From Porpolomopsis calyptriformis (lineage: Eukaryota; Basidiomycota; Agaricomycetes; Agaricales; Hygrophoraceae), in contig OX621163.1 in the NCBI GenBank assembly GCA_951640195.1, positions 62,001 to 126,000 of the forward strand: a stretch of DNA of 64,000 nt, given 5' to 3'. Both the position numbers and the translations under genes were made by a program. Position 1 is the first letter of the stretch. Every line of letters begins with the position of its first letter. Below are positions 1 through 64,000 of this stretch, piece by piece. The notes under the pieces are model-generated. The model had not been told where the DNA came from, searched no databases, and saw only the letters and a list, made by a program, of their open reading frames with translations.

Positions 1-3000
1 TTCTGCCATCAAGTCTTGCCTTGCCAAGAGTTGGGGTCTGGGACCTTCGCGGTCAGACGGCATTTTGTTGCTTGGAACCACCCTAGAACCTGCGAAGCGG
101 CTTGGTTCAGAAGCTGAAGCCAAGACCTGGCTGGACGGCATCGTGGCGATATATGCTAAGAGGTCCGGGATTTCTCTGTCTCCAGGCAGTTCGGGAGGTG
201 GAGCAGCTGGGGCAGCTGGAGGAGCCGTGATAAATAGTGAGGAGTTTTTGAAATTCCAGGCAGAGCAGGAACGGTTTGCAGCCCAGCACGTCGAACTCTA
301 TATGCGCTACCTCAAACGCGACTCACGCTCGGGTGAAATTGCATTTGATAAAGAAAAGGCACATTCGATCGCTCTTCAAGCCCGGTTAGACAGCATCGCG
401 AAGGAGCACGGCGACACCTATATCGATGGTATCCAGCCAATCTTTGATCCACTCAAGGCACGGCGCTTTGATTCTTCCTGGAACTGGGCTCGACAAGATG
501 CTCTGCTTATGTATTACAACGTTATTTTCGGACGACTCGCCACCGTAGATCGCGATATTACTGCGCGTGCCATTTCTCTCCTCAATCGTGCCGATCCGGA
601 CTTCCTTGTCTATATGCAATACAACATTGACCAATGTGACGTTACTCGAGGCGAAAACTACAAGTTGGCCAAAGAATTCGGGCAACAACTCCTCGATAAC
701 ACTAAAGAGGTCATCGGAAGGCCACCGGTTTACAAGGATGGTTAGTCGCGCTTAGATATTGTCTACTTTTCTCTTCTAACTGGTCCCTGAAGTTACCTTT
801 CCCACCGCGCCTCGTACCGAAGTCACGGAAAAGGGCGATATTGTGTACTCGGAAGTCGTTCGCGAGAATGTCCGCAAGCTTGAAGCGTACGTAGAAGAAA
901 TGGCGAGTGGTGACACTGTCTCGGGAGCCGTAAATATCCAAAAGGTTCAGGACGATGTTCTTAAACTCTGGACGGTTGTAAAATCGCAACCTGGAATTAG
1001 CCAAGAGCAGAAGAATCGCATCAAGGCGCTTTATGAAGGGGTGGTTCGTTCTCTACGTAAAGGACCTGATCCTCGTAGCCGCGTTGGAACCCGAAGCCGG
1101 AGATCATCATCTCAATTCCTTCGCCCTCAAATTACAAGCGTTTCATTCGTATCGGCCGACAAGATTCCCTTGTTGCACTTGAAACGCAGAGTCGGCACTA
1201 ATTGGGAATATAGCAACAACCTGACGAGTGTCTACTTGGATATCCTCCACGAAATTGCTACCTCAGGTACGACATTCAAGGACAAGAATGCTCTGTTAAC
1301 TGGCGTCGGCAAGGGTTCTATCGGTGTCGAGATTTTGAAAGGGCTGCTCTCTGGCGGTGCACATGTTGTGGTCACCACATCCCGTTACAGTCGCGCCACT
1401 GTCGAGTATTACCAATCGATCTTCCAGAGCTTTGGAAGTCGCGGTTCCGCTTTGATTGTCGTCCCATTCAATCAGGGTTCTAAGCAAGACGTCGAAGCTC
1501 TAGTTGACTACATCTATGCTACGTTAGGGCTCGATCTCGACTATATTCTCCCATTCGCCGCTGTTCCTGAAAATGGACGAGAGATTGATGGTGTCGACGA
1601 CAAGTCTGAACTTGCCCATCGTATCATGTTGGTCAACCTCCTTCGAATTCTCGGCGCTGTCAAAAACAAGAAAGCCAGTCGAGATTTCGTCACACGGCCT
1701 ACCCAAGTCATATTACCGCTTTCGCCCAACCATGGTCTTTTTGGGAATGATGGTCTCTACTCCGAGTCAAAAATTTCTCTCGAGACGCTGTTTAATCGCT
1801 GGAGCTCGGAAAGTTGGGGTGAGTACCTCTGCCTGGCGGGTGCTGTCATTGGGTGAGTGAATGTCGACGCTTTTGTCATCATCTATCTAAATTTGCTCCC
1901 ATTAGATGGACCCGTGGTACGGGCTTGATGAGCCCCGCCAATATTGTCGCACATGAGTTGGAAAGTTATGGCGTTCGCACCTTCTCGGCGAAAGAAATGG
2001 CGTTCAATATTCTGGGTCTTATGCATCCGCTGCTATTCAGCATTACTCAAGTGGAGCCGATTTGGGCAGACCTCAACGGTGGAATGGCTCGGCTTCCGCA
2101 CCTTGCAGATATCACAACCCGCATCCGTATCAACCTCAATAAGAAGAGCGAACTTCGCCGTGCTATCGCGAGAGATAGTTCCGCCGATTTTCAGGTTGTC
2201 AATGGCGTTGAGGCGGAAAGACTTTTGCAGACCGTAAACGTGGTCCCCCTGGCGAATTTCCGATTCGATTTCCCCGCTTTGGAGTCGGTCGACTCACTGA
2301 AAGATGTATCCCAGCTACGGGGTATGATTGATCTGGACAGAGTCATCGTTGTCACGGGCTTCGCTGAAGTCGGTCCTTGGGGTAGCTCCAGAACACGATG
2401 GGAGATGGAAGCAAGAGGTGAATTCACCATCGAAGGGTGTATTGAAATGGCGTGGATGATGGGCTACATAAAACACTTCGACGGTCGCCTAAAGGATGGG
2501 TCTTTGTATGTCGGCTGGGTTGACAGCAAAACCAACGAGCCAGTGGATGATAAGGATGTCAGAGGACGCTACGAAAAAGAAATCCTAAGTCATGCCGGAG
2601 TCCGCCTCATCGGTGAGTAAAGTATGCTGATTCCCCCTTCAAAAGCTTACGCTTGCATCCTAGAACCTGACCTTTTCCGAGGTTACAACCCCAAAAAGAA
2701 AATCTTCAACCAGGAGGTTGAGCTAATCCATGACTTGGAACCCATTGAAGTCGCGGAAGCCGAGGCCGAAAACTTCAAATACCAACATGGTGACAAGTGC
2801 GATATCTGGGCTGGTGAAAGCGGCCAGTGGTTTGTGAAATTCAAGAAGGGTGCATGCATCTTCGTCCCAAAAGCTTTCAAGTTCAGCCGTACAGTGGCTG
2901 GTCAAGTCCCGACAGGTTGGCACGCTGGTCGATACGGCATTCCTGATGATATCATTGCTCAAACGGATCGAGCTACCCTGTGGGCTCTTGTCTGCACAGC

Positions 3001-5092
3001 GGAGGCTCTCAATATGTCCCGCATCACAGACCCATACGAACTATACAAGCACATGCATCCCTCGGAGGTCGGGACTTGCCTTGGAAGTGGCATGGGTGGA
3101 ACTGAGAGTCTGGGAAAGATGTTCAAGGATCGCCGAGAAGAGAAGGAAGTGCAGAATGACATCCTTCAAGAGACGTGAGTCCTTTTTCCAGTACGGTCAT
3201 CCCATTTCTCAGCGTCCCATTTTAGTTTCATTAATACCACGGCTGGCTGGGTGAACTTGTTATTAATGTCCTCGAGTGGCCCTGTTAAAGTCCCCGTGGG
3301 AGCCTGGTTCGTGTTTCCTCTCCGTGTAATTTCCCGCTGACGTGATCCCTCTCGCAGCGCGACGGCACTACAGCCCCTTGAGATCGCATGCGATACCCTC
3401 CTGTCCGGAAAAGCTAAAGTCATGATCGCTGGTGGCTTTGACGACATTTGCGAAGAGGGCTCTTACGAGTTCGCCAACATGAAGGCGACAAGCAGTGCAG
3501 AAACAGAGTTTGCGATGGGTCGGGAGCCTACGGAGATGTCCCGTCCAGCAACAACAACTCGTGCAGGGGTAAGACAAATTTGACCATATCTGTTCTTCTG
3601 ATATTCATGCGTTCAAACCGCTCAGTTCATGGAGGCACAAGGAACTGGGATACACATTGTCATGACTGCCAAAACTGCCCTGGCACTTGAAGCTCCGATT
3701 CGTGGCGTCATTGCATTCACTTCCACCTCGACGTAGGTATAAGCCGATTCGCACTGGTATAGAGACTGACACCACTATTCAGTGATAAAGCAGGACGGTC
3801 TATTCCAGCCCCTGGTTGTGGGGTACTGACAATTGCTAGGGAGGTAGCATCGAAACACCCCCTACCGCTCCTCGACGTAGCCTACCGTTCTCGTCAAATC
3901 ACGTTTAGACGCACTCAAATCTCTCAATGGCTTTCACACGAGCACTCACAACTTCGTGAGGAGCTCGAAGCATGTAAGAGCCGAGGAGAGCCTGTCGACG
4001 ACGAATACTTCTCTTCACGGGTGGCCGATATCGAGAAGGAAGCCGACCGCCAAGAGGAAGATGTGTTAGCTATGTACGGCATGCTTGAAGGATCCGACCC
4101 ACGAGTAGCACCGCTGCGTCGTGCGCTTGCTGTTTGGGGCTTAACCGCTGATGACATTGTCGTTCTGTCGATCCATGGAACCAGCACCGGTGCTAATGTG
4201 AGTTTATCCTCTTTCCGATGAATCGAGAGACTCACAGAAGCTACAGGAAGAAAACGAGACACACATCTGGAACGATATTTTCACCTCCATTACTCGTACC
4301 CCTGGTAATGCCATCCCCATCATGGCGCAGAAGAGTTTACTGGGACACTCGAAAGGAGGATCAGCATCATGGCAATTGATGGGTCTCTTGCAAACCGTTA
4401 GCTCCGGCATTATTCCTGGAAACCGCAATAGCGAGTGAGTAGGATCCGATCATGTACTTAAATACACCTTTCTGACTATGCACAGCAACGTCGACGCTCA
4501 CTTCCAAGCTCATCGCTTCCTAATGTTCCCTTCGAAATCTATTCACACCGACGGTATTCGCGCAGGAGTGATGGTATGAAACTCTTAGCTTATCCGAAAA
4601 CCATCTCACCCTCGTGTTCCTAATCCTCCTTTGGATTTGGTCAAGTTGGCGGCACGGCTTTGGTTGTTCACCCCCGATATTTGTTTGGTGTACTCGAACC
4701 TTCCGCATACGAGTCTTACAAAGCTAGAAATCGTATTCGCGCCCTTCAATCGTACCGGGCGATGAGCGAGATGGTGACTTCAAATTCGCTTGTGAAGATC
4801 AAGGAGGTTCCCCCGTACAGCGTTGACTTGGAACGCCGCGTTTTGTTGAACTCCATGGCGAGAGCGACTCTCAACCCGAAGACCGGTAGCTACGTGTTCC
4901 CCGAGAAAATGACGACAACCATAGAGATGGATACCGCCAACATAAAGGCGATCTCGGAAATATCACACGTCCTCACTGAAACTGGCACAGCAATAGGTGT
5001 CGGTACCGACCATGGTGCGCTTTCTATGATGCTCAAGCTTCCGAGACTGACGGCGGACTTGAATAGAGCTGATCTCATCACAGCCTTCCTGA
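1..5092 (+). pseudogene. fas2: Fatty acid synthase subunit alpha (FAS2-type), 3' part, broken near its end
   Basis: The alpha subunit of the fungal type I fatty acid synthase carries ACP, ketoreductase (KR), ketosynthase (KS) and phosphopantetheinyl transferase (PPT) domains of the cytosolic alpha6-beta6 complex. The gene enters from the left in frame 2. Exons fitting GT-AG and phase: 1-740, 793-1852, 1906-2612, 2664-3174, 3226-3306, 3358-3568, 3626-3732, 3783-4197, 4247-4434, 4486-4573. KR shows the glycine-rich GVGKGSIG at about 1305-1330. In KS the catalytic Cys codon (VGACATA) is split across the 3306/3358 junction, and the two His motifs (HGTST, GHSKGGSA) are present near 4175 and 4345. 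Two breaks follow. No in-frame acceptor exists for the intron starting at 4574; the expected AG reads AA at 4622-4623. After a putative intron 5003-5066 the ELISS motif that opens PPT runs into TGA at 5090-5092. The rest of PPT is only faintly visible to about 5230. Mushrooms usually have one main FAS2, so this is probably a paralogue or dying copy. Confidence 0.9.
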
Positions 5093-6285
5093 AACCTTTT
5101 TGGCATTATTGATGTTGTCGGACAGGGTCTTCCCTAGAAAACAAGATACAGCTAACCTCTTTGAGAAGACTTGCAGCCCATTAGCATATCTATCATGAGT
5201 ATTGCTCCGAACTTCGTAATACTGCTCCTCCTGCCGTCCCATTCTTGGGTACGTTGCTAGCTCCCTTAACTAATTTCTTGACTGAGGTTATTGGCGCAAA
5301 GGACGTTACCTGACAGATCTCACCTTCTGTCGTGAGGGCAACCCTTCTTATAGAACGTCTCCTACGACTCCCAGCAAAAAGCTCCTTAACTTCAACAGGT
5401 ATCATAAGTTGGCTTGAAGGTGCGGCACACCAGATACGAAATTTCGATGAGTTGATATTAAATTTTAGTTTCATTCCACTGATTTACAGGTTGTTAATGG
5501 CGTTGAGGATGTGATACCTTCAATGAGATGATGCCATTGGCACCCTCATGACTTGCATGCTAGGTAAGACTTTGTTTTATTGGTTAATTGGCATAGTGGC
5601 GGGACTAGCTGGTTTCACCCGTGCGAAGGGGCTCATCAGTGGGCTTAACCGCTTGCCCATACCAGCCCTTATGGCTATACTGTGTACCCAACTTAGATTG
5701 CTGAGGGGGAGTCCAGCATCAGGTCATGAATGACCCAACAACCATGAACGGTCCACTCAAACCGACCATGAACGGAAGGTAGAGGTCTTTGACCCCGAAC
5801 AGGTGGGTAGTCAAGGGGGGTGCAGACTGAATGGTGAAGTGCGCCCTACTTCCTCTACATTCACATTGGACCATGATGGCCGACTGCCTGCCTTTCATGA
5901 GCGAAAGGACTTGTCCACGATAGCCTTTAGTTATCGAACCCACACACTTACTAGCAGTCGGCCGTCTCCGGAGATAAGGCCGAAAGTAGATAGTGCTATG
6001 TCTTGGGTTCGAACCCAAGAGTGAATATTTACATATGAACAGGCTAGTTGTCATTTACATCAATCTCTTCACCACTACTGTAACAGATATGTTACATACA
6101 GCCACCATGCCGTGTTTGTACGTATTTGTACCAGATACCTTAAGTACCGGTTATACTTAGGTAAACAATAAGTTTACATCCCACTCCCGCTTATACCAGA
6201 TTGCCCCAATACATTGGTTCTGTGCATATCCTGGTATTGAGCAAAGTGTGATAACTTATCCCCAATCCTTACACTTTTTTGCACA
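5093..6285. other. Degraded intergenic DNA left of the giant element
   Basis: The first ~150 bases hold faint remnants of the FAS2 PPT domain in several frames. The rest has only short ORFs with no recognisable family. A perfect 14-bp palindrome with a tRNA B-box-like core lies at about 6003-6017 but without a folding tRNA around it; it may be part of a short dispersed repeat. Nothing else stands out. Confidence 0.5.
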
Positions 6286-6636
6286 TCAGGGACCCATTAT
6301 CAACAAAATGACCAAAATGCTGACACAAAATTAATTCAAAATTCTTTGGGGGATTATTAGGGCATCCCAATACAATCAGTTTTTAATTTACTAACCCATA
6401 AATTAAAAAAATTGGCGGTCCCATTCTTGAGATATATGTAAAATACTCCATTTATACCATTATGCAGCCCAGCTATTGTATTGCACTCTATAAATCGCAA
6501 TTTCATATCCATTCGATAGGCACAGTGAACTAATGGTGAGCCCACCAAAAATTCCGATTTTTAGAGCATTTGGTATGTCGTGGTGGAAGATGGTAAGGTT
6601 TTAGGAGGAAGTATAAGTATAAGTAGCTATAGACTG
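6286..6636 (+). repeat. Left terminal inverted repeat, outer unique part
   Basis: About 350 bp that match the reverse complement of 34645-34983 with scattered substitutions and a few short indels. It includes the AT-rich stretch around 6305-6350 and the conserved CATTCGATAGGCACAGTG near 6512. No ORF is conserved across both copies, so the similarity reflects a DNA-level terminal repeat. Confidence 0.85.
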
Positions 6637-7664
6637 CTCTAAAAATCAGGGTTTTATATTCAATCGATAGCCCCAGTGTCATAGAGGTGGGGAATACAAC
6701 AATCCCGATTTATGGACCATTTGGGGTACCGCAATCAGTTATATAAGGGGTATGGGGGGGGGATATCTCCAACTTATCACAGAGGTCCTTAAAAATCAGG
6801 ATTTCATGTTCAATCGATAGCGCTAGTGTCACAGATACTGGGAATACAAAAATCCTGATTTATAGACCATTTGGGGTACCGCAATAAGCTATATAAGGGG
6901 TATGGAGGGGTATATCTCCAACTTATCACAGAGGTCTTTAAAAATCGGGATTTCATGTTCAATCGATAGCAGTAGTGTCATAGAGGCTCGGAATAACAAA
7001 ATCCTGATTTATAGGCAGAATAAGGTACCGCAATAAGCCATATAAGGGGTATGGGGGGTATATCTCCAACTTATCACAGAGCTCTTTAAAAATCTGGGTT
7101 TTATATTCAATCAATAGCCCCAGTGTCATAGAGGTGGGGAATACAAAATTCCTGAGTTACGGACTATTTGGGGTACTGCAATCAGTTATATAAGGGGTAT
7201 GGGAGGGGTATATCTCCAACTTATTACAGACATCTTTAAACATTACAATTTCATGTTCAATCAATAGCACCAGTGTCGTAGATGCTTGGAATAACAATAT
7301 ATGGATAGAATAAGGTACTCCAATAAGTTATATAAAGGGTATGAGGGACTATATCTCCAACTTATCACAGACCTCTTTAAACATCACAATTTCATGTTCA
7401 ATCAATAGCACCAGTGTGATAGATGCTTGGAATAACAATATATGGACAGAATAAGGCACTGCAATAAGCTATATAAGGGGTATGGGGGAGTATATCTCCA
7501 ACTTATCACAGACCTCTTTAAACATCACAATTTTATGTTCAAACAATAGCACCAGTGTTATAGATGCTCGGAATGACAATATATGGACAGAATGAGGCAC
7601 AGCAATAAACTATATAAGGGGTATGGGGGGGTATATCTCTAACTTATCACAGAGCTCTTTACAG
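6637..7664 (+). repeat. Left subterminal tandem array, ~145-bp unit, about 7 copies
   Basis: Each unit contains a TATATAAGGGGTATGG box, an AACTTATCACAGAG box and a TTCAATCGATAGC box. The AACTTATCAC box recurs at about 6773, 6918, 7068, 7217, 7358, 7500 and 7641, a spacing of 141-150 bp. The same unit occurs inverted at the right end. Subterminal repeat arrays commonly bind transposase in large DNA transposons. Confidence 0.85.
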
Positions 7665-8280
7665 CTGTTTGCACATGGCTTGACACACTTTTCCGCGGAT
7701 TTGAAAAAAGAAAAGAGTCGACTCAGTGCTGTTATGACTGATTATTAATCATTTAAATACAACTGTTAGGCTGTTGTACCAAGATCAGGCTTAATGGCAA
7801 CCTCAAGCTTGTCGGAAGACGATTCAATGTCACCAGGATCAAGCACACTGTTGGGTGGTACCATTAAGGTGATGAGCAATGTTAAGAGTTACAGTAAGAG
7901 ATTGTACAAGTTATGGCTGGTCGACTTTTCTTAAATCTCCGGACAAGTGTCAAGCCATGTGCAAACGGCTGTAATCCTAATCTACCTGTAGTTAAATGGA
8001 ATCGGATCATCTATTTACTCGGCTCGACTGGCCTGGGTCTCTTTCGTCTGACTACCAGAGTCTACTGCTGGTTACCTGAGTTGAGCTCACGCCACGTTGA
8101 GTCGACCAAGTTGAACGGTGTTGTCACTACCCGCCTCTGAAACACAGTGACTGGCACTTCATAGAGAGTTTGTTGAACTCTATTTCGGGGACCGCCTTGT
8201 GACAGTCACCTCACATGGGTGTGACAGTCACTCAACTGGTCGGGTGACAGTCACTCAACTCATGTGGGTGTGACTCCATA
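7665..8280. other. Non-coding stretch with short direct repeats
   Basis: Joins the left repeat array to the first cargo gene. Contains a cluster of the direct repeat GTGACAGTCAC at about 8199-8256. The only ORF (7913-8140) has no recognisable features. Confidence 0.4.
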
Positions 8281-8856
8281 TTAGAACCAGTCAACTGCTT
8301 CCTGCACAGCGTATTTCTCGAAAATATGACAAGGGCAAATATGGGCAGATTTGTGTAAATTCTGAGACATGACCACAATTTGATGAGAACTTGCTGCATC
8401 AGGAATACAGTATAACTGGAGCACATTCCCGTCAATACAAAATATGACGAGAAGAATATATCCCAGCTGAGGGAGTAAGCATTTTCTGGCATGCGTAACC
8501 TCATTAATGGACGCGCCCATAGTGACGCGTATACCAGGTATTGCCCTTGGAATACCTCTCGGTGCTGACTGGTCATGCCTGCCGATATCCCACACTGATA
8601 CGAACCAAAATATACCTTAGATGCACCAGATTGGTGAACTTCCTTGTTTGACGGTGGTGACACTGGTACATGATTGGATGAGCATCAGTTCTCCGTAGAT
8701 ATTGGTCCGTGCACCCATACATAAATACTCATCGTTACCTTGTACTTCCTCACGTGTTTGCCTCACGAGCTCAATGAGGTCCAAGCCGTTCCAACACATG
8801 ATACCATATTCCTTTTGTTCTTTCACAATGTTGATAGTTTCCGCAAGGAGTGCCAT
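8281..8856 (-). CDS. Unknown small gene
   Basis: Two open segments on the minus strand, 8617-8856 and 8281-8595, read like exons of one gene. A GT donor after a helical N-terminus rich in Glu and Lys precedes a second part containing a hydrophobic stretch and a Cys/His-rich tail (CPCHIF). The exon structure is not settled and no family is recognised. It is the first possible gene inside the left inverted repeat. Confidence 0.3.
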
Positions 8857-9298
8857 CCAATATCATTGAACAGCGTAAATTACAAGATATGTCTACTAGG
8901 ACCCGAGGTCAAGGTCTTAACTGATGAGATCTCCTCCAAGCATCGCAGGAGTGGTTGACGGTGTAGGCCCATTCCAGGCCTCTCTAGAATGACAGTGTGA
9001 AGATCTACAGCCTCTGTAAGCCTGTTAAGCCTCCACCGAGACCAGAAATCATAATGATGATTCTCGTTAATCCAGCAGGGTATCCCTTACATGCAGATCA
9101 CCGAGTCACATATATATAGTTGCACTCCCAAGCAACTACCAACATATACGTCATTTTCCTGATGTAATGTGAGGAGGGAGTGCTGTACCACCGAAAGGAT
9201 TCATGCCTCGACGGGCACGGCGGGCAGCACGTTGAGCGAAAAGTAGTACACGGTCGTTCATATTGCCATTCGAGTCTTCCAGATTCGTCACTGCCAGG

Positions 9299-11988
9299 AC
9301 TAGTTAGTTCTATATTACTATACACAACCAACTCTGCAACTTTGTTTGCAGCCTTATAAGTGGGTTGTCCCAGGGCTTTGGCTCACGCAGTGAGTTTCAT
9401 GAGTTGTGTCGTGATTTGATTTAATCGACAGGCAAACGAAGGCTGCAAGAAGTGAAGTAAAGTGAACTGGTGGCTAGTCCTATAAGGATTTCTAGGAAAC
9501 CCCGAAGCCTCACATAGAGTCGCTTTGTGAGGTGAGTGTTTATGTGTGGGTTCCGTTAGTGTACGCGAATCAACTTAAGCTGGAATTAAGGAATGGCTGA
9601 AGTTTTCGCTAACGATGAAAGCCTCTGGAATCAGTTGACAACCCCCCCCGTTAGCAAGTTCACTAAATGGACCTTTGGACGTAATTTCATCTGGATAGGC
9701 ACGATATGCTGCGAATTGCATGATGATGGCCTCCCAGCATTCGAGCTTGCGCTCTTTGATGCGCACTACATGTATTGGCATACAAGTGCTACTGGCCAGT
9801 ACAGCCATAACTACAACTACCACACTCGGTTGCGTGCTGCCATAGAGGACTACTTCAAGGGGGTGAAGGGGCATAATTTGCGCTCACCTGAAGTCCTCAC
9901 CCCATGGCTATGGCGAACATTCTGTGGATGCACCCATATCCCAGAGGGCCGCAATGACTTTATGGAACTCATTAAGAGATATGGTGCCTGGAAGGATGAA
10001 GGCATGCCTGCACCCTCTCTGGACGGTGAGTGTAATGAGATATTTATTCACGCTTCGATTTTAATTTTAATTGACACGCAGAGTGGGAAAGGGCTTTAAA
10101 AACCCCCAGTGTCCAGCTTTATCTGCCCAGGTGGCTAGAAATTTCAAAAGACCACCTAGGCTTCCCAGAGAAAAAGACAAGACTTTACGCCTAGCAATTC
10201 CATGTGTTTTTGCGAGCATGCCCAAGCAGTACTATTGCAGCTGGTAAGACATTGCGTTTTCTCTGCTTGTTGAAGACTAACTATTTGGTGTAAAAGAGGC
10301 AAACAAACCATTGAAATTTGTCGACACCCCGATCTATGCCTTTTTCTCCAAGGAAGAGCGTTCCACGATGCCTTGGATACGTCTGCTTGCAGACCCATCC
10401 TTGGTATGCCCACGCTCCACCTCCCTTGTTGACCACAAAGCTCTACAAAAGCTTAACCCAGGCGCCGAATTGGATGACTCTATCCTAGGCTCATACATCG
10501 ATCTCTGTCGGGCTCAGAATAAGGATAAAGAAGTAAAACTGATATCGACATATTTCTGGCCTCAGGTATCAAACCTAGACCACAAGGATTATGGTGGCGC
10601 AACAAGGTTGCTCTCTGCAGAGTTGGTAAGCCCTTTTCCCAAACGTTTCCTTCCTTCCATCAATCTGACAGGTTACCAAGAATGGCCAAAAGGTCAAACG
10701 TGGATGGTATGCAGCTGCTTTGTCCTCCATCAACGAGACGTTGGAAACCTTGAAGTCCCTTTATATCCCCGTAAACCAAAACCAAAATCACTGGCTGCTG
10801 CTGAGGATGAACTTCACGGATCGACGCTGGGAGTTCTATGATAGTATGACTGCATGCGGAAATGCGAAGACCCGGGCAGGCATTATTAAAGTGAGATTTT
10901 CAAGCCACAGAGTTCCTGATTAAATGCTGACAGGTGTCGAAAAAGGCTGTCAGCGATTATCTCACCACTGAGGTGAATTATAATCTCTCTGGGTGGAATT
11001 GCGAAACAGATATGTCTGTGCCGCAACAAAAAGGGTCCACAGATTGCGGGGTGTATACCTGTCAATATCTCAAGTGGCTGGTCAACGGTATGGCTATACC
11101 TTCAGTTTTGGAAGAGGCTGATGTTGCTGATTTTCGGAATATGATGATCATGGAGCTGGTTTCTGGGAAGCTTAGGATTGGCGATCGCAAGGAATCTTAA
11201 TATACACTCACTGTACTATTCACCTGGTTTTTGTCTGAAGATGGGGTAGCTTTATTAGCTGTAATAGCATTCAGCATTCGTTCAGCATTCGTTCATTCAG
11301 CCATTCTATTCATTTGTGCATCGCAACCTTGTCTTCATTTCATCATTTCCTCAACATACTTATGAAAGTTGTGCATGGCACCTTTGGCAATGAGGGCGTG
11401 TATGCCTTTGAACGTTCTCTTCATGAAAACCAACTCGTCGTTGTCCTCAAACATAGTGAAATTTGCCAAGTCTTGTCGCTTTTTCCACTCCATCACCAGA
11501 TTCTTGATCTAGTCAGAAAAATGGATGGATGCAATACCCCCATATTCGACAGAAAGACATACCATGTCTACATCAAAGTGTGACAAATCGACCCATATGC
11601 CTTTCTTGTCGTATCCTTTCGTTGCATCCGATAGATCAAGGAGGTGGGTTGCGAGGTCATCTGCATTACCGCTGAGTGGCTGAAGGAGCAATTTCACCCA
11701 ACGTGGGATGGGTTCTGGTTCTAGCTTATCGTGACCATCATCCACGACCTAGAAGAAAAAGGATGGCTACCGTCACCATCCATCTGGACTTGTACTCCGA
11801 ATGACTCGAATGCAAGCCTGATACCCACCAGAGTGGTGTCTGTAGCGCGCCCCTTCCCCTTCGTATCCTAGGAGACATACATATAAGCATACACGAGGCA
11901 CATGATGGGGAAAATACTATACCCTTTTCCTTTTCTCAACCTCTATTTCTGGATCCAGACCTACAAGCAGGCTTTCGGATAGATTTCG
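9299..11988 (+). repeat. Copy 1 of a >=2.69-kb direct repeat (Ulp1 plus AT-hook block)
   Basis: This block is nearly identical to 61311-64000 at a constant offset of 52,012 bp, with only scattered single-base differences. The left limit is sharp (common sequence starts ACTAGTTAG). The right limit lies beyond the end of the second copy in this window. The first ~130 bp resemble the 3' tail of the LINE at 56654-57540. Confidence 0.95.
9593..11200 (+). pseudogene. Ulp1/SENP-type SUMO protease (peptidase C48), copy with one nonsense codon
   Basis: Predicted to cleave SUMO or a SUMO-like modifier. Exons 9593-10025, 10082-10243, 10297-10625, 10672-10890 and 10934-11200 keep phase throughout and give 469 codons plus stop. 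The C-terminal third is a C48 domain with all expected residues: His348 in NHWLLL, Asp365 in FYDSM, Gln412/413 in VPQQ and Cys419 in STDCG. Codon 182 is TAG at 10192-10194, where the copy at 62204-62206 has TGG; this truncates the protein well before the catalytic domain. Apart from that it is almost identical to the second copy, so the stop is recent, or a base-call error. It lies near the left end of the giant element, convergent with the AT-hook gene. The N-terminal ~300 residues match no domain I know. Confidence 0.88.
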
Positions 11989-13365
11989 ATTTCGATTTTT
12001 CTGGACGAATTCTTGGATAAATCGCCATTGCTTCTAACTAGGTATGAAGAAGATAAGACCCACCTGCTGAGGGTGATTCACAGATGGTATAGCTGAGGAG
12101 GGTATACGCCTTGCCAATGAGGGCTGCTTAGGGCATCTTACCTGTACAAATCATTCAAATACAAACATAAAACTACAAACAAACCTGGAAGTCCTTGCCA
12201 GGAGAAGCAGGTAGTGACTTTGCTGAGACGCCTGCTTCTGCTTCTGGTTTTGTATTCGCTTGAATTCTCTGTGTATGGTGAATATAACGCCATTGAAAAA
12301 TAACATAGTCGGTACCTTTCTCATGGCCTTTTTTCTGGGGACATCACCCCCCGTTAATGCAGGGAGGATCTGAAAGAAATCCATAGGGCAAGATGCAACC
12401 CTCTCTCCACTCCTCAGAATCCGTGCTTTGGGGAAATCATTAGATAATTCAACATGCTTGTCCTTGCGTGGGCGTCCTCGCTTCCTTTTTGGAGCTCATG
12501 AAATTAATTGAATGATAAGTACTTAACAAGCTATCGAATTGACATCAGGATCACACACCTTCACCTTCACCCTCACCTTGATCGTTATCATCTTGTTCAT
12601 ATTCATGTTCGTGTTCATACCCAGGTCCAAGTTCAAGCTCAGGTACACGCTCAAGTTCCACGGAGGAGATCGCAACAGCCTCCAAACGATTGGTGAACCC
12701 AAATAAGATGCAGTCTGCTTCGAAACCGTCAAGCCAGGTGGTGCAATTCGATCGGTCACTGAAAGGATCAACGGATTTTAGGACTTGGGGAAGCCAGTAG
12801 AATTCTTTGCTCTGCTTCCAGGATAAAAGGTCTGGGTATACAAGCATTTATTACTCAAGCCTAGCCTTGAAAATATCGATATCTTACCATACCACCAGTG
12901 TTGTCTGGAAGAATAATGGCTTCTAAGCTCGGCTTCGAATGCTTTGAGTTTTTTGGGCTGGTGGGCCTTCCCTAGCTCCAGTCGAACACAGAACCGATGA
13001 ACGACATCAGGAATCCAAAGACTGCCAGACGCAGGCTTTTCTCTTTGCGCTTCCTTTATGATATACGTCCTAAGCATGTCATACCATACCATCAACTTTC
13101 CAAGATGACTCCCTCCATCCTCTTTTTGAAATTGCAGCTGAAGCTGGCACAAGTCAATGACGGTGAATATTGGCCTCCACTTTATCGGGAGAGAACAAAT
13201 ATGTTGGGCCGCTTGGACTGACATGAGTCCATCCTGGGTGGTGTTTTTGATATAGCATCGTGAGGATAGCAGAACCGTGGCCTGCGGGACCTTTCCAACA
13301 GGCCACCAGCTAGTTTCGAGAGCATGCAAATCAGTCTCCATGGATTTTATCAAGAGATTTAGCAA
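11335..13365 (-). CDS. Large AT-hook protein of unknown function
   Basis: Likely nuclear. First exon 12888-13365, then 12577-12831 and 12316-12494, joined in phase by GT-AG introns; further exons continue down to the stop at 11335-11337. Exon 2 ends in an acidic tract (EHEHEYEQDDNDQ). Exon 3 opens with KRKRGRPRKDK, a canonical AT-hook for AT-rich minor-groove binding. The last exons (about 11340-12010) include the blocks PRWVKLLLQPLSGNADDL and EWKKRQDLANFTMFEDND and no known domain. It converges on the Ulp1 gene with a 134-bp gap, and the pair is duplicated together at the right end of the window, suggesting it works or moves as a unit. Exons between 12020 and 12310 are tentative. Confidence 0.7.
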
Positions 13366-13559
13366 GATGCACTAAAGTGATCGGGGCAAGTATGGTTTGT
13401 TTGTCGAGATTTATCAGCTACGCCTGCTATACTTCACTGCATATACCGTATTGAGTCGATGGAGCTGTAGATTGAGCTAAAAAGTAGAGGACAACTGTGG
13501 AATAACACTGCGCCATTCGATCCTGATCCTGCCACCTTCTTCTACCTGCCCTTCTCCCT

Positions 13560-13960
13560 TGCGTTCACTTAGAGGCCTGGCTGAAATAAATGCATTCCGT
13601 TTGAAGCAAAGGTAGGAGAGCAGTCTAACAGAGTTTCAGTGTACTCCTCTGAACCGAACCGCTCTGTTCCGAACAGAGTGTACTTGGTTAAAAGGTGGTG
13701 ATACATTGTGGTGCAGTGAAGCTAAGAGGCAAGAACCAGGCCGACCGAAGGTGAACGGTAACATAGCGCTGTGTAGCACTGACTAACTGCATGACGCATG
13801 CAGCGTTCGCTGACAGGACATGAACCTACCACGGTCTGAGAATTAAGGGGCAAGAAAACCAAGCCAATCGACAGTGAGCGTGGGCAGAGCTCGTTTGCCA
13901 CAAGCCACAATAATCGTGGCATCCACACTATAAAATCCCCTCATTTTTTCTCGACCCCAA
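13560..13960 (-). repeat. Dispersed repeat related to the 49.6-52.0 kb satellite block, inverted
   Basis: On the minus strand this segment contains CTCTGTTCGGAACAGAG, also present near 51942, and a diverged satellite unit (AGGTTCATGTCCTGTCAGCGAAC) like those at 51410-51690. It ends just upstream of the F-box gene. Confidence 0.65.
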
Positions 13961-13999
13961 TTCTCCACTTTCTCCCTAAGCCACCACCCACTATCCATC

Positions 14000-14731
14000 A
14001 TGATCCTCCTTCCCCTAGAGCTGTGGTTCAAAATAATCTCCCACATTCAGGACAGGCCCAGGGATCTACTCGCACTATCCCTAGTGAATAGGGATGTTTC
14101 CTCCGCTGTGTTGCCCTCCCTGGCCCGATATGCCATCGTCAATCCATTGCCACAGCCGCGACACCCTATCCACCTTGTTGAGTTCACCGCCATTTCGGAG
14201 TGGGGCGGCGATTTGGTTCAGGAACATCTGGAGATGGCCGGGAGTAACCTGTGGGTCGCCAGGTTGGGATTCGATGCCTCCGGATGTCAGTGTTTTAGTT
14301 TATTCCTATATGTCTGGGCTTTATCACTAATCCCGCATAAAGATGACTGCCTAGAACTCGAGCGGTTAAGCTTTTCCCACAACTTATACCTCAGGGAAGT
14401 TACCCTCTCTGGATTACGACTAAAAATGCCGGGTCACTACGACACAATCGATATCTCGAGAATATTTGCTGGATGTCTGATGAGTGCTTTGACCAAGTTC
14501 ACTCTGGATCTTACACGGGCCAACCTGGATAACTGCGTCAACGTCAATTGGGCCCTCCTCGACGCATATCTTTCCTCGAGACCTTCCCTTCAATCTGTGC
14601 ACATTTTAGGCCCTCTGTTTGTGATAGAGGTCAATGATATCATGCCACTGATTGGCACCAAGGGCATCCTTAGGGTGACATCCATGCCAACCCTGCCGGA
14701 ACCATCGGTACCATGGCCATCCCTATCATAG
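14000..14731 (+). CDS. F-box-like protein, 243 aa
   Basis: A single-exon ORF that begins like a fungal F-box domain (LPLELWFKIISHIQ ... LLALSLVNRDVSSAVLPSLA, residues 4-42). The rest is leucine-rich and resembles the degenerate LRR part of mushroom F-box proteins. In such proteins the F-box binds Skp1 of an SCF ubiquitin ligase and the C-terminal part selects substrates. The start Met is the only one before the F-box, and an inverted, decayed copy lies 1.6 kb downstream with the same start. It sits inside the giant element. The family is large and fast-evolving, so substrate and activity are unknown. Confidence 0.7.
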   Translation: MILLPLELWFKIISHIQDRPRDLLALSLVNRDVSSAVLPSLARYAIVNPLPQPRHPIHLVEFTAISEWGGDLVQEHLEMAGSNLWVARLGFDASGCQCFSLFLYVWALSLIPHKDDCLELERLSFSHNLYLREVTLSGLRLKMPGHYDTIDISRIFAGCLMSALTKFTLDLTRANLDNCVNVNWALLDAYLSSRPSLQSVHILGPLFVIEVNDIMPLIGTKGILRVTSMPTLPEPSVPWPSLS

Positions 14732-15119
14732 GTGGGTATGTAAGCGAGGCAGGAAGAAGTTTTGAAGAAGGAAGGGTAGTGGAAGGGGGCAGGATACGGG
14801 TTGAATGGGAATGTGGTGACGTTATCCTGTAGCCATCTGTTGCAATGGATCGCGTATGATAACCCTGCCTGATACTGATGAGTCCGGATTGGAAGATATC
14901 GTCCTCTTGAGATGACCCAAGCCCAAGGCGGAGAACACAGAGAGAGATTGTTGTCATTGTTGCTGCATCTGTGTCTACTTTTTATATGTATACGACATTG
15001 AAGGGGTCTAACCTACAAAGCGAAGCGCTTTGTGATCCTTTGATAGCACGATATTACTGAGAAGAAAGATTGTTGGATTGCGCAGCGGCTGCAAGTAATA
15101 TCGAACTGTTGCTTTTGTC

Positions 15120-15300
15120 ACCCACGCAGATTCGCCCTGCCATTTCCCATCGGAGAGATCCCTAAAGCTAAATATGTAGCAACTCGTGCTGCAAAGGAAG
15201 CCTTATGGCTCCGCACCTTTATTGGTGAAGTATTTGGCCCAATCCCGTCTCAACTATCTTTTCAAACAACCAATCGGCTATCGTGCTATCAAAGGATCAC
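15120..15300 (+). mobile_element. Ty1/copia RNase H fragment
   Basis: Reading one frame gives KYVATRAAKEALWLRTFIGE followed by VFGP, the conserved RNase H block of copia polyproteins (usual form: EYVA-x(4)-KEALWL). Nothing of the rest of the element is present. It fills the spacer of the F-box inverted repeat. Confidence 0.75.
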
Positions 15301-15515
15301 AAAGCCCTGACCCCTTTGATGTCGCATACATATAAAAAGTAGACACAGATGCAAATGTATGTAGTAACAATGACAACGATCTCTCTCTGTGTTCTCTGAC
15401 TTCGGCTTGGGTAGTCTCAAGAGGACAATATCTTCCACTTCGGACTGGTCAGTATCAGCCAGGGTCATAACGGATCCATTTCAACAGATTGTTACAGGAT
15501 AACATTGCCCCGTTC

Positions 15516-16319
15516 CTATTCAACCTGTATCCTGCCCCGTTCCACTCCCCTTCTTCGAAACTTCCTCCTACGTATCCGCCCAGATATAGATGGCCATGGT
15601 ACCAATGGTACCGATGGTTCCGGCAAAGTTGGCCTGAACGTGACATCAAGGATGCCCTTCGCGGTGACCAGTGGCATGATATCATTGACCTCCATCACAG
15701 ACAGAGGGCCTAAAATGTGCACAGATTGAAGGGAAGGTCTTGAGGAAAGATATGCGTTGAGGAGGGCCCAATTGACTTTGATGCAGTTATCCCAGTTGGC
15801 CCGTGTAAGATCGAGAGTGAACTTGGTCAAATCTTCCATAGAACATCCAGCAAATATCCTCGAGATATCGATTAGGTTGACGTTACCCAGCCGTCTTAGT
15901 CATAATCCAGAGAGGGTAACTTCCCTGAGCCACACGTTGTGGAAAAAGTTTAGGTGCGTGAGTTCAACACAGTCATCTTCATGCGGGGTTAGCGATAAAA
16001 CCCAGACACATAGGAATAACCTGAAACACTGACAACCGGACGCATTGAATCCCAACCTGGTGACCCTCAGGTTGCTCCCAGCCCTCTTCAAATTTTGCTG
16101 AACCCAACCGCCGTGCCAATTCCTGATGGAGGTGAATTCAAGGAAACGAATCGGGTGTTGCGGCTTTGGCATTGGATCGACAAGCATGTATCAGGCCAGG
16201 AATGGAAACACAATGGAGGCAAAGTTCCTGTTTACTAGTGCCAGTGCGAGCAGATCTTGGGACGAGTTCTGAATGTAGGGGATAATTTTGAGCCACAGAT
16301 CTATGGGAAGGGAAATCAT
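15516..16319 (-). pseudogene. Decayed inverted copy of the F-box gene
   Basis: Starts ISLPIDLWLKIIPYIQ and follows the intact copy over its full length. TGA at 16191-16193 and TGA at 15900-15902 each replace CGA (Arg) of the intact gene. Both are C-to-T changes in a CpG. The original stop is also lost, extending the frame by about 20 residues. Confidence 0.88.
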
Positions 16320-16399
16320 GATGGATGATGGTGGTTTTGGGAGACTTTCAGCTGCTCTATATACTAAGTCGACCTCGACGCTTTGACTCACTCTCAACT

Positions 16400-18238
16400 A
16401 AAATCGATTATTCACGTGGCTAGGGTCGCTTAAAATGCCACAGTTTGACAGGGTGAACCTGAACGGTCCTCTACTACGACCATCTCCAGCAGTCTTCTTC
16501 ATGACTGTGTCCGCGTCGCCTCACTGGGCCACTAGATCTCAATCTCAGAGGGTTACGACCTTAGACCAGATGGAGGGTGAGGGAAACCCCATGGGACCAG
16601 GATCTGTGGGGAATCAAAGTCACACTGCCCAACATCACCAGGTGAGCTTGCTCTTTTCCTTTTTTTCAGGTTGACAGAGGGGACGTGTTAGGCGAATGAG
16701 ATGAACATCCCCAAAGCTGTCAGCCCGAGAAGAAGAAAGCAATGGAAGGCCAAATTTTTGTCGGATGAGGAAACTGAAGAAACACTACCGACTGTCTATG
16801 TCAATTCAAAGAACACGAAGATGACAACCATAGCAGAGCCATCGGTAAACACCCAGTCGACAACGGATGGCGATAGCAAGATAGCCGAAGAGATCCAGCA
16901 AACAATCCACTGTGGGATCGTCACTGCGCCAACCCAGCCGGGGACTGATAATGACCCCATTGGACCACAGTCGACGGAGAGCCATGGGATTGATGGTTAG
17001 GGGTCAGAGAGATCAAAACGATTTCAAATGGTTACGGTGAGAGGATGGAAATGCTGAGGTTGGGATCGAACGGTAAGGCTTTCGTTAAAAAATCTGAATA
17101 TCAGGCCCCTGTGTTGAATAATATGGTTATCAAGATTCGGCACGCAATCTCTCGGATGCAGTAGAGAAGCATGGATGGTGACCCTTGCCATCCCTCCCGT
17201 CTGTAGATTCCACCTTGTTCTCCCTTAGCCAACTTCCTCTTTACCTTCTTCTCAGGGTGGCCCTCATACCCATTCTCACTCCCGCACTCTCTTTTCCTAC
17301 ATTTCATCTGCTCACGCACGTCGGATATTCCCTATGAATTGAATTTTCATTATGACCTTTTGTGTTGGTATCCAGATGACCACTCACCAAGGTGCAAACC
17401 ATTCACCGCTTCTCCAACATCATCAAGGATGGCAGTCACGCTCCATTACAAAGTGAGAAATAAGTGATTCTGAGTCGTCTGAAGAAGCACAAAGATGTCT
17501 TTCAGCCGTACTTTAATCTTATGTTGCTATACTAGGTGTACCCGAGGCCCTTTACCTCGGCATGTCGTAGATTGACGACATTTAAAGTTTTCTTAGCAGG
17601 CAAGTATTGCGTTCCATAATACAGGCTATCGATAAGGTTGAAGACATTAGCAAACCTTTGCCAAAATGAGACTGTTGGAAGGAAGGGAAGGGAAATCAAC
17701 GAAAAACAGTAACTAAATCACTCAATCACCCCCTCACATCTTTTCAGTGATGAAAATTTCTAGTTACTGAAAAACAATACCACAGAGTAGGTTTGTAGGT
17801 GCGGATCATTAGCAAATTGGAAAACTTACATTTAGCTAAGGCGGCAGCTGACTAGTCTACATTAAATTGACTTCACCATGCCCAAAGTACATCTAATCAT
17901 TGCATGATCACCATGAATCAGTGCCAGTTGATCTGTTTATCAGTAAATTTCAGTTACGAATGCTGTAATACAATGAGAAAGTCGCTACTATTCAAATGAG
18001 AAAAAGAGACCTTCGGTGATAAAATTTCATCGATTTTAGTTCCAATGGAGATGACCTCAACATCTCACTTGATTTTATGGTTCATCCTTCTTTTATAATT
18101 ACACTCACGATTGTCCAAACTGCCTCTTTTGAAGTGCGCAGCCAAGCATAAGTTATGCTGGGCTCGATTTGAACACCTACCAAATATAGGATTAACAAAC
18201 ATTCACAAGTTCCGAAAGCACTACCGAATCCGAATCCA
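16400..18238. other. Gene-poor stretch with two weak ORFs
   Basis: ORFs at 16435-16674 and 16701-17000 might be exons of one plus-strand gene (a GT donor follows the first), with a basic SPRRRKQWKAKF motif and a low-complexity Thr/Gln/Pro-rich tail. No family is recognised. From 17000 to 18238 I see nothing apart from a dispersed repeat at 17537-17620. Confidence 0.3.
17537..17620 (+). repeat. Dispersed short repeat, copy 1
   Basis: About 84 bp matching 54569-54660 in the same orientation, including CCTTTACCTCGGCATGTC and ATTTAAAGTTTTCTTAGCAG. The second copy carries a short extra insert (AGGTTG). No coding potential. Confidence 0.85.
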
Positions 18239-18760
18239 ATGGCAGATCTCGATTTTATTCTCAACGATACCCATAGATGGCAGGATGGCATCTCAGAGGT
18301 TCAACCAAGCAGCTGGCTGTGTCTATTTGAATTGGAGAATTCAAAGAACTACCTGTTCAAACCGATGGGTTCCGATACAAAGATACGCTGGAAGTATTTT
18401 CCATTGGAATTCATTGCCTTTAATATCATCATGAATCAGTCTCGCCACTTTTCCTTGCCATTCATGCTGTGCCAACAGGTTGCATTTCTTGATCTTCAAT
18501 ATTGGGCTAGCCTGGTTTCTGGAGATAAATCGATGTCGCGCTATTTAGAGCTGCTAAGGGATGACCTCCTTGAAGAATTCTTCGCAATGGAACCCCCTTC
18601 CAGCTTTAATGAACAACCTTGGAGTACCTGGCCTTGGGCTGTTCGAACGATGCACTCCTTTGGCCACTCGAAGCCTGACCGTGACGCTTATCTCACCACA
18701 TGCAGAGAACAGGGCTGGGAGAGTTATATGCATGGCGACCCATTGGAATATCATACGTGA
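18239..18760 (+). CDS. 'HSFGHS' domain protein, paralogue A
   Basis: A single 173-residue reading frame. It aligns along its length with the proteins at 22185-22713 and 23677-24258 on the opposite strand. Shared marks are an N-terminal 'RW' block, a central 'LDL-x-YWA' block, a W-AVR-x2-HSFGHS motif and a final C-x2-(2,3)-GW-x-x-Y-x-H-x-DP-x-x-Y. No known family is recognised. Downstream (about 18810-19440) open segments separated by GT-AG-like introns, two of them with near-identical intron sequence, look like further exons. However, the only donor after residue 173 puts them out of frame, so they may be relics and the protein may simply stop at 18760. Confidence 0.6.
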   Translation: MADLDFILNDTHRWQDGISEVQPSSWLCLFELENSKNYLFKPMGSDTKIRWKYFPLEFIAFNIIMNQSRHFSLPFMLCQQVAFLDLQYWASLVSGDKSMSRYLELLRDDLLEEFFAMEPPSSFNEQPWSTWPWAVRTMHSFGHSKPDRDAYLTTCREQGWESYMHGDPLEYHT

Positions 18761-18799
18761 TGAATCGCTCCCAAAGTCCTGATGGTTTATACTACGTTC

Positions 18800-20000
18800 T
18801 ATAATAGGATGGACAGATATTTTCAACAAATATAAAAAACAAAATACCTGGATGAATTCGGGTCATCATATTATAGACAGCCTTGCAAGCGCACTGAACA
18901 AAGCGAGGGAACATATCTCTGTGGGCCCTTCAAACGTTTTACTCTCTGCAGCCGACCTTCTCGACAAAGGCGACACCTGTTTGGCACAACAAGCTGGTGT
19001 GTGAATGGGATCCATCGCTCTCATGCTACATCAGATATCCTGACTAAACGATCAGCCACAGTCAAGATCCCTGAGTTCGATATAAGTATCGACCCAACAC
19101 ATGTGGATAAATCACCATTGGATGTCGCATTGGCACATTCTACCTCAAAAGCTGGTACGTGAATGGGATCTATGGGTCTCATGCCACACCAGATATCAAA
19201 TATCTAGACTGATGATGATGATCAGCCACAGAGGAGATTTCTTCTTCATTCGCAGGCGAAATCGAACAGAGGCTTAGGGCTCCATTGCCAACATGCATCG
19301 TGCAGCCAAACAAGTTAGTTCATTCAGCCGCTCAATAACTTAGCATCCTTTGACTACTGTATAGCAGACAATCATCTACACATGTGGCCGTGGTACGAAC
19401 CTCGGAACCTCCAAGTAGGCAGGCTACTCAACGTGAATTTATTTATTGCGTATTGATTTATTAACTTATTCTTATTCTTATTTCTCTCCCACTTCAACAG
19501 CACAGGTTGAACGAGGGAAAAACTACAAACAAAACAAGTGGAAGCGGAATAAAAAGAAGAAAATGAAGGCAGCTCTATTACGAGAGACAGAGGCTGAGTT
19601 AGCTGTGCGCAACCCACCCAGCCAACCAACGCGACCCAACCATTCAACCACACGGGTGAACCAAGGGAGATAATAGCTTCAAGGGTGTAGCGCATCTGCT
19701 GGGCCAAACACTAACCGCAAGTACAACGTGGGGCTCTATCTCCCTAAGGGATAGGGAGTCCAGAAGCTGCCACCTTTCTGTATATGTAAATAAAGCAGAT
19801 TGTGTTCGGCATATCTACTAGGTTACATGAGGTTGTAATTGGTTTCATCGCAGGCAAGGTAATGTATGTATTCATGTATGTTTTTTTTTTTTTTTCACGT
19901 GAGACATGAGCATCAAAGTCCAACTCAATTGTATCGATTGTAAAACTGTAACAAAGTACAGGCATATGATAGCAGCACATCAATAGATAATGAATAGAAA
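18800..20000 (+). other. Relic exons of paralogue A, then non-coding DNA
   Basis: Open segments at about 18810-19005, 19055-19155 and 19225-19315 are followed by GT donors (GTGTGAATGGGATCCAT and GTACGTGAATGGGATCTAT), indicating a small tandem duplication of exon plus intron. From 19450 to 20000 nothing coding is visible; a T-tract lies at about 19880-19895. Confidence 0.4.
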
Positions 20001-20006
20001 CTGTCC

Positions 20007-22713
20007 CTATGGCGGTGGAAGAAAAAGTTCGGTGGATAAACATTTTTCTTCACTGAGTGCCATCCAATGCTCTCCACTGACGAGTACTTCTGACTCCATA
20101 GCTGTCAGGCTGATTCCTGCCCTTTCTAGTATCGCCTTGATCTGTTTCTGGGCCTCGTTGATTTCTCCTTCTTCCTCCTGAAAAAGGACATCCCACTCGG
20201 TCATCGGAAGGTCTGGCCTTTTCTGCTCACCCGGCAAAAGGTACTCATTCGATTTGAGAATCATTCTGGCCAGTGCCAAGAATGGCCATCGATATATTTC
20301 TGGAAAGCTAGCTTTTAAACAAAAATGAGGGGATATCATTCATTCACGTGCTCACTTCGACTTTTGGCGACATGTGGAAGCGCTAAAACCATGCGAGAAA
20401 GCAACCTTGAGACGTGGTGATTTGCATTTGTTGAAAAATGACCATGCATATGGTCGAAGTCCCGCGATTGTTCAGTGAGGTGAAGTGTCTCATAGGTATA
20501 AAAGTGACCTCCCGAACAATAGCTTGGCGTGGGGGTGTATACGGCATGCCAAATGCCAGGAGGCATAATTCTGACACATAGAATCAATATATGAGCATGA
20601 GTAATCAATTTTTAGAGCGTTAATAATATAAAAACTTACAGAATCTCCCCTGCAGAAAGAAACGTCGTGAAAATCTGAGCATGTTGATTCAGTTGGTGTA
20701 GTTGACTGAAGCAAATATCCTTGTGCAGGCTGCGCAACTTGTTCTGGGAGTTGTGACTTTTTGTGTATCTAGGTCGAATAATGGCCCAAATTTTTATCCC
20801 GGCGTGCGCATAGATCCAGGTACACAAGCCGTTAGCATCCTTGTGGGGGAATGTTACGAAGCCAGCATGCGTCAGCAGGTTCCACTGCATCATTTGCCAG
20901 GTGCACATCCGAATAACCTGTGGCCCTGGAAGGACTAGTTCTTGTCGAGTATTCGGCATCTTGTGATGCTTCGACTTGTCCTTTGGAGGGTGCTTCCAAA
21001 ACTTCGCGAATGATTCATGTTTTGTGAGCTGGAATGCGAGTGCTTCGTCACTTATTCGACTGTTAAGGTTACTTGTTGAAATAAGCCAATGTACAAGCTC
21101 TCAGCACTCTTACCATATAATAGAGGGGGCGGCATTTCTCAGTGAAGGGGCATCCAGGATATTTCCACAGATGTCTACACCCTCAGATGCCTCGATAAAC
21201 TCCCCCAGGGAAGAGTGGCTGTGGATGATGCCATCTGACTCCTTCTTGGACCTACCGACTGCACGCAATCTTGCGTCTATACAATATTAAACCACAGTAA
21301 TCGTAGAGATGGATTTTACGTACCATGCCACTGAACTGGCTGGCTTAATGGACCCCTTGCTGCCTCGATCTCCTCCTTACAAAACGTCTCCGGACCTTCA
21401 AGATGTTGACCCTGTAATATAATGCATCGCTGATTAGCGAGATGGAGTCGCACGGCTTCATCGATGGCATGAAGTGGTTGGGAAGGTTCTCTTGGTGGGA
21501 TAACGACATAGTTAGTTTCATCCAAGTCCCAGTTGTTTATCGAATGGGTTGCAGATGAACCATCAGGTGATTTGGCAAGCACCTCAACTAATTTAGCGTC
21601 CTTAACAAAGCTTCAGTTAGCTGATCAAGAACGAGCACAAAATGATGGACGGACTGCATTTTGATGGCCCGGAACGTGAACCCATGGAAGTACGGTTTGC
21701 GACCCATTGGCCCATTGAATCGAGGATGCGTCCTGGGGAAAGTTCACTCCCCTCAATGAAGTAAAGTAGTCGTGCTTATTCTGGGTGAGGGGTGCTGATG
21801 TTATGCGTTATCTTCTTCTTCATAAGGATGATGCGATGCGAATAACTTCACATACCAGATATCATAGCTGGTTGATGTTTTTTTCGACTTGTGGGTTCTT
21901 CATCATCGGACAAAGATCGTTTTTGGGGAAGACTAGCGGCGCTCACTCCTTGGCCCAGTTCATTGGGATGGTTGATGAATCCGATCGCAATAAGATATTG
22001 CAGCGAGTCAGATTTCTCTTGAGCGGCATCGCTTGAAGTGCCAGCCGTCGCTGGAGAGTCTGACCAAGTGTCGGTCGCAAGCATCTCGTTCCCAAATGAC
22101 ACGACCCTGGATATGTGACTCTTCCAATCTTCAGTGAGCGATTTAATATCAGCTGTTGCACCCAATATTGATAAGATTACTCACCATATTGAGTCGGATC
22201 GTCATCTTCATAAGGCAGACGGTTCTCGTTTTTGCAACGATCGGCATAGAGTTGGCGACCTGTTTGAGAGTGTCCAAATGAATGGTAGACTCTGACGGCC
22301 CATTGCTTCACCGTCTTCAATCGCAATGATGCTTGAGTGAGCAGTTTACGATCCTCAAACCACAACTCATGCTGCACGGCCAAACAGAGGTTCTGGAGGT
22401 ACTGTTTGATTCGTCCTGCATGTCGTACCTGGTTCTCTGCTTCAAGGCAGCTGTGGCGATGACTCAGGTCAAGGAAAGCAAGGATAGAGCGGTAATGGAT
22501 GTGTATTTCGCGAGATCGCAGTGAGTTGTTGTGGTAGAAAAAGAGCTTGAATGTTGTTTGGGTCGATAATTCTGAGAAGCGCCAGAAATTGGACGGTTTA
22601 TTCAAGAGGGTGGATGTCTTGGCTGGCCATAAAGCCTCATCATCAAATAGCTCTCCTTCTTTGTTGGCTATCGGTTGGGTGGCCATGATAATGAACGTAT
22701 GTGTGGGGGTCAC
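20007..22713 (-). CDS. JmjC-domain protein with N-terminal 'HSFGHS' domain
   Basis: Multi-exon gene predicted to be a nuclear JmjC-type Fe(II)/2-oxoglutarate dioxygenase (histone demethylase-like). Exon 1 (22185 up to a start at 22713 or 22686) encodes the HSFGHS domain shared with two neighbours. The next exon, down to 21856, ends with a basic NLS-like KRS...TSRKKH region. The JmjC part follows in exons between about 21840 and 20340. It opens with PWVHVPGHQNA, INNWDLDETNYVVIPPREPS and RCIILQGQ. It then has FPHKDANGLCTW with the HxD iron ligands, the Lys of AGIKIW, and the second His in GIWHAVYTP. A helical C-terminus ends at 20007. All metal-binding residues are visible, so activity is plausible. 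Some splice sites are tentative and the substrate is unknown. Confidence 0.8.
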
Positions 22714-23676
22714 GTGGGTATTTATTCAATTAAAGAGTTTGAAAGCTACAAAGACGATATGATTCTATCCAGGACTTGGATTAGATCATGTGCTATAAAT
22801 GAATGCCGTATTCTCAAGTTTGAGGGTGACAAAGAAGCCCTGACGTTTTCTTTGCCATTTGATTCATTCCACTACTCCTTCATCTGGTTGAAGGAGTTAT
22901 AAATATTACGGTGAAAACCATCATCCTCATTATAATTTATTGAAGTGAAGGATACAGATTGTGGAGGTGTGAGGTATACCGCTGAGGAAAGGTGGCTACA
23001 ATGATCTGTAAGTCCCATGGTAACTTGCAGCTGCTGTTCGCATGTAAAAAAACAAAAAACATCAAGAAACTTTCATTATCATCTTCGTCTTCATCTTCGT
23101 CTTCATCTTCCTTTCGAATCGTGGAGGAATGGTAACACTGTTATCGGAGAATTGAGGCTGCCCCCCCTCTATCTCAGCTTGGATCTTGGATCAGTATCAG
23201 CTTGGTAAATTCATCTGAATGAAATGCACCATGGGATCCCACTGGCTGATCATTATCAGCTGAAAGATTCATTGCTAGCTGTGAAATACTAAATGATCAC
23301 AATGAGTGAATGTGAACCATGTGTGTCTTACAGACCTACCCAAGATCAGCCTCATGGGTAGGTGATGATGTATTTACACCGTATCCATGGGAATCTGGGT
23401 TGATATTCTTCTCCTGAACATCGTTAGCCCACTGTTGGGCTGTATTTTCATTGATGCCAGTAGCAAAGAGAAGCATATAGCATTAGAGCATCCCTAAGCC
23501 AAGATGTTGATTTCATTTACTCTCACCGTTAACTCCAAGGAACAAAGCAAGCGCACAGGTCACAGAGTGCCCTCTGTCAAACCGGGGAGGTTTCGTGTGT
23601 GATTCTAGCTGCTGGAGACATAGCTGGAACCCCCTGCTTAGCCAGTTTGTATGGGTTTCGAATAAAGTATGCCATT
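22714..23676. other. Intergenic, with a possible 3' exon of paralogue C
   Basis: Mostly non-coding. A short trinucleotide-rich stretch (repeated CTTCGT/CATCTT) lies at about 23075-23115. The stretch 23550-23645 stays open on the minus strand behind a plausible acceptor and could be a second exon of the gene upstream. Confidence 0.35.
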
Positions 23677-24258
23677 CTATGTAGTTTGAATTGGAAAGTA
23701 TGATGAGATAAGGGAAGCTTGTGTATGCAGAAGCTGCCTCTTACGGTATAAGGTTGGGTCTTCATGGGTGTATGGAGTCCACCCATTTGCCTTGCATTTC
23801 TGAAGGTACTCCCGTCTGCCGAAGAAAGAGTGGCCAAAAAAGTGATTCATTCTAACTGCCCACGGTATTGTCGTTTTAGGTTGGAAGCTAGAGCCAAAGC
23901 TGCCATGGTTTTGTGATAACTCAACCCAGAGATCAGACCTGAGCCTTTCCAGGTAACGTGTGATACGATTTGCACTGGGATGAGGGTTAGCAACATTCGC
24001 CCAGTATTCAAGGTCAAGAAGAGCGATCTGAAGTGTGGTCGATAGAGGGAGAGTGTAGTGTCGATGTTTGTTTCTGCTTTTGCAAAAAGCATGTAAAATG
24101 ATCTGCTTTTGCTGGTTCAATTTGAGGGTCAAGTCAGGTTGTGTGAAAGGGTGGCTGATTTCCTCAAAGAGCCAGATGGTGTCGCTTGGTGGAACAGGAG
24201 AGCGATCGTTCGACCACCGATTATTATCCGCATCCAAGCATCGAGAAGAACACATCAT
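23677..24258 (-). CDS. 'HSFGHS' domain protein, paralogue C
   Basis: Aligns with paralogue A and with the N-terminus of the JmjC protein: an N-terminal RW block, ALLDLEYWANVA in the middle, then IPWAVRMNHFFGHS, GRREYLQKCKANGW and YTHEDPTLYR. A GT donor (GTAAGAGG) follows the last motif exactly where the JmjC gene is spliced, but no JmjC exons follow, only one or two short open segments before 23577. The Met at 24258 is preferred over 24324 because the other copies start at this level and the upstream sequence looks intronic. Function unknown. Confidence 0.55.
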   Translation of the reverse strand: MMCSSRCLDADNNRWSNDRSPVPPSDTIWLFEEISHPFTQPDLTLKLNQQKQIILHAFCKSRNKHRHYTLPLSTTLQIALLDLEYWANVANPHPSANRITRYLERLRSDLWVELSQNHGSFGSSFQPKTTIPWAVRMNHFFGHSFFGRREYLQKCKANGWTPYTHEDPTLYRKRQLLHTQASLISSYFPIQTT

Positions 24259-24792
24259 TTGGTTCCAAGGGTAGTTACATTTGGGGGTGGGTGGATAACT
24301 GCATGAAAACAAGATAATCAGCATAAAATTTATCTAGATGTGGTGAAAAAATAAGCATTCATTCAATCGCATGCGTATAGCCATTGTGGTGCTGGAAGTA
24401 GTTTCGTGTGTGAGTCACAGCTCTTGATCACTACTTAGGCTCCTCACACATCACTTCATAGCACATCACTTCATAAGTACATAACAGCTAGTTGATATTC
24501 ACGCATACATAGACAAGATAGCTGGGAGTTAATCAATACAGTATCAAAGCAACTTGATATGTTATGCGTGACATCACATTTGCATACCAAAATGGGATGG
24601 GAGTGGCGCATGTGAACTTGCTAATTTACACCTGCACACAGCTCAACATGTCTACACAGGTTTAGCACAAATCGTATGTAGTAGACTTATATAGTAACTA
24701 GCTTGGAATGCAGCAATACAAGTTGATTAATATTTGTGGAAAGTTTGATGCGACATGCATGCAGCGTAATAGATGCTAATTCAGTAATTTTA

Positions 24793-25943
24793 TCAAGACC
24801 ATAACCTCCATGATGGTCTGTAGTTAAGCTTTCTGTCTCCATAGAGAACCTGAACCTGAGTGTGGTTGCTTTCGAGCATTTCACCTGACGCAATCATCTC
24901 CTCCATCCTTTTCAATGCCAACCGTGCAAACTCTTCACAGTCCATGTCTATCCAAGCGTCGAATATACCAGCCCACGTAGCTGTGTTTGTAAAGGTATTA
25001 TTGAGATATATAACTTGAGGCGATGCTTGTAAACTGGATTTGGGGGAATTTTTTGCTAAGATTCTAGCGGACTGCTTGATAAAGTCAGTAGTACCCTTCA
25101 CTTTCAAGCTAGTGCCAACCACAAGGAGAAGATCTAGTTGGCGACTGGGGGTGGTAGTTAACCCAAGATCATTTTGCTGCACGTTTGCTATTTCTTCTCC
25201 TCGAGGATGTGGTTCTCCGTAAAGAATGATATTGGGTCGGAGTCGAGGCACAGTCGTTCTGCGTTTGCCCTGCTCTACCCTCTTTTCCATATTGATTTGA
25301 CATTCAGTGCATTCTGGTAGTTGGCCCTCTTTCAAAGAGGGGTAGTATGGTTCGAGGATAAAAATGGAGGAGCAGCCAGGGCATCGTAGTTCCTCTAGGG
25401 ATCCATGCAATGGAATGCATCGGGCTGGTCCATCACTGGGGTGAATTTCTGAGGACATATGTAACCCAGCCTTGAGCTCCAAACCATCGATATTTTGAGT
25501 GTAAACACGGAGTAACACTCCTTGGAGGTCTAGAGCACGAAGGAAATGGTGGAAGGCAGTGGGTTGTGCGATCGCCGCTTTCTCAGCAAGGGTGGCAATG
25601 AGCTGACAATGCAGTGATTGTTGCTTTTGGGTCTAGAACATTAACTTGGTCAACTAATCCTCACTTGAACATATATTTCTCACTACGAGGGATGAGCTAG
25701 TAAGCAGATCAGTCAGGTTGACTCCGGTAAATCCAGATAGTGCGTTGCCAGTATATAAGCCGTCTGGTCCTCTAAAACATGGAATACCTGCAGCCACGGA
25801 TATTCCTGCTCCTAGAGAGTAGGTAAGTATTTGAATGAAACATGATGATGGGTCGATTTACCACAGAGCACGACGATTCTCTTTGCTTTCAGTATTCCAT
25901 CCATTAGATCTGTTGCACTTTGTTTTATAGTGGAGGGGAACAT
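24793..25943 (-). CDS. Sirtuin (NAD-dependent deacetylase), Hst3/Hst4-like
   Basis: Exons 25862-25943, 25687-25811 and 24793-25632 keep phase and give 348 residues, normal for a minimal sirtuin. Visible marks: the NAD-binding GAGISVAAGIPCFRG from residue 28, TQNIDGLE at 114-121, the catalytic His145 in LHGSL, four zinc Cys (153, 156, 177, 180), RPNIILYGEPHP, and VVGTSLKVKGT. The form of the last two motifs is closest to the Hst3/Hst4 group, which in yeast deacetylates histone H3 K56. The usual Asp of GIPDFR is Cys here, so activity should not be taken for granted. The donor of the second intron (GTAGTG) is inferred from phase. It is followed 72 bp upstream by the BAH gene on the same strand, inside the giant element. 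Confidence 0.9.
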
Positions 25944-26015
25944 AATAGCTGAGTTTTTAGCAGTAACACGGTGAAGGATAGTAGGTATTAGATAAGCTAG
26001 AAGAATGGTAAGGTA

Positions 26016-27381
26016 TCAAATAAGCAAATCTGAGCTACACCGAGGGCAAGTATAGTATGTTTGGTCTGTAACGACTAATGGCTCATAAGAGTCTGTGTTA
26101 TCTATGCCGAATTCTGCCTCAAGCCAGTTTTCCCAGTCAGTGTCTATCATATTTAACCGAGACTCCTCAATGAGGTGAGCAGCTATCCATCCAGAGGCTT
26201 GGACGACACTGCGTTCCTGTGAAGAAAGCAACTTTCTAGCCTTGTTCACGATCCTAATATTTCCGGCTGTAAAATAAGTGAGACCTCCCCTAGCTGTGGG
26301 TTGGAAAGCAACTTGAAGTATAATTTTTGGGGTGTCGGCAAACTTCTCTATAGCATAGAGATTGTTAAGATACTGCTGCTGGGTAATGTTGGCAGGGGTT
26401 CCTAGGCAAGTAAGATGGGACCATCTTTTGCAGGACCAGCAGTAGCGTTGTTCCTCTGTATCGGGGGACCAAAGTGAATAACAGTGAGTTGCGCCACATA
26501 TTTCTGGCTCGCCCTACCACCCAATAGATTACTACAGGGTATATGTTTAGTTCAATGAATGCACCTTCAATGCCTGCCTATGCCCATCCCAGAAGTATCT
26601 AATAGAAATTTTAGTATAATAGATGGGTTGGTATTATCGTCAAGCTTACCGCATGTAATACGCGGTTACTGGAGGTTGATCTTCAATCTGATTTTTAATA
26701 ATAACAATGTCGATTGTATCTACAGTTTAATTTTCAGTTCAGTTCAGTTCATTCTTTTATATCTGCTTCTCGATATAATAACCCTCACCTTCCAAGGCTT
26801 GCGCATCAATGATATCTGTAGAATCAGAGCCACACAGCTCTTGCTTTCCAAATGTGTTTATATACCTGTCAAGAGTAAGAAGAACATAGAGTGACAGGAG
26901 AAGGAGTAGGTTTTGAGATGCAACCTTTTAGTATCAGCCTTAACATCACTTCTCTCCAACAACTGCTTGGCTGTATACATCCATGAAACCTTAGCAAGAT
27001 ACTTGTTCTAAAGCACATTGTCAACATTGGGTAGGGTAGCTTGAGCAGGTGTATCACCTTAGTAGTTTTTCTTATTTGTAGGATCAAACCTTTCCAGTAG
27101 TCATCCATTATAATATTATTTTCTTCCTTTGCATGGAGGCCAAGGTGACGGATGAGGCAGCTGTGTTTGAGGGAAATAATCAAATGACTACTATTCAAGC
27201 ATTATCGATAAACACTTACAAGTCATTCTTAACGAATTTGCAAGGAGAGCCTATAAAGTTTTGATTCGGAACAAATAGAACAAGGCATAGGTGATATCTC
27301 ACCATCATTTGGATTAGGAACCTCGAGGTATTCTACGACTTTTGCAGATTTCCATTGTTTTTCCTCAGTTGTAGGTGCCAT
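26016..27381 (-). CDS. BAH-domain protein with C-terminal PHD-like zinc finger
   Basis: Multi-exon gene starting MAPTTEEKQWKSAKVVEYLE. Exons toward 26800 spell a BAH domain: DYWKGLILQIRK, then YLAKVSWMYTAKQL, then ELCGSDSTDIIDAQALEG, the usual order 'Y-x-G-x-(I/V)-x-x-I', 'V-x-W-(F/M)-Y-x-(P/A)' and 'S-x(2)-(H/T)-D-x-I'. Later exons add DQPPVTAYYMRYFWDGH and a Cys/His cluster (PEICGATHC, RYCWSCKRWSHLTCLG) typical of PHD-type fingers, with another CPRC near the end. BAH domains read nucleosomes or modified histone tails, and BAH-PHD proteins often recruit chromatin silencers or activators. It is transcribed away from the large gene at 27511, sharing a 129-bp spacer. Confidence 0.72.
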
Positions 27382-27510
27382 AATAATAAATCTACGGACC
27401 AATGTTGATTATTCGTATTATATTCCCACAGCTATATATATGTCACGTGAATGTAGATACACTTTGTCTCGACTATTGCACAAACATAGCTCTCGATCTT
27501 AACCTCCAAT
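27382..27510. promoter_or_regulatory. Divergent promoter region of the BAH and large DTG genes
   Basis: Only 129 bp separate the two start codons. The spacer has TATA-like runs (TATATATATG near 27434) and a CACGTGA E-box-like site at about 27444-27450. Joint regulation is likely from the geometry alone. Confidence 0.5.
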
Positions 27511-30500
27511 ATGGCAAACCAGGCAAATGAAGGTGCAGATTATGACAGTGATATAGATAGGATCATAGCTATGTCCTCACTAGCCAAGGTAAGCCTATCC
27601 CTAGTAGTTATGTATCTAATTCGATTCACACAATTAAATCATTACGAGGCTAATAAAACCATAATAAACCAGGAAGGGGATTCGACTTCTAGTGGTTCAG
27701 ATGATAGTGATATACATAATATCCTGAATATGCCTTGTGCAGAGAAGATGCCAATGCCAATACCGATGCTAGGAGAAAAACATATGCCTTCCAAAAAACA
27801 TATATTAATCAACAAAAAGCCAGTATACTCAGTAAGTGTATATCTGTTTTCAAGGTTAAAGTGCTCACATTATTACAGACAACGTTAATTAGCCTAAATC
27901 ATCTTAACATCCAGAATTCGGATCAGCAATATATATCGATACCTCCATTGGCTCCCTTAGGTCCCCAGCCAGGTCCTTCAAGGGTCCAAAACGCAATAAG
28001 TAGAAAGGATAATGACGCTGTATGTCTCAATTAACCTATGACAATAATAACTTACATTTATTTATTTTCCAGGTGGCGAAAGCATGGTATGTATTTTAAG
28101 AGAAATCATAAGATACTTGCGTATTAATACTGGTTAGGTTTAGTGATTATAGCTCTCCTTCAGAGCCTTCGGTGGATATTAGAAGGAACAACTCGCGATT
28201 TGAAACCAGACACCGGTGAATAAATCTATCATTCGAAATGTTAGGTTAAATACTAAACTTTTAGAAGCTCAACAAGCCGATCATCATCGCCAGCTAGCAA
28301 TAACGGATCAGATTTCATTGGATCCAGTGAAAGTGACAGCGCTCATTCTCATTTACTAGCAAAAAATGCCATTCAATTGAATCTACCACGATCTGAGCAA
28401 GAGCTTTTTATAGGTATGTTCTTATATTATTGGTAGTGATTAGACTCATTAAGGATATTAGACACGAAGCTAGCAGATCCAAGGATATGGGCTTCAGCTT
28501 GTCAATCATTGGGATCTGCTAAGCCTGGAAACCACCTGGATCACGCGGTCATAGAAATTTACCTTTTGAAATCATGGTATATGTCCATTCAACCCCAGAT
28601 GCCATCTCAGAGATATTCCTACTATCTAGACTCGGAAACGGTGAGCAGGGTAATAAGAGAAGAAGAAGACATCCTGTCTACCGAAATCCATAAAACTCTC
28701 CTTCTTCCACCTCACGTTGCTATCCCGAAAAAGCCTGTGTTATTTTTCCCTCCACTATCATGGCAATCTTCTGCAACCCAAAGGCTAGCTTTATTTGATT
28801 ACCAGCAGGAGAAGGTTCTTGTTTTTAGCCATGGAGCTCCACTCGAAACCAATATGTACTCAGATTGGACGGAGTGGAATGGCAACTACTATTGGAGGGC
28901 TATTGCTAATGTGTTTGGGTGGATCCTGGGTAGTGAGTTGGATGAGCGAGGTCCCCAAGTAATCGAACCGAATTGGAATACGGTGAAAATCTCGTTTCTA
29001 TACAGAAGAAGCATATTCATATACATATTTCAACAGAGTGAGGCCGACACTGGTTCCTGGATGGCATCGCTTTGCCAAGAAATCTTTGATAATGGTTGGA
29101 TGTATTCCACAGACATTAACCAACACCCACTTGCACCCAAATTGCAATGTGTTCATGCGATGCGAGAGAGAATATTTCTCACTGCGCTTCAAACTGTACA
29201 AAAATCATATGACTTCTGGAACAAGACTCAGACCCTGCTTCGGTATTCCATGGAACCCAATTCTGAGGTTGTGAATGATATGAAGGCTGGGCTTTTAAAA
29301 TTCAAGCGTTTCGAGGTAATAGCACTTGCGCTTGCAACTGCTCGTATGAAGTGTGAGTATTATCTCATTCCGATTACCTGTGATAATCAATCTAAAGAGG
29401 CTACCTATATTAATCAACTAGGCCATCTTCTGGATAGTCACGACAAGGATGGCAATGCCAGCAATGACGACAACAATCACAATGATGATGACAATGACAA
29501 TGACAATGATAACAACGATGATGATTCCATTGTAATCAACCTACCACCTCAGCCTTCCAGAAGGTCTCTACCTGAAATCCAACTTCCAGAGGTTGAGCTA
29601 AATGGGAATGGGGGTGAAGAAGCATTAGCAACAAGCGTTGATGAGCGGCCTTTTGATGACTACGAATCAGCTATGTTGGTTTGCTCCGAGGATCAAGCTG
29701 ATATCATTCCAAACACGTGGACCTTTGACACCAATGGAATGCTTGTATTGGGCAAGCACTGGAGTATCTGGAGGGATAGAGGCTATAGGTTGCAGGCCGA
29801 TTTTTTCTCTATGTTCAATAACCAGGAACCGGTTCTCCTCAATGACCACCTTCTTCCACACTGGGATTCAAGTGATCAAGCAAGTGGATGTTTACCATCA
29901 TCTCCAGTTGCATACCCATCCTCGTTATCTTCTCATTCTTCTGAGGTGCTGAATTCCCTACCAGCTATGGACAACCCAGATGTGACTGTGATGGGTGCTC
30001 AGGATATGTTGGATGAGGCGGGAGGGGTGGAAGGGACATCAGAGAGCCAGGGTGTGTTTGTAAAAGGTAAAGCACGCAACAACAAATTCATCTACTTCGA
30101 CTTGGAGAAGGATAGAGTAAACCTGGACGATGAAGAAGTGTCAGTGTCGGTGGATATCGACAGCGTCATATGGGTCACGCATAAACCACAGTTCATTGGT
30201 CCAATCAATATTCACCTTCTTCCACTGTTAGACGACAAACCTCCATTCTCTATCAACAATCATGTCTATGTCCAGGTTCTACAACCACCTACCACTCGAA
30301 ATCCTAGGCAGAGGTCTAAAAGGTATCCACTTAGTGCCTTGCCACATACCCATTTCGGGCAGATGGGTCAAGGATCAGGCCAATTTAACACCTACGTCTT
30401 CTTCCCTCATATGATTAGGAAAGACCCAGGAACGCATAGAATGACTACTCTGATGCCAAGGGAGGTACAGGAGTTGTGGTTCTCACAAGTGATCATGCCT

Positions 30501-32878
30501 GCTCTGCCAGTGGTTTTAGCCAACTACACCGGAATTATGGAGTATCTTCCTACAAGCGTCAGTAATCTCCAATGGAAAATAGGGACAAGACGTACGACCA
30601 AGACCATTCCCCTCACACCTGAAGCATTTTCTTCCATGCGAACCACTCTCTGCGACATCATAAATAACCAGCCCGATCTCCTAGGCCGATTCGGGTCCTT
30701 TTTCTTTGTTGTAGATGCTCGAGGTATCAAACTGCTCTCTAAGCAGCACCACCCAACCGAGAATATATATCAGGCACTCTGTTCGATGATTCCTAACATG
30801 GACTGGGATTATATGAAGGACCGATCGCATGGAGAACTCTTGCTTGATCTTGGGATTTCATACCATCCTCCTTCTAGGGAGGATCAGGAGCCATTGGTAG
30901 GGCTGTGGAGGTTAGATAGGATCGACGACTCGTACGACCTTATGGGGATGAAAAAAGGAATGACCCATTATACTGCCATGTTTGGAGCTTATGGAGGGAG
31001 ACAGGCTGAAACCAAGTTGAAGAAAAGTCGGCTTGTACACCTTTGCTTCCGATCCAGCTACAACCTTTGCTTTGAGGTGGTGCGACTTCCTGGCCAAACG
31101 AACTACCTATGTGATGACTGTGATGCAGTCAAGACAAATGACCGATTCATGACTAGCTGTGATCACTGGAAAAAGCTGTTTCAATCTTCTCAAATCCAGT
31201 CATTCGGCGTTAGAGAAGAAGTTAGAGGGAGTGGGTTAGCCATTATAAAGCTTCTTGATGTAGCATCTGAAAAGGTAAGCAGCGAAATAACTGCAAACTA
31301 GAAATGTCTAATGATTGCCAGGCACAAGACTATATGTCGTCTGACCCTATCATTTGGATCAAGTCGAGCCTCTTTTTCAAGTTGTTGGCAAGAAGGCTAG
31401 CAGAGTTTCAAAACGTCCAACTACACCTTTCACGAAATCGACCAAGCAACTATGGGATGATGGCTACGCTTATCATCCACCTGATTAAGCACACCATGGT
31501 CACGCCAAGGATAAAGCACACATTCTTGAATGATGTGTTGCGAGACCTTCGTTTCAGTTCGATAATGTGGAGGTTCGGAATGTTCTTTCTTCACGACCTC
31601 AAGTTGAAGAAAGGAGTGCTATCTCTAAGAGAACTACCGGAGGAGGATCCAGCTGAGGTTATCCAAGCGTATGGACAGTCCTTGAAGAAGCCACAGGCAA
31701 CTCAAGCCAACCAGCCATATCACCTTATTCAAATGTATCAGCAAGATGCGTGCCCTTGGGGTCCTGATCCATCTTGGTCAAGAATTCAGAAACTGTTGGA
31801 AACCGAGCCAGAGATTTTCCTTAGGGAATGGAGGTTGGATGATGACTGGGAAGCTCCTGAACTGCTTTACACAAAGCTGTTGTTTGTTGAGTTCACGCAT
31901 CAGCTGTGGCTAAGTCTGGCAGAGCAGTTTGCATCAGCAGGTGTTTTACCCAAGCCAACCACAGTTCAGGAAGCAATGGAGACTTGGACGGTACCTGCGA
32001 TTCAGCATATCATAGGCATTGACCATTGCCGATTCCTTCCTTCGAGCTGTGGCCTTAAAGGAAAGCTTCCTTTGAGTCACTCCCATGATCTATCATTTTC
32101 AGCATGTCGGGCAACCTTCTTCCCTGAACAAACTATCCAGATCCCAGAGAATTCAGTCTGGAAACCATACACCCAGCCTGGAGGATATATCTCCACTTAC
32201 CACCAATATCTTGTGGATTGGGATATGGATGAAGGTGATCAGCTCTGCCGTGAATTGGACAATATATTTGGCCAGTTACAATGCCTTCCTGTAGGTGGCC
32301 TATCGAATAAAAAGGGGAAACAAGTCATATGGGGGATGAAATCAGGCAAGATCAACTTTATTTCGAATTCAAAGTTCTATCGGATTGAAGAAATTGGGAA
32401 AGAGGTGGCTGCGCGTCCACGAACTCAGGTCCTAAAAAGGCCTCATGCTTCAAAGAATATACTTCAGAGACGACTAGATGAAACCTTGGGGAGATCGATA
32501 AAACCACCTATTCGGAGCCGAAAGTCTGCCAAAATCTACCAAAAACGAAAGCCTCCTGTGAGACAGAAAGCAGACAACAATCCTTCAGGTTCAGAGAGCG
32601 GGAAAGAGCAACAGGTTAGGGTTACTCGCTCAAAGGCCAAGGCTGCCCAGAAAGACGAGGGAAGAAAGGGGGTGAGTGGTGTGCGGATAACTCGGTCAAG
32701 AATGAACGCTGCTAGGAAAGATGCGGAGAGAGAAGATTCAGGTTCAGGAAGACATATAGTAGGTAGATCTCAGTCAAGAGTCAAGGCTGCTAGGGAACGG
32801 GCAGATTTAGAGTCTGATTCCGATTCCGATTCATTAGAGTACACAGATGAGCCAGGATCAGAGCAATCTAGTAGCTAA
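27511..32878 (+). CDS. Large 1,644-residue element protein with Ulp1-like N-terminal domain lacking catalytic Cys
   Basis: Exons 27511-27588, 27673-27831, 27879-28019, 28073-28086, 28138-28215, 28265-28413, 28462-28982, 29037-31274 and 31322-32878 join in phase to 1,645 codons. The first ~240 residues are Ser/Asp-rich and disordered. A region at about residues 210-420 resembles a C48 (Ulp1) fold: RLALFDYQQEKVLVFS fits the strand after the catalytic His, and NWNTSEADTGSWMASL fits the 'Q-x(5)-DCG' loop, with Thr for the nucleophile Cys. An Asp/Asn-rich linker (about 29440-29530), two unknown conserved blocks and a basic tail with repeated 'VTRSKAKAA/ITRSRMNAA' units follow. It abuts the right inverted repeat and reads toward it. 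This position suggests the protein that recognises or moves the element; no transposase fold was recognised. Confidence 0.7.
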
Positions 32879-32929
32879 TGTATCGATTTGAAGATTATAT
32901 ATTCACAGGTCTATTCTACCTATATGTGT

Positions 32930-34644
32930 TACACTGCTCATTGTGGTACCCCAATCAGTCTGCCCATGGGGATGTGGTTATTCTGGGATGTTATCACACT
33001 AATGCTATTGATTGAACATAACATGCTGATGGTTAGAGAGCTCGGTGAGAAGTTGAAGGTATAACCTCTGATACCTCTTGCATGCTAATTACGGTACCCC
33101 AATTATTCCACACATGAGGATTGGACTACTCCTGATGTTTGTAGCACCAATGCTATTGATTGAACATAAAATCCTGATGCTTAGAGGGCTCTCTGATAAG
33201 TTGAAGGTATACCCTCCCATACCTGTTGTATACTTATTGCGGCACCCTAGTTAATCCACACATGATGATTGAACTATTCCTAACCTTTGTAATACTCATG
33301 CTATTGATTGAACATAAAATCCTGATACTCGGAGAGCTCTGTGATAAGTTGAAGGTATATCATCCGATACTTCTTACATACTATACCCCAATCATTCCAC
33401 ACATGAGGATTAGACTACTCCTGACCTTTGTAACACTAATGCTGTTGATTTAACATAAAATCCCGATGCTTAGAGAGCTCTCTGATAAGTTAAAGGTATA
33501 CCACCCCATGATATCTTATATACTTATTGCGGCACCCTAGTCAATCCATACACGAGGATTAGACTATTCCCAATGTTTATAACACTAATGCTATTGATTG
33601 AACATGAAATCCTGATGCTCAGAGAGCTCTGTGATAACTTGAAGGTATACCCCCCCCTACCTCCTGTATACTTCTTGCGGCACCCCAGTCTATCTACACA
33701 TGATGATTGGACTATTCCCAATGTTTGTAACACAGGTGCTATTGATTGAACATGAAATCCTGATGCTCAGAGAGCTCTGTGATAAGTTAGAGATATACCC
33801 CCCTATACCCCTTATATAGCTTATTGCAGTGCCTCATTCTGTCCATATATTGTCATTCCGAGCATCTGTAACACTGGTGCTATTGATTGAACATGAAATT
33901 GTGATGTTTAAAGAGGTCTGTGATAAGTTGGAGATATACTCCCCCATACCCCTTATATAGCTTATTGCAGTACCTCATTCTGACCATATATTGTTATTCC
34001 GAGCATCTATAACACTGGTGCTATTGATTGAACATGAAATTGTGATGTTTAAAGAGGTCTGTGATAAGTTGGAGATATACTCCCTCATACCCTTTATATA
34101 CCTTATTGGAGTGCCTTATTCTACCCATATATTGTTATTCCGAGCATCTATGACACTAGTGCTATTGATTGAACATGAAATTATGATGTTTAAAGATGTC
34201 TGTAATAAGTTGGAGATATACCCCCCCATACCCCTTATATAACTGATTGCGGTACCCCAAATGGTCTATAACTTAGGATTTTTGTATTCCCCACCTCTAT
34301 GACACTGGGGCTATTGATTGAATATAAAACCCAGGTTTTTAAAGACCTCTGTAATAAGTTGGAGATATACCCCCCCATACCCCTTATATAGCTTATTGCG
34401 GTACCCCAAATGGTCTATAAATCAGGATTTTTGTATTCCCAGTATCTATGACACTAGTGCTATCGATTGAACATAAAATCCTGATTTTTAAAGAGCTCTG
34501 TGATAAGTTGGAGATATACCCCCCCATACCCCTTATATCACTGATTGCGGTACCCCAAATGGTCCATAAATCGGGATTTTTGTATTCCCCACCTCTATGA
34601 CACTGGGGCTATCGATTGAATATGAAACCCCGATTTTTAGAGCA
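32930..34644 (-). repeat. Right subterminal tandem array, ~145-bp unit, about 11 copies
   Basis: Inverted copies of the left-array unit. The GATAAGTTGGAGATATAC box (reverse complement of the left box) recurs about every 141-150 bp from near 33045 to 34503. Units near the gene are more diverged than those near the end. ORFs within it (33226-33453, 33991-34242) are repeat artefacts. Confidence 0.85.
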
Positions 34645-34983
34645 GTCTATAGCTACTTATACTTATGCCTCCTCCTAAAACCTTACTATCTTCCACCACG
34701 ACATACCAAATGCTCTAAAAATCGGAATTTTCTGTGGGCCCACCATTAGTTCACTGTGCCTATCGAATGGACATGAAATTGTGATTTATAGAGTGCAATA
34801 CAATAGCTGGGCTGCATAATGGTATAAATGGAGTGTTTTACATATATCTCAAGAATGGGACCGCCGATTTTTTTAATTTATGGCTTAAACTGATTGTATT
34901 GGGATGCCCTAACGATCCCCCAAAGAATTTTGAATTAATTTTGTGCCAGCATTTTGGTCATTTTGTTGATAATGGGTCCCTGA
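34645..34983 (-). repeat. Right terminal inverted repeat, outer unique part
   Basis: Reverse complement of 6286-6636, ending ...AATGGGTCCCTGA at 34983. Sequence beyond this point no longer matches the left side. Confidence 0.85.
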
Positions 34984-35421
34984 AGTACTGAGAGGGACCG
35001 CCGACAATAGAGCTAACCGTTACCCTTCAGCCAGCTCGTGCCTAAAACCAGCCGCCAGCTAGACCGAGACCGAGCTGTCAGCTAGTACGAGAACCAGCCC
35101 ACAAAGGAAGGAAGTAAAGTAAAGCCAGCTAGTGCCGAAAACCACCCGTCGACTTGTATGAGAACAAGTTCACCCACCATCCCCGACATACTATACTATT
35201 CAAAAAACTGAAAATAAACATCAAAGCTTTACTCGTGGAGAAACACTTATGGGAAGTCACGTCAGGCAACCAGCTTGCCCCCTCGTCCCCTCCCAACTCA
35301 AAACCGATCAAAGCTTTCCTCCGAAACCAACGTCTTGCCTGTGCCAAAATCATACTGCACATCGACAATCCCCAGCTCCTCCACGTACAAAGATCTCATC
35401 TGATCTGGGACAATCTCGAAC

Positions 35422-35960
35422 TTGTCCATCGCTCCTGAGGTTTCGGAATCCTTTTATCCATCCGCCGCCGCTTCTTCACCATGCTCAAACAAGACACCCA
35501 ATCCATGCAAGCCTGGATCGCTAGTATCCCACATGTTGCCTTCGAACTTGAACCTGCCAACTTTAAAGTGCACCACATCGATCTCATCACCATGCTCACA
35601 CAGGGTCTCCCTGTTTCGTACTCATCGTTTATCCTTTCTCTTGACGCTACCTCACCAGACCAACTTGAGGTCAACACAGTAATTACCTGAGGAAGAATAC
35701 CGTCACGAAATCTGACCCGTCCTCACATGCCGAACGCGTCCTTCTCTATGCTTCCTCCCAACGAAGCCGCCATGGATGAAAAGAGCGGAGACACAATATG
35801 GACGCCCGCTACTACAACCGTCAAGGCTATGGACACATTGCACGAAACTGTCCATCCCCACGAATGAACAACCTTGCCGCCGTAGCCAAAGACGACGATT
35901 CCGACCGAACCATCCAACTTTAAACGCCCCGCCGTCAAAAGGCAATGGCCGCCCGTCACC
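35422..35960 (+). mobile_element. Ty1/copia Gag fragment, decayed
   Basis: The segment 35481-35690 reads MQAWIASIPHVAFELEPANF and LITMLTQGLPVSYSSFILSL, typical of copia Gag (UBN2-like). After a stop, 35800-35925 reads a zinc-knuckle remnant (GYGHIARNCPSP) in another frame. Several stops and shifts prevent expression. Confidence 0.75.
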
Positions 35961-36329
35961 TCTTTTCCTTCTTACTTGAAGGGAAGGGGGTGTAGATATC
36001 TTGCCGAGCGCCTACCGCTCAAGGGCCCCCTCACACCAAATAGTCGGCCCATCAATTGGGTATTGGGGTCAGCTTTCCCTCATCAAAAATCACACTACGT
36101 TCGACCGTCACTGTTCATTTATCTCGCCAGAACACAGGCCTTTGGCCTTTACAAGCTTCATCAAAGAAGAAGCCTATCCAGTAGCCTTCTTTGGCTTGCT
36201 TGTCCACTTTGATAAACGCTTGTCGGCAATCCACACACGACATCCCCATTCCCTGAGCCATGAAAGCTTGGGTTTCTGACCATCACCAACCTCAATGTGA
36301 GTCTGCCTATCGAGGGCTTTCATACAAGT

Positions 36330-36620
36330 TCACTTTTTTAGCCATACAACATCTCGGATAGCTCCTTCCCATAGCAATTTCGCAATTTCCGCACGGCGCT
36401 AGCATGGAGAATCCCATGGACTCTCCCCAGTAGCATTCCATTCAGCCACTCCGTTTTCCTTTGGTGTATCATACCATGGACGGTAAGTTTTCGTTTCGTT
36501 CCATGATCATGATCAACAAGATGCCTAGTGAATTCATCCCTCATGAATTCTCCTCCTCGCTCAGAGCCAAGTATCTTCATTGGATTGGGTTGGATTGGCG
36601 CGTTCAAGTGGGCCAACAGG
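36330..36620 (-). mobile_element. Ty1/copia integrase fragment
   Basis: The minus-strand frame reads KILGSERGGEFMRDEFTRHL and then LLGRVHGILHASA, a degenerate integrase core (usual form: SDRGGEF, then LNRTLL...ARA-x-LH). It runs opposite to the Gag fragment at 35.5 kb and in the same direction as the one at 37.3-38.0 kb. Confidence 0.75.
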
Positions 36621-37049
36621 TATGCTTTGCTTTATACTGCTTGTAAGCACGAAACATTTCAGCTTTCTCACGCAACAGGTCCATGTGCGATGTGCGTTTC
36701 GCGAGTAGTCATCTGTGAATGTTACAAACCACCGTCATCCACCACCAGTTTTTATTATGGACGGTCCCCGATGACCCATGCGCCGATGAAGAAGAAGGTC
36801 TATAACACTGAGCTTACCGTGAGCTTCTCCACTACACTGTTGGCAAACACATCAGGTCCACGAACGACTCAATATAGTCCATTCGTCTTCGGCATTCATC
36901 CAATCAGGCATCCAGAGCCATCGCGAATCTCACAGTGACCACTCCAAAGGTTGTCGTGTATCCCCCATCATCGATTCGTCTAACAGAGATTACAGTGAAA
37001 GCGAAAGCGATATCAGGGGTGTATAAAACCTCGGTAAGTTGCAGCTTCG

Positions 37050-37960
37050 AGGTATGATCATGTCACCTGTTCCATAGGCATTGAACTTTTCGCAGCGTTG
37101 ATCGCCTTCGGGGCCATCTCCCGATAGGTAGTAAACCTCTCCCAGTATGGTGACAGATGTCGATGTCGATGTCGGGTTGATCTAGAATCATAGAGTTCAA
37201 CAACTCCATCATCATCAGGTACGGATCCAACTCCACAGTTCCAACATACAACACCAGACAACTGTGATCTCGTATCACTGCCTTGGTTTTGACTACTTGC
37301 GCTTTTCTTTCTTTCTCGGGGGTGGTTTGCCACTCAGGTAGCTAGCCAGTGCCACATCATTTTCCTTGTGGGCTTGTCATGTTGTCCCACAATTTTCTGA
37401 TGATCATATTCCTGCTGAACGTACACTGTCGGGGTATCGGGATCAGCATGGATCAAGCTCCATGGATCAAGCTCCGTCTTGAGGAGGTGCCCAGACATAG
37501 ATAAGTGGGAGATGTAGGTGGCGTAATTTGGGGGAAGAGAGGCAATGATGATCACTGTGGAATATTCTTCATCGCTCAAATCGATACCAACAGCTGACAG
37601 TCCCTCCCACAGCTCCCGCATTTTGTCCAGGTGCACACGCAGGTTCCCCTTTTCAGTGCAACGAGTAGTCATAAGCTTTAATCGAAGGTTAGCCTGCACT
37701 AGGCTAGTTTTCGATTTGAATTCCTTGACTATTGCTGACCACATTCGAGCCACAGTATCCTTTCGAAGGATGACACGGATGATTGATGATTGAATCCGCT
37801 AAACGCTGTCCAACTAAGTGACGAGCAAGGTGTTCATTCATCTTGAGCCCGCTGCTCGAGAGCTTCCTGATGATGATGCTATTTTCTGTGATGGATAGGA
37901 ATACGATGGAATCGAGCACTACTAGCACACTCAGTGGACCCGTGGCAAGGTAGGTCATCG
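37050..37960 (-). mobile_element. Ty1/copia Gag fragment
   Basis: 37334-37753 reads a Gag (UBN2) domain: KSKTSLVQANLRLKLMTTRC, then DKMRELWEGLSAVGIDLSDE and LPPNYATYISHLS. 37704-37958 gives the N-terminal part in another frame. With the integrase piece at 36.4 kb it forms the remains of one minus-strand copia element; LTRs were not found. Confidence 0.8.
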
Positions 37961-38304
37961 TCCACTCGTCCTGAAACTCTCTTATACTATCTCCTCAGGT
38001 ATTCTTGGACTACGTCGATATCGATATCATGACCTGACTCCCCGAATTATTAATAATTGCAGAAAGAGATAAGGACACAGGATGCGGTGCCCAACGAGGT
38101 ACAAACATCGGAATTCAAAGAGCTCCTTGATAGTTGAGAACATCATCTACGCGCGAGGGAAAAATACCCCCCTTCCTTCCAAGTCTTGACCGTCCCGAGA
38201 GTCGGCGGTATCTATTTCGGGGGCGGATGTTGTCGGAGGTTTAGAGTCTGGAGTGACATGGAAGATAGCCCACTCACCAGTGAGGGGGCAGCGAGGTTAC
38301 ATCA

Positions 38305-41300
38305 CTAATCTCCTTGAATACGTTTTCGCTTCAAATTTGGTTGAATTCTTTTCGTCAGACGGCTAGCCGAGATCTCAGCCCCCAGTGCTGTGAATATACC
38401 AGAGGAATCTAGCCGCGAGAAAACAGTCATATCCAATGACGCCAAAGCATGAGAATCGGGATCTGGGTCTGTGAGATCATCCTTGATAGTGGCACGAGCA
38501 GGGTAAGCAGCAACAACACGCAAAAGGTTGTATTTTCCTTTTATATTATTTGAGCGAGGGATGGCAGCAAGACACCGCTTCAGTTTGGGCACAAGTTGGG
38601 GACGCGAAGAGAAGGAGAATGGCTCTCCGTTCTGGCAAGCCAAGTTCAGAGGGTCATCCACACCAGGATAGAGGTTCTCGCTCACTTTATTTATATAAAA
38701 TTTGTTGGGCGAAGTAGCCTTGATGGCACCTTCCACGACCTTCGGTTTGAGGTTTTCCCACAGGTAGGCTTTCACTTGGATCACCACCCACACCAGAGTG
38801 TTGTCTGCCAACTTCAGAAGGCAAACAATATCTGGCCCCATGTTGTTATCAGGAAAAAGGAAGGTTAGACAACGAGCATCCTGAAACCAGTGCAGAGTTT
38901 CTTCTGGAGTCGTCGCATCGAACCCCAAACATGTGTTAGCCACTTGATACGATGGTTGGTCGGTAGGAAAGACTTGAATCATTCCGTCGCTACCAAGAGT
39001 CCAAGCCACGACCTCAGCCGTCTGCTTCACGAAATCGGGCATGTCACGCATTATCAACAGCTTGTCCAAAGTCCCTACTTCTTTCAATGCTCGGCTGAAG
39101 TTCCAAGCAATGTAGTCTTCGAGACCTACTGGTCGCGTTTCATTGTTACGAAGTTGGCCGTCAAGATAATGTCGTGCGTCGAACCCCGAAGAACTCAACC
39201 AGTTCGCGGCAGCAAGAATAACCAATGGTTCGTCGGCCTTGATTTCTGAGTGTACAAAACGAGCGAATCCAAGTTCAATGAGTTCCCTCTCTTCCTCGGT
39301 CAGCAGAGGTACATTGCGGCGGATGATGTATCGAAAAACGACGCCCGATATAGTTTCTTTCAAGGCTGGCTCTATGACAGTTTCATGGGTTAAATAAATC
39401 GAAAGGGGACGTTGTACAAAGCAAAACATACTATTGTGAAGTTTCTCAAAATCGAACCGGCCAAAAGTCATTTTGTTGTGAATGACATCAGGGTGGACCT
39501 CGGGCTCAGCAGCGGCACACGCTGGGAAATCGGTGGGCGTGAAAGTCGTACATGCATCAATATATGCATTTAGCAACCGATGGGGTGAATGATACGCGTA
39601 TTGCAACAGATGGCTGATGTATGTAGCTGTGAAACGGTACCTGTGCAATAATGGTGAGCCTAAACGAATATTGAACATGCTGCAAAAAGAAGTGCAAGCA
39701 CCTTCCTTGCAGCCAATGCCAGATCCGACTAAGAAACTCTTCACGAGTATCGTTTTCCCAGGAATCTAAAGGCAAATACCTTCGCACGTACTCTTCCTGA
39801 GCCTGACGGGTATCGAAAGATCCCGTGTCGGTAAATAATTCAAAGGACCTGTGCTCCTTGAGGATACCCGATGACAACGATTCGTTGACAACCTTGATTG
39901 ACATTCCTGTCCCTGAAACAATAAACGTAGCCTGAGGAAGCACCTCATGCCACACCCGCACGACCTCTCGCAGGACTGGGCGTTTCTTGGGAGTCCGCGA
40001 AGATTGATTAGTTTCGCCATCGCCATCTTCACGAGAATTCTCTTCTTCATACTTATCTTTAGATACAAACGCACCCATATGTCGAGTGGCAGCGAACTGG
40101 GCTTCTTCATCTATAGCACAAAAAAACCCCTCGGATGATGCCGACTCGGATATTAGTGCCATGATGCGGCTAAAGACAGTCTGGATCATCCCCAGAACCT
40201 CGTTGGGAGCCCGCCTCAAACCGACTGCCGCAAATTCATGAAAAATATCCCGTGAACATATGGCGGTGGGAGTCACTTGTAACAGTAGCTAGAGACGTTG
40301 ATGATTCTGCGTTAATGTTGAGTCTATTTCATAGGCCAGTGCGAGGAACCTCTCCATGATTAGCAAACGGCTCAGTAGGACCTGTTCGAACCGGCGTTTG
40401 GCCACGACTTCATTGTGATCGCGTGCGTCGCGAAATCTTTTAGAATCACCACCGAGAAAGAAAGGTAGCAGTGAGTGAAAGCCGCTGGTGTGTTCAAGAG
40501 TGTCAGAGATGATATTTGTCACGTCCTTAGAACCAATGGTGGACTGATCGGCAACGCATGTGAAGTAAAGGCCCCAACGATGAGATAGACCTTCAAGAAT
40601 CAACCTTGTCTTGCCCGAGCCTGAAGTATTGCAGAGTAGGCTGGAAAATGCTGTCAATTATAATACATCGAAAGGAGTCTTGACTGACATGTTTCTATTC
40701 TTCCTGAACATTCTGTCAATTCGGCCTGAAATTTCATGCTTGCCACTAGACCATCTACCAAGATCATGCAGCAGTAAGCTCGGCGAACCGTCGATCGAGG
40801 GGATCGCTAGATCTTTGAAATGAAGATCCCGGGACCAATCGAATGAGTCATCGGGGGTCCACAGGGGTAGCTTACGCTGCCCTAAAAGGTACTCCCGCAA
40901 TTCTGACTCAATCTCCTCCAGAAATCCAACAATCCGCTGTTTGGTTATTGGTGACCTTTCGGGCGACGACGGTGCCTCAGGCAGATCATCGGGTAGAAAT
41001 TGCGCATTAGTCGGGGTTGTCATCTTTTTGAGCAAATCTGCAAGAGATATGGAGTCAACACAGGTCGCGGTAACAGGGTTGGTGCATACGGTGGTTACGG
41101 ATTTTCTGGTATTTCTTCATTAAATGGGCTTCTTTGAGCATTATGAGAAGCTCTGGGTTGTCCGCAAGGAGGTTCTTGCAAGCCGAAGTATCCAAGTATG
41201 TCTGATCCAACGGTTGATCGTGCGCAGCATAGATATTGCGCGCATTAAGAACGACAACGGCTAGAAGATCGGCAGCGGTTTTCTCATCTTCCAGCTGTTC

Positions 41301-41375
41301 GACACTTGTATTGTACCACGGGGTAGGCAGAGATTTATCAAGCTGAGCTTGTTCCCGGTCAGTGACGTTTGTCAT
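38305..41375 (-). pseudogene. Crinkler-type effector-like NTPase with PD-(D/E)xK nuclease domain, one in-frame stop
   Basis: Exons 41099-41375, 40689-41037, 39702-40640 and 38305-39640 keep phase (967 codons). A P-loop (SGSGKT) lies near residue 220, just after the second intron, as in the STAND-like NTPase of the Crinkler/RHS class. The last exon contains a 'GPDIV ... IQVK' block that fits a restriction-endonuclease-like PD-(D/E)xK core. In this class the NTPase drives the nuclease, and mushroom genomes carry many copies, thought to act in conflict with other organisms or selfish DNA. TAG at 40289-40291 interrupts the frame between the two domains with open frame on both sides. Either the gene is recently dead or the base is an error. 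Whether such proteins are secreted in mushrooms is unknown; no signal peptide is seen here. Confidence 0.8.
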
Positions 41376-41895
41376 GGGTGTCGCTAGTTAAGGAGATGAC
41401 TGTTGTAGCTGTTTGAATTGCTCACGCTTTGACGTCACCGCCACAGAGTCACAGAGCAAGATCGAAAGAAGAGAATCCAACGATCATCAACGCTGCTTCG
41501 ACCTGCACTGCTCCACCCTTAAAATATGTTCACCTACTTAGGCTGCAACTTTCAAAGAGAGATAGCGGCAGTTCCTGGGCATGAAAAGGACAGACCAATA
41601 TGCAGAAAATACCATACGGCGAAGGCTCGGAGCCGAAAATGTACCAACGTCCACAGAACGTCCACAGAAAGATCCAACATGTGATGTGGCATCGTTACTA
41701 ATTTAAGCGTTCGGATGGTGGCTTTGGCACGGCGAGTGACTATAAAACCAAGGCTACCGTCTGAGCATTGCGATTTAGAACTTTCTCTTCCCCGTCACTT
41801 ACTCAACAAAAAATCAAAGGTGACTGTCAGTTGTTTTATCCCGCAACTATAAAACTCCTCTTACACACTCTTTCAACCAGAAAGTACTTTGCAAC

Positions 41896-42517
41896 ATGTC
41901 CGCACAACATGATGTTCCAGGACGAACGAGATGTTACAATGGGGATATTGATATTGTTGGGCAGCTTTGGTGGCAAGTCTGGGAGACTCACGCCTATCAA
42001 ATGAGAGTTCGCCCTAACATGTATGTCTTTATTCCTCGCTCCAAGTGTCTGTCCGTTGATCTGTACTTCAGCAGCCGCACTAAACCTGTCCGCTTGCGGG
42101 TGACAGATGCAAGCGTACAATTCTTTGCCCATTCGACCTGCCTCCGCCTCCCTGTGAAAAATGCATCACCTCTGTGGGATCAGGTTTGTTTTGCTCTTTG
42201 TCTTGTCTTACTGTGCTGATCTTCATTGTTCATGTGCGCCATAGTTTCTCCATTTCATTGGGGAATCGGTGCAGCTACCTGAGGCTGAAGGGTCACAGAT
42301 TATGGCACAGAAAAACGATTCCTTTCTAGCCGATCTAGAAACAAACGTCAAAATATTCTTGATTGCTTGTGCGAGAGTTAATTGGCAAGCATGGTTTATA
42401 CTAACTTCTTATTTCTACTAACTATGTTCTCTACGGCAGCGGACGCGAGTGCGACATGCTCCTGCGCCTAGTGTGGTTGTTCCTCCGGTTCCTTCTAAAA
42501 CACCGCGTGCTCCATAA
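41896..42517 (+). CDS. Unknown protein, 165 aa
   Basis: Exons 41896-42183, 42245-42376 and 42440-42517 join in phase. The first exon is rich in aromatic and basic residues (QLWWQVWETHAYQMRVRPNM) and the C-terminus is Pro/Val-rich. No family recognised. A different open frame begins inside the last exon (42456). Confidence 0.45.
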
Positions 42518-43028
42518 AACACCCCGCGAATCCAGCCTTAATCGTGCATATTACATTGCCAACATTGCTGTAGAAGCTCCCGCTTTGGTTGGAGCGATTA
42601 TGACGGGGGGGGGCATTCTGTGTCAAGCGGACCATTTATTCCACAAACGCTTGACGTCATCCACCTCTGGGGGATCCTTTATGCTGGTCAAATCAATCAC
42701 TCCGCTCGACATCTCTGACTTCAACCAGCGACATGATGGACAAGATCTTCCCAGTGCATTGTTTGGCGGCTCCTTCAGCAAAGTGGCACTTGACCTCTGC
42801 AGGGACCGGCAAGATACCTGGTTCTACCCCACTCTCTCGAAGGACAGTGCCACAGGTGCGTCTACAACAGACACCAGCGACGAAATCACAATGCTCCTGG
42901 AGTCGTGCGTAGCAGCCACTCTGCATGAGGGAATGGGCATTACCGCCAAATGGGTCTACTGGGGACAGATGGCCATACTCGAAAGCTGGTGGGTGGAGGA
43001 GGAACGGGGCCTTTCGCCTAGTTATTAA
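42456..43028 (+). CDS. Unknown ORF, 190 aa
   Basis: An open frame overlapping the end of the preceding model in another frame. It has a hydrophobic N-terminus (LVWLFLRFLL) and a Gly-rich segment, and no recognised domain. The part after 42540 may belong to a differently spliced form of the upstream gene. Confidence 0.3.
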   Translation: MLLRLVWLFLRFLLKHRVLHKTPRESSLNRAYYIANIAVEAPALVGAIMTGGGILCQADHLFHKRLTSSTSGGSFMLVKSITPLDISDFNQRHDGQDLPSALFGGSFSKVALDLCRDRQDTWFYPTLSKDSATGASTTDTSDEITMLLESCVAATLHEGMGITAKWVYWGQMAILESWWVEEERGLSPSY

Positions 43029-43149
43029 GCCGTATAAACAAAGGATCGACCGGACCCTTTCTTTTGTACATTCCTTTTGGTGTGTGCCCTTTGTCTTTCT
43101 GCTGTAGCTACAGAGTAATCCCACATGCTACCGGATCACCGCTCACGGA

Positions 43150-43640
43150 TGAGTTTCATGAATTCAGCAGCAAATAGCCAGCCACATAAACTTGGATGGG
43201 TGATTGACGCCAAGATGTTCCTCGCAGCCAGCTGGTGCCCACTTGAAGAGTGCCTTAGCCCTGTCGTGTGGTTCTTGTGAATTGCAAACAAATGCGAGGT
43301 TGTTCAGTGATAGCGATGTAAGTGTGTCTGGGTGGTCAGCATCCAGATAACGCTTGGAGCCAACTAATGCCTGCCTGTGGAGGGTCTTAGCCTTGTCATA
43401 TTGTCGCTATGAGTTGTTCACCAACGCAAGCGTGGATGGGTGGTCGGCACCCAGGTGTTCCTCGGAGGCAGCTAACGCCCGCTTGTAAAGGGTCTCAGCC
43501 TTGTCATATTGTCCTTGCGACTCGTAAATAAATGCAAGATTGATTACCAGCGTAAGCGCGGAGGGGTCAGCACCCAGATGTTTCTCACAGCCAGTTAGCA
43601 TGATAACCAGTAGATGAATCACCCCCGGCCAATGGTACTC
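43150..43640 (-). pseudogene. Kinesin-light-chain-type TPR fragment
   Basis: 42-residue TPR units are visible: QGQYDKAETLYKRALAASEE followed by HLGADHPSTLALVNN, then two worse copies reaching about 43150 after a stop at 43407. Such repeats form the sensor end of mushroom NLR-like (NACHT/NB-ARC-TPR) proteins. No NTPase part is nearby. Confidence 0.7.
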
Positions 43641-43649
43641 CAAAAGATG

Positions 43650-44980
43650 AAGATTGACCAGATGCGGTAGGGGAGAGGTATTGAGGTTGAGATCGACTTC
43701 GGTCCCATTGAAGGAATGACAATGGAGGCAAGTCGGTGAATGAGCTGTGTCAACAATATCTATTCTAAAATGTGTAGCCCCTCTCACAACCTCCCCTTTT
43801 ACCTTCACCATTTTCACCCTGTGCATCTCTTTCGCTTTTTCGTTGATCTCCGACACCTCTTGCGTATTCAAGAATCCAATATTCCAATACCCTAGTGTCG
43901 TGCGCGCACCATCTGCATCTATGTGCCCGCTGGCGTCCCTCATCAAACTCCGTATTTGTATCTACGTCCATTAGAGCAATGGCAGCGAGGCCGCGATGCT
44001 GACACCGTCATACAGGTGACGGCGAGCGCGAGCGTCAAAGTGGAGGCTGTAATCTATCTGGAAGGGTCCCAATGGCTTCGTAATACTTCAGATCGATTAA
44101 TTCAACAGCTGCAATGAAATGGTAAGGCGGAAGCACCCACGTCACGGCAGCTCTTGCAATCTCCCGCATCCATTTTCTGTCGGTCTTCCTTCCCTCTCAC
44201 AACTTCCTCGTACGCAAAGTCACACCCTTCGTTGTGAGCAGGATCTATAGTGTAAAGGGTGTTTATCGTGGTTTTGGTACGACATAGTTTATGTTGAATG
44301 CTGGTCAAAGAACAACACAAGAGACAAGACGCACTTGGAAACTTGCTGAGCGTACCTTCCATGACCCTTGTAAGCTGAATGGTCATTTAAAACCCTATTG
44401 GTGGGCTCAGTGGCCACAGGCACTCGCAAAGCTGTGGATTGCATAGGTTCCAGATCATTCTTGTCCTCTTTCTCACGGAGTTTCCTATGAGTATGTGCTT
44501 TCTCTCCCTTCAAGAGATTTGCATGACCAGAATCTGAATTCTCGGGCAGAGACCTCGAGTCTTCCTTAACACAGATTCCCAAGTTGTAGTCCGTATTGGG
44601 AGGCATCCGAGGATGTCGTGCCAGATGTTGGCCTGGTGAACCAATATTGATAGCAGGTTTCATCCTGATAGCATTGGACTGGGCAGAAACAGATGGGGAG
44701 GGATCGGGATATACTGGATCTGGGGCTGGGCATAATGCGGGATGTGTGGAGAAAGACAACGTTCTAGACCAAAATCCAAAATCACAGATGATGGATCCAG
44801 GGGTCGTTGAGGCCCTTAGCGCAAACAAACGCAGTAACACCCTCCCAATAACCTGATAATTTAGTTGGCTCGACCCCTTCGCCTGTTCATTGTCTTGCGC
44901 TACCCATATCCAAATCCAAATCCAAATCCTACATCCTACATTTACATCGCTGTACAAATACACCATCTCTGTATACATAC
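43650..44980. other. No convincing gene
   Basis: A 234-codon minus-strand ORF (44289-44993) has repetitive Trp/Ile residues near its start from an AT-poor repeat and no recognisable domain; I regard it as uncertain. Nothing else found. Confidence 0.3.
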
Positions 44981-44982
44981 AC

Positions 44983-45712
44983 CTAATCCTCACCCCCGTC
45001 CTCTTTGCACATCATCGCTACCTTGTTGATCTCCTTCACAAACATCCCGTCATACAAACTATACCACTTCGAAGGTTTCGTAAACGCGATCGACCCACCC
45101 TGCCTCCGTGGCCGACTAAAACAAACCTCGGTTCCCAGTATCGCCACACCAAGCACACTTTTTGCCCATCGCGCACCCTCTTCCCCGAGAATCACCATGT
45201 AATCGTGTAATTGCTTTTGAATTTCGTCTTTCGCCTTCTCCGATGATTCTCCTTCTCGCTTGTAAACCAAGCCGATTTCAATAATCAGCCGAACCTTGTC
45301 GTATTTCTCCTCATCGTTGTAATAGCTTGTCACGATAAAATCCGGGTACCGTTTTTGCTCCCGTTTCGAGACATATTGTCCTGCAGAGCTCTTTAATCAG
45401 AGCCATCCACATCTTCTGAGCCAACATACCTGTCGAATCAACACTCATCATACTCGTGTTACCGACATCCAACAGCCCATCCTCCTCTACCAAGCCCTCC
45501 ATCCCCACCACCATCTCCACCTCCTCTTCTGACATTATCTGCCGAATCAGCCCCTGGGGCTTCACCATCTCATCTGGGAACTTGAGGTTCAAGTACTTGT
45601 CTATCGGCCCATACTGTGAGCGCTGCAGCCTAGGCACCTTTGTGGCCCAGCTTGCGATTCTATTTCGAAGTTTCTGTGGAATCCTGCTATCCTCTGGGTC
45701 GAAATCAACCAT
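44983..45712 (-). CDS. PD-(D/E)xK-like nuclease-fold protein, 226 aa
   Basis: Exons 45430-45712 and 44983-45380 are joined by a 49-bp intron with a GTATGT donor. After the junction the protein reads YPDFIVTSYY, then KVRLIIEIG and KR, matching the pattern 'PD-x(n)-(D/E)-x-K' of restriction-endonuclease-like folds, except that the third position is Gly rather than Lys in the core. A helical segment and GVAILGTEVCF follow. Proteins of this shape are common and lineage-specific in mushrooms. Activity and role are unknown; the fold call is inference from the pattern. Confidence 0.55.
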
Positions 45713-45966
45713 CTGTAGACAACAATCATCCTTTGAAGTAGCAGCAGAACAAGAGGAAGAAGACAGAATACTACCTACCGTTACCGTCTGTCCCCGTCAG
45801 CCCAAATAAAGCTGATCTCGTTTATTTGCAGATGTTAGGCTACTTCCTCTTTCCCAACGACCTCCACCCACCTACACACCCCAGCAATACTCACTACCGA
45901 GGTTTGTACACTGGAAAGCATAGTATTTCATCTCAATCTCACATCTTACATCTATTTGGACAAAGC

Positions 45967-46430
45967 ATGGTCAGAATTTTCGCAGGATACACAATTGACC
46001 AGGATGAACTTGTCCGTTTCCTCAATGCCCAAGGCTTGGGCCCTGCCCCTGGAGAACCCCAGTTAACTGTTACCGAAGCCTGGATGAATTTCATGAGCTG
46101 GCGAGCCCTAAAGCCACGACGTGGAGATTTAAAAACGTTGCTTCCATGGCCCCAATGTCCCTCACATTTTCCTCCACCTCTCCCACATGCTCACATTCAA
46201 TTCCCAATGCAGACTGGTATGATCAGGGTGGAAATCATGTCCATGCCTTCATCACAAGGCGTACCAATGACATCAACAACCCGAACCTTCGCTTCAAGGA
46301 GATGCCAATAGATCTCGAGATCCGGGACAGGTTCATTGCCAACACGGGCAATATCCTGGACCCAAGCAAGATGAAGTTTTGGAGCTTGCCCGAGGACGTT
46401 TTGCGTGTCCCCTTAGGCCTTCCCTTCTAG
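45967..46430 (+). CDS. Unknown protein, 123 aa
   Basis: Exons 45967-46120 and 46213-46430 join in phase. N-terminus reads MVRIFAGYTIDQDELVRFLN and C-terminus MKFWSLPEDVLRVPLGLPF. The intron (GTGGAG...GCAG) is inferred from the frame change. No family recognised. Confidence 0.5.
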
Positions 46431-46777
46431 GTTCGTTTTCTAATACAGCGACCTATAATCGCCAATTTGTAATATATTTCCCCCATAACCACTTCCCAAG
46501 ACAGGTCAATATTGTTGCACACATCCATGGCTGATGTGGGCGAAAGATCCTGCTGCAGAAGCTGAAATCAGCCACTTGTTGACCCCTCTTCGCCAGCGGG
46601 AAGCTTGCAGCTGCCAAATCTCCTAGGGTCGTTTCACAATTTGAAAAGCAAAGCAGTGGATATTCTCTGTTACTTCTCGACATCATCATACACTTCAACA
46701 TCTTCTTCTTCTTCTTCAACCACCCGACACTGATACATAACAACTAATTTTCGATATCGATATCCCTTTTAACGGCG

Positions 46778-48853
46778 TCAGCCATCATCTGGGTGTTCGG
46801 CTGGAAAAGTTAACAAAAGTAAAAGGATATCAACAAATGAGTGATAGCTAACCCTGTCCATCGTTACGATCGGCGAACTGCAGGTGGTTGAAGTTATCGT
46901 GAGTGGTAGACAGATCGACACCTGCGGTTCAAGGTTTTGCTGGTCACGGAAATCTTCTCGTGCCATTATACTTGGTGGAAGGAGATGAGCTTTGGGTCCA
47001 AATCTATTATCGCTTAACTCACCCCGCCATTAAGGAAATGAAGTACACTATGGGATCCATTTTTCGCAGACAATCTCGCAAGATATAAAGCATACGCACG
47101 TTTGTTTTGAGCAACAAGGCCAGGCCAGCAATCGAAGTTGTTAGCGTGTTGGAACTGTCGAAGGTATTAATCATTTAACACAATCGAGCAGAGAAATCTC
47201 CCTACAAATGCGAACGAGATCAGCGAAGCAATGCTATATTTTAAACCGCTTGGTTCATCAAATCAGAACTGATCTAATCAGAAACTTCTTACCAGACGAG
47301 TACAGCTGCAATAAGCAACAGTGAACCACTGGCAGAAATCATGTACATTAGCTCTGCGTACTGGTATTCACGGTGTAAACCATCAAAACCCGAAGGATTG
47401 TGTCCATCCTGAAGGTAGATTATCAGGTGCGTAACGCTCGAACAATAAAATCGGCGCAGCGCACCGCCTAAACCCAGTTCTTGATTTGTACAGATAGTAG
47501 CACAGCGCAATAGCGAGGCTTATGTCTGCCACCAACAAGGAAGTTTGACCCGCAATCGCAAGGTTATAAAACTCCTGGAGAAGAAGGTGAATTTATTAAT
47601 AAGTTAGAAGGGCGCACAGTGGTCATCTTGGAATCGTCCTAGACCTGCTGCTTACTTTGGGGTACGACACAAGGGTCCAGAAACCAAAGCTAGATGGAAA
47701 TTAATCATCACGACATGGATCCATCAAGAACATTTTCCGAAACAAACAGCTGCACAGTGATGGCTGCCACTCCTATTAGATTCCTATCATATCAATTTGA
47801 GAGTGGAACGTACTTGTCCCGATCGCTGCAAAGAAACCTGCTCGTTAGGTGTCGTGGCTCTTGTTAACCCTAACGTCTCACCGAACTCGGCTAACGACCA
47901 GGCTACCTAAACAGGCATGAGCAACGTCTCGATGAGAAGAACTGGTGAATTTACAATCCACGCTGTTAAAACTATGCTCCCTTTGCTCACTATCATTTTA
48001 ACATCAGCGGAAGGAGTAGGTGGGCTTATAGAGGCCCACTTGCTGATGAACAGTCGACGCAAGAACATGCTGCCATCGCAAAGTGAGTAACGAGGACATT
48101 TTCAACCATGTATTGCGCACCATCGTGTGCAAAACATCTGAAGTTCCTACCCATTAATCCCATTCAAGTAAATATCAACGGCATGGCCAGGATCACGGAA
48201 GTACCCACCCTCACAGCATATATCACCTGTGGGACCATCGATTTAAAGTGCAAAGTAATAAAATAAAATAATAATGAAGCAGACTATCACCTACATCGAA
48301 ACTCCTATCGAATCATCAATCGGAGTTACGGAGAATTGTGAATGCTGAGGGCGTAGATCATACCAGAATGGCGTAGCAAGGGCCGCAGGGTCTCCAAAGT
48401 TTGTAACGAGAAAGGTGTAGCCCACATGGGCGATTGCAGCAGTAATCACGCATTCAAGACACCTAGGAGGGTGTAAGCTCGACCGTCATACTCAAGGCAT
48501 TACTTTCCATTGAAATCCCACCTGAAAATGAGCAATTATCAGGGGAGACATGACGAGGTGATCACTCACCAGGAACTTCATGTGGAAGGGATCTTTAACC
48601 AGTCCTCTAGTCGAAAAGAAGTACTGATACACTTGGAGATATATTATGCCAAACAGACTGTTATATTGTGTCCAATCAAAAAGTGTGTTCAAATCGGAAT
48701 GGTCAGACGCACGCAAAAGTGAAGTACTCTTCGTCCCCACACAATTAGCACCAGACGAGAGGCGGATGGGTTAAGTCACAAACCCGCAATGAGAATCGGG
48801 CCGTAAAATTGATTTTCGATTGCTTTGAGCTCGCCAACATCAGCGGTAGCCAT
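46778..48853 (-). CDS. DUF6534-type integral membrane protein
   Basis: Short exons on the minus strand spell the DUF6534 pattern of mushroom seven-helix membrane proteins. Start MATADVGELKAIENQFYGP and first helix near 48853-48780; YLQVYQYFFSTRGLVKDPF at about 48600; then ITAAIAHVGYTFLVTNFGDP at about 48420; SLAIALCYYLYKSRTGFRR at about 47470-47525; VLMVYTVNT at about 47380; and LPPSIMAREDFRDQ near 46960, the cytosolic tail. Some exons between 47550 and 48250 are hard to place. The family is widespread in Agaricomycetes with no known function. Confidence 0.7.
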
Positions 48854-48869
48854 GATTTCAATGTGAACT

Positions 48870-49570
48870 TTGCAACTCTGTAAGTGTATCCGATCTTTGA
48901 AAGTTGAGAAGATATACCCATCGCTGAAATTTCAAATCAAGATGGCCCCACGATTAATATTAAATCAGTGTTTCTGATCCATTAAACTAATCGGCGATTA
49001 CATCCATCTCTCCGCGATTCTCGGTTGAGTTTGAGTTCAGCGTTGTGAACCACCTTGAGTCCTCTGACCCCTCTAGGAGGTGGAGAGGGGTAGGAGTATC
49101 GGCGGATAAGGGGGTCGGTTGCAGCAGGCTGCCTCAAATGATAGACACGCCCTAAGGCCTGCTCATTTAGTGCCCTCTCGCGTTACCGCTGAGGCTGCTC
49201 GGTGGAGAGGTGGTGGCTGACAGCAAGAAGCTGCGGGAGATATACTGCCCCTTTCACGCTCTACGAAAATGGAATGATTCGTAAACAAGATAATACAAAG
49301 CATTTTGTCCCGGCGGCTGAGTTCGAAAAAATTTCGACTCTGTTTATGCCCTCCCGATTCTTACTGAATGCGAGATGCAGACAGTCCAGTCAGGAGGCGC
49401 TCCTCTGGCTCTGGGTTCAACCACTGCGCGAATACTCGCGCCCGGGAATACGCAAGCAGTGCCTACCCATCCTCAGGAAACACAGATTGGCCAGCGGGTT
49501 GGGGATGCAGGTGGTGAGTGTGCGGCGTTATACAACTGTTCGTTCACCCGTCAGTTTCTGACATCTTGAT
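48870..49570. other. No convincing gene
   Basis: Only an unrecognised ORF at 49202-49561 directly before the satellite array; its codon use and content give no support. Confidence 0.3.
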
Positions 49571-49584
49571 TTGTAGACTGATGT

Positions 49585-51210
49585 ACATTCATTTCCTCTC
49601 GATGAACACTGATAACTGCGTTATGCAATCAGTGGGTTTACGCGGCGTCATGCCATCGTTTGCTCGTCAATTGGGTTGAATGTCTGGCTTGTTGGTTTCT
49701 GACCTCGGTAAGTTCATATTCTGTCGGCGGACACTGAATGCGCTATGCACTCAGTCGGTGTTGCACCGTTCACTGTCTGACATCTTGATTCGCAGACCGG
49801 TGTCATTCATCTCCTCTCAATGAAACACTGATAACTGCGTTATGCAATCAGTGGGTTCGACGCGGCGTCATGCCATCGTTGGATCGTCAATTGGGTTGAA
49901 TGTCTGGCTTGTTGGTTTCTGACCTCGGTGAGTTCATATTCTGTCGGCGGACACTGAATGCGTTCTGTAGTCAACAGGTGTTGCACCGCTCACTTGTCGA
50001 TTGGCTTGCCGACCGGTGTACATTCATCTCCTCTCGATGAACACTGATAACTGCGTTATGCAATCAGTGGGTTCGACGCGGTGTCATGCCATTGTTTGCT
50101 CGTCAATTGGGTTGAATGTCTGGCTTGTTGGTTTCTGACCTGGGTAAGTTCATATTCTGTCGGCGGACACTGAATGCGCTATGCACTCAGTCGGTGTTGC
50201 ACCGTTCACTGTCTGACATCTTGATTCGCAGACCGGTGTACATTCATCTCCTCTCGATGAACACTGATAACTGCGTTATGCAATCAGTGGGTTCGACGCG
50301 GCGTCATGCCATCGTTGAATCGTCAATTGGGTTGAATGTCTGGCTTGTTGGTTTCTGACCTCGGTAAGTTCATATTCTGTCGGCGGACACTGAATGCGCC
50401 ATGCACTCAGTCGGTATTGCACCGTTCACTGTCTGACATCCTGATTCGCAGACCGGTGTACATTCATCTCCTCTCAATGAAACACTGATAACTGCGTTAT
50501 GCAATCAGTGGGTTCGACGCGGCGTCATGCCATCGTTGGATCGTCAATTGGGTTGAATGTCTGGCTTGTTGGTTTCTGACCTCGGTGAGTTCATATTCTG
50601 TCGGCGGACACTGAATGCGTTCTGTAGTCAACGGGTGTTGCATCGCTCACTTGTCGATTGGCTTGCCGACCGGTGTACATTCATCTCCTCTCAATGAACA
50701 CTGATAACTGCGTTATGCAATCAGTGGGTTCGACGCGGCGTCATGCCATCGTTGGATCGTCAATTGGGTTGAATGTCTGGCTTGTTGGTTTCTGACTTCG
50801 GTAAGTTCATATTCTGTCGGCGGACACTGAATGCGCTATGCACTCAGTCGGTGTTGCACCGCTCACTGTCTGACATCTTGATTCGCAGACCGGTGTACAT
50901 TCATCTCCTCTCAATGAACACTGATAACTGCGTTATGCAATCAGTGGGTTCGACGCGGCGTCATGCCATCGTTGGATCGTCAATTGGGTTGAATGTCTGG
51001 CTTGTTGGTTTCTGACTTCGGTAAGTTCATATTCTGTCGGCGGACACCGAATGCGCTATGCACTCAGTCGGTGTTGCACCGTTCACTGTCTGACATCTTG
51101 ATTCGCAGACCGGTGTACATTCATCTCCTCTCGATGAACACTGATAACTGCGTTATGCAATCAGTGGGTTCGACGCGGCGTCATGCTATCGTTGGCCGTC
51201 GATTGGGTTG
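49585..51210 (+). repeat. Satellite array, ~219-bp unit, about 7.5 copies
   Basis: The marker TTCGACGCGGCGTCATGCC recurs about every 218-220 bp (near 49855, 50074, 50293, 50514, 50728, 50948, 51167). Units differ by a few bases and come in two subtypes (ending CTATGCACTCAGTCGG or TTCTGTAGTCAAC). Each unit holds two related halves around 'ACACTGA...TATGCAxTCAG', so it probably arose by doubling of a ~110-bp ancestor. Confidence 0.93.
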
Positions 51211-52060
51211 AATGTCTGGCTTTTTGGTTTCTGACCTCGGTAAGTTCATATCCTGTCGGCGCTATGCACTCAGCTGGTGTTGCACCGTTCAGTTGTTGAT
51301 TGGCTTGGTTTTCTCGCCTCCTAGTTTATAGACCGCTCACGTGCTGTCGGCGAACACTGACTCTTATGTACTCAGTGTGTGTTACTGACCTGTTAGTTTC
51401 AGACTGCGGTAAGTTCATGTCCTGTTGGCTAACACTGAATAAATGCGTGATGCAATCAGTGGGTGTAACACGTCTTATGCCGCCGTTCATCACTCGATTT
51501 TTTGGCTTGTTGATTTACTTCACACGGGTAGGTTCACATTCCGTAGGTGAACACCGAATGAATGGCGAATGGCGAATGCGCTATGCAGTCAGCAGATGTA
51601 ACGTGGCATTATGCTACATTCACCTGTTGGTTGGCTTGGTTTTCTTTCCTCTTAGTTTTCAGACTGGGGTCATGTCCCGTCAGCGAACACCGAGTGCTAT
51701 GCAACCACTGGGTGTTGCATAGTGCTATACTACCATTCACCGTCGATTGGCTTGGTTCTGGCCACGCTACCTTACTGCCTTGAGGCCTAGACAGTAAGGT
51801 AGCGTGGCTAACTTTGCCAGCGTAAAAGTGTAGCAGACTGCGCCAGCTTAACTGGTATTGCTAAGCTGCTTCACCGCACCACAAAGAGCACAATTGTGGC
51901 TGTACAAGGAACCGAACCACATTTTGGTCAAGTCCACTCTGTTCGGAACAGAGGGGTTCAGAAGGAGTTCACTGAAACTGTGTAGACCCCTCTCCCACAC
52001 TAACTTCCAACAGAATTCGTTCATTTCAGCCATGGCTCAGTAACTTGATGGTGATTCCCA
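51211..52060 (+). repeat. Diverged satellite units and unique tail of the repeat block
   Basis: Degenerate units continue to about 51760. They are followed by a 19-bp inverted repeat (GCCACGCTACCTTACTG and its complement, 51761-51806) and by sequence shared with 13560-13730 in the opposite orientation, including CTCTGTTCGGAACAGAG. Confidence 0.7.
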
Positions 52061-52302
52061 TTCCCCCTGTTCACCGCAAGGAGACAGGTGCTGAATATCC
52101 GCTGATACTTGATCATTATTGAGGTTGGAAGGGTGATGGCCACAGTGGAGTTGTGAACCACGCATAACGCTGGTAGGGCATAGGCAGGGCATCATCACAG
52201 TGAATGAAGCTAGCGTCGGGAGGTAATACTTGCCCGGTGGAGTGAGACATGAGCATCGCTGAATACATGACTATCCCTCGCATCCCGTCCCGGGAGAGAT
52301 AA

Positions 52303-53376
52303 TTGGACTGGAGGTCGGGCCATGCTGTAAGAGTCCTATGGCCGCATGCTTACGGTCTCGTTGCGACAGTTATAAAAGAACCCCCCATTCGAGCTACAAT
52401 CACATTCAATCCAAAGATGAAACCAAAGGCCGGTGCCTTCAAAGTTGCACACATCGGTCATACCAATATCCCTATCTTCCAGTCGACTTCATCCTCCACA
52501 AAAGTGTGCGTCAAGCAATGCTTTTATCATGATGCTGATGGGGCGCTCGGTCGTGCACCATCCTGCATTGTTTATAATAGCCATACCCAATTAAAGAAGT
52601 TGATGGTAGAGTCGTACTGTGCGACATGGGGTGCAGCTTTGATGCAACTCGCGTATGACTTTGTGGAGCAGGAGAATGCACAACGCGGTCCTCCATCGTT
52701 CCCGATTCCTCGATTGCGTTTCGTTCGGGTAGCCCTAGCCGTTGCAGATGATAAAGAGCGGCATACTTTCTTGATTGAGGAGTGTATTGATGAGGACACC
52801 GACGGCGAGTTTCTCAAGTACATCAATAACGACCGTAGCTCTCCTCTTTCCCACCCCAACAACCTTGAGCGACAACAGATAGGCGAATTTCTCGCCTTCG
52901 CTCAGCATGTTCAATATGTGAAGACTCAAAAGTTGGCTTTCGTTTCAGATGTTCAAGGTTTGTTTTCGCATTTAACTGATTCCGCATTCTGATTATTTCC
53001 TGAGAATAGGTGGTACATCACTACTTTCTGATCCCCAAATCATAACAGCCCCGTAAATTTTGTTGCATGCTCACACATCAATTTTACTCATGGAATGATA
53101 TTTAGTGAACTCTCCGGAAACCTCTTCGCTGGTGGCAATATAGGGGCCTGTTTTCAACATTTCACCGATGATCACCTTTGCAATAGATTCTGTCGCTACT
53201 ACATTCCGGAAGGTCTCCCCAAGGCAAAAGCTGGTAAGGCACCCCGCTTTGGTGTATCGCTTGAACAGATGCTGCGGGAAGCCGAAGACGAAAAAGCGGC
53301 AGCAAAAGCAGCAGCGATGAACGATGACCGCGAGCTCACTAATATGAGCATCTCCTTGACGTCTCTCGGACTGTAA
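52303..53376 (+). CDS. Alpha-type (atypical) protein kinase
   Basis: Exons 52303-52957, 53010-53052 and 53106-53376 keep phase and give 322 residues. Features fit the alpha-kinase (MHCK/eEF2K) fold: VCVKQCF with the ATP-binding Lys, FLIEECID at the hinge, AFVSDVQGG then LLSDPQIITA around the metal-binding Asp, and GNIGACFQHFTDDHLCNRFC, the His/Cys zinc cluster typical of the family. A Lys/Ala-rich helical tail follows. The protein is little more than the catalytic domain, as in many mushroom alpha-kinases. The first Met is used because nothing upstream suggests another exon; substrates are unknown. Confidence 0.85.
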
Positions 53377-54165
53377 TCCCAATCCGCATGTATGTCCTTT
53401 GAATAATTGCTCTCGTACATATGCTCTCACATCCACAGCTCTTTTACATATGCTTTCATACGCACGGCGCTCCTCGCACATACGTTCTCCTAGATACACT
53501 CTCGCACACTCAATCATACTCATGCACGTATACTCTCGTACGCTTTCATTCCCTTTATTTAATTCAGATACCTCACTTTAATCTCCAAATTTAATTTCTT
53601 TTCGTTGTAATGGTTATTTGAGCTTGAGTTGCAGATTGCTATTGAATTAGCCTTGCATGGTGAACCAACCAATCTCTAGGTTAACCTGGAGGTCTCTCAG
53701 TGAGTTTCGAAGCCGATACTTGTGAGCTGGATGGTCGTTCAATTGCTGCTTTGTGTTGAAGTGGGCACAAGTGAATGACTAAGTCAGGAAACTTCAACCA
53801 GCACCCTGATTGCAGTGAAACGCACTAAAGAATGGCTACAACTCTAACTTCTAGGCATCGAGTCATTCGTCAACCCTTCGTGCTCATGCTGATCACTGTG
53901 TAAAGTGCAGACACTACAGCCAAGGAACCTACTTGGCTAACAGAATCAGACACTTTCCTCCTCAACTACAAGCTGTATGGGACATAACAGGCTCAAGTTT
54001 ATCAAGGGAGTATTAGGATGAGAATATCACTACCTCAATGAAACTCGAAGTGCATACATTCATACAATGCAGGGACATTGCAAAGAGTACAGCGAGCAAG
54101 TCTTTGTTTTTCTATTACACACCACCTTTCTTTCTTGCGCTGCCCTATCCCGCTTCACCACCGCC
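53377..54165. other. Intergenic
   Basis: A run of short CTCTCGCACATA-like repeats lies at about 53405-53550. Nothing else recognisable. Confidence 0.4.
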
Positions 54166-54360
54166 ATGTCCGCCATTCAGTTCAATCAATGCAACCTCTA
54201 CTTAGCTGGAGGTGACATTCTTAACATCCATCTCCCGGAGCATCCCCCCGAGCCATTTGTCACGCGTAAAAATCCTTCGGACCCAGCCCATTTCCTCAAA
54301 ACACTCACCGTCCGTGCCGCGCGATTTTTTATCCGCGTTTCCCGCAAATTCTTCCAGTGA
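54166..54360 (+). CDS. Short unknown ORF, 64 aa
   Basis: MSAIQFNQCNLYLAGGDILN start in a good context after a pyrimidine-rich leader. No family recognised; may be the first exon of a lost gene. Confidence 0.25.
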   Translation: MSAIQFNQCNLYLAGGDILNIHLPEHPPEPFVTRKNPSDPAHFLKTLTVRAARFFIRVSRKFFQ

Positions 54361-54568
54361 GTTTTTTTTAAACGTGGGATTCTCCTTCGCGCTAACTTTC
54401 CCGCAAAGTTTCGTCACCGATATGGTCAGAAACGAAAGGAGCGGGTTCAGCTCAATCGTTTGATCGGGGCGCGTCTCTCATACTCGCGTGAGCGCGAAGG
54501 TGTAGGTTTTTTTTTTTTCTGTTCGGATTGTCATGTATTACTATACTTCAAACAGTAAATATCATACA

Positions 54569-54660
54569 GTGTACCCAAGGTCCTTTACCTCGGCATGTCA
54601 TAGATTGACAGGTTGACGGCATTTAAAGTTTTCTTAGCAGGCAAATCTTGCATTCCATAC
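54569..54660 (+). repeat. Dispersed short repeat, copy 2
   Basis: Matches 17537-17620 with a few changes and a 6-bp insert. Confidence 0.85.
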
Positions 54661-54727
54661 TGTATACAACGAAGAAGTAGCTTTGTAAAAAATCAAAATC
54701 TAAACATATTTCACTGCGACATAGCCT

Positions 54728-56590
54728 CTATACAGTAGACATGCTGCTATGAACCGGAGGGAGATTCCTGAAAAAGTTGTTGTTGGGTAACGGAGCCATG
54801 CAAGAGTCGCAGTATGGAAAGTTGCTTACCCCTCTTAGCTCTGAATAGGTAGAGAAAAGTTCCGATGCCCTCTTCCATCGTGGGGAGGATTGCAAGTCGC
54901 AGGCTAGTTTCCCAATCGGATCCTGCATCATGAAATCATTCGCTGTCCGATATCCATGCTCGACCCATCTGAACAGCCCTCCAGCTGCATACTGTGTACA
55001 CGAAACACGGGTCTCGTGTGCCTGCACCTTGGTGTTGGAGTGACAGAATATTGCGGAAGGGATAAGCACCGTGGAACTGGGGGGAAACTCTATCGCCAAC
55101 TTAATATCCCAAAGTAAAAGGTGGCCTCCTTTTTTCGGATCAAAGTCTCCTAACGCAGTAATAGCACACCACCCAAAGGCAAGGTTCGAGAAGTCGCGAT
55201 GAGGCAGACATATCGTCTTAGGACCAAAGTTGAAGGTCATAGCACTCCAGACGCTATTTTTGAAGTTCATCCTAAGCTGTGGATGGTGGCCTAGGAGCCC
55301 CGACATCGTGGTAGAGTAGTACTTGTACAGGCGTGGTGCCCAAGCTGCAAACAGCCCGTTCGAGAACCCTGCTATCCTTTGGATGGCAGAGCATTGTATC
55401 AAATCCGTCATGACCGCGTGATTGTTGTGTGTAAGGCCAAGATTTCCTGGAACCTTTACGAAAATGTTCCAAGATTGTGATTAAAAAAACATAGCGGCAG
55501 AGGAAAAGTATACTGTACTTTTTGTCCTCCTCCGAATGAAAAACCGCAGGCGAGGGATGGAGAGCGGCACCGGCGGTGGGATGCATCCTTTGCAGAAAAT
55601 TCGCAAAGCCCCCGAGCTTCTGAGATTCTTTGGGCAGCCTCATTGTGTATGATTTCCCATTCAGGAGACTGGGGACGTCCACCTAGAAGAGCTACCACAC
55701 GCCCCTCAGAATCGAGGATTGGCGTCGCACGACTAGCAGTACATTTTCACCGAATCAGATCGAGAATCTTGTTTGATTGGGTAGAAATCGACCTACATGC
55801 CATCCCATTCCTGGATTCTAAACCCAAATTGGGGTGCGTTTCTCAACACATCCTCCAGAGAATACTCCTTTATCTCGATCCTCTTGCTCTTCTCTGACCG
55901 CAGAGCTGTGAACCCAGGGCCAGTCACAGGAAGGGTCTCCGTTGCTACCGTGGTCGATATTGGGATGGATGACGCGATGTGTTTCAGTCTGACGTTGGTA
56001 GGCTTGACGCATCCCACTTTTATCGTGTGGAGGGATGCTTCCTGCCGTCGCTCCCTGCGATGCTTGTGGCTTGATTTCTTTGACCTCTTGACAGTTGAAG
56101 TTGTTCGAGGGTGACCTTTGACAGAGGGAATACTCTTCCTTACATGCAGGGGGGAAAGGGGCGGGTTTGGTCCCTTATTGGCCAGTATGTTCATACCTCT
56201 GATCATTGGTAAGAGGTTGGCTTTCTTTGTTCCCCAGCATGTATCTCCTGGATGTCCTGTATAGGAATGTTATGTTTTCATTTAATAGTTACGATATTTC
56301 TGCCTTACCATCGAGATCGTTGGGTTCTATCATATATGACATATCCCCTACCGGAGGAGGCTGATTATAGGGCAAAAATGCCTGCCCTTCAGTCGGGTCA
56401 TAGTCTGGATGCTGCTCGATGTCAATTGCAGCCTGGAGGCGAGGGAGGAGGAGGATGTTGGTCTGGATCGGTATGCCAGAAGCTTCCAACAATGTGTTAC
56501 TGCGTAGCAAATCCTTTAATGTTAGCCATGAGTCAATGCATTCGTTGTGGAACTTGTGGGGTTCCTCTCACAGGCATTTCACTTTAAGAA
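54728..56590 (-). CDS. TET/JBP-like 2-oxoglutarate/Fe(II) dioxygenase
   Basis: Family that oxidises 5-methylcytosine (TET) or thymine (JBP); mushroom members are numerous and often linked to transposons. Secure exons 54728-55453 and 55519-55732; then 55797-56196, and an upstream exon ending at 56309 that joins in phase (donor GTAAGG). The N-terminal part has a basic NLS-like run (KRSKKSSHKHRRERR). The catalytic half reads GRVVALLGGRP, FSFGGGQK, IAGFSNGLFAAWAPRLYKYY, CLPHRDFSNLAFGWCAITAL with the HxD iron ligands, KGGHLLLWDIKLAIEFPP, the distal His in IFCHSNT, and ETRVSCTQY with the 2OG-binding Arg. All ligands are present. Its 5' end is not secure because a LINE begins at 56654, so promoter damage is possible. 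Confidence 0.9.
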
Positions 56591-56653
56591 TGGGTAGTAC
56601 TTGACGACTTTGCAACTCACAGTGGGCTTCAACTTAGACTCACGTGACACACA

Positions 56654-57540
56654 TTTTTTTTTTTTTTTTTTGATTTCAGCATTTATATACCGCAACAAGC
56701 AAGCGTACGTGCTAAGACGTGGTGGCTGGTTATCTATGACCAGCCCTGCTACTTTGTTTATATACATATGAGGGGGTCAATCCCTGGGGCTTTGGGTGAC
56801 GCAGTGAGTCTCGTGATTTGTGGGTTGAGTTGGGTGTTTTCTTATTGTGCTGGAGTTGCACCGTTTTCGGCATTTGGGGGTGTGGCCATAGGTTGGCCTT
56901 CCTGGGCTAGGTTGCCCTCGGTTGTGTCGTCATCCTGTTGGACTGGGACTGTGGGTTCTTCATCGAACGTGGGGGATTTGGGTTTGGCATAGGGTCTGCC
57001 TGTCTTGGTGAACGCTCCAGGTTTGAGTATGAACGATCTCTGGCAGTGAGATATTTCTTGATGCTTTCCGGAGGAGGTTTTGGTGTTCGTCGTATTGCGG
57101 GCACTCTTGTATTATGTGTTCTCGCGTTTGTAACCCGTCTAAAGGGTCCCTTGTGGGCACCCTGAGTGCAGTAAGGCAATGCTTCTTGACGTGTGTGGCC
57201 CTCAGCGATGTAGCATCTCCCCTATAGGTGTACTACCTGGACCAGGTCGACATAAGTCTCCCTAATTGGTGTGGCAAAGAAACCAGCGGTCCAAAGACCT
57301 CCCAGCTAGGTACAGTCCAATAGCAGAGTTGGTCATTACGACCTCCCTAAAGGGTACAGGTGGGGATCACACCCAGCTGCACACACACACGGACACTAAC
57401 CACTGCACCGACGTGGTAACAACATGGATGGGTACGCTCTGCCTTTCTCAGAGACCCACCGGCGATGGATTTTGACCTCTCGAGCCCAACCAGGGATTTT
57501 CTCCCTAGTTGGCTACGGCCCAGTGAATGACTCCAGGGCA
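56654..57540 (-). mobile_element. LINE retrotransposon, truncated and rearranged, with target-site duplication
   Basis: On the minus strand the element ends in a poly(A) tail (T-tract at 56654-56671) and is flanked by a 13-15 bp duplication, ACGTGACACACAT(TT), at 56642 and 57541. The C-terminal part of a Tad-like ORF2 is readable at about 56960-57160: PTRDPLDGLQTREHIIQECP followed by QYDEHQNLLRKAS, the usual Cys/His knuckle at the end of fungal LINE polyproteins. The frame breaks soon after, and the 5' third is non-coding, so the copy is internally deleted. Confidence 0.88.
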
Positions 57541-58045
57541 ACGTGACACACATTTCTGTAGAAAGGCTGTAGAAAGGAATGTTTCAATTAACGTTCCCTT
57601 CTTTCTTTGCCTCCAGTCACAGTTCAGTTCCAGTTCAGTTAATCAGTATCAATGACTTGGCCTACTAAGCTGCAGTAGCCGAGAATACTATCCAAATACA
57701 TGACGGGAGGGGAGAAAGATTGAGAAGGAGCAGGCAAGGCGAGGATCAGAGTCAACGGCGGGAATGAGGATGGGTGTGGGCGAATAGGCAGGGCCTAATA
57801 CTGTATTGCGAACAACATACCACCGATATATAAATACTAGATTTTGACCAATAAATGCTGGCCTCTGCCACACTGAACTTGGAAGAAGCTTGTAAAAGAT
57901 GATGCTCAGACTTGCAACAAAGGAAGGTCTTATCTGTTGATCACACAGAGGATACTATCGAACACTGCCCCATGCTCAGGAGGCAACTTGTATCAAAGGA
58001 AGATGTGGTACAATATAGTCGTATACATGGGCAGGTCCACACCAC
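57541..58045. other. Intergenic
   Basis: Lies between the LINE and the PHD-like gene. Short repeat of TTCAGTTCCAGTTCAG; nothing coding. Confidence 0.4.
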
Positions 58046-61000
58046 TCATGTTGATTGGGTTTCGCCCACCTTCTTCCTTCCACCTTCCTTCCACTTAGCG
58101 TGTGCCCAGGCGTCAGGTGGCACAGGGAACGGCAAAATACAGTACTTGTATGGCCGCAAGTGCTTTTTGTCACAGTCCTGTACAAAGTTAGGTCGACGAA
58201 CCTTCTGCACACGCGACTTGCAGAATCCACATGAAAGGCGGCACCAATCGCCCTTCTTATCAAGCATGCTTGACGTTACAAAACAGCCCACACCACATGT
58301 CGGACATGCCGGAGGATCCAATCCCCATGGGCAGTCCTCGTTGGAGAGCGCGAATTGCGTGACGGAAATGTCACCTCCTGATTCCGATTCCGATCCCTTC
58401 CATGCACGAATGAGCAGGACGGGTGTGTGTGAGAGGATGTCTACTCGGTCAAATGACCGATGCAGCGCTTCCTCCACATCCTGCATGTTCTTCTCTTGCT
58501 GAAGGAATGCCAGCTCAACGAATAACGGCAATGCAGATGTGACTTTGATAGGCGATAACACCTTTGCGGAGAATCCAATGACCCAAGTGAAGATATTACT
58601 AGAAGGAGGGATAAAACGGTTTATTGATTGTTGGGCAGAAGTCGCAAAGGGGAAGGGGAAGAGGGAAATCCTGCATACCTTTCAACCAGGGACTTCCACG
58701 ACTGTAGACTTCCCTCGTGGTGAAATGTGTGCCCACAGCACAGGGCAATCAAGCCCTTGATTGATGGGTTCTGCATAAACACGGGATCGTATGCATCCTG
58801 CATAGTAGCGCGTAGAATCTGGGGAAACCGGTTCCGGTTCAGTTCCAGTTCGACGATAGCATCTTCTTATGAAGTCCTCCAACAACTACTTACTTCGGTG
58901 ATGTGGGCGTGGCGGTTGGTTTTGGCCCCTGGGAATGCGTAGACTAACTCCCCCGTTTGAACTGTAGTATGGCCTTCAAGGACGACAAGGACTGCTGAGT
59001 TCGGGAATCACTTTATCCACTCCACCGCTTGTGAGCGCAATGCTTTGAGAGTGCGTCCATTATTCAAGTAAACGTATATAGTCTGGAGCTGTTTATAGAA
59101 TACCATAAGCCTAAATCACTCGGTCATTCGAGGAAACGTCCCTCACCTGGTCATCCTGCTCGTGCTTGTAAAAGTCTTTCAATCGCCCTGCGATATTCGG
59201 GGCGGTTAGTGTCTCTTTGACCATTCTTGCCTCACATGTGTATATGTGGATGTAGAGGAGGGGGGTTATAACCCTCCCCCTGTGGAAGAATGATTTTATT
59301 CGTGAGTTGATTGTATACTGAAGAAGGAAAATCAGTGGTGTTGTCTTGCATGAAGTAGATCCAAACCTTGGGAAGTATTTTTTTGAGGCGACAATGCCTC
59401 AGGCAGTACCATGGAGTTCCCTCAGGAACATCCCACTGGACACACGCAGTCGAGTCCGAGGAAACACACAGCATGACACCACACCCTGGTTCACTGCATA
59501 CCACAAATGACCCACCATCACTACAATATTGGCAAAACTATCCAAAACATGCAGCATATTAGCGGGACTCGTAATAAATTATTTTTCCTCCCATCTTCTT
59601 ACCATCTTTGCCGACCCCTTGCCTTATGCTTCATCATCATCTTGAGATGATGATGCCGTTTCCGACGTCAGTTTATCCATGTTCTCCAATGAATGGAGAA
59701 AGTCTTCGCCAGGGTTTCCTGGCAGTGCATCCGTGATGCAGGTTGACGTGTGAAACCCATAGCGCCGTCGCTTCACTGCACGGCCACCTGCAGCAGCCTT
59801 CCTCTTCCTCTTCTCGGGCACACGGTTGGAAGTCTGTTTTTTCGTCGCTCCACTTGACGAACTCCTCCTCTCTGCACCCACATGCTTCGCATTGGGTTGA
59901 GATGGTGGATCCAGGGAGGGGGAGGATGCAGGCAACGGATGGTTGTTGATTGAAGATGATGCTGTGAGCATCGGATCAATGCCGAAGTTTTCATCCTGAA
60001 GTGGAGGTGATGTTGGCTTGCCTCCGCTCGAGCTGGTTGCTTTGTTTAAAAAGAGTGTGTAATGTCAACAACTGTTCATCAAAGAAACAATGTAGGATGA
60101 TGTACATGGAATGTTTGCCAAGTCACCGAGGTCGAAATTGAACTCGGGCTGGTTCTCTGCTATACTGCCGCGCATCACAGCAGCAGGTTGATTAGCTGTA
60201 TCCTTGGCTGGGGCGGCAGGGTTGGCAGGGGCGGCAGGTGTCGCAGGGGCGGTGGATTTGGCTGGGGGGGCGGATTTAGCTGGGGGGGCGGATTTGGCTG
60301 GGGGGGCGGATTTGGCTGGGGCAGCAGGGTTGGCGGTGGCGGCGGGTTTGGCTGGGGCAGTGGTTTGGGCTGGGGCGGCGGGTTTGGCAGGGGCGGTGGA
60401 TTTGGCAGGGGCAGTGGGGTTGACAGTGGCGGATTTGGCTGGGGCAGCAGGGTTGGCGGTGGCGGCGGTTTTAGCTGGGGCGGTGGTTTGGGCTCGGGCG
60501 GCGGTTTTAGCTGGGGCGGTGGTTTGGGCTCGGGCGGCGGGTTTGGCAGGGGCGGTGGGTTTGGATGCAGGAATGGGCTGGGCTGGGGCGGTGGCTTGGT
60601 TGCCGGTATTTTCAAATGTTGCGAGCGTTAGTTTGTTTCCGACTTGCACCTGTTCCAATGCTGCCAACAATGGCTCTAGACTACCACAGAATGTGGGTCA
60701 TTATGCTATGCCACAGATCAGATCCAATACATACCTGTGTGAGTCGGCCTTGTCTTTCGTGAGATCGATGGGCCGAGATGTGGAGGTAGATGGAGATGGA
60801 GCCGACTGGTGGGTCTGTTCACCTACTTGGCGCTCTTGGCCAGGATCGGAAGGAGGCTGGGTGGCTTGGGTAAGGGGTGGTTGGTGGATGAGGGCATTTG
60901 GCTGCGTGCTAGTTGGTGATGATATGTTAATAAAGAGACATAAAGATATGTTTGTTTGTTTGTTCATACTCTATGCCGCGTGCAGAAATTTTGGGAGAAG

Positions 61001-61196
61001 GTGAGATGTTCAGGAAATCGTTGGGATTCCAACCACCTTCATTGGGTTCAGGGGTATAGCGTGGTGAAGGTTGATTGGTTGTGTGGCCTTGGGTCGGGGA
61101 GATATTCATCGGAGAGGGTGGGTTGCCTTGGGAGGAATCACTATCAGAGTAATCATCCCCATGAAAGTTGCTAGTCGCTGATTGTGTATGGGGCAT
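58046..61196 (-). pseudogene. PHD-like nuclear protein with Ala/Pro-repeat region, decayed
   Basis: Exons 60970-61196, 60735-60908, 60106-60680, 59603-60039, an exon with upper limit 59537 and several more down to the stop at 58046 form one gene. N-terminus is Ser/Pro-rich. The third exon encodes ~40 repeats of the type 'APAKPA'. The fourth has a bipartite NLS (EKRKRKAAAGGRAVKRRR). The fifth shows a PHD-like Cys cluster (FCQYCSDGG, CSEPGCG, WYCLRHCR). Next come QTIYVYLNNGRTLKALRSQA, MQNPSIKGLIALCCGHTFHH, and a zinc-ribbon-like C-terminus (CPTCGVGC, SCGFCKS). In-frame stops lie at 59624-59626 (TAA) and 59008-59010 (TGA), each with open frame on both sides. I do not recognise the family beyond the PHD resemblance. 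It precedes the TET-like gene on the same strand. Confidence 0.6.
60175..60600 (-). repeat. Ala/Pro-coding minisatellite
   Basis: GC-rich tandem units of 12-24 bp (GGCGG-x-GGGTTTGGC and variants) inside the PHD-like gene. They stay open in all three frames of both strands, which explains long Gly-rich ORFs on the plus strand. Confidence 0.85.
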
Positions 61197-61261
61197 TGCA
61201 GCTAATCGTGTATGAAAAGTCTGTTGTAACGGCGCTAAGGAAAAAGAGACTCACGTGATTT

Positions 61262-61440
61262 GATTTTTTTTTTTTTTTTTTGAATTCAGCAAATGTATGC
61301 GCTAAGATGCACTAGTTAGTTCTATATTACTATACACAACCAACTCTGCAACTTTGTTCGCAGCCTTATAAGTGGGTTGTCCCAGGGCTTTGGCTCACGC
61401 AGTGAGTTTCATAAGTTGTGTCGTGATTTGATTTAATCGA
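61262..61440 (-). mobile_element. LINE 3' tail with poly(A), joined to the Ulp1 block
   Basis: A T-tract at about 61264-61281 is followed by sequence related to the 3' end of the LINE at 56654 (GAATTCAGC, GCTAAGA, CCCAGGGCTTTGG, CGCAGTGAGT). From 61311 on, the same sequence is also present at the start of copy 1 (9299), which lacks the T-tract. Confidence 0.7.
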
Positions 61441-61604
61441 CAGGCAAACGAAGGCTGCAAGAAGTGAAGTAAAGTGAACTGGTGGCTAGTCCTATAAGGA
61501 TTTCTAGGAAACCCCGAAGCCTCACATAGAGTCGCTTTGTGAGGTGAGTGTTTATGTGTGGGTTCCGTTAGTGTACGCGAATCAACTTAAGCTGGAATTA
61601 AGGA

Positions 61605-63212
61605 ATGGCTGAAGTTTTCGCCAACGATGAAAGCCTCTGGAATCAGTCGACAACCCCCCCCGTTAGCAAGTTCACTAAATGGACCTTTGGACGTAATTTC
61701 ATCTGGATAGGCACGATATGCTGCGAATTGCATGATGATGGCCTCCCAGCATTCGAGCTTGCGCTCTTTGATGCGCACTACATGTATTGGCATACAAGTG
61801 CTACTGGCCAGTACAGCCATAACTACAACTACCACACTCGGTTGCGTGCTGCCATAGAGGACTACTTCAAGGGGGTGAAGGGGCATAATTTGCGCTCGCC
61901 TGAAGTCCTCACCCCATGGCTATGGCGAACATTCTGTGGATGCACCCATATCCCAGAGGGCCGCAATGACTTTATGGAACTCATTAAGAGATATGGTGCC
62001 TGGAAGGATGAAGGCATGCCTGCACCCTCTCTGGACGGTGAGTGTAATGAGATATTTATTCACGCTTCGATTTTAATTTTAATTGACACGCAGAGTGGGA
62101 AAGGGCTTTAAAAACCCCCAGTGTCCAGCTTTATCTGCCCAGGTGGCTAGAAATTTCAAAAGACCACCTAGGCTTCCCAGAGAAAAAGACAAGACTTTAC
62201 GCCTGGCAATTCCATGTGTTTTTGCGAGCATGCCCAAGCAGTACTATTGCAGCTGGTAAGACATTGCGTTTTCTCTGCTTGTTGAAGACTAACTATTTGG
62301 TGTAAAAGAGGCAAACAAACCATTGAAATTTGTCGACACCCCGATCTATGCCTTTTTCTCCAAGGAAGAGCGTTCCACGATGCCTTGGATACGTCTGCTT
62401 GCAGACCCATCCTTGGTATGCCCACGCTCCACCTCCCTCGTTGACCACAAAGCTCTACAAAAGCTTAACCCAGGCGCCGAATTGGATGACTCTATCCTAG
62501 GCTCATACATCGATCTCTGTCGGGCTCAGAATAAGGATAAAGAAGTAAAACTGATATTGACATATTTCTGGCCTCAGGTATCAAACCTAGACCACAAGGA
62601 TTATGGTGGCGCAACAAGGTTGCTCTCTGCAGAGTTGGTAAGCCCTTTTCCCAAACGTTTCCTTCCTTCCATCGATCTGACAGGTTACCAAGAATGGCCA
62701 AAAGGTCAAACGTGGATGGTATGCAGCTGCTTTGTCCTCCATCAACGAGACGTTGGAAACCTTGAAGTCCCTTTATATCCCCGTAAACCAAAACCAAAAT
62801 CACTGGCTGCTGCTGAGGATGAACTTCACGGATCGACGCTGGGAGTTCTATGATAGTATGACTGCATGCGGAAATGCGAAGACCCGGGCAGGCATTATTA
62901 AAGTGAGATTTTCAAGCCACAGAGTTCCTGATTAAATGCTGACAGGTGTCGAAAAAGGCTGTCAGCGATTATCTCACCACTGAGGTGAATTATAATCTCT
63001 CTGGGTGGAATTGCGAAACAGATATGTCTGTGCCGCAACAAAAAGGGTCCACAGATTGCGGGGTGTATACCTGTCAATATCTCAAGTGGCTGGTCAACGG
63101 TATGGCTATACCTTCAGTTTTGGAAGAGGCTGATGTTGCTGATTTTCGGAATATGATGATCATGGAGCTGGTTTCTGGGAAGCTTAGGATTGGCGATCGC
63201 AAGGAATCTTAA
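61605..63212 (+). CDS. Ulp1/SENP-type SUMO protease (peptidase C48), intact copy
   Basis: Exons 61605-62037, 62094-62255, 62309-62637, 62684-62902 and 62946-63212 give 469 residues with no stop; codon 182 is TGG at 62204-62206. The catalytic His348, Asp365, Gln412/413 and Cys419 are present as in copy 1. The start Met follows a short leader in both copies and no upstream in-frame Met is nearer. Predicted to remove SUMO or a related modifier from targets. In plants and fungi Ulp1-like genes are often carried by DNA transposons. It converges on the AT-hook gene as in copy 1. Confidence 0.92.
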
Positions 63213-63346
63213 TATACACTCACTGTACTATTCACCTGGTTTTTGTCTGAAGATGGGGTAGCTTTATTAGCTGTAATAGCATTCAGCATTCGTTCAGCAT
63301 TCGTTCATTCAGCCATTCTATTCATTTGTGCATCGCAACCTTGTCT

Positions 63347-64000
63347 TCATTTCATCATTTCCTCAACATACTTATGAAAGTTGTGCATGGCACCTTTGGC
63401 AATGAGGGCGTGTATGCCTTTGAACGTTCTCTTCATGAAAACCAACTCGTCGTTGTCCTCAAACATAGTGAAATTTGCCAAGTCTTGTCGCTTTTTCCAC
63501 TCCATCACCAGATTCTTGATCTAGTCAGAAAAATGGATGGATACAATACCCCCATATTCGACAGAAAGACATACCATGTCTACATCAAAGTGTGACAAAT
63601 CGACCCATATGCCTTTCTTGTCGTATCCTTTCGTTGCATCCGATAGATCAAGGAGGTGGGTTGCGAGGTCATCTGCATTACCGCTGAGTGGCTGAAGGAG
63701 CAATTTCACCCAACGTGGGATGGGTTCTGGTTCTAGCTTATCGTGACCATCATCCATGACCTAGAAGAAAAAGGATGGCTACCGTCACCATCCATCTGGA
63801 CTTGTACTCCGAATGACTCGAATGCAAGCCTGATACCCACCAGAGTGGTGTCTGTAGCGCGCCCCTTCCCCTTCGTATCCTAGGAGACATACATATAAGC
63901 ATACACGAGGCACATGATGGGGAAAATACTATACCCTTTTCCTTTTCTCAACCTCTATTTCTAGATCCAGACCTACAAGCAGGCTTTCGGATAGATTTCG
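63347..64000 (-). CDS. AT-hook protein, copy 2, C-terminal part only
   Basis: Equivalent to 11335-11988; the AT-hook and N-terminal exons lie beyond the window. The readable exons are almost identical to copy 1, including PRWVKLLLQPLSGNADDL and the C-terminal HNFHKYVEEMMK. Confidence 0.75.

Follow-up and report, generated by a model that had tools for sequence, protein, structure and literature searches.

A giant mobile element of apparently undescribed type that probably joins fungal chromosomes by one end and displaces their tips

The window analyzed here, a 64,000-nucleotide stretch of the Porpolomopsis calyptriformis genome, carries inverted termini at positions 6286 and 34983 that raise an obvious question: do they bound one transposon of 28.7 kb, as the earlier note proposed, or do they belong to something else? 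The interval is a tail-to-tail composite of two pieces of mobile element, not the mobile unit, and its inverted ends are not a pair (Table 1). The best explanation, to which we assign a probability of about 0.7, is that a giant mobile element has a single functional end, which joins W|TY sites and displaces the distal chromosome. The earlier note had envisaged a new class of giant element moving from 6286 to 34983; the element is giant and apparently of an undescribed type, but movement as that unit did not hold up.

A self-comparison of the window aligns 6286-7658 with 34983-33623 as an inverted match of 88% over 1384 bp, and both ends begin TCAGGGACCC. The inverted termini that had been noted are thus genuine, although their length is about 1.4 kb and not on the 2-kb scale first given. 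The subterminal arrays described at both ends are also real, comprising 7.0 units of 141 bp on the left (6640-7661) and 10.7 on the right (32996-34557). The 34-base terminus, with up to 3 mismatches allowed, has 104 matches genome-wide against 0 for a reversed control, and its recurrence is therefore not due to chance. The end is precise, the 104 termini comparing with 105 matches of a pattern ~40 bp farther inside. Searching the genome with the termini, as had been suggested, did return many copies, but most are without a partner: 84 of the 93 termini listed on contigs C1 to C14 are not of the left (L) type, and an R-type end lies within about 53 kb for only 9 of the 10 L-type ends.

Table 1. 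Features of the window and the basis on which each was assigned
Feature	Coordinates	Strand	Basis or remark
Kept target of left terminus: initial 207 bp of a dispersed, unrelated repeat	6079..6285	+	Pattern search and reads of copies
Left (L-type) terminus and subterminal array	6286..7661	+	Faces contig end in the window; 10 L-type copies read
Rest of body belonging to left terminus	7662..9300	+	Two other L-type copies share it to about 9301, then diverge
Body of right element, from terminus at 34983 outward (leftward) to composite join	9301..34983	-	61311-64000 repeats 9299-11988
Ulp1-type (C48) protease exon, cargo	10931..11197	+	Pfam Peptidase_C48
Cargo gene region: SIR2 domain (24796-25632), weak PHD finger (26019-26513)	22180..26513	-	Pfam
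Eight-exon gene, 1650 aa, next to right terminus	27511..32878	+	Gene model, 7 GT-AG introns
Right (R-type) terminus, TCAGGGACCC at 34983, array of 141/149-bp units	32996..34983	-	Precise end
Distal half of the adjoining older element; attachment of the right terminus cut it at 34984 (W|T target)	34984..61310	+	Intact target in C16 (L118)
Continuation of older element, colinear with 9299-11988	61311..64000	+	Extends beyond window to terminus at C1:148999

The flanks of these termini speak against a single unit. All 10 L-type ends read have an identical left outer flank. On the right, the three copies with 28.7- to 28.9-kb spacing (the window, L082, and L100) each have an outer flank of their own. 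The earlier note had named a target duplication at 6286 and 34983 as support; it was looked for at both ends and none was seen. These three copies already contradict the idea that 6286-34983 moves as a unit. Intact copies of the dispersed repeat that forms the left flank run on through GCACA|TCC, and the remainder is absent at the left terminus. This repeat has 70 pattern matches in the genome, 12 of which adjoin termini; of the 58 away from termini, 12 were read and all 12 continue TCC. In L003 and L004, the repeat forming the L flank has a different 5' neighbor.

The target rule is strict. The base immediately outside the terminus is A or T in 67/67 distinct outer flanks. Setting the shared L flank aside, 66 flanks remain; the sequences compared included an intact target for 29 of them and none for the other 37. 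In these 29, the base before the junction is A (16) or T (13), and the lost side begins with T in every case, followed by C in 25 or T in 4; the background frequency of WTY is 7.7%. Given the A/T outer flanks and the TC or TT with which the lost side starts, a single end has therefore been joined at (C)W|TY sites and the distal chromosome replaced by the element, distal loss here meaning absence in one assembly. The L end follows the same rule in all 12 copies of the dispersed repeat that were read, and the 28.7-kb interval is therefore a tail-to-tail composite, both ends of which appear to have attached separately, each as a single end, at W|TC sites. The copies L041 and L044 match the window to 9301 and then leave it, and L045, a 28.8-kb copy, stays colinear. 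Beyond the right terminus, the intact target of the cut at 34984 reads AGTACT|TCTGGC in C16. The older element there holds, between 34984 and 61310, a 220-bp satellite, an alpha-kinase open reading frame (ORF), and a weak TET/JBP ORF (Pfam), and its repeat of 9299-11988 is 99.6% identical. Cut points inside older elements are likewise target sites; newer elements therefore made these cuts, leaving head-to-tail arrays. Simple attachment does not explain two R termini (L066 and L084) that carry the L flank, beside the nine L...R pairs.

The element is concentrated near chromosome ends and is strongly oriented. Its terminus occurs on 24 of 28 chromosome arms, and of 20 contig ends read, 14 carry sequence matching the element in the window. 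Apart from the shared L flank, C1 to C14 have 63 distinct flanks, of which 57 face inward, including 34/34 within 100 kb of the contig end. The six that face outward are on C9 (3), C13 (1), C5 (1), and C10 (1), those on C9 and C13 sitting in blocks that look inverted. Counted over listed non-L termini, 8 of 84 face outward, and the one of these within 100 kb (C9:2005784) carries the shared L flank. Segments are also duplicated between C1 and C9, and L010 and L081 share a flank.

The telomere pattern is restricted to contig ends genome-wide, and telomere repeats directly cap the element at three of the six telomere-bearing contig ends (C6, C7, and C16). The caps join at points matching window 20580 on C6 and 25044 on C7; that on C16 lies 1.1 kb past the point matching 34984 and 53 kb from the terminus, making this the longest telomere-capped copy, measured outward from its terminus. 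Of the other telomere-bearing ends, C14 is without the element in the 9.5 kb read, the right end of C1 is a mosaic, and C12 has other sequence beside the telomere. Broken ends healed at a later time could also have acquired such caps. Several arrays have exact periods: 29,310 bp repeated 5 times on C5, 49,281 bp 3 times on C16, 25,054 bp twice on C2, and about 52,015 bp twice on C1; within the C5 array, 4 termini read have an identical junction, as do 2 in the C1 array.

What might move such an element? The earlier note had reported no recognisable transposase, and Pfam scans of ORFs and of all six frames of 9900-59899 bear this out, detecting no reverse transcriptase (RT), DDE transposase, tyrosine recombinase, or Rep/helicase. 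Of the 124 ORFs of at least 82 aa listed, 94 were scanned directly, and the six-frame scans cover the rest of 9900-59899 except piece boundaries. The only retroelement signals in the six-frame scan were a copia gag and a weak SH3_retrovirus match. Among cargo, the SIR2 domain has a Pfam E of 1.3e-23, the PHD finger scores below its cut-off, and Peptidase_C48 appears in 2 of the 94 ORFs (best E 4.2e-10), its Cys motif being placed in the protease exon by text pattern. The 1650-aa protein encoded beside the right terminus is a candidate mobility protein, and its gene is conserved. It has homologues (P0001 to P0006), 47 copies of its gene were scored, PHTHF and LDLGISYHP are among its conserved stretches, and it ends in a basic C-terminal tail; it has no Pfam match and no known domain, and when three sequences of a 953-aa part were run as a profile against PDB, 0 matches resulted. 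Its coding direction is towards the terminus, and 30/30 scored copies (of 89 candidates) keep the introns, which favors movement at the DNA level.

We propose that the element encodes an enzyme, most likely the 1650-aa protein, that would cut W|TC in donor and target. The cut would free a strand spanning the terminus to the telomere, and its 5' TC end would be joined to the target. The telomere would serve as the second end, a role we infer from the caps and the lost distal side, and only one cut and one join would then be needed. The same reaction inside one molecule could yield circles and, from these, the exact-period tandem arrays. If the one-ended model is correct, single-strand (HUH/Helitron-like) chemistry best accounts for a TC end joined at W|T with no duplication, a preference that we hold tentatively, at somewhat under even odds; the chief alternative is a short-core site-specific recombinase. 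Neither an extrachromosomal form nor a fresh event was seen in the one assembly. The fuller proposition, to which we give slightly better than even odds, is a new class of eukaryotic mobile DNA: giant (at least 53 kb), with a single transposition end and the telomere as the second, a candidate 1650-aa enzyme joining DNA at W|TC, each move replacing a chromosome tip, and most tips built from it. If true, eukaryotes as well as bacteria would exploit a telomere as a transposon end. A one-ended element moving as DNA would furthermore provide a mechanism for wholesale replacement of subtelomeres and their genes, and points to a new family of DNA-joining proteins.

In behavior, the closest systems appear to be the telomeric transposons of bacteria and the terminons of rotifers. 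The former, which Hsieh et al. are said to have described in Science in 2025, reportedly have one transposon end and use the telomere as the other, move to the tips of linear bacterial genomes, displacing the distal part, and are Tn7-like DDE systems. Our element appears to share the single end, and it has telomere caps (on C6, C7, and C16) and a lost distal side. It differs in residing in an intron-rich eukaryotic genome with TTAGG(G) telomeres, in a W|TC target that repeats the element's own end, and in lacking any Tn7-like or DDE Pfam match in six frames of 9900-59899. In the portions of the open-licence literature available to us, we found no telomere-attaching eukaryotic elements other than retroelements.

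Among competing explanations, a Helitron whose 3' end was lost or bypassed, mobilized in trans by the genome's autonomous Helitrons, is the least improbable, though still unlikely. According to PMC5148889, Helitrons have a 5'-TC; in fungi, FoHeli1/2 insert between TNAT and T and show evidence of circles. Tandem copies and circles have been described for Helitrons. Our element shares with canonical Helitrons the TC at its attached end, W|T insertion (29/29), and the absence of duplication, and Helitron_like_N matches number 35 in the genome, some of them occupying long open frames. Against this, six-frame scans of 9900-59899 detected neither Rep nor helicase in the element; all but one of the 35 Rep matches fall outside the arrays, the exception (C4:154930) sitting between two termini; and by-eye comparison placed 0 of 100 listed termini within 20 kb of a Rep match. 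The target also has a strong extra C after the T. Unlike Helitron2/FoHeli, the element has no Rep/Hel gene and no second terminus, spans 53 kb, and is concentrated near chromosome ends; unlike Helitrons, it has no defined 3' terminus (CTRR or equivalent), its distal side being the telomere or the next terminus.

Two further alternatives we consider very unlikely. The first is an ordinary two-ended DNA transposon that runs from L to R over 28.7 or 52 kb; recombination would have shuffled its subtelomeric copies, and distal and L ends would have been lost in the process. L...R pairs do occur at 28.7 to 28.9 kb and at about 52 kb, and the C1-C9 segment duplications, with the common flank of L010 and L081, are compatible with shuffling. 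Yet there is one L flank against 66 other distinct flanks, the L flank is common to the three 28.7- to 28.9-kb copies and the R flank is not, and the paired ends with target duplication typical of TIR transposons were not found. A staggered DDE cut would also not produce a target rule that extends across the junction and repeats the TC of the element itself, and six frames of 9900-59899 contain no DDE domain.

The second, no better placed, is a terminon- or HeT-A-like retroelement, its RNA ending at the terminus and reverse transcribed onto chromosome ends by target priming, with the other end truncated. Terminons (PMC6431247) are giant, telomeric, Penelope-like rotifer retroelements with cargo genes, which carry an RT, attach to telomere repeats, bear a hammerhead at the attaching end, and form truncated head-to-tail arrays at telomeres. 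Our element is likewise giant, telomeric, and cargo-bearing, with uniform orientation and truncation toward the telomere (57/63 distinct flanks); the 1650-aa gene is transcribed towards the terminus, and a primer match of 2 bases could account for the shared TC. It departs from terminons, however, in having no detected RT in six frames of 9900-59899, telomere-repeat attachment, or hammerhead, and in keeping the introns of a sense-oriented gene. By-eye reading found 0 of 150 scored RVT_1 matches (820 candidates) distal to an arm's innermost inward terminus, no telomere repeats lie within 150 bp outside the 83 termini read, and the window has no Rfam match at gathering score and therefore no hammerhead. 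The truncation points are the target sites of the next element, not points of RT drop-off. Chromosome-end location is also common to the telomeric retrotransposons HeT-A/TART, MoTeR, and FoTeR; no RT was detected here in six frames of 9900-59899.

Movement of 6286-34983 as a single unit bounded by both inverted ends is highly improbable: the inverted ends, subterminal arrays, and three copies of nearly equal spacing speak for it, but the L flank is constant while the R flank changes, there is no duplication, and L is joined inside a dispersed repeat whose other half does not adjoin R. An assembly artefact or random break repair joining repeats to ends, suggested by this repeat at 14/20 contig ends read, is scarcely credible given a precise end with an A/T rule in 67 distinct flanks (chance about 1e-18).

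Other identities were rejected. The earlier note was right that this is not a Starship: those elements (PMC13066641) are also giant, with a captain near one end and two boundaries bearing short direct repeats at the insertion site, but here there is no captain-type tyrosine recombinase (DUF3435) in six frames of 9900-59899, a single recurrent end at chromosome ends, and no direct-repeat duplication seen. KDZ transposons (PF18758) have 19 genome matches, 0 of them, by eye, distal to an arm's innermost inward terminus. A virus was discarded as well: among viral contigs, the gene profile picked up 121 stretches by pattern, and no relative was among them. Nor are the 52-kb L...R copies taken as full-length elements, the copy on C9 being a mosaic with inverted segments.

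The terminus is a precise, oriented and mostly solitary structure. In the genome (33.5 Mb, 17 contigs), its outer 34 bases matched 104 times with three or fewer mismatches (control, 0), and a pattern ~40 bp further inside the element matched 105 times; the exact end is therefore present in nearly every copy. Contig and orientation counts rest on the 100 of these 104 matches that were listed. Among the matches listed, 93 termini fall on contigs C1 to C14, and 76 of the 84 that are not L-type face the chromosome interior, including 28 of 28 within 50 kb of a contig end and 45 of 46 within 100 kb; the remaining eight, pointing outward, lie on C5, C6, C9 (four), C10 and C13. Flanks were read for 83 termini in 80 loci, yielding 67 distinct flanks. 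With the shared L flank and C15-C16 left out (n = 63), 57 distinct flanks face inward, as do 34 of 34 within 100 kb. An inward terminus lies at most 400 kb from the contig end on 24 of 28 arms, and the assembly distal to the innermost of them amounts to 2.57 Mb, only partly element.

These termini share a target. All 67 distinct flanks have A (34) or T (33) immediately before TCAGGG, and in 33 of them that base is itself preceded by C. Within the sequences examined, we found the unbroken target for 29 of the 66 non-L flanks, mostly inside other element copies. The lost side of these intact targets begins with T in 29 of 29, followed by C (25) or T (4); the WTY background on that strand is 7.7%. 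Because the element itself starts TC, the W|TY junction lies within the shared T or TC, and in the four TT targets the C is supplied by the element. At the junctions themselves, the distal side of the target is absent. Repetition of the donor's end in the target motif is the outcome expected of a single-strand HUH nuclease or of a short-core recombinase, and does not resemble a staggered DDE cut.

The earlier note proposed that 6286-34983 is a 28.7-kb giant transposon-like element. Its inverted repeats are real, as are its subterminal arrays, with 141/149-bp units at each end; the target duplication that was to support a moving unit was seen at neither 6286 nor 34983. The repeat supplying the left outer flank has 70 pattern matches in the genome, 12 of them adjoining termini. 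Twelve of the other 58 copies were read, and all 12 continue GCACA|TCC; beside the L terminus, everything after GCACA is replaced. The left end obeys the same target rule as the other termini, and this makes a tail-to-tail composite the best reading of 6286-34983. The flank is common to all 10 L-type ends that were read. Two L-type copies with longer spacing depart from the window sequence at position 9301. At two L-type loci (L003, L004) the dispersed repeat has a different 5' neighbour, and two R-type termini (L066, L084) bear the L-type outer flank; gene conversion or exchange between copies is a candidate that would explain both.

Attachment is nested: R termini with element as their outer flank join head to tail into element cut at W|TY. 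Exact-period arrays occur on C5 (29,310 bp, five times), C16 (49,281 bp, three times) and C2 (25,054 bp, twice), and the C1 array has a period of about 52,015 bp (twice); an identical junction was read at four termini on C5 and two on C1. Element sequence from the window matches 14 of the 20 contig ends first read, and two further ends match the stretch immediately left of the window. The mixed TTAGG/TTAGGG telomere pattern has 32 matches, all at six contig ends. Three ends carry telomere directly on the element: C6, C7 and C16. The C16 telomere lies beyond a 53-kb copy, of which the final 1.1 kb extends past the match to window 34984, has a purine-rich end and may be the element's natural far end. 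The other three telomere-bearing ends show no such direct cap: C14 ends in chromosomal-looking DNA, the right end of C1 is a mosaic, and on C12 the telomere adjoins other sequence. Subtelomeric RecQ helicases have been described in Agaricus bisporus (PMC7473861). We suggest that an element enzyme would make one cut and one join, with the telomere acting as the second end.

No report of such an element was found in the open-licence literature. It behaves as bacterial telomeric transposons reportedly do, but lacks a tested defining feature of theirs. It resembles terminons in layout, and Helitrons in end and target, as PMC6431247 and PMC5148889 respectively describe them, but departs from each in a tested defining feature.

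The gene adjoining the terminus encodes 1650 aa in 8 exons, with 7 GT-AG introns that measure 47-84 bp. Introns are retained: of 89 candidate copies, 30 were scored, and all 30 matched a DNA query over the last three introns along its full length. With a homologue as query, 71 candidates gave 47 scored copies; every one has a frame of 1002 or 1006 aa and the identical two in-frame TAGs, which presumably fall beyond a splice donor. The product has no match in Pfam, and a 953-aa part of it none in PDB; among 5.8 billion sequences, two protein relatives were found, then six (the two included). Translation of 9900-34799 and 35000-59899 in all six frames, in 4,980-bp pieces, and a scan against Pfam revealed no reverse transcriptase, DDE, tyrosine recombinase, Rep or helicase domain. 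Movement through an RNA step is opposed by the kept introns, the lack of reverse transcriptase and truncation at target sites. The cargo includes SIR2, a C48 protease and an alpha-kinase, with a TET/JBP match below its cut-off.

Features of the window (G000:C1:62001-126000) and of other loci
Position	Feature	Detail
780-3175	Fragmentary fatty-acid-synthase-like coding sequence	Far side of left terminus; FAS_I_H passes its cut-off; adh_short and ketoacyl-synthase narrowly miss theirs
6079-6285	L outer flank	First 207 bp of dispersed repeat starting TGTAACAGATATGTTA; 5' neighbours variable
6286-7658 / 34983-33623	Inverted repeats	88% over 1384 bp
13983-15008 / 15309-16335	1-kb inverted pair	81% alike; weak F-box-like ORF
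20580	Element position joined by the telomere on C6	
25044	Element position joined by the telomere on C7	
49557-51261	Satellite	7.8 copies of a 220-bp unit, with a second period of 436 bp; the right end of contig C2 (L024) falls within it
60204-60564	GC-rich 18-bp tandem repeat	Long proline-rich frame
C4:126909 (L066), C9:2005817 (L084)	R-type termini	L flank inverted, ~52 kb from an L-type end
C16:217739-218870 (L118)	Segment with a purine-rich, low-complexity end	~1.1 kb, right before telomere
C12:1-4000 (L110)	313-aa ORF beside telomere	By eye, resembles RecQ/telomere-linked helicase
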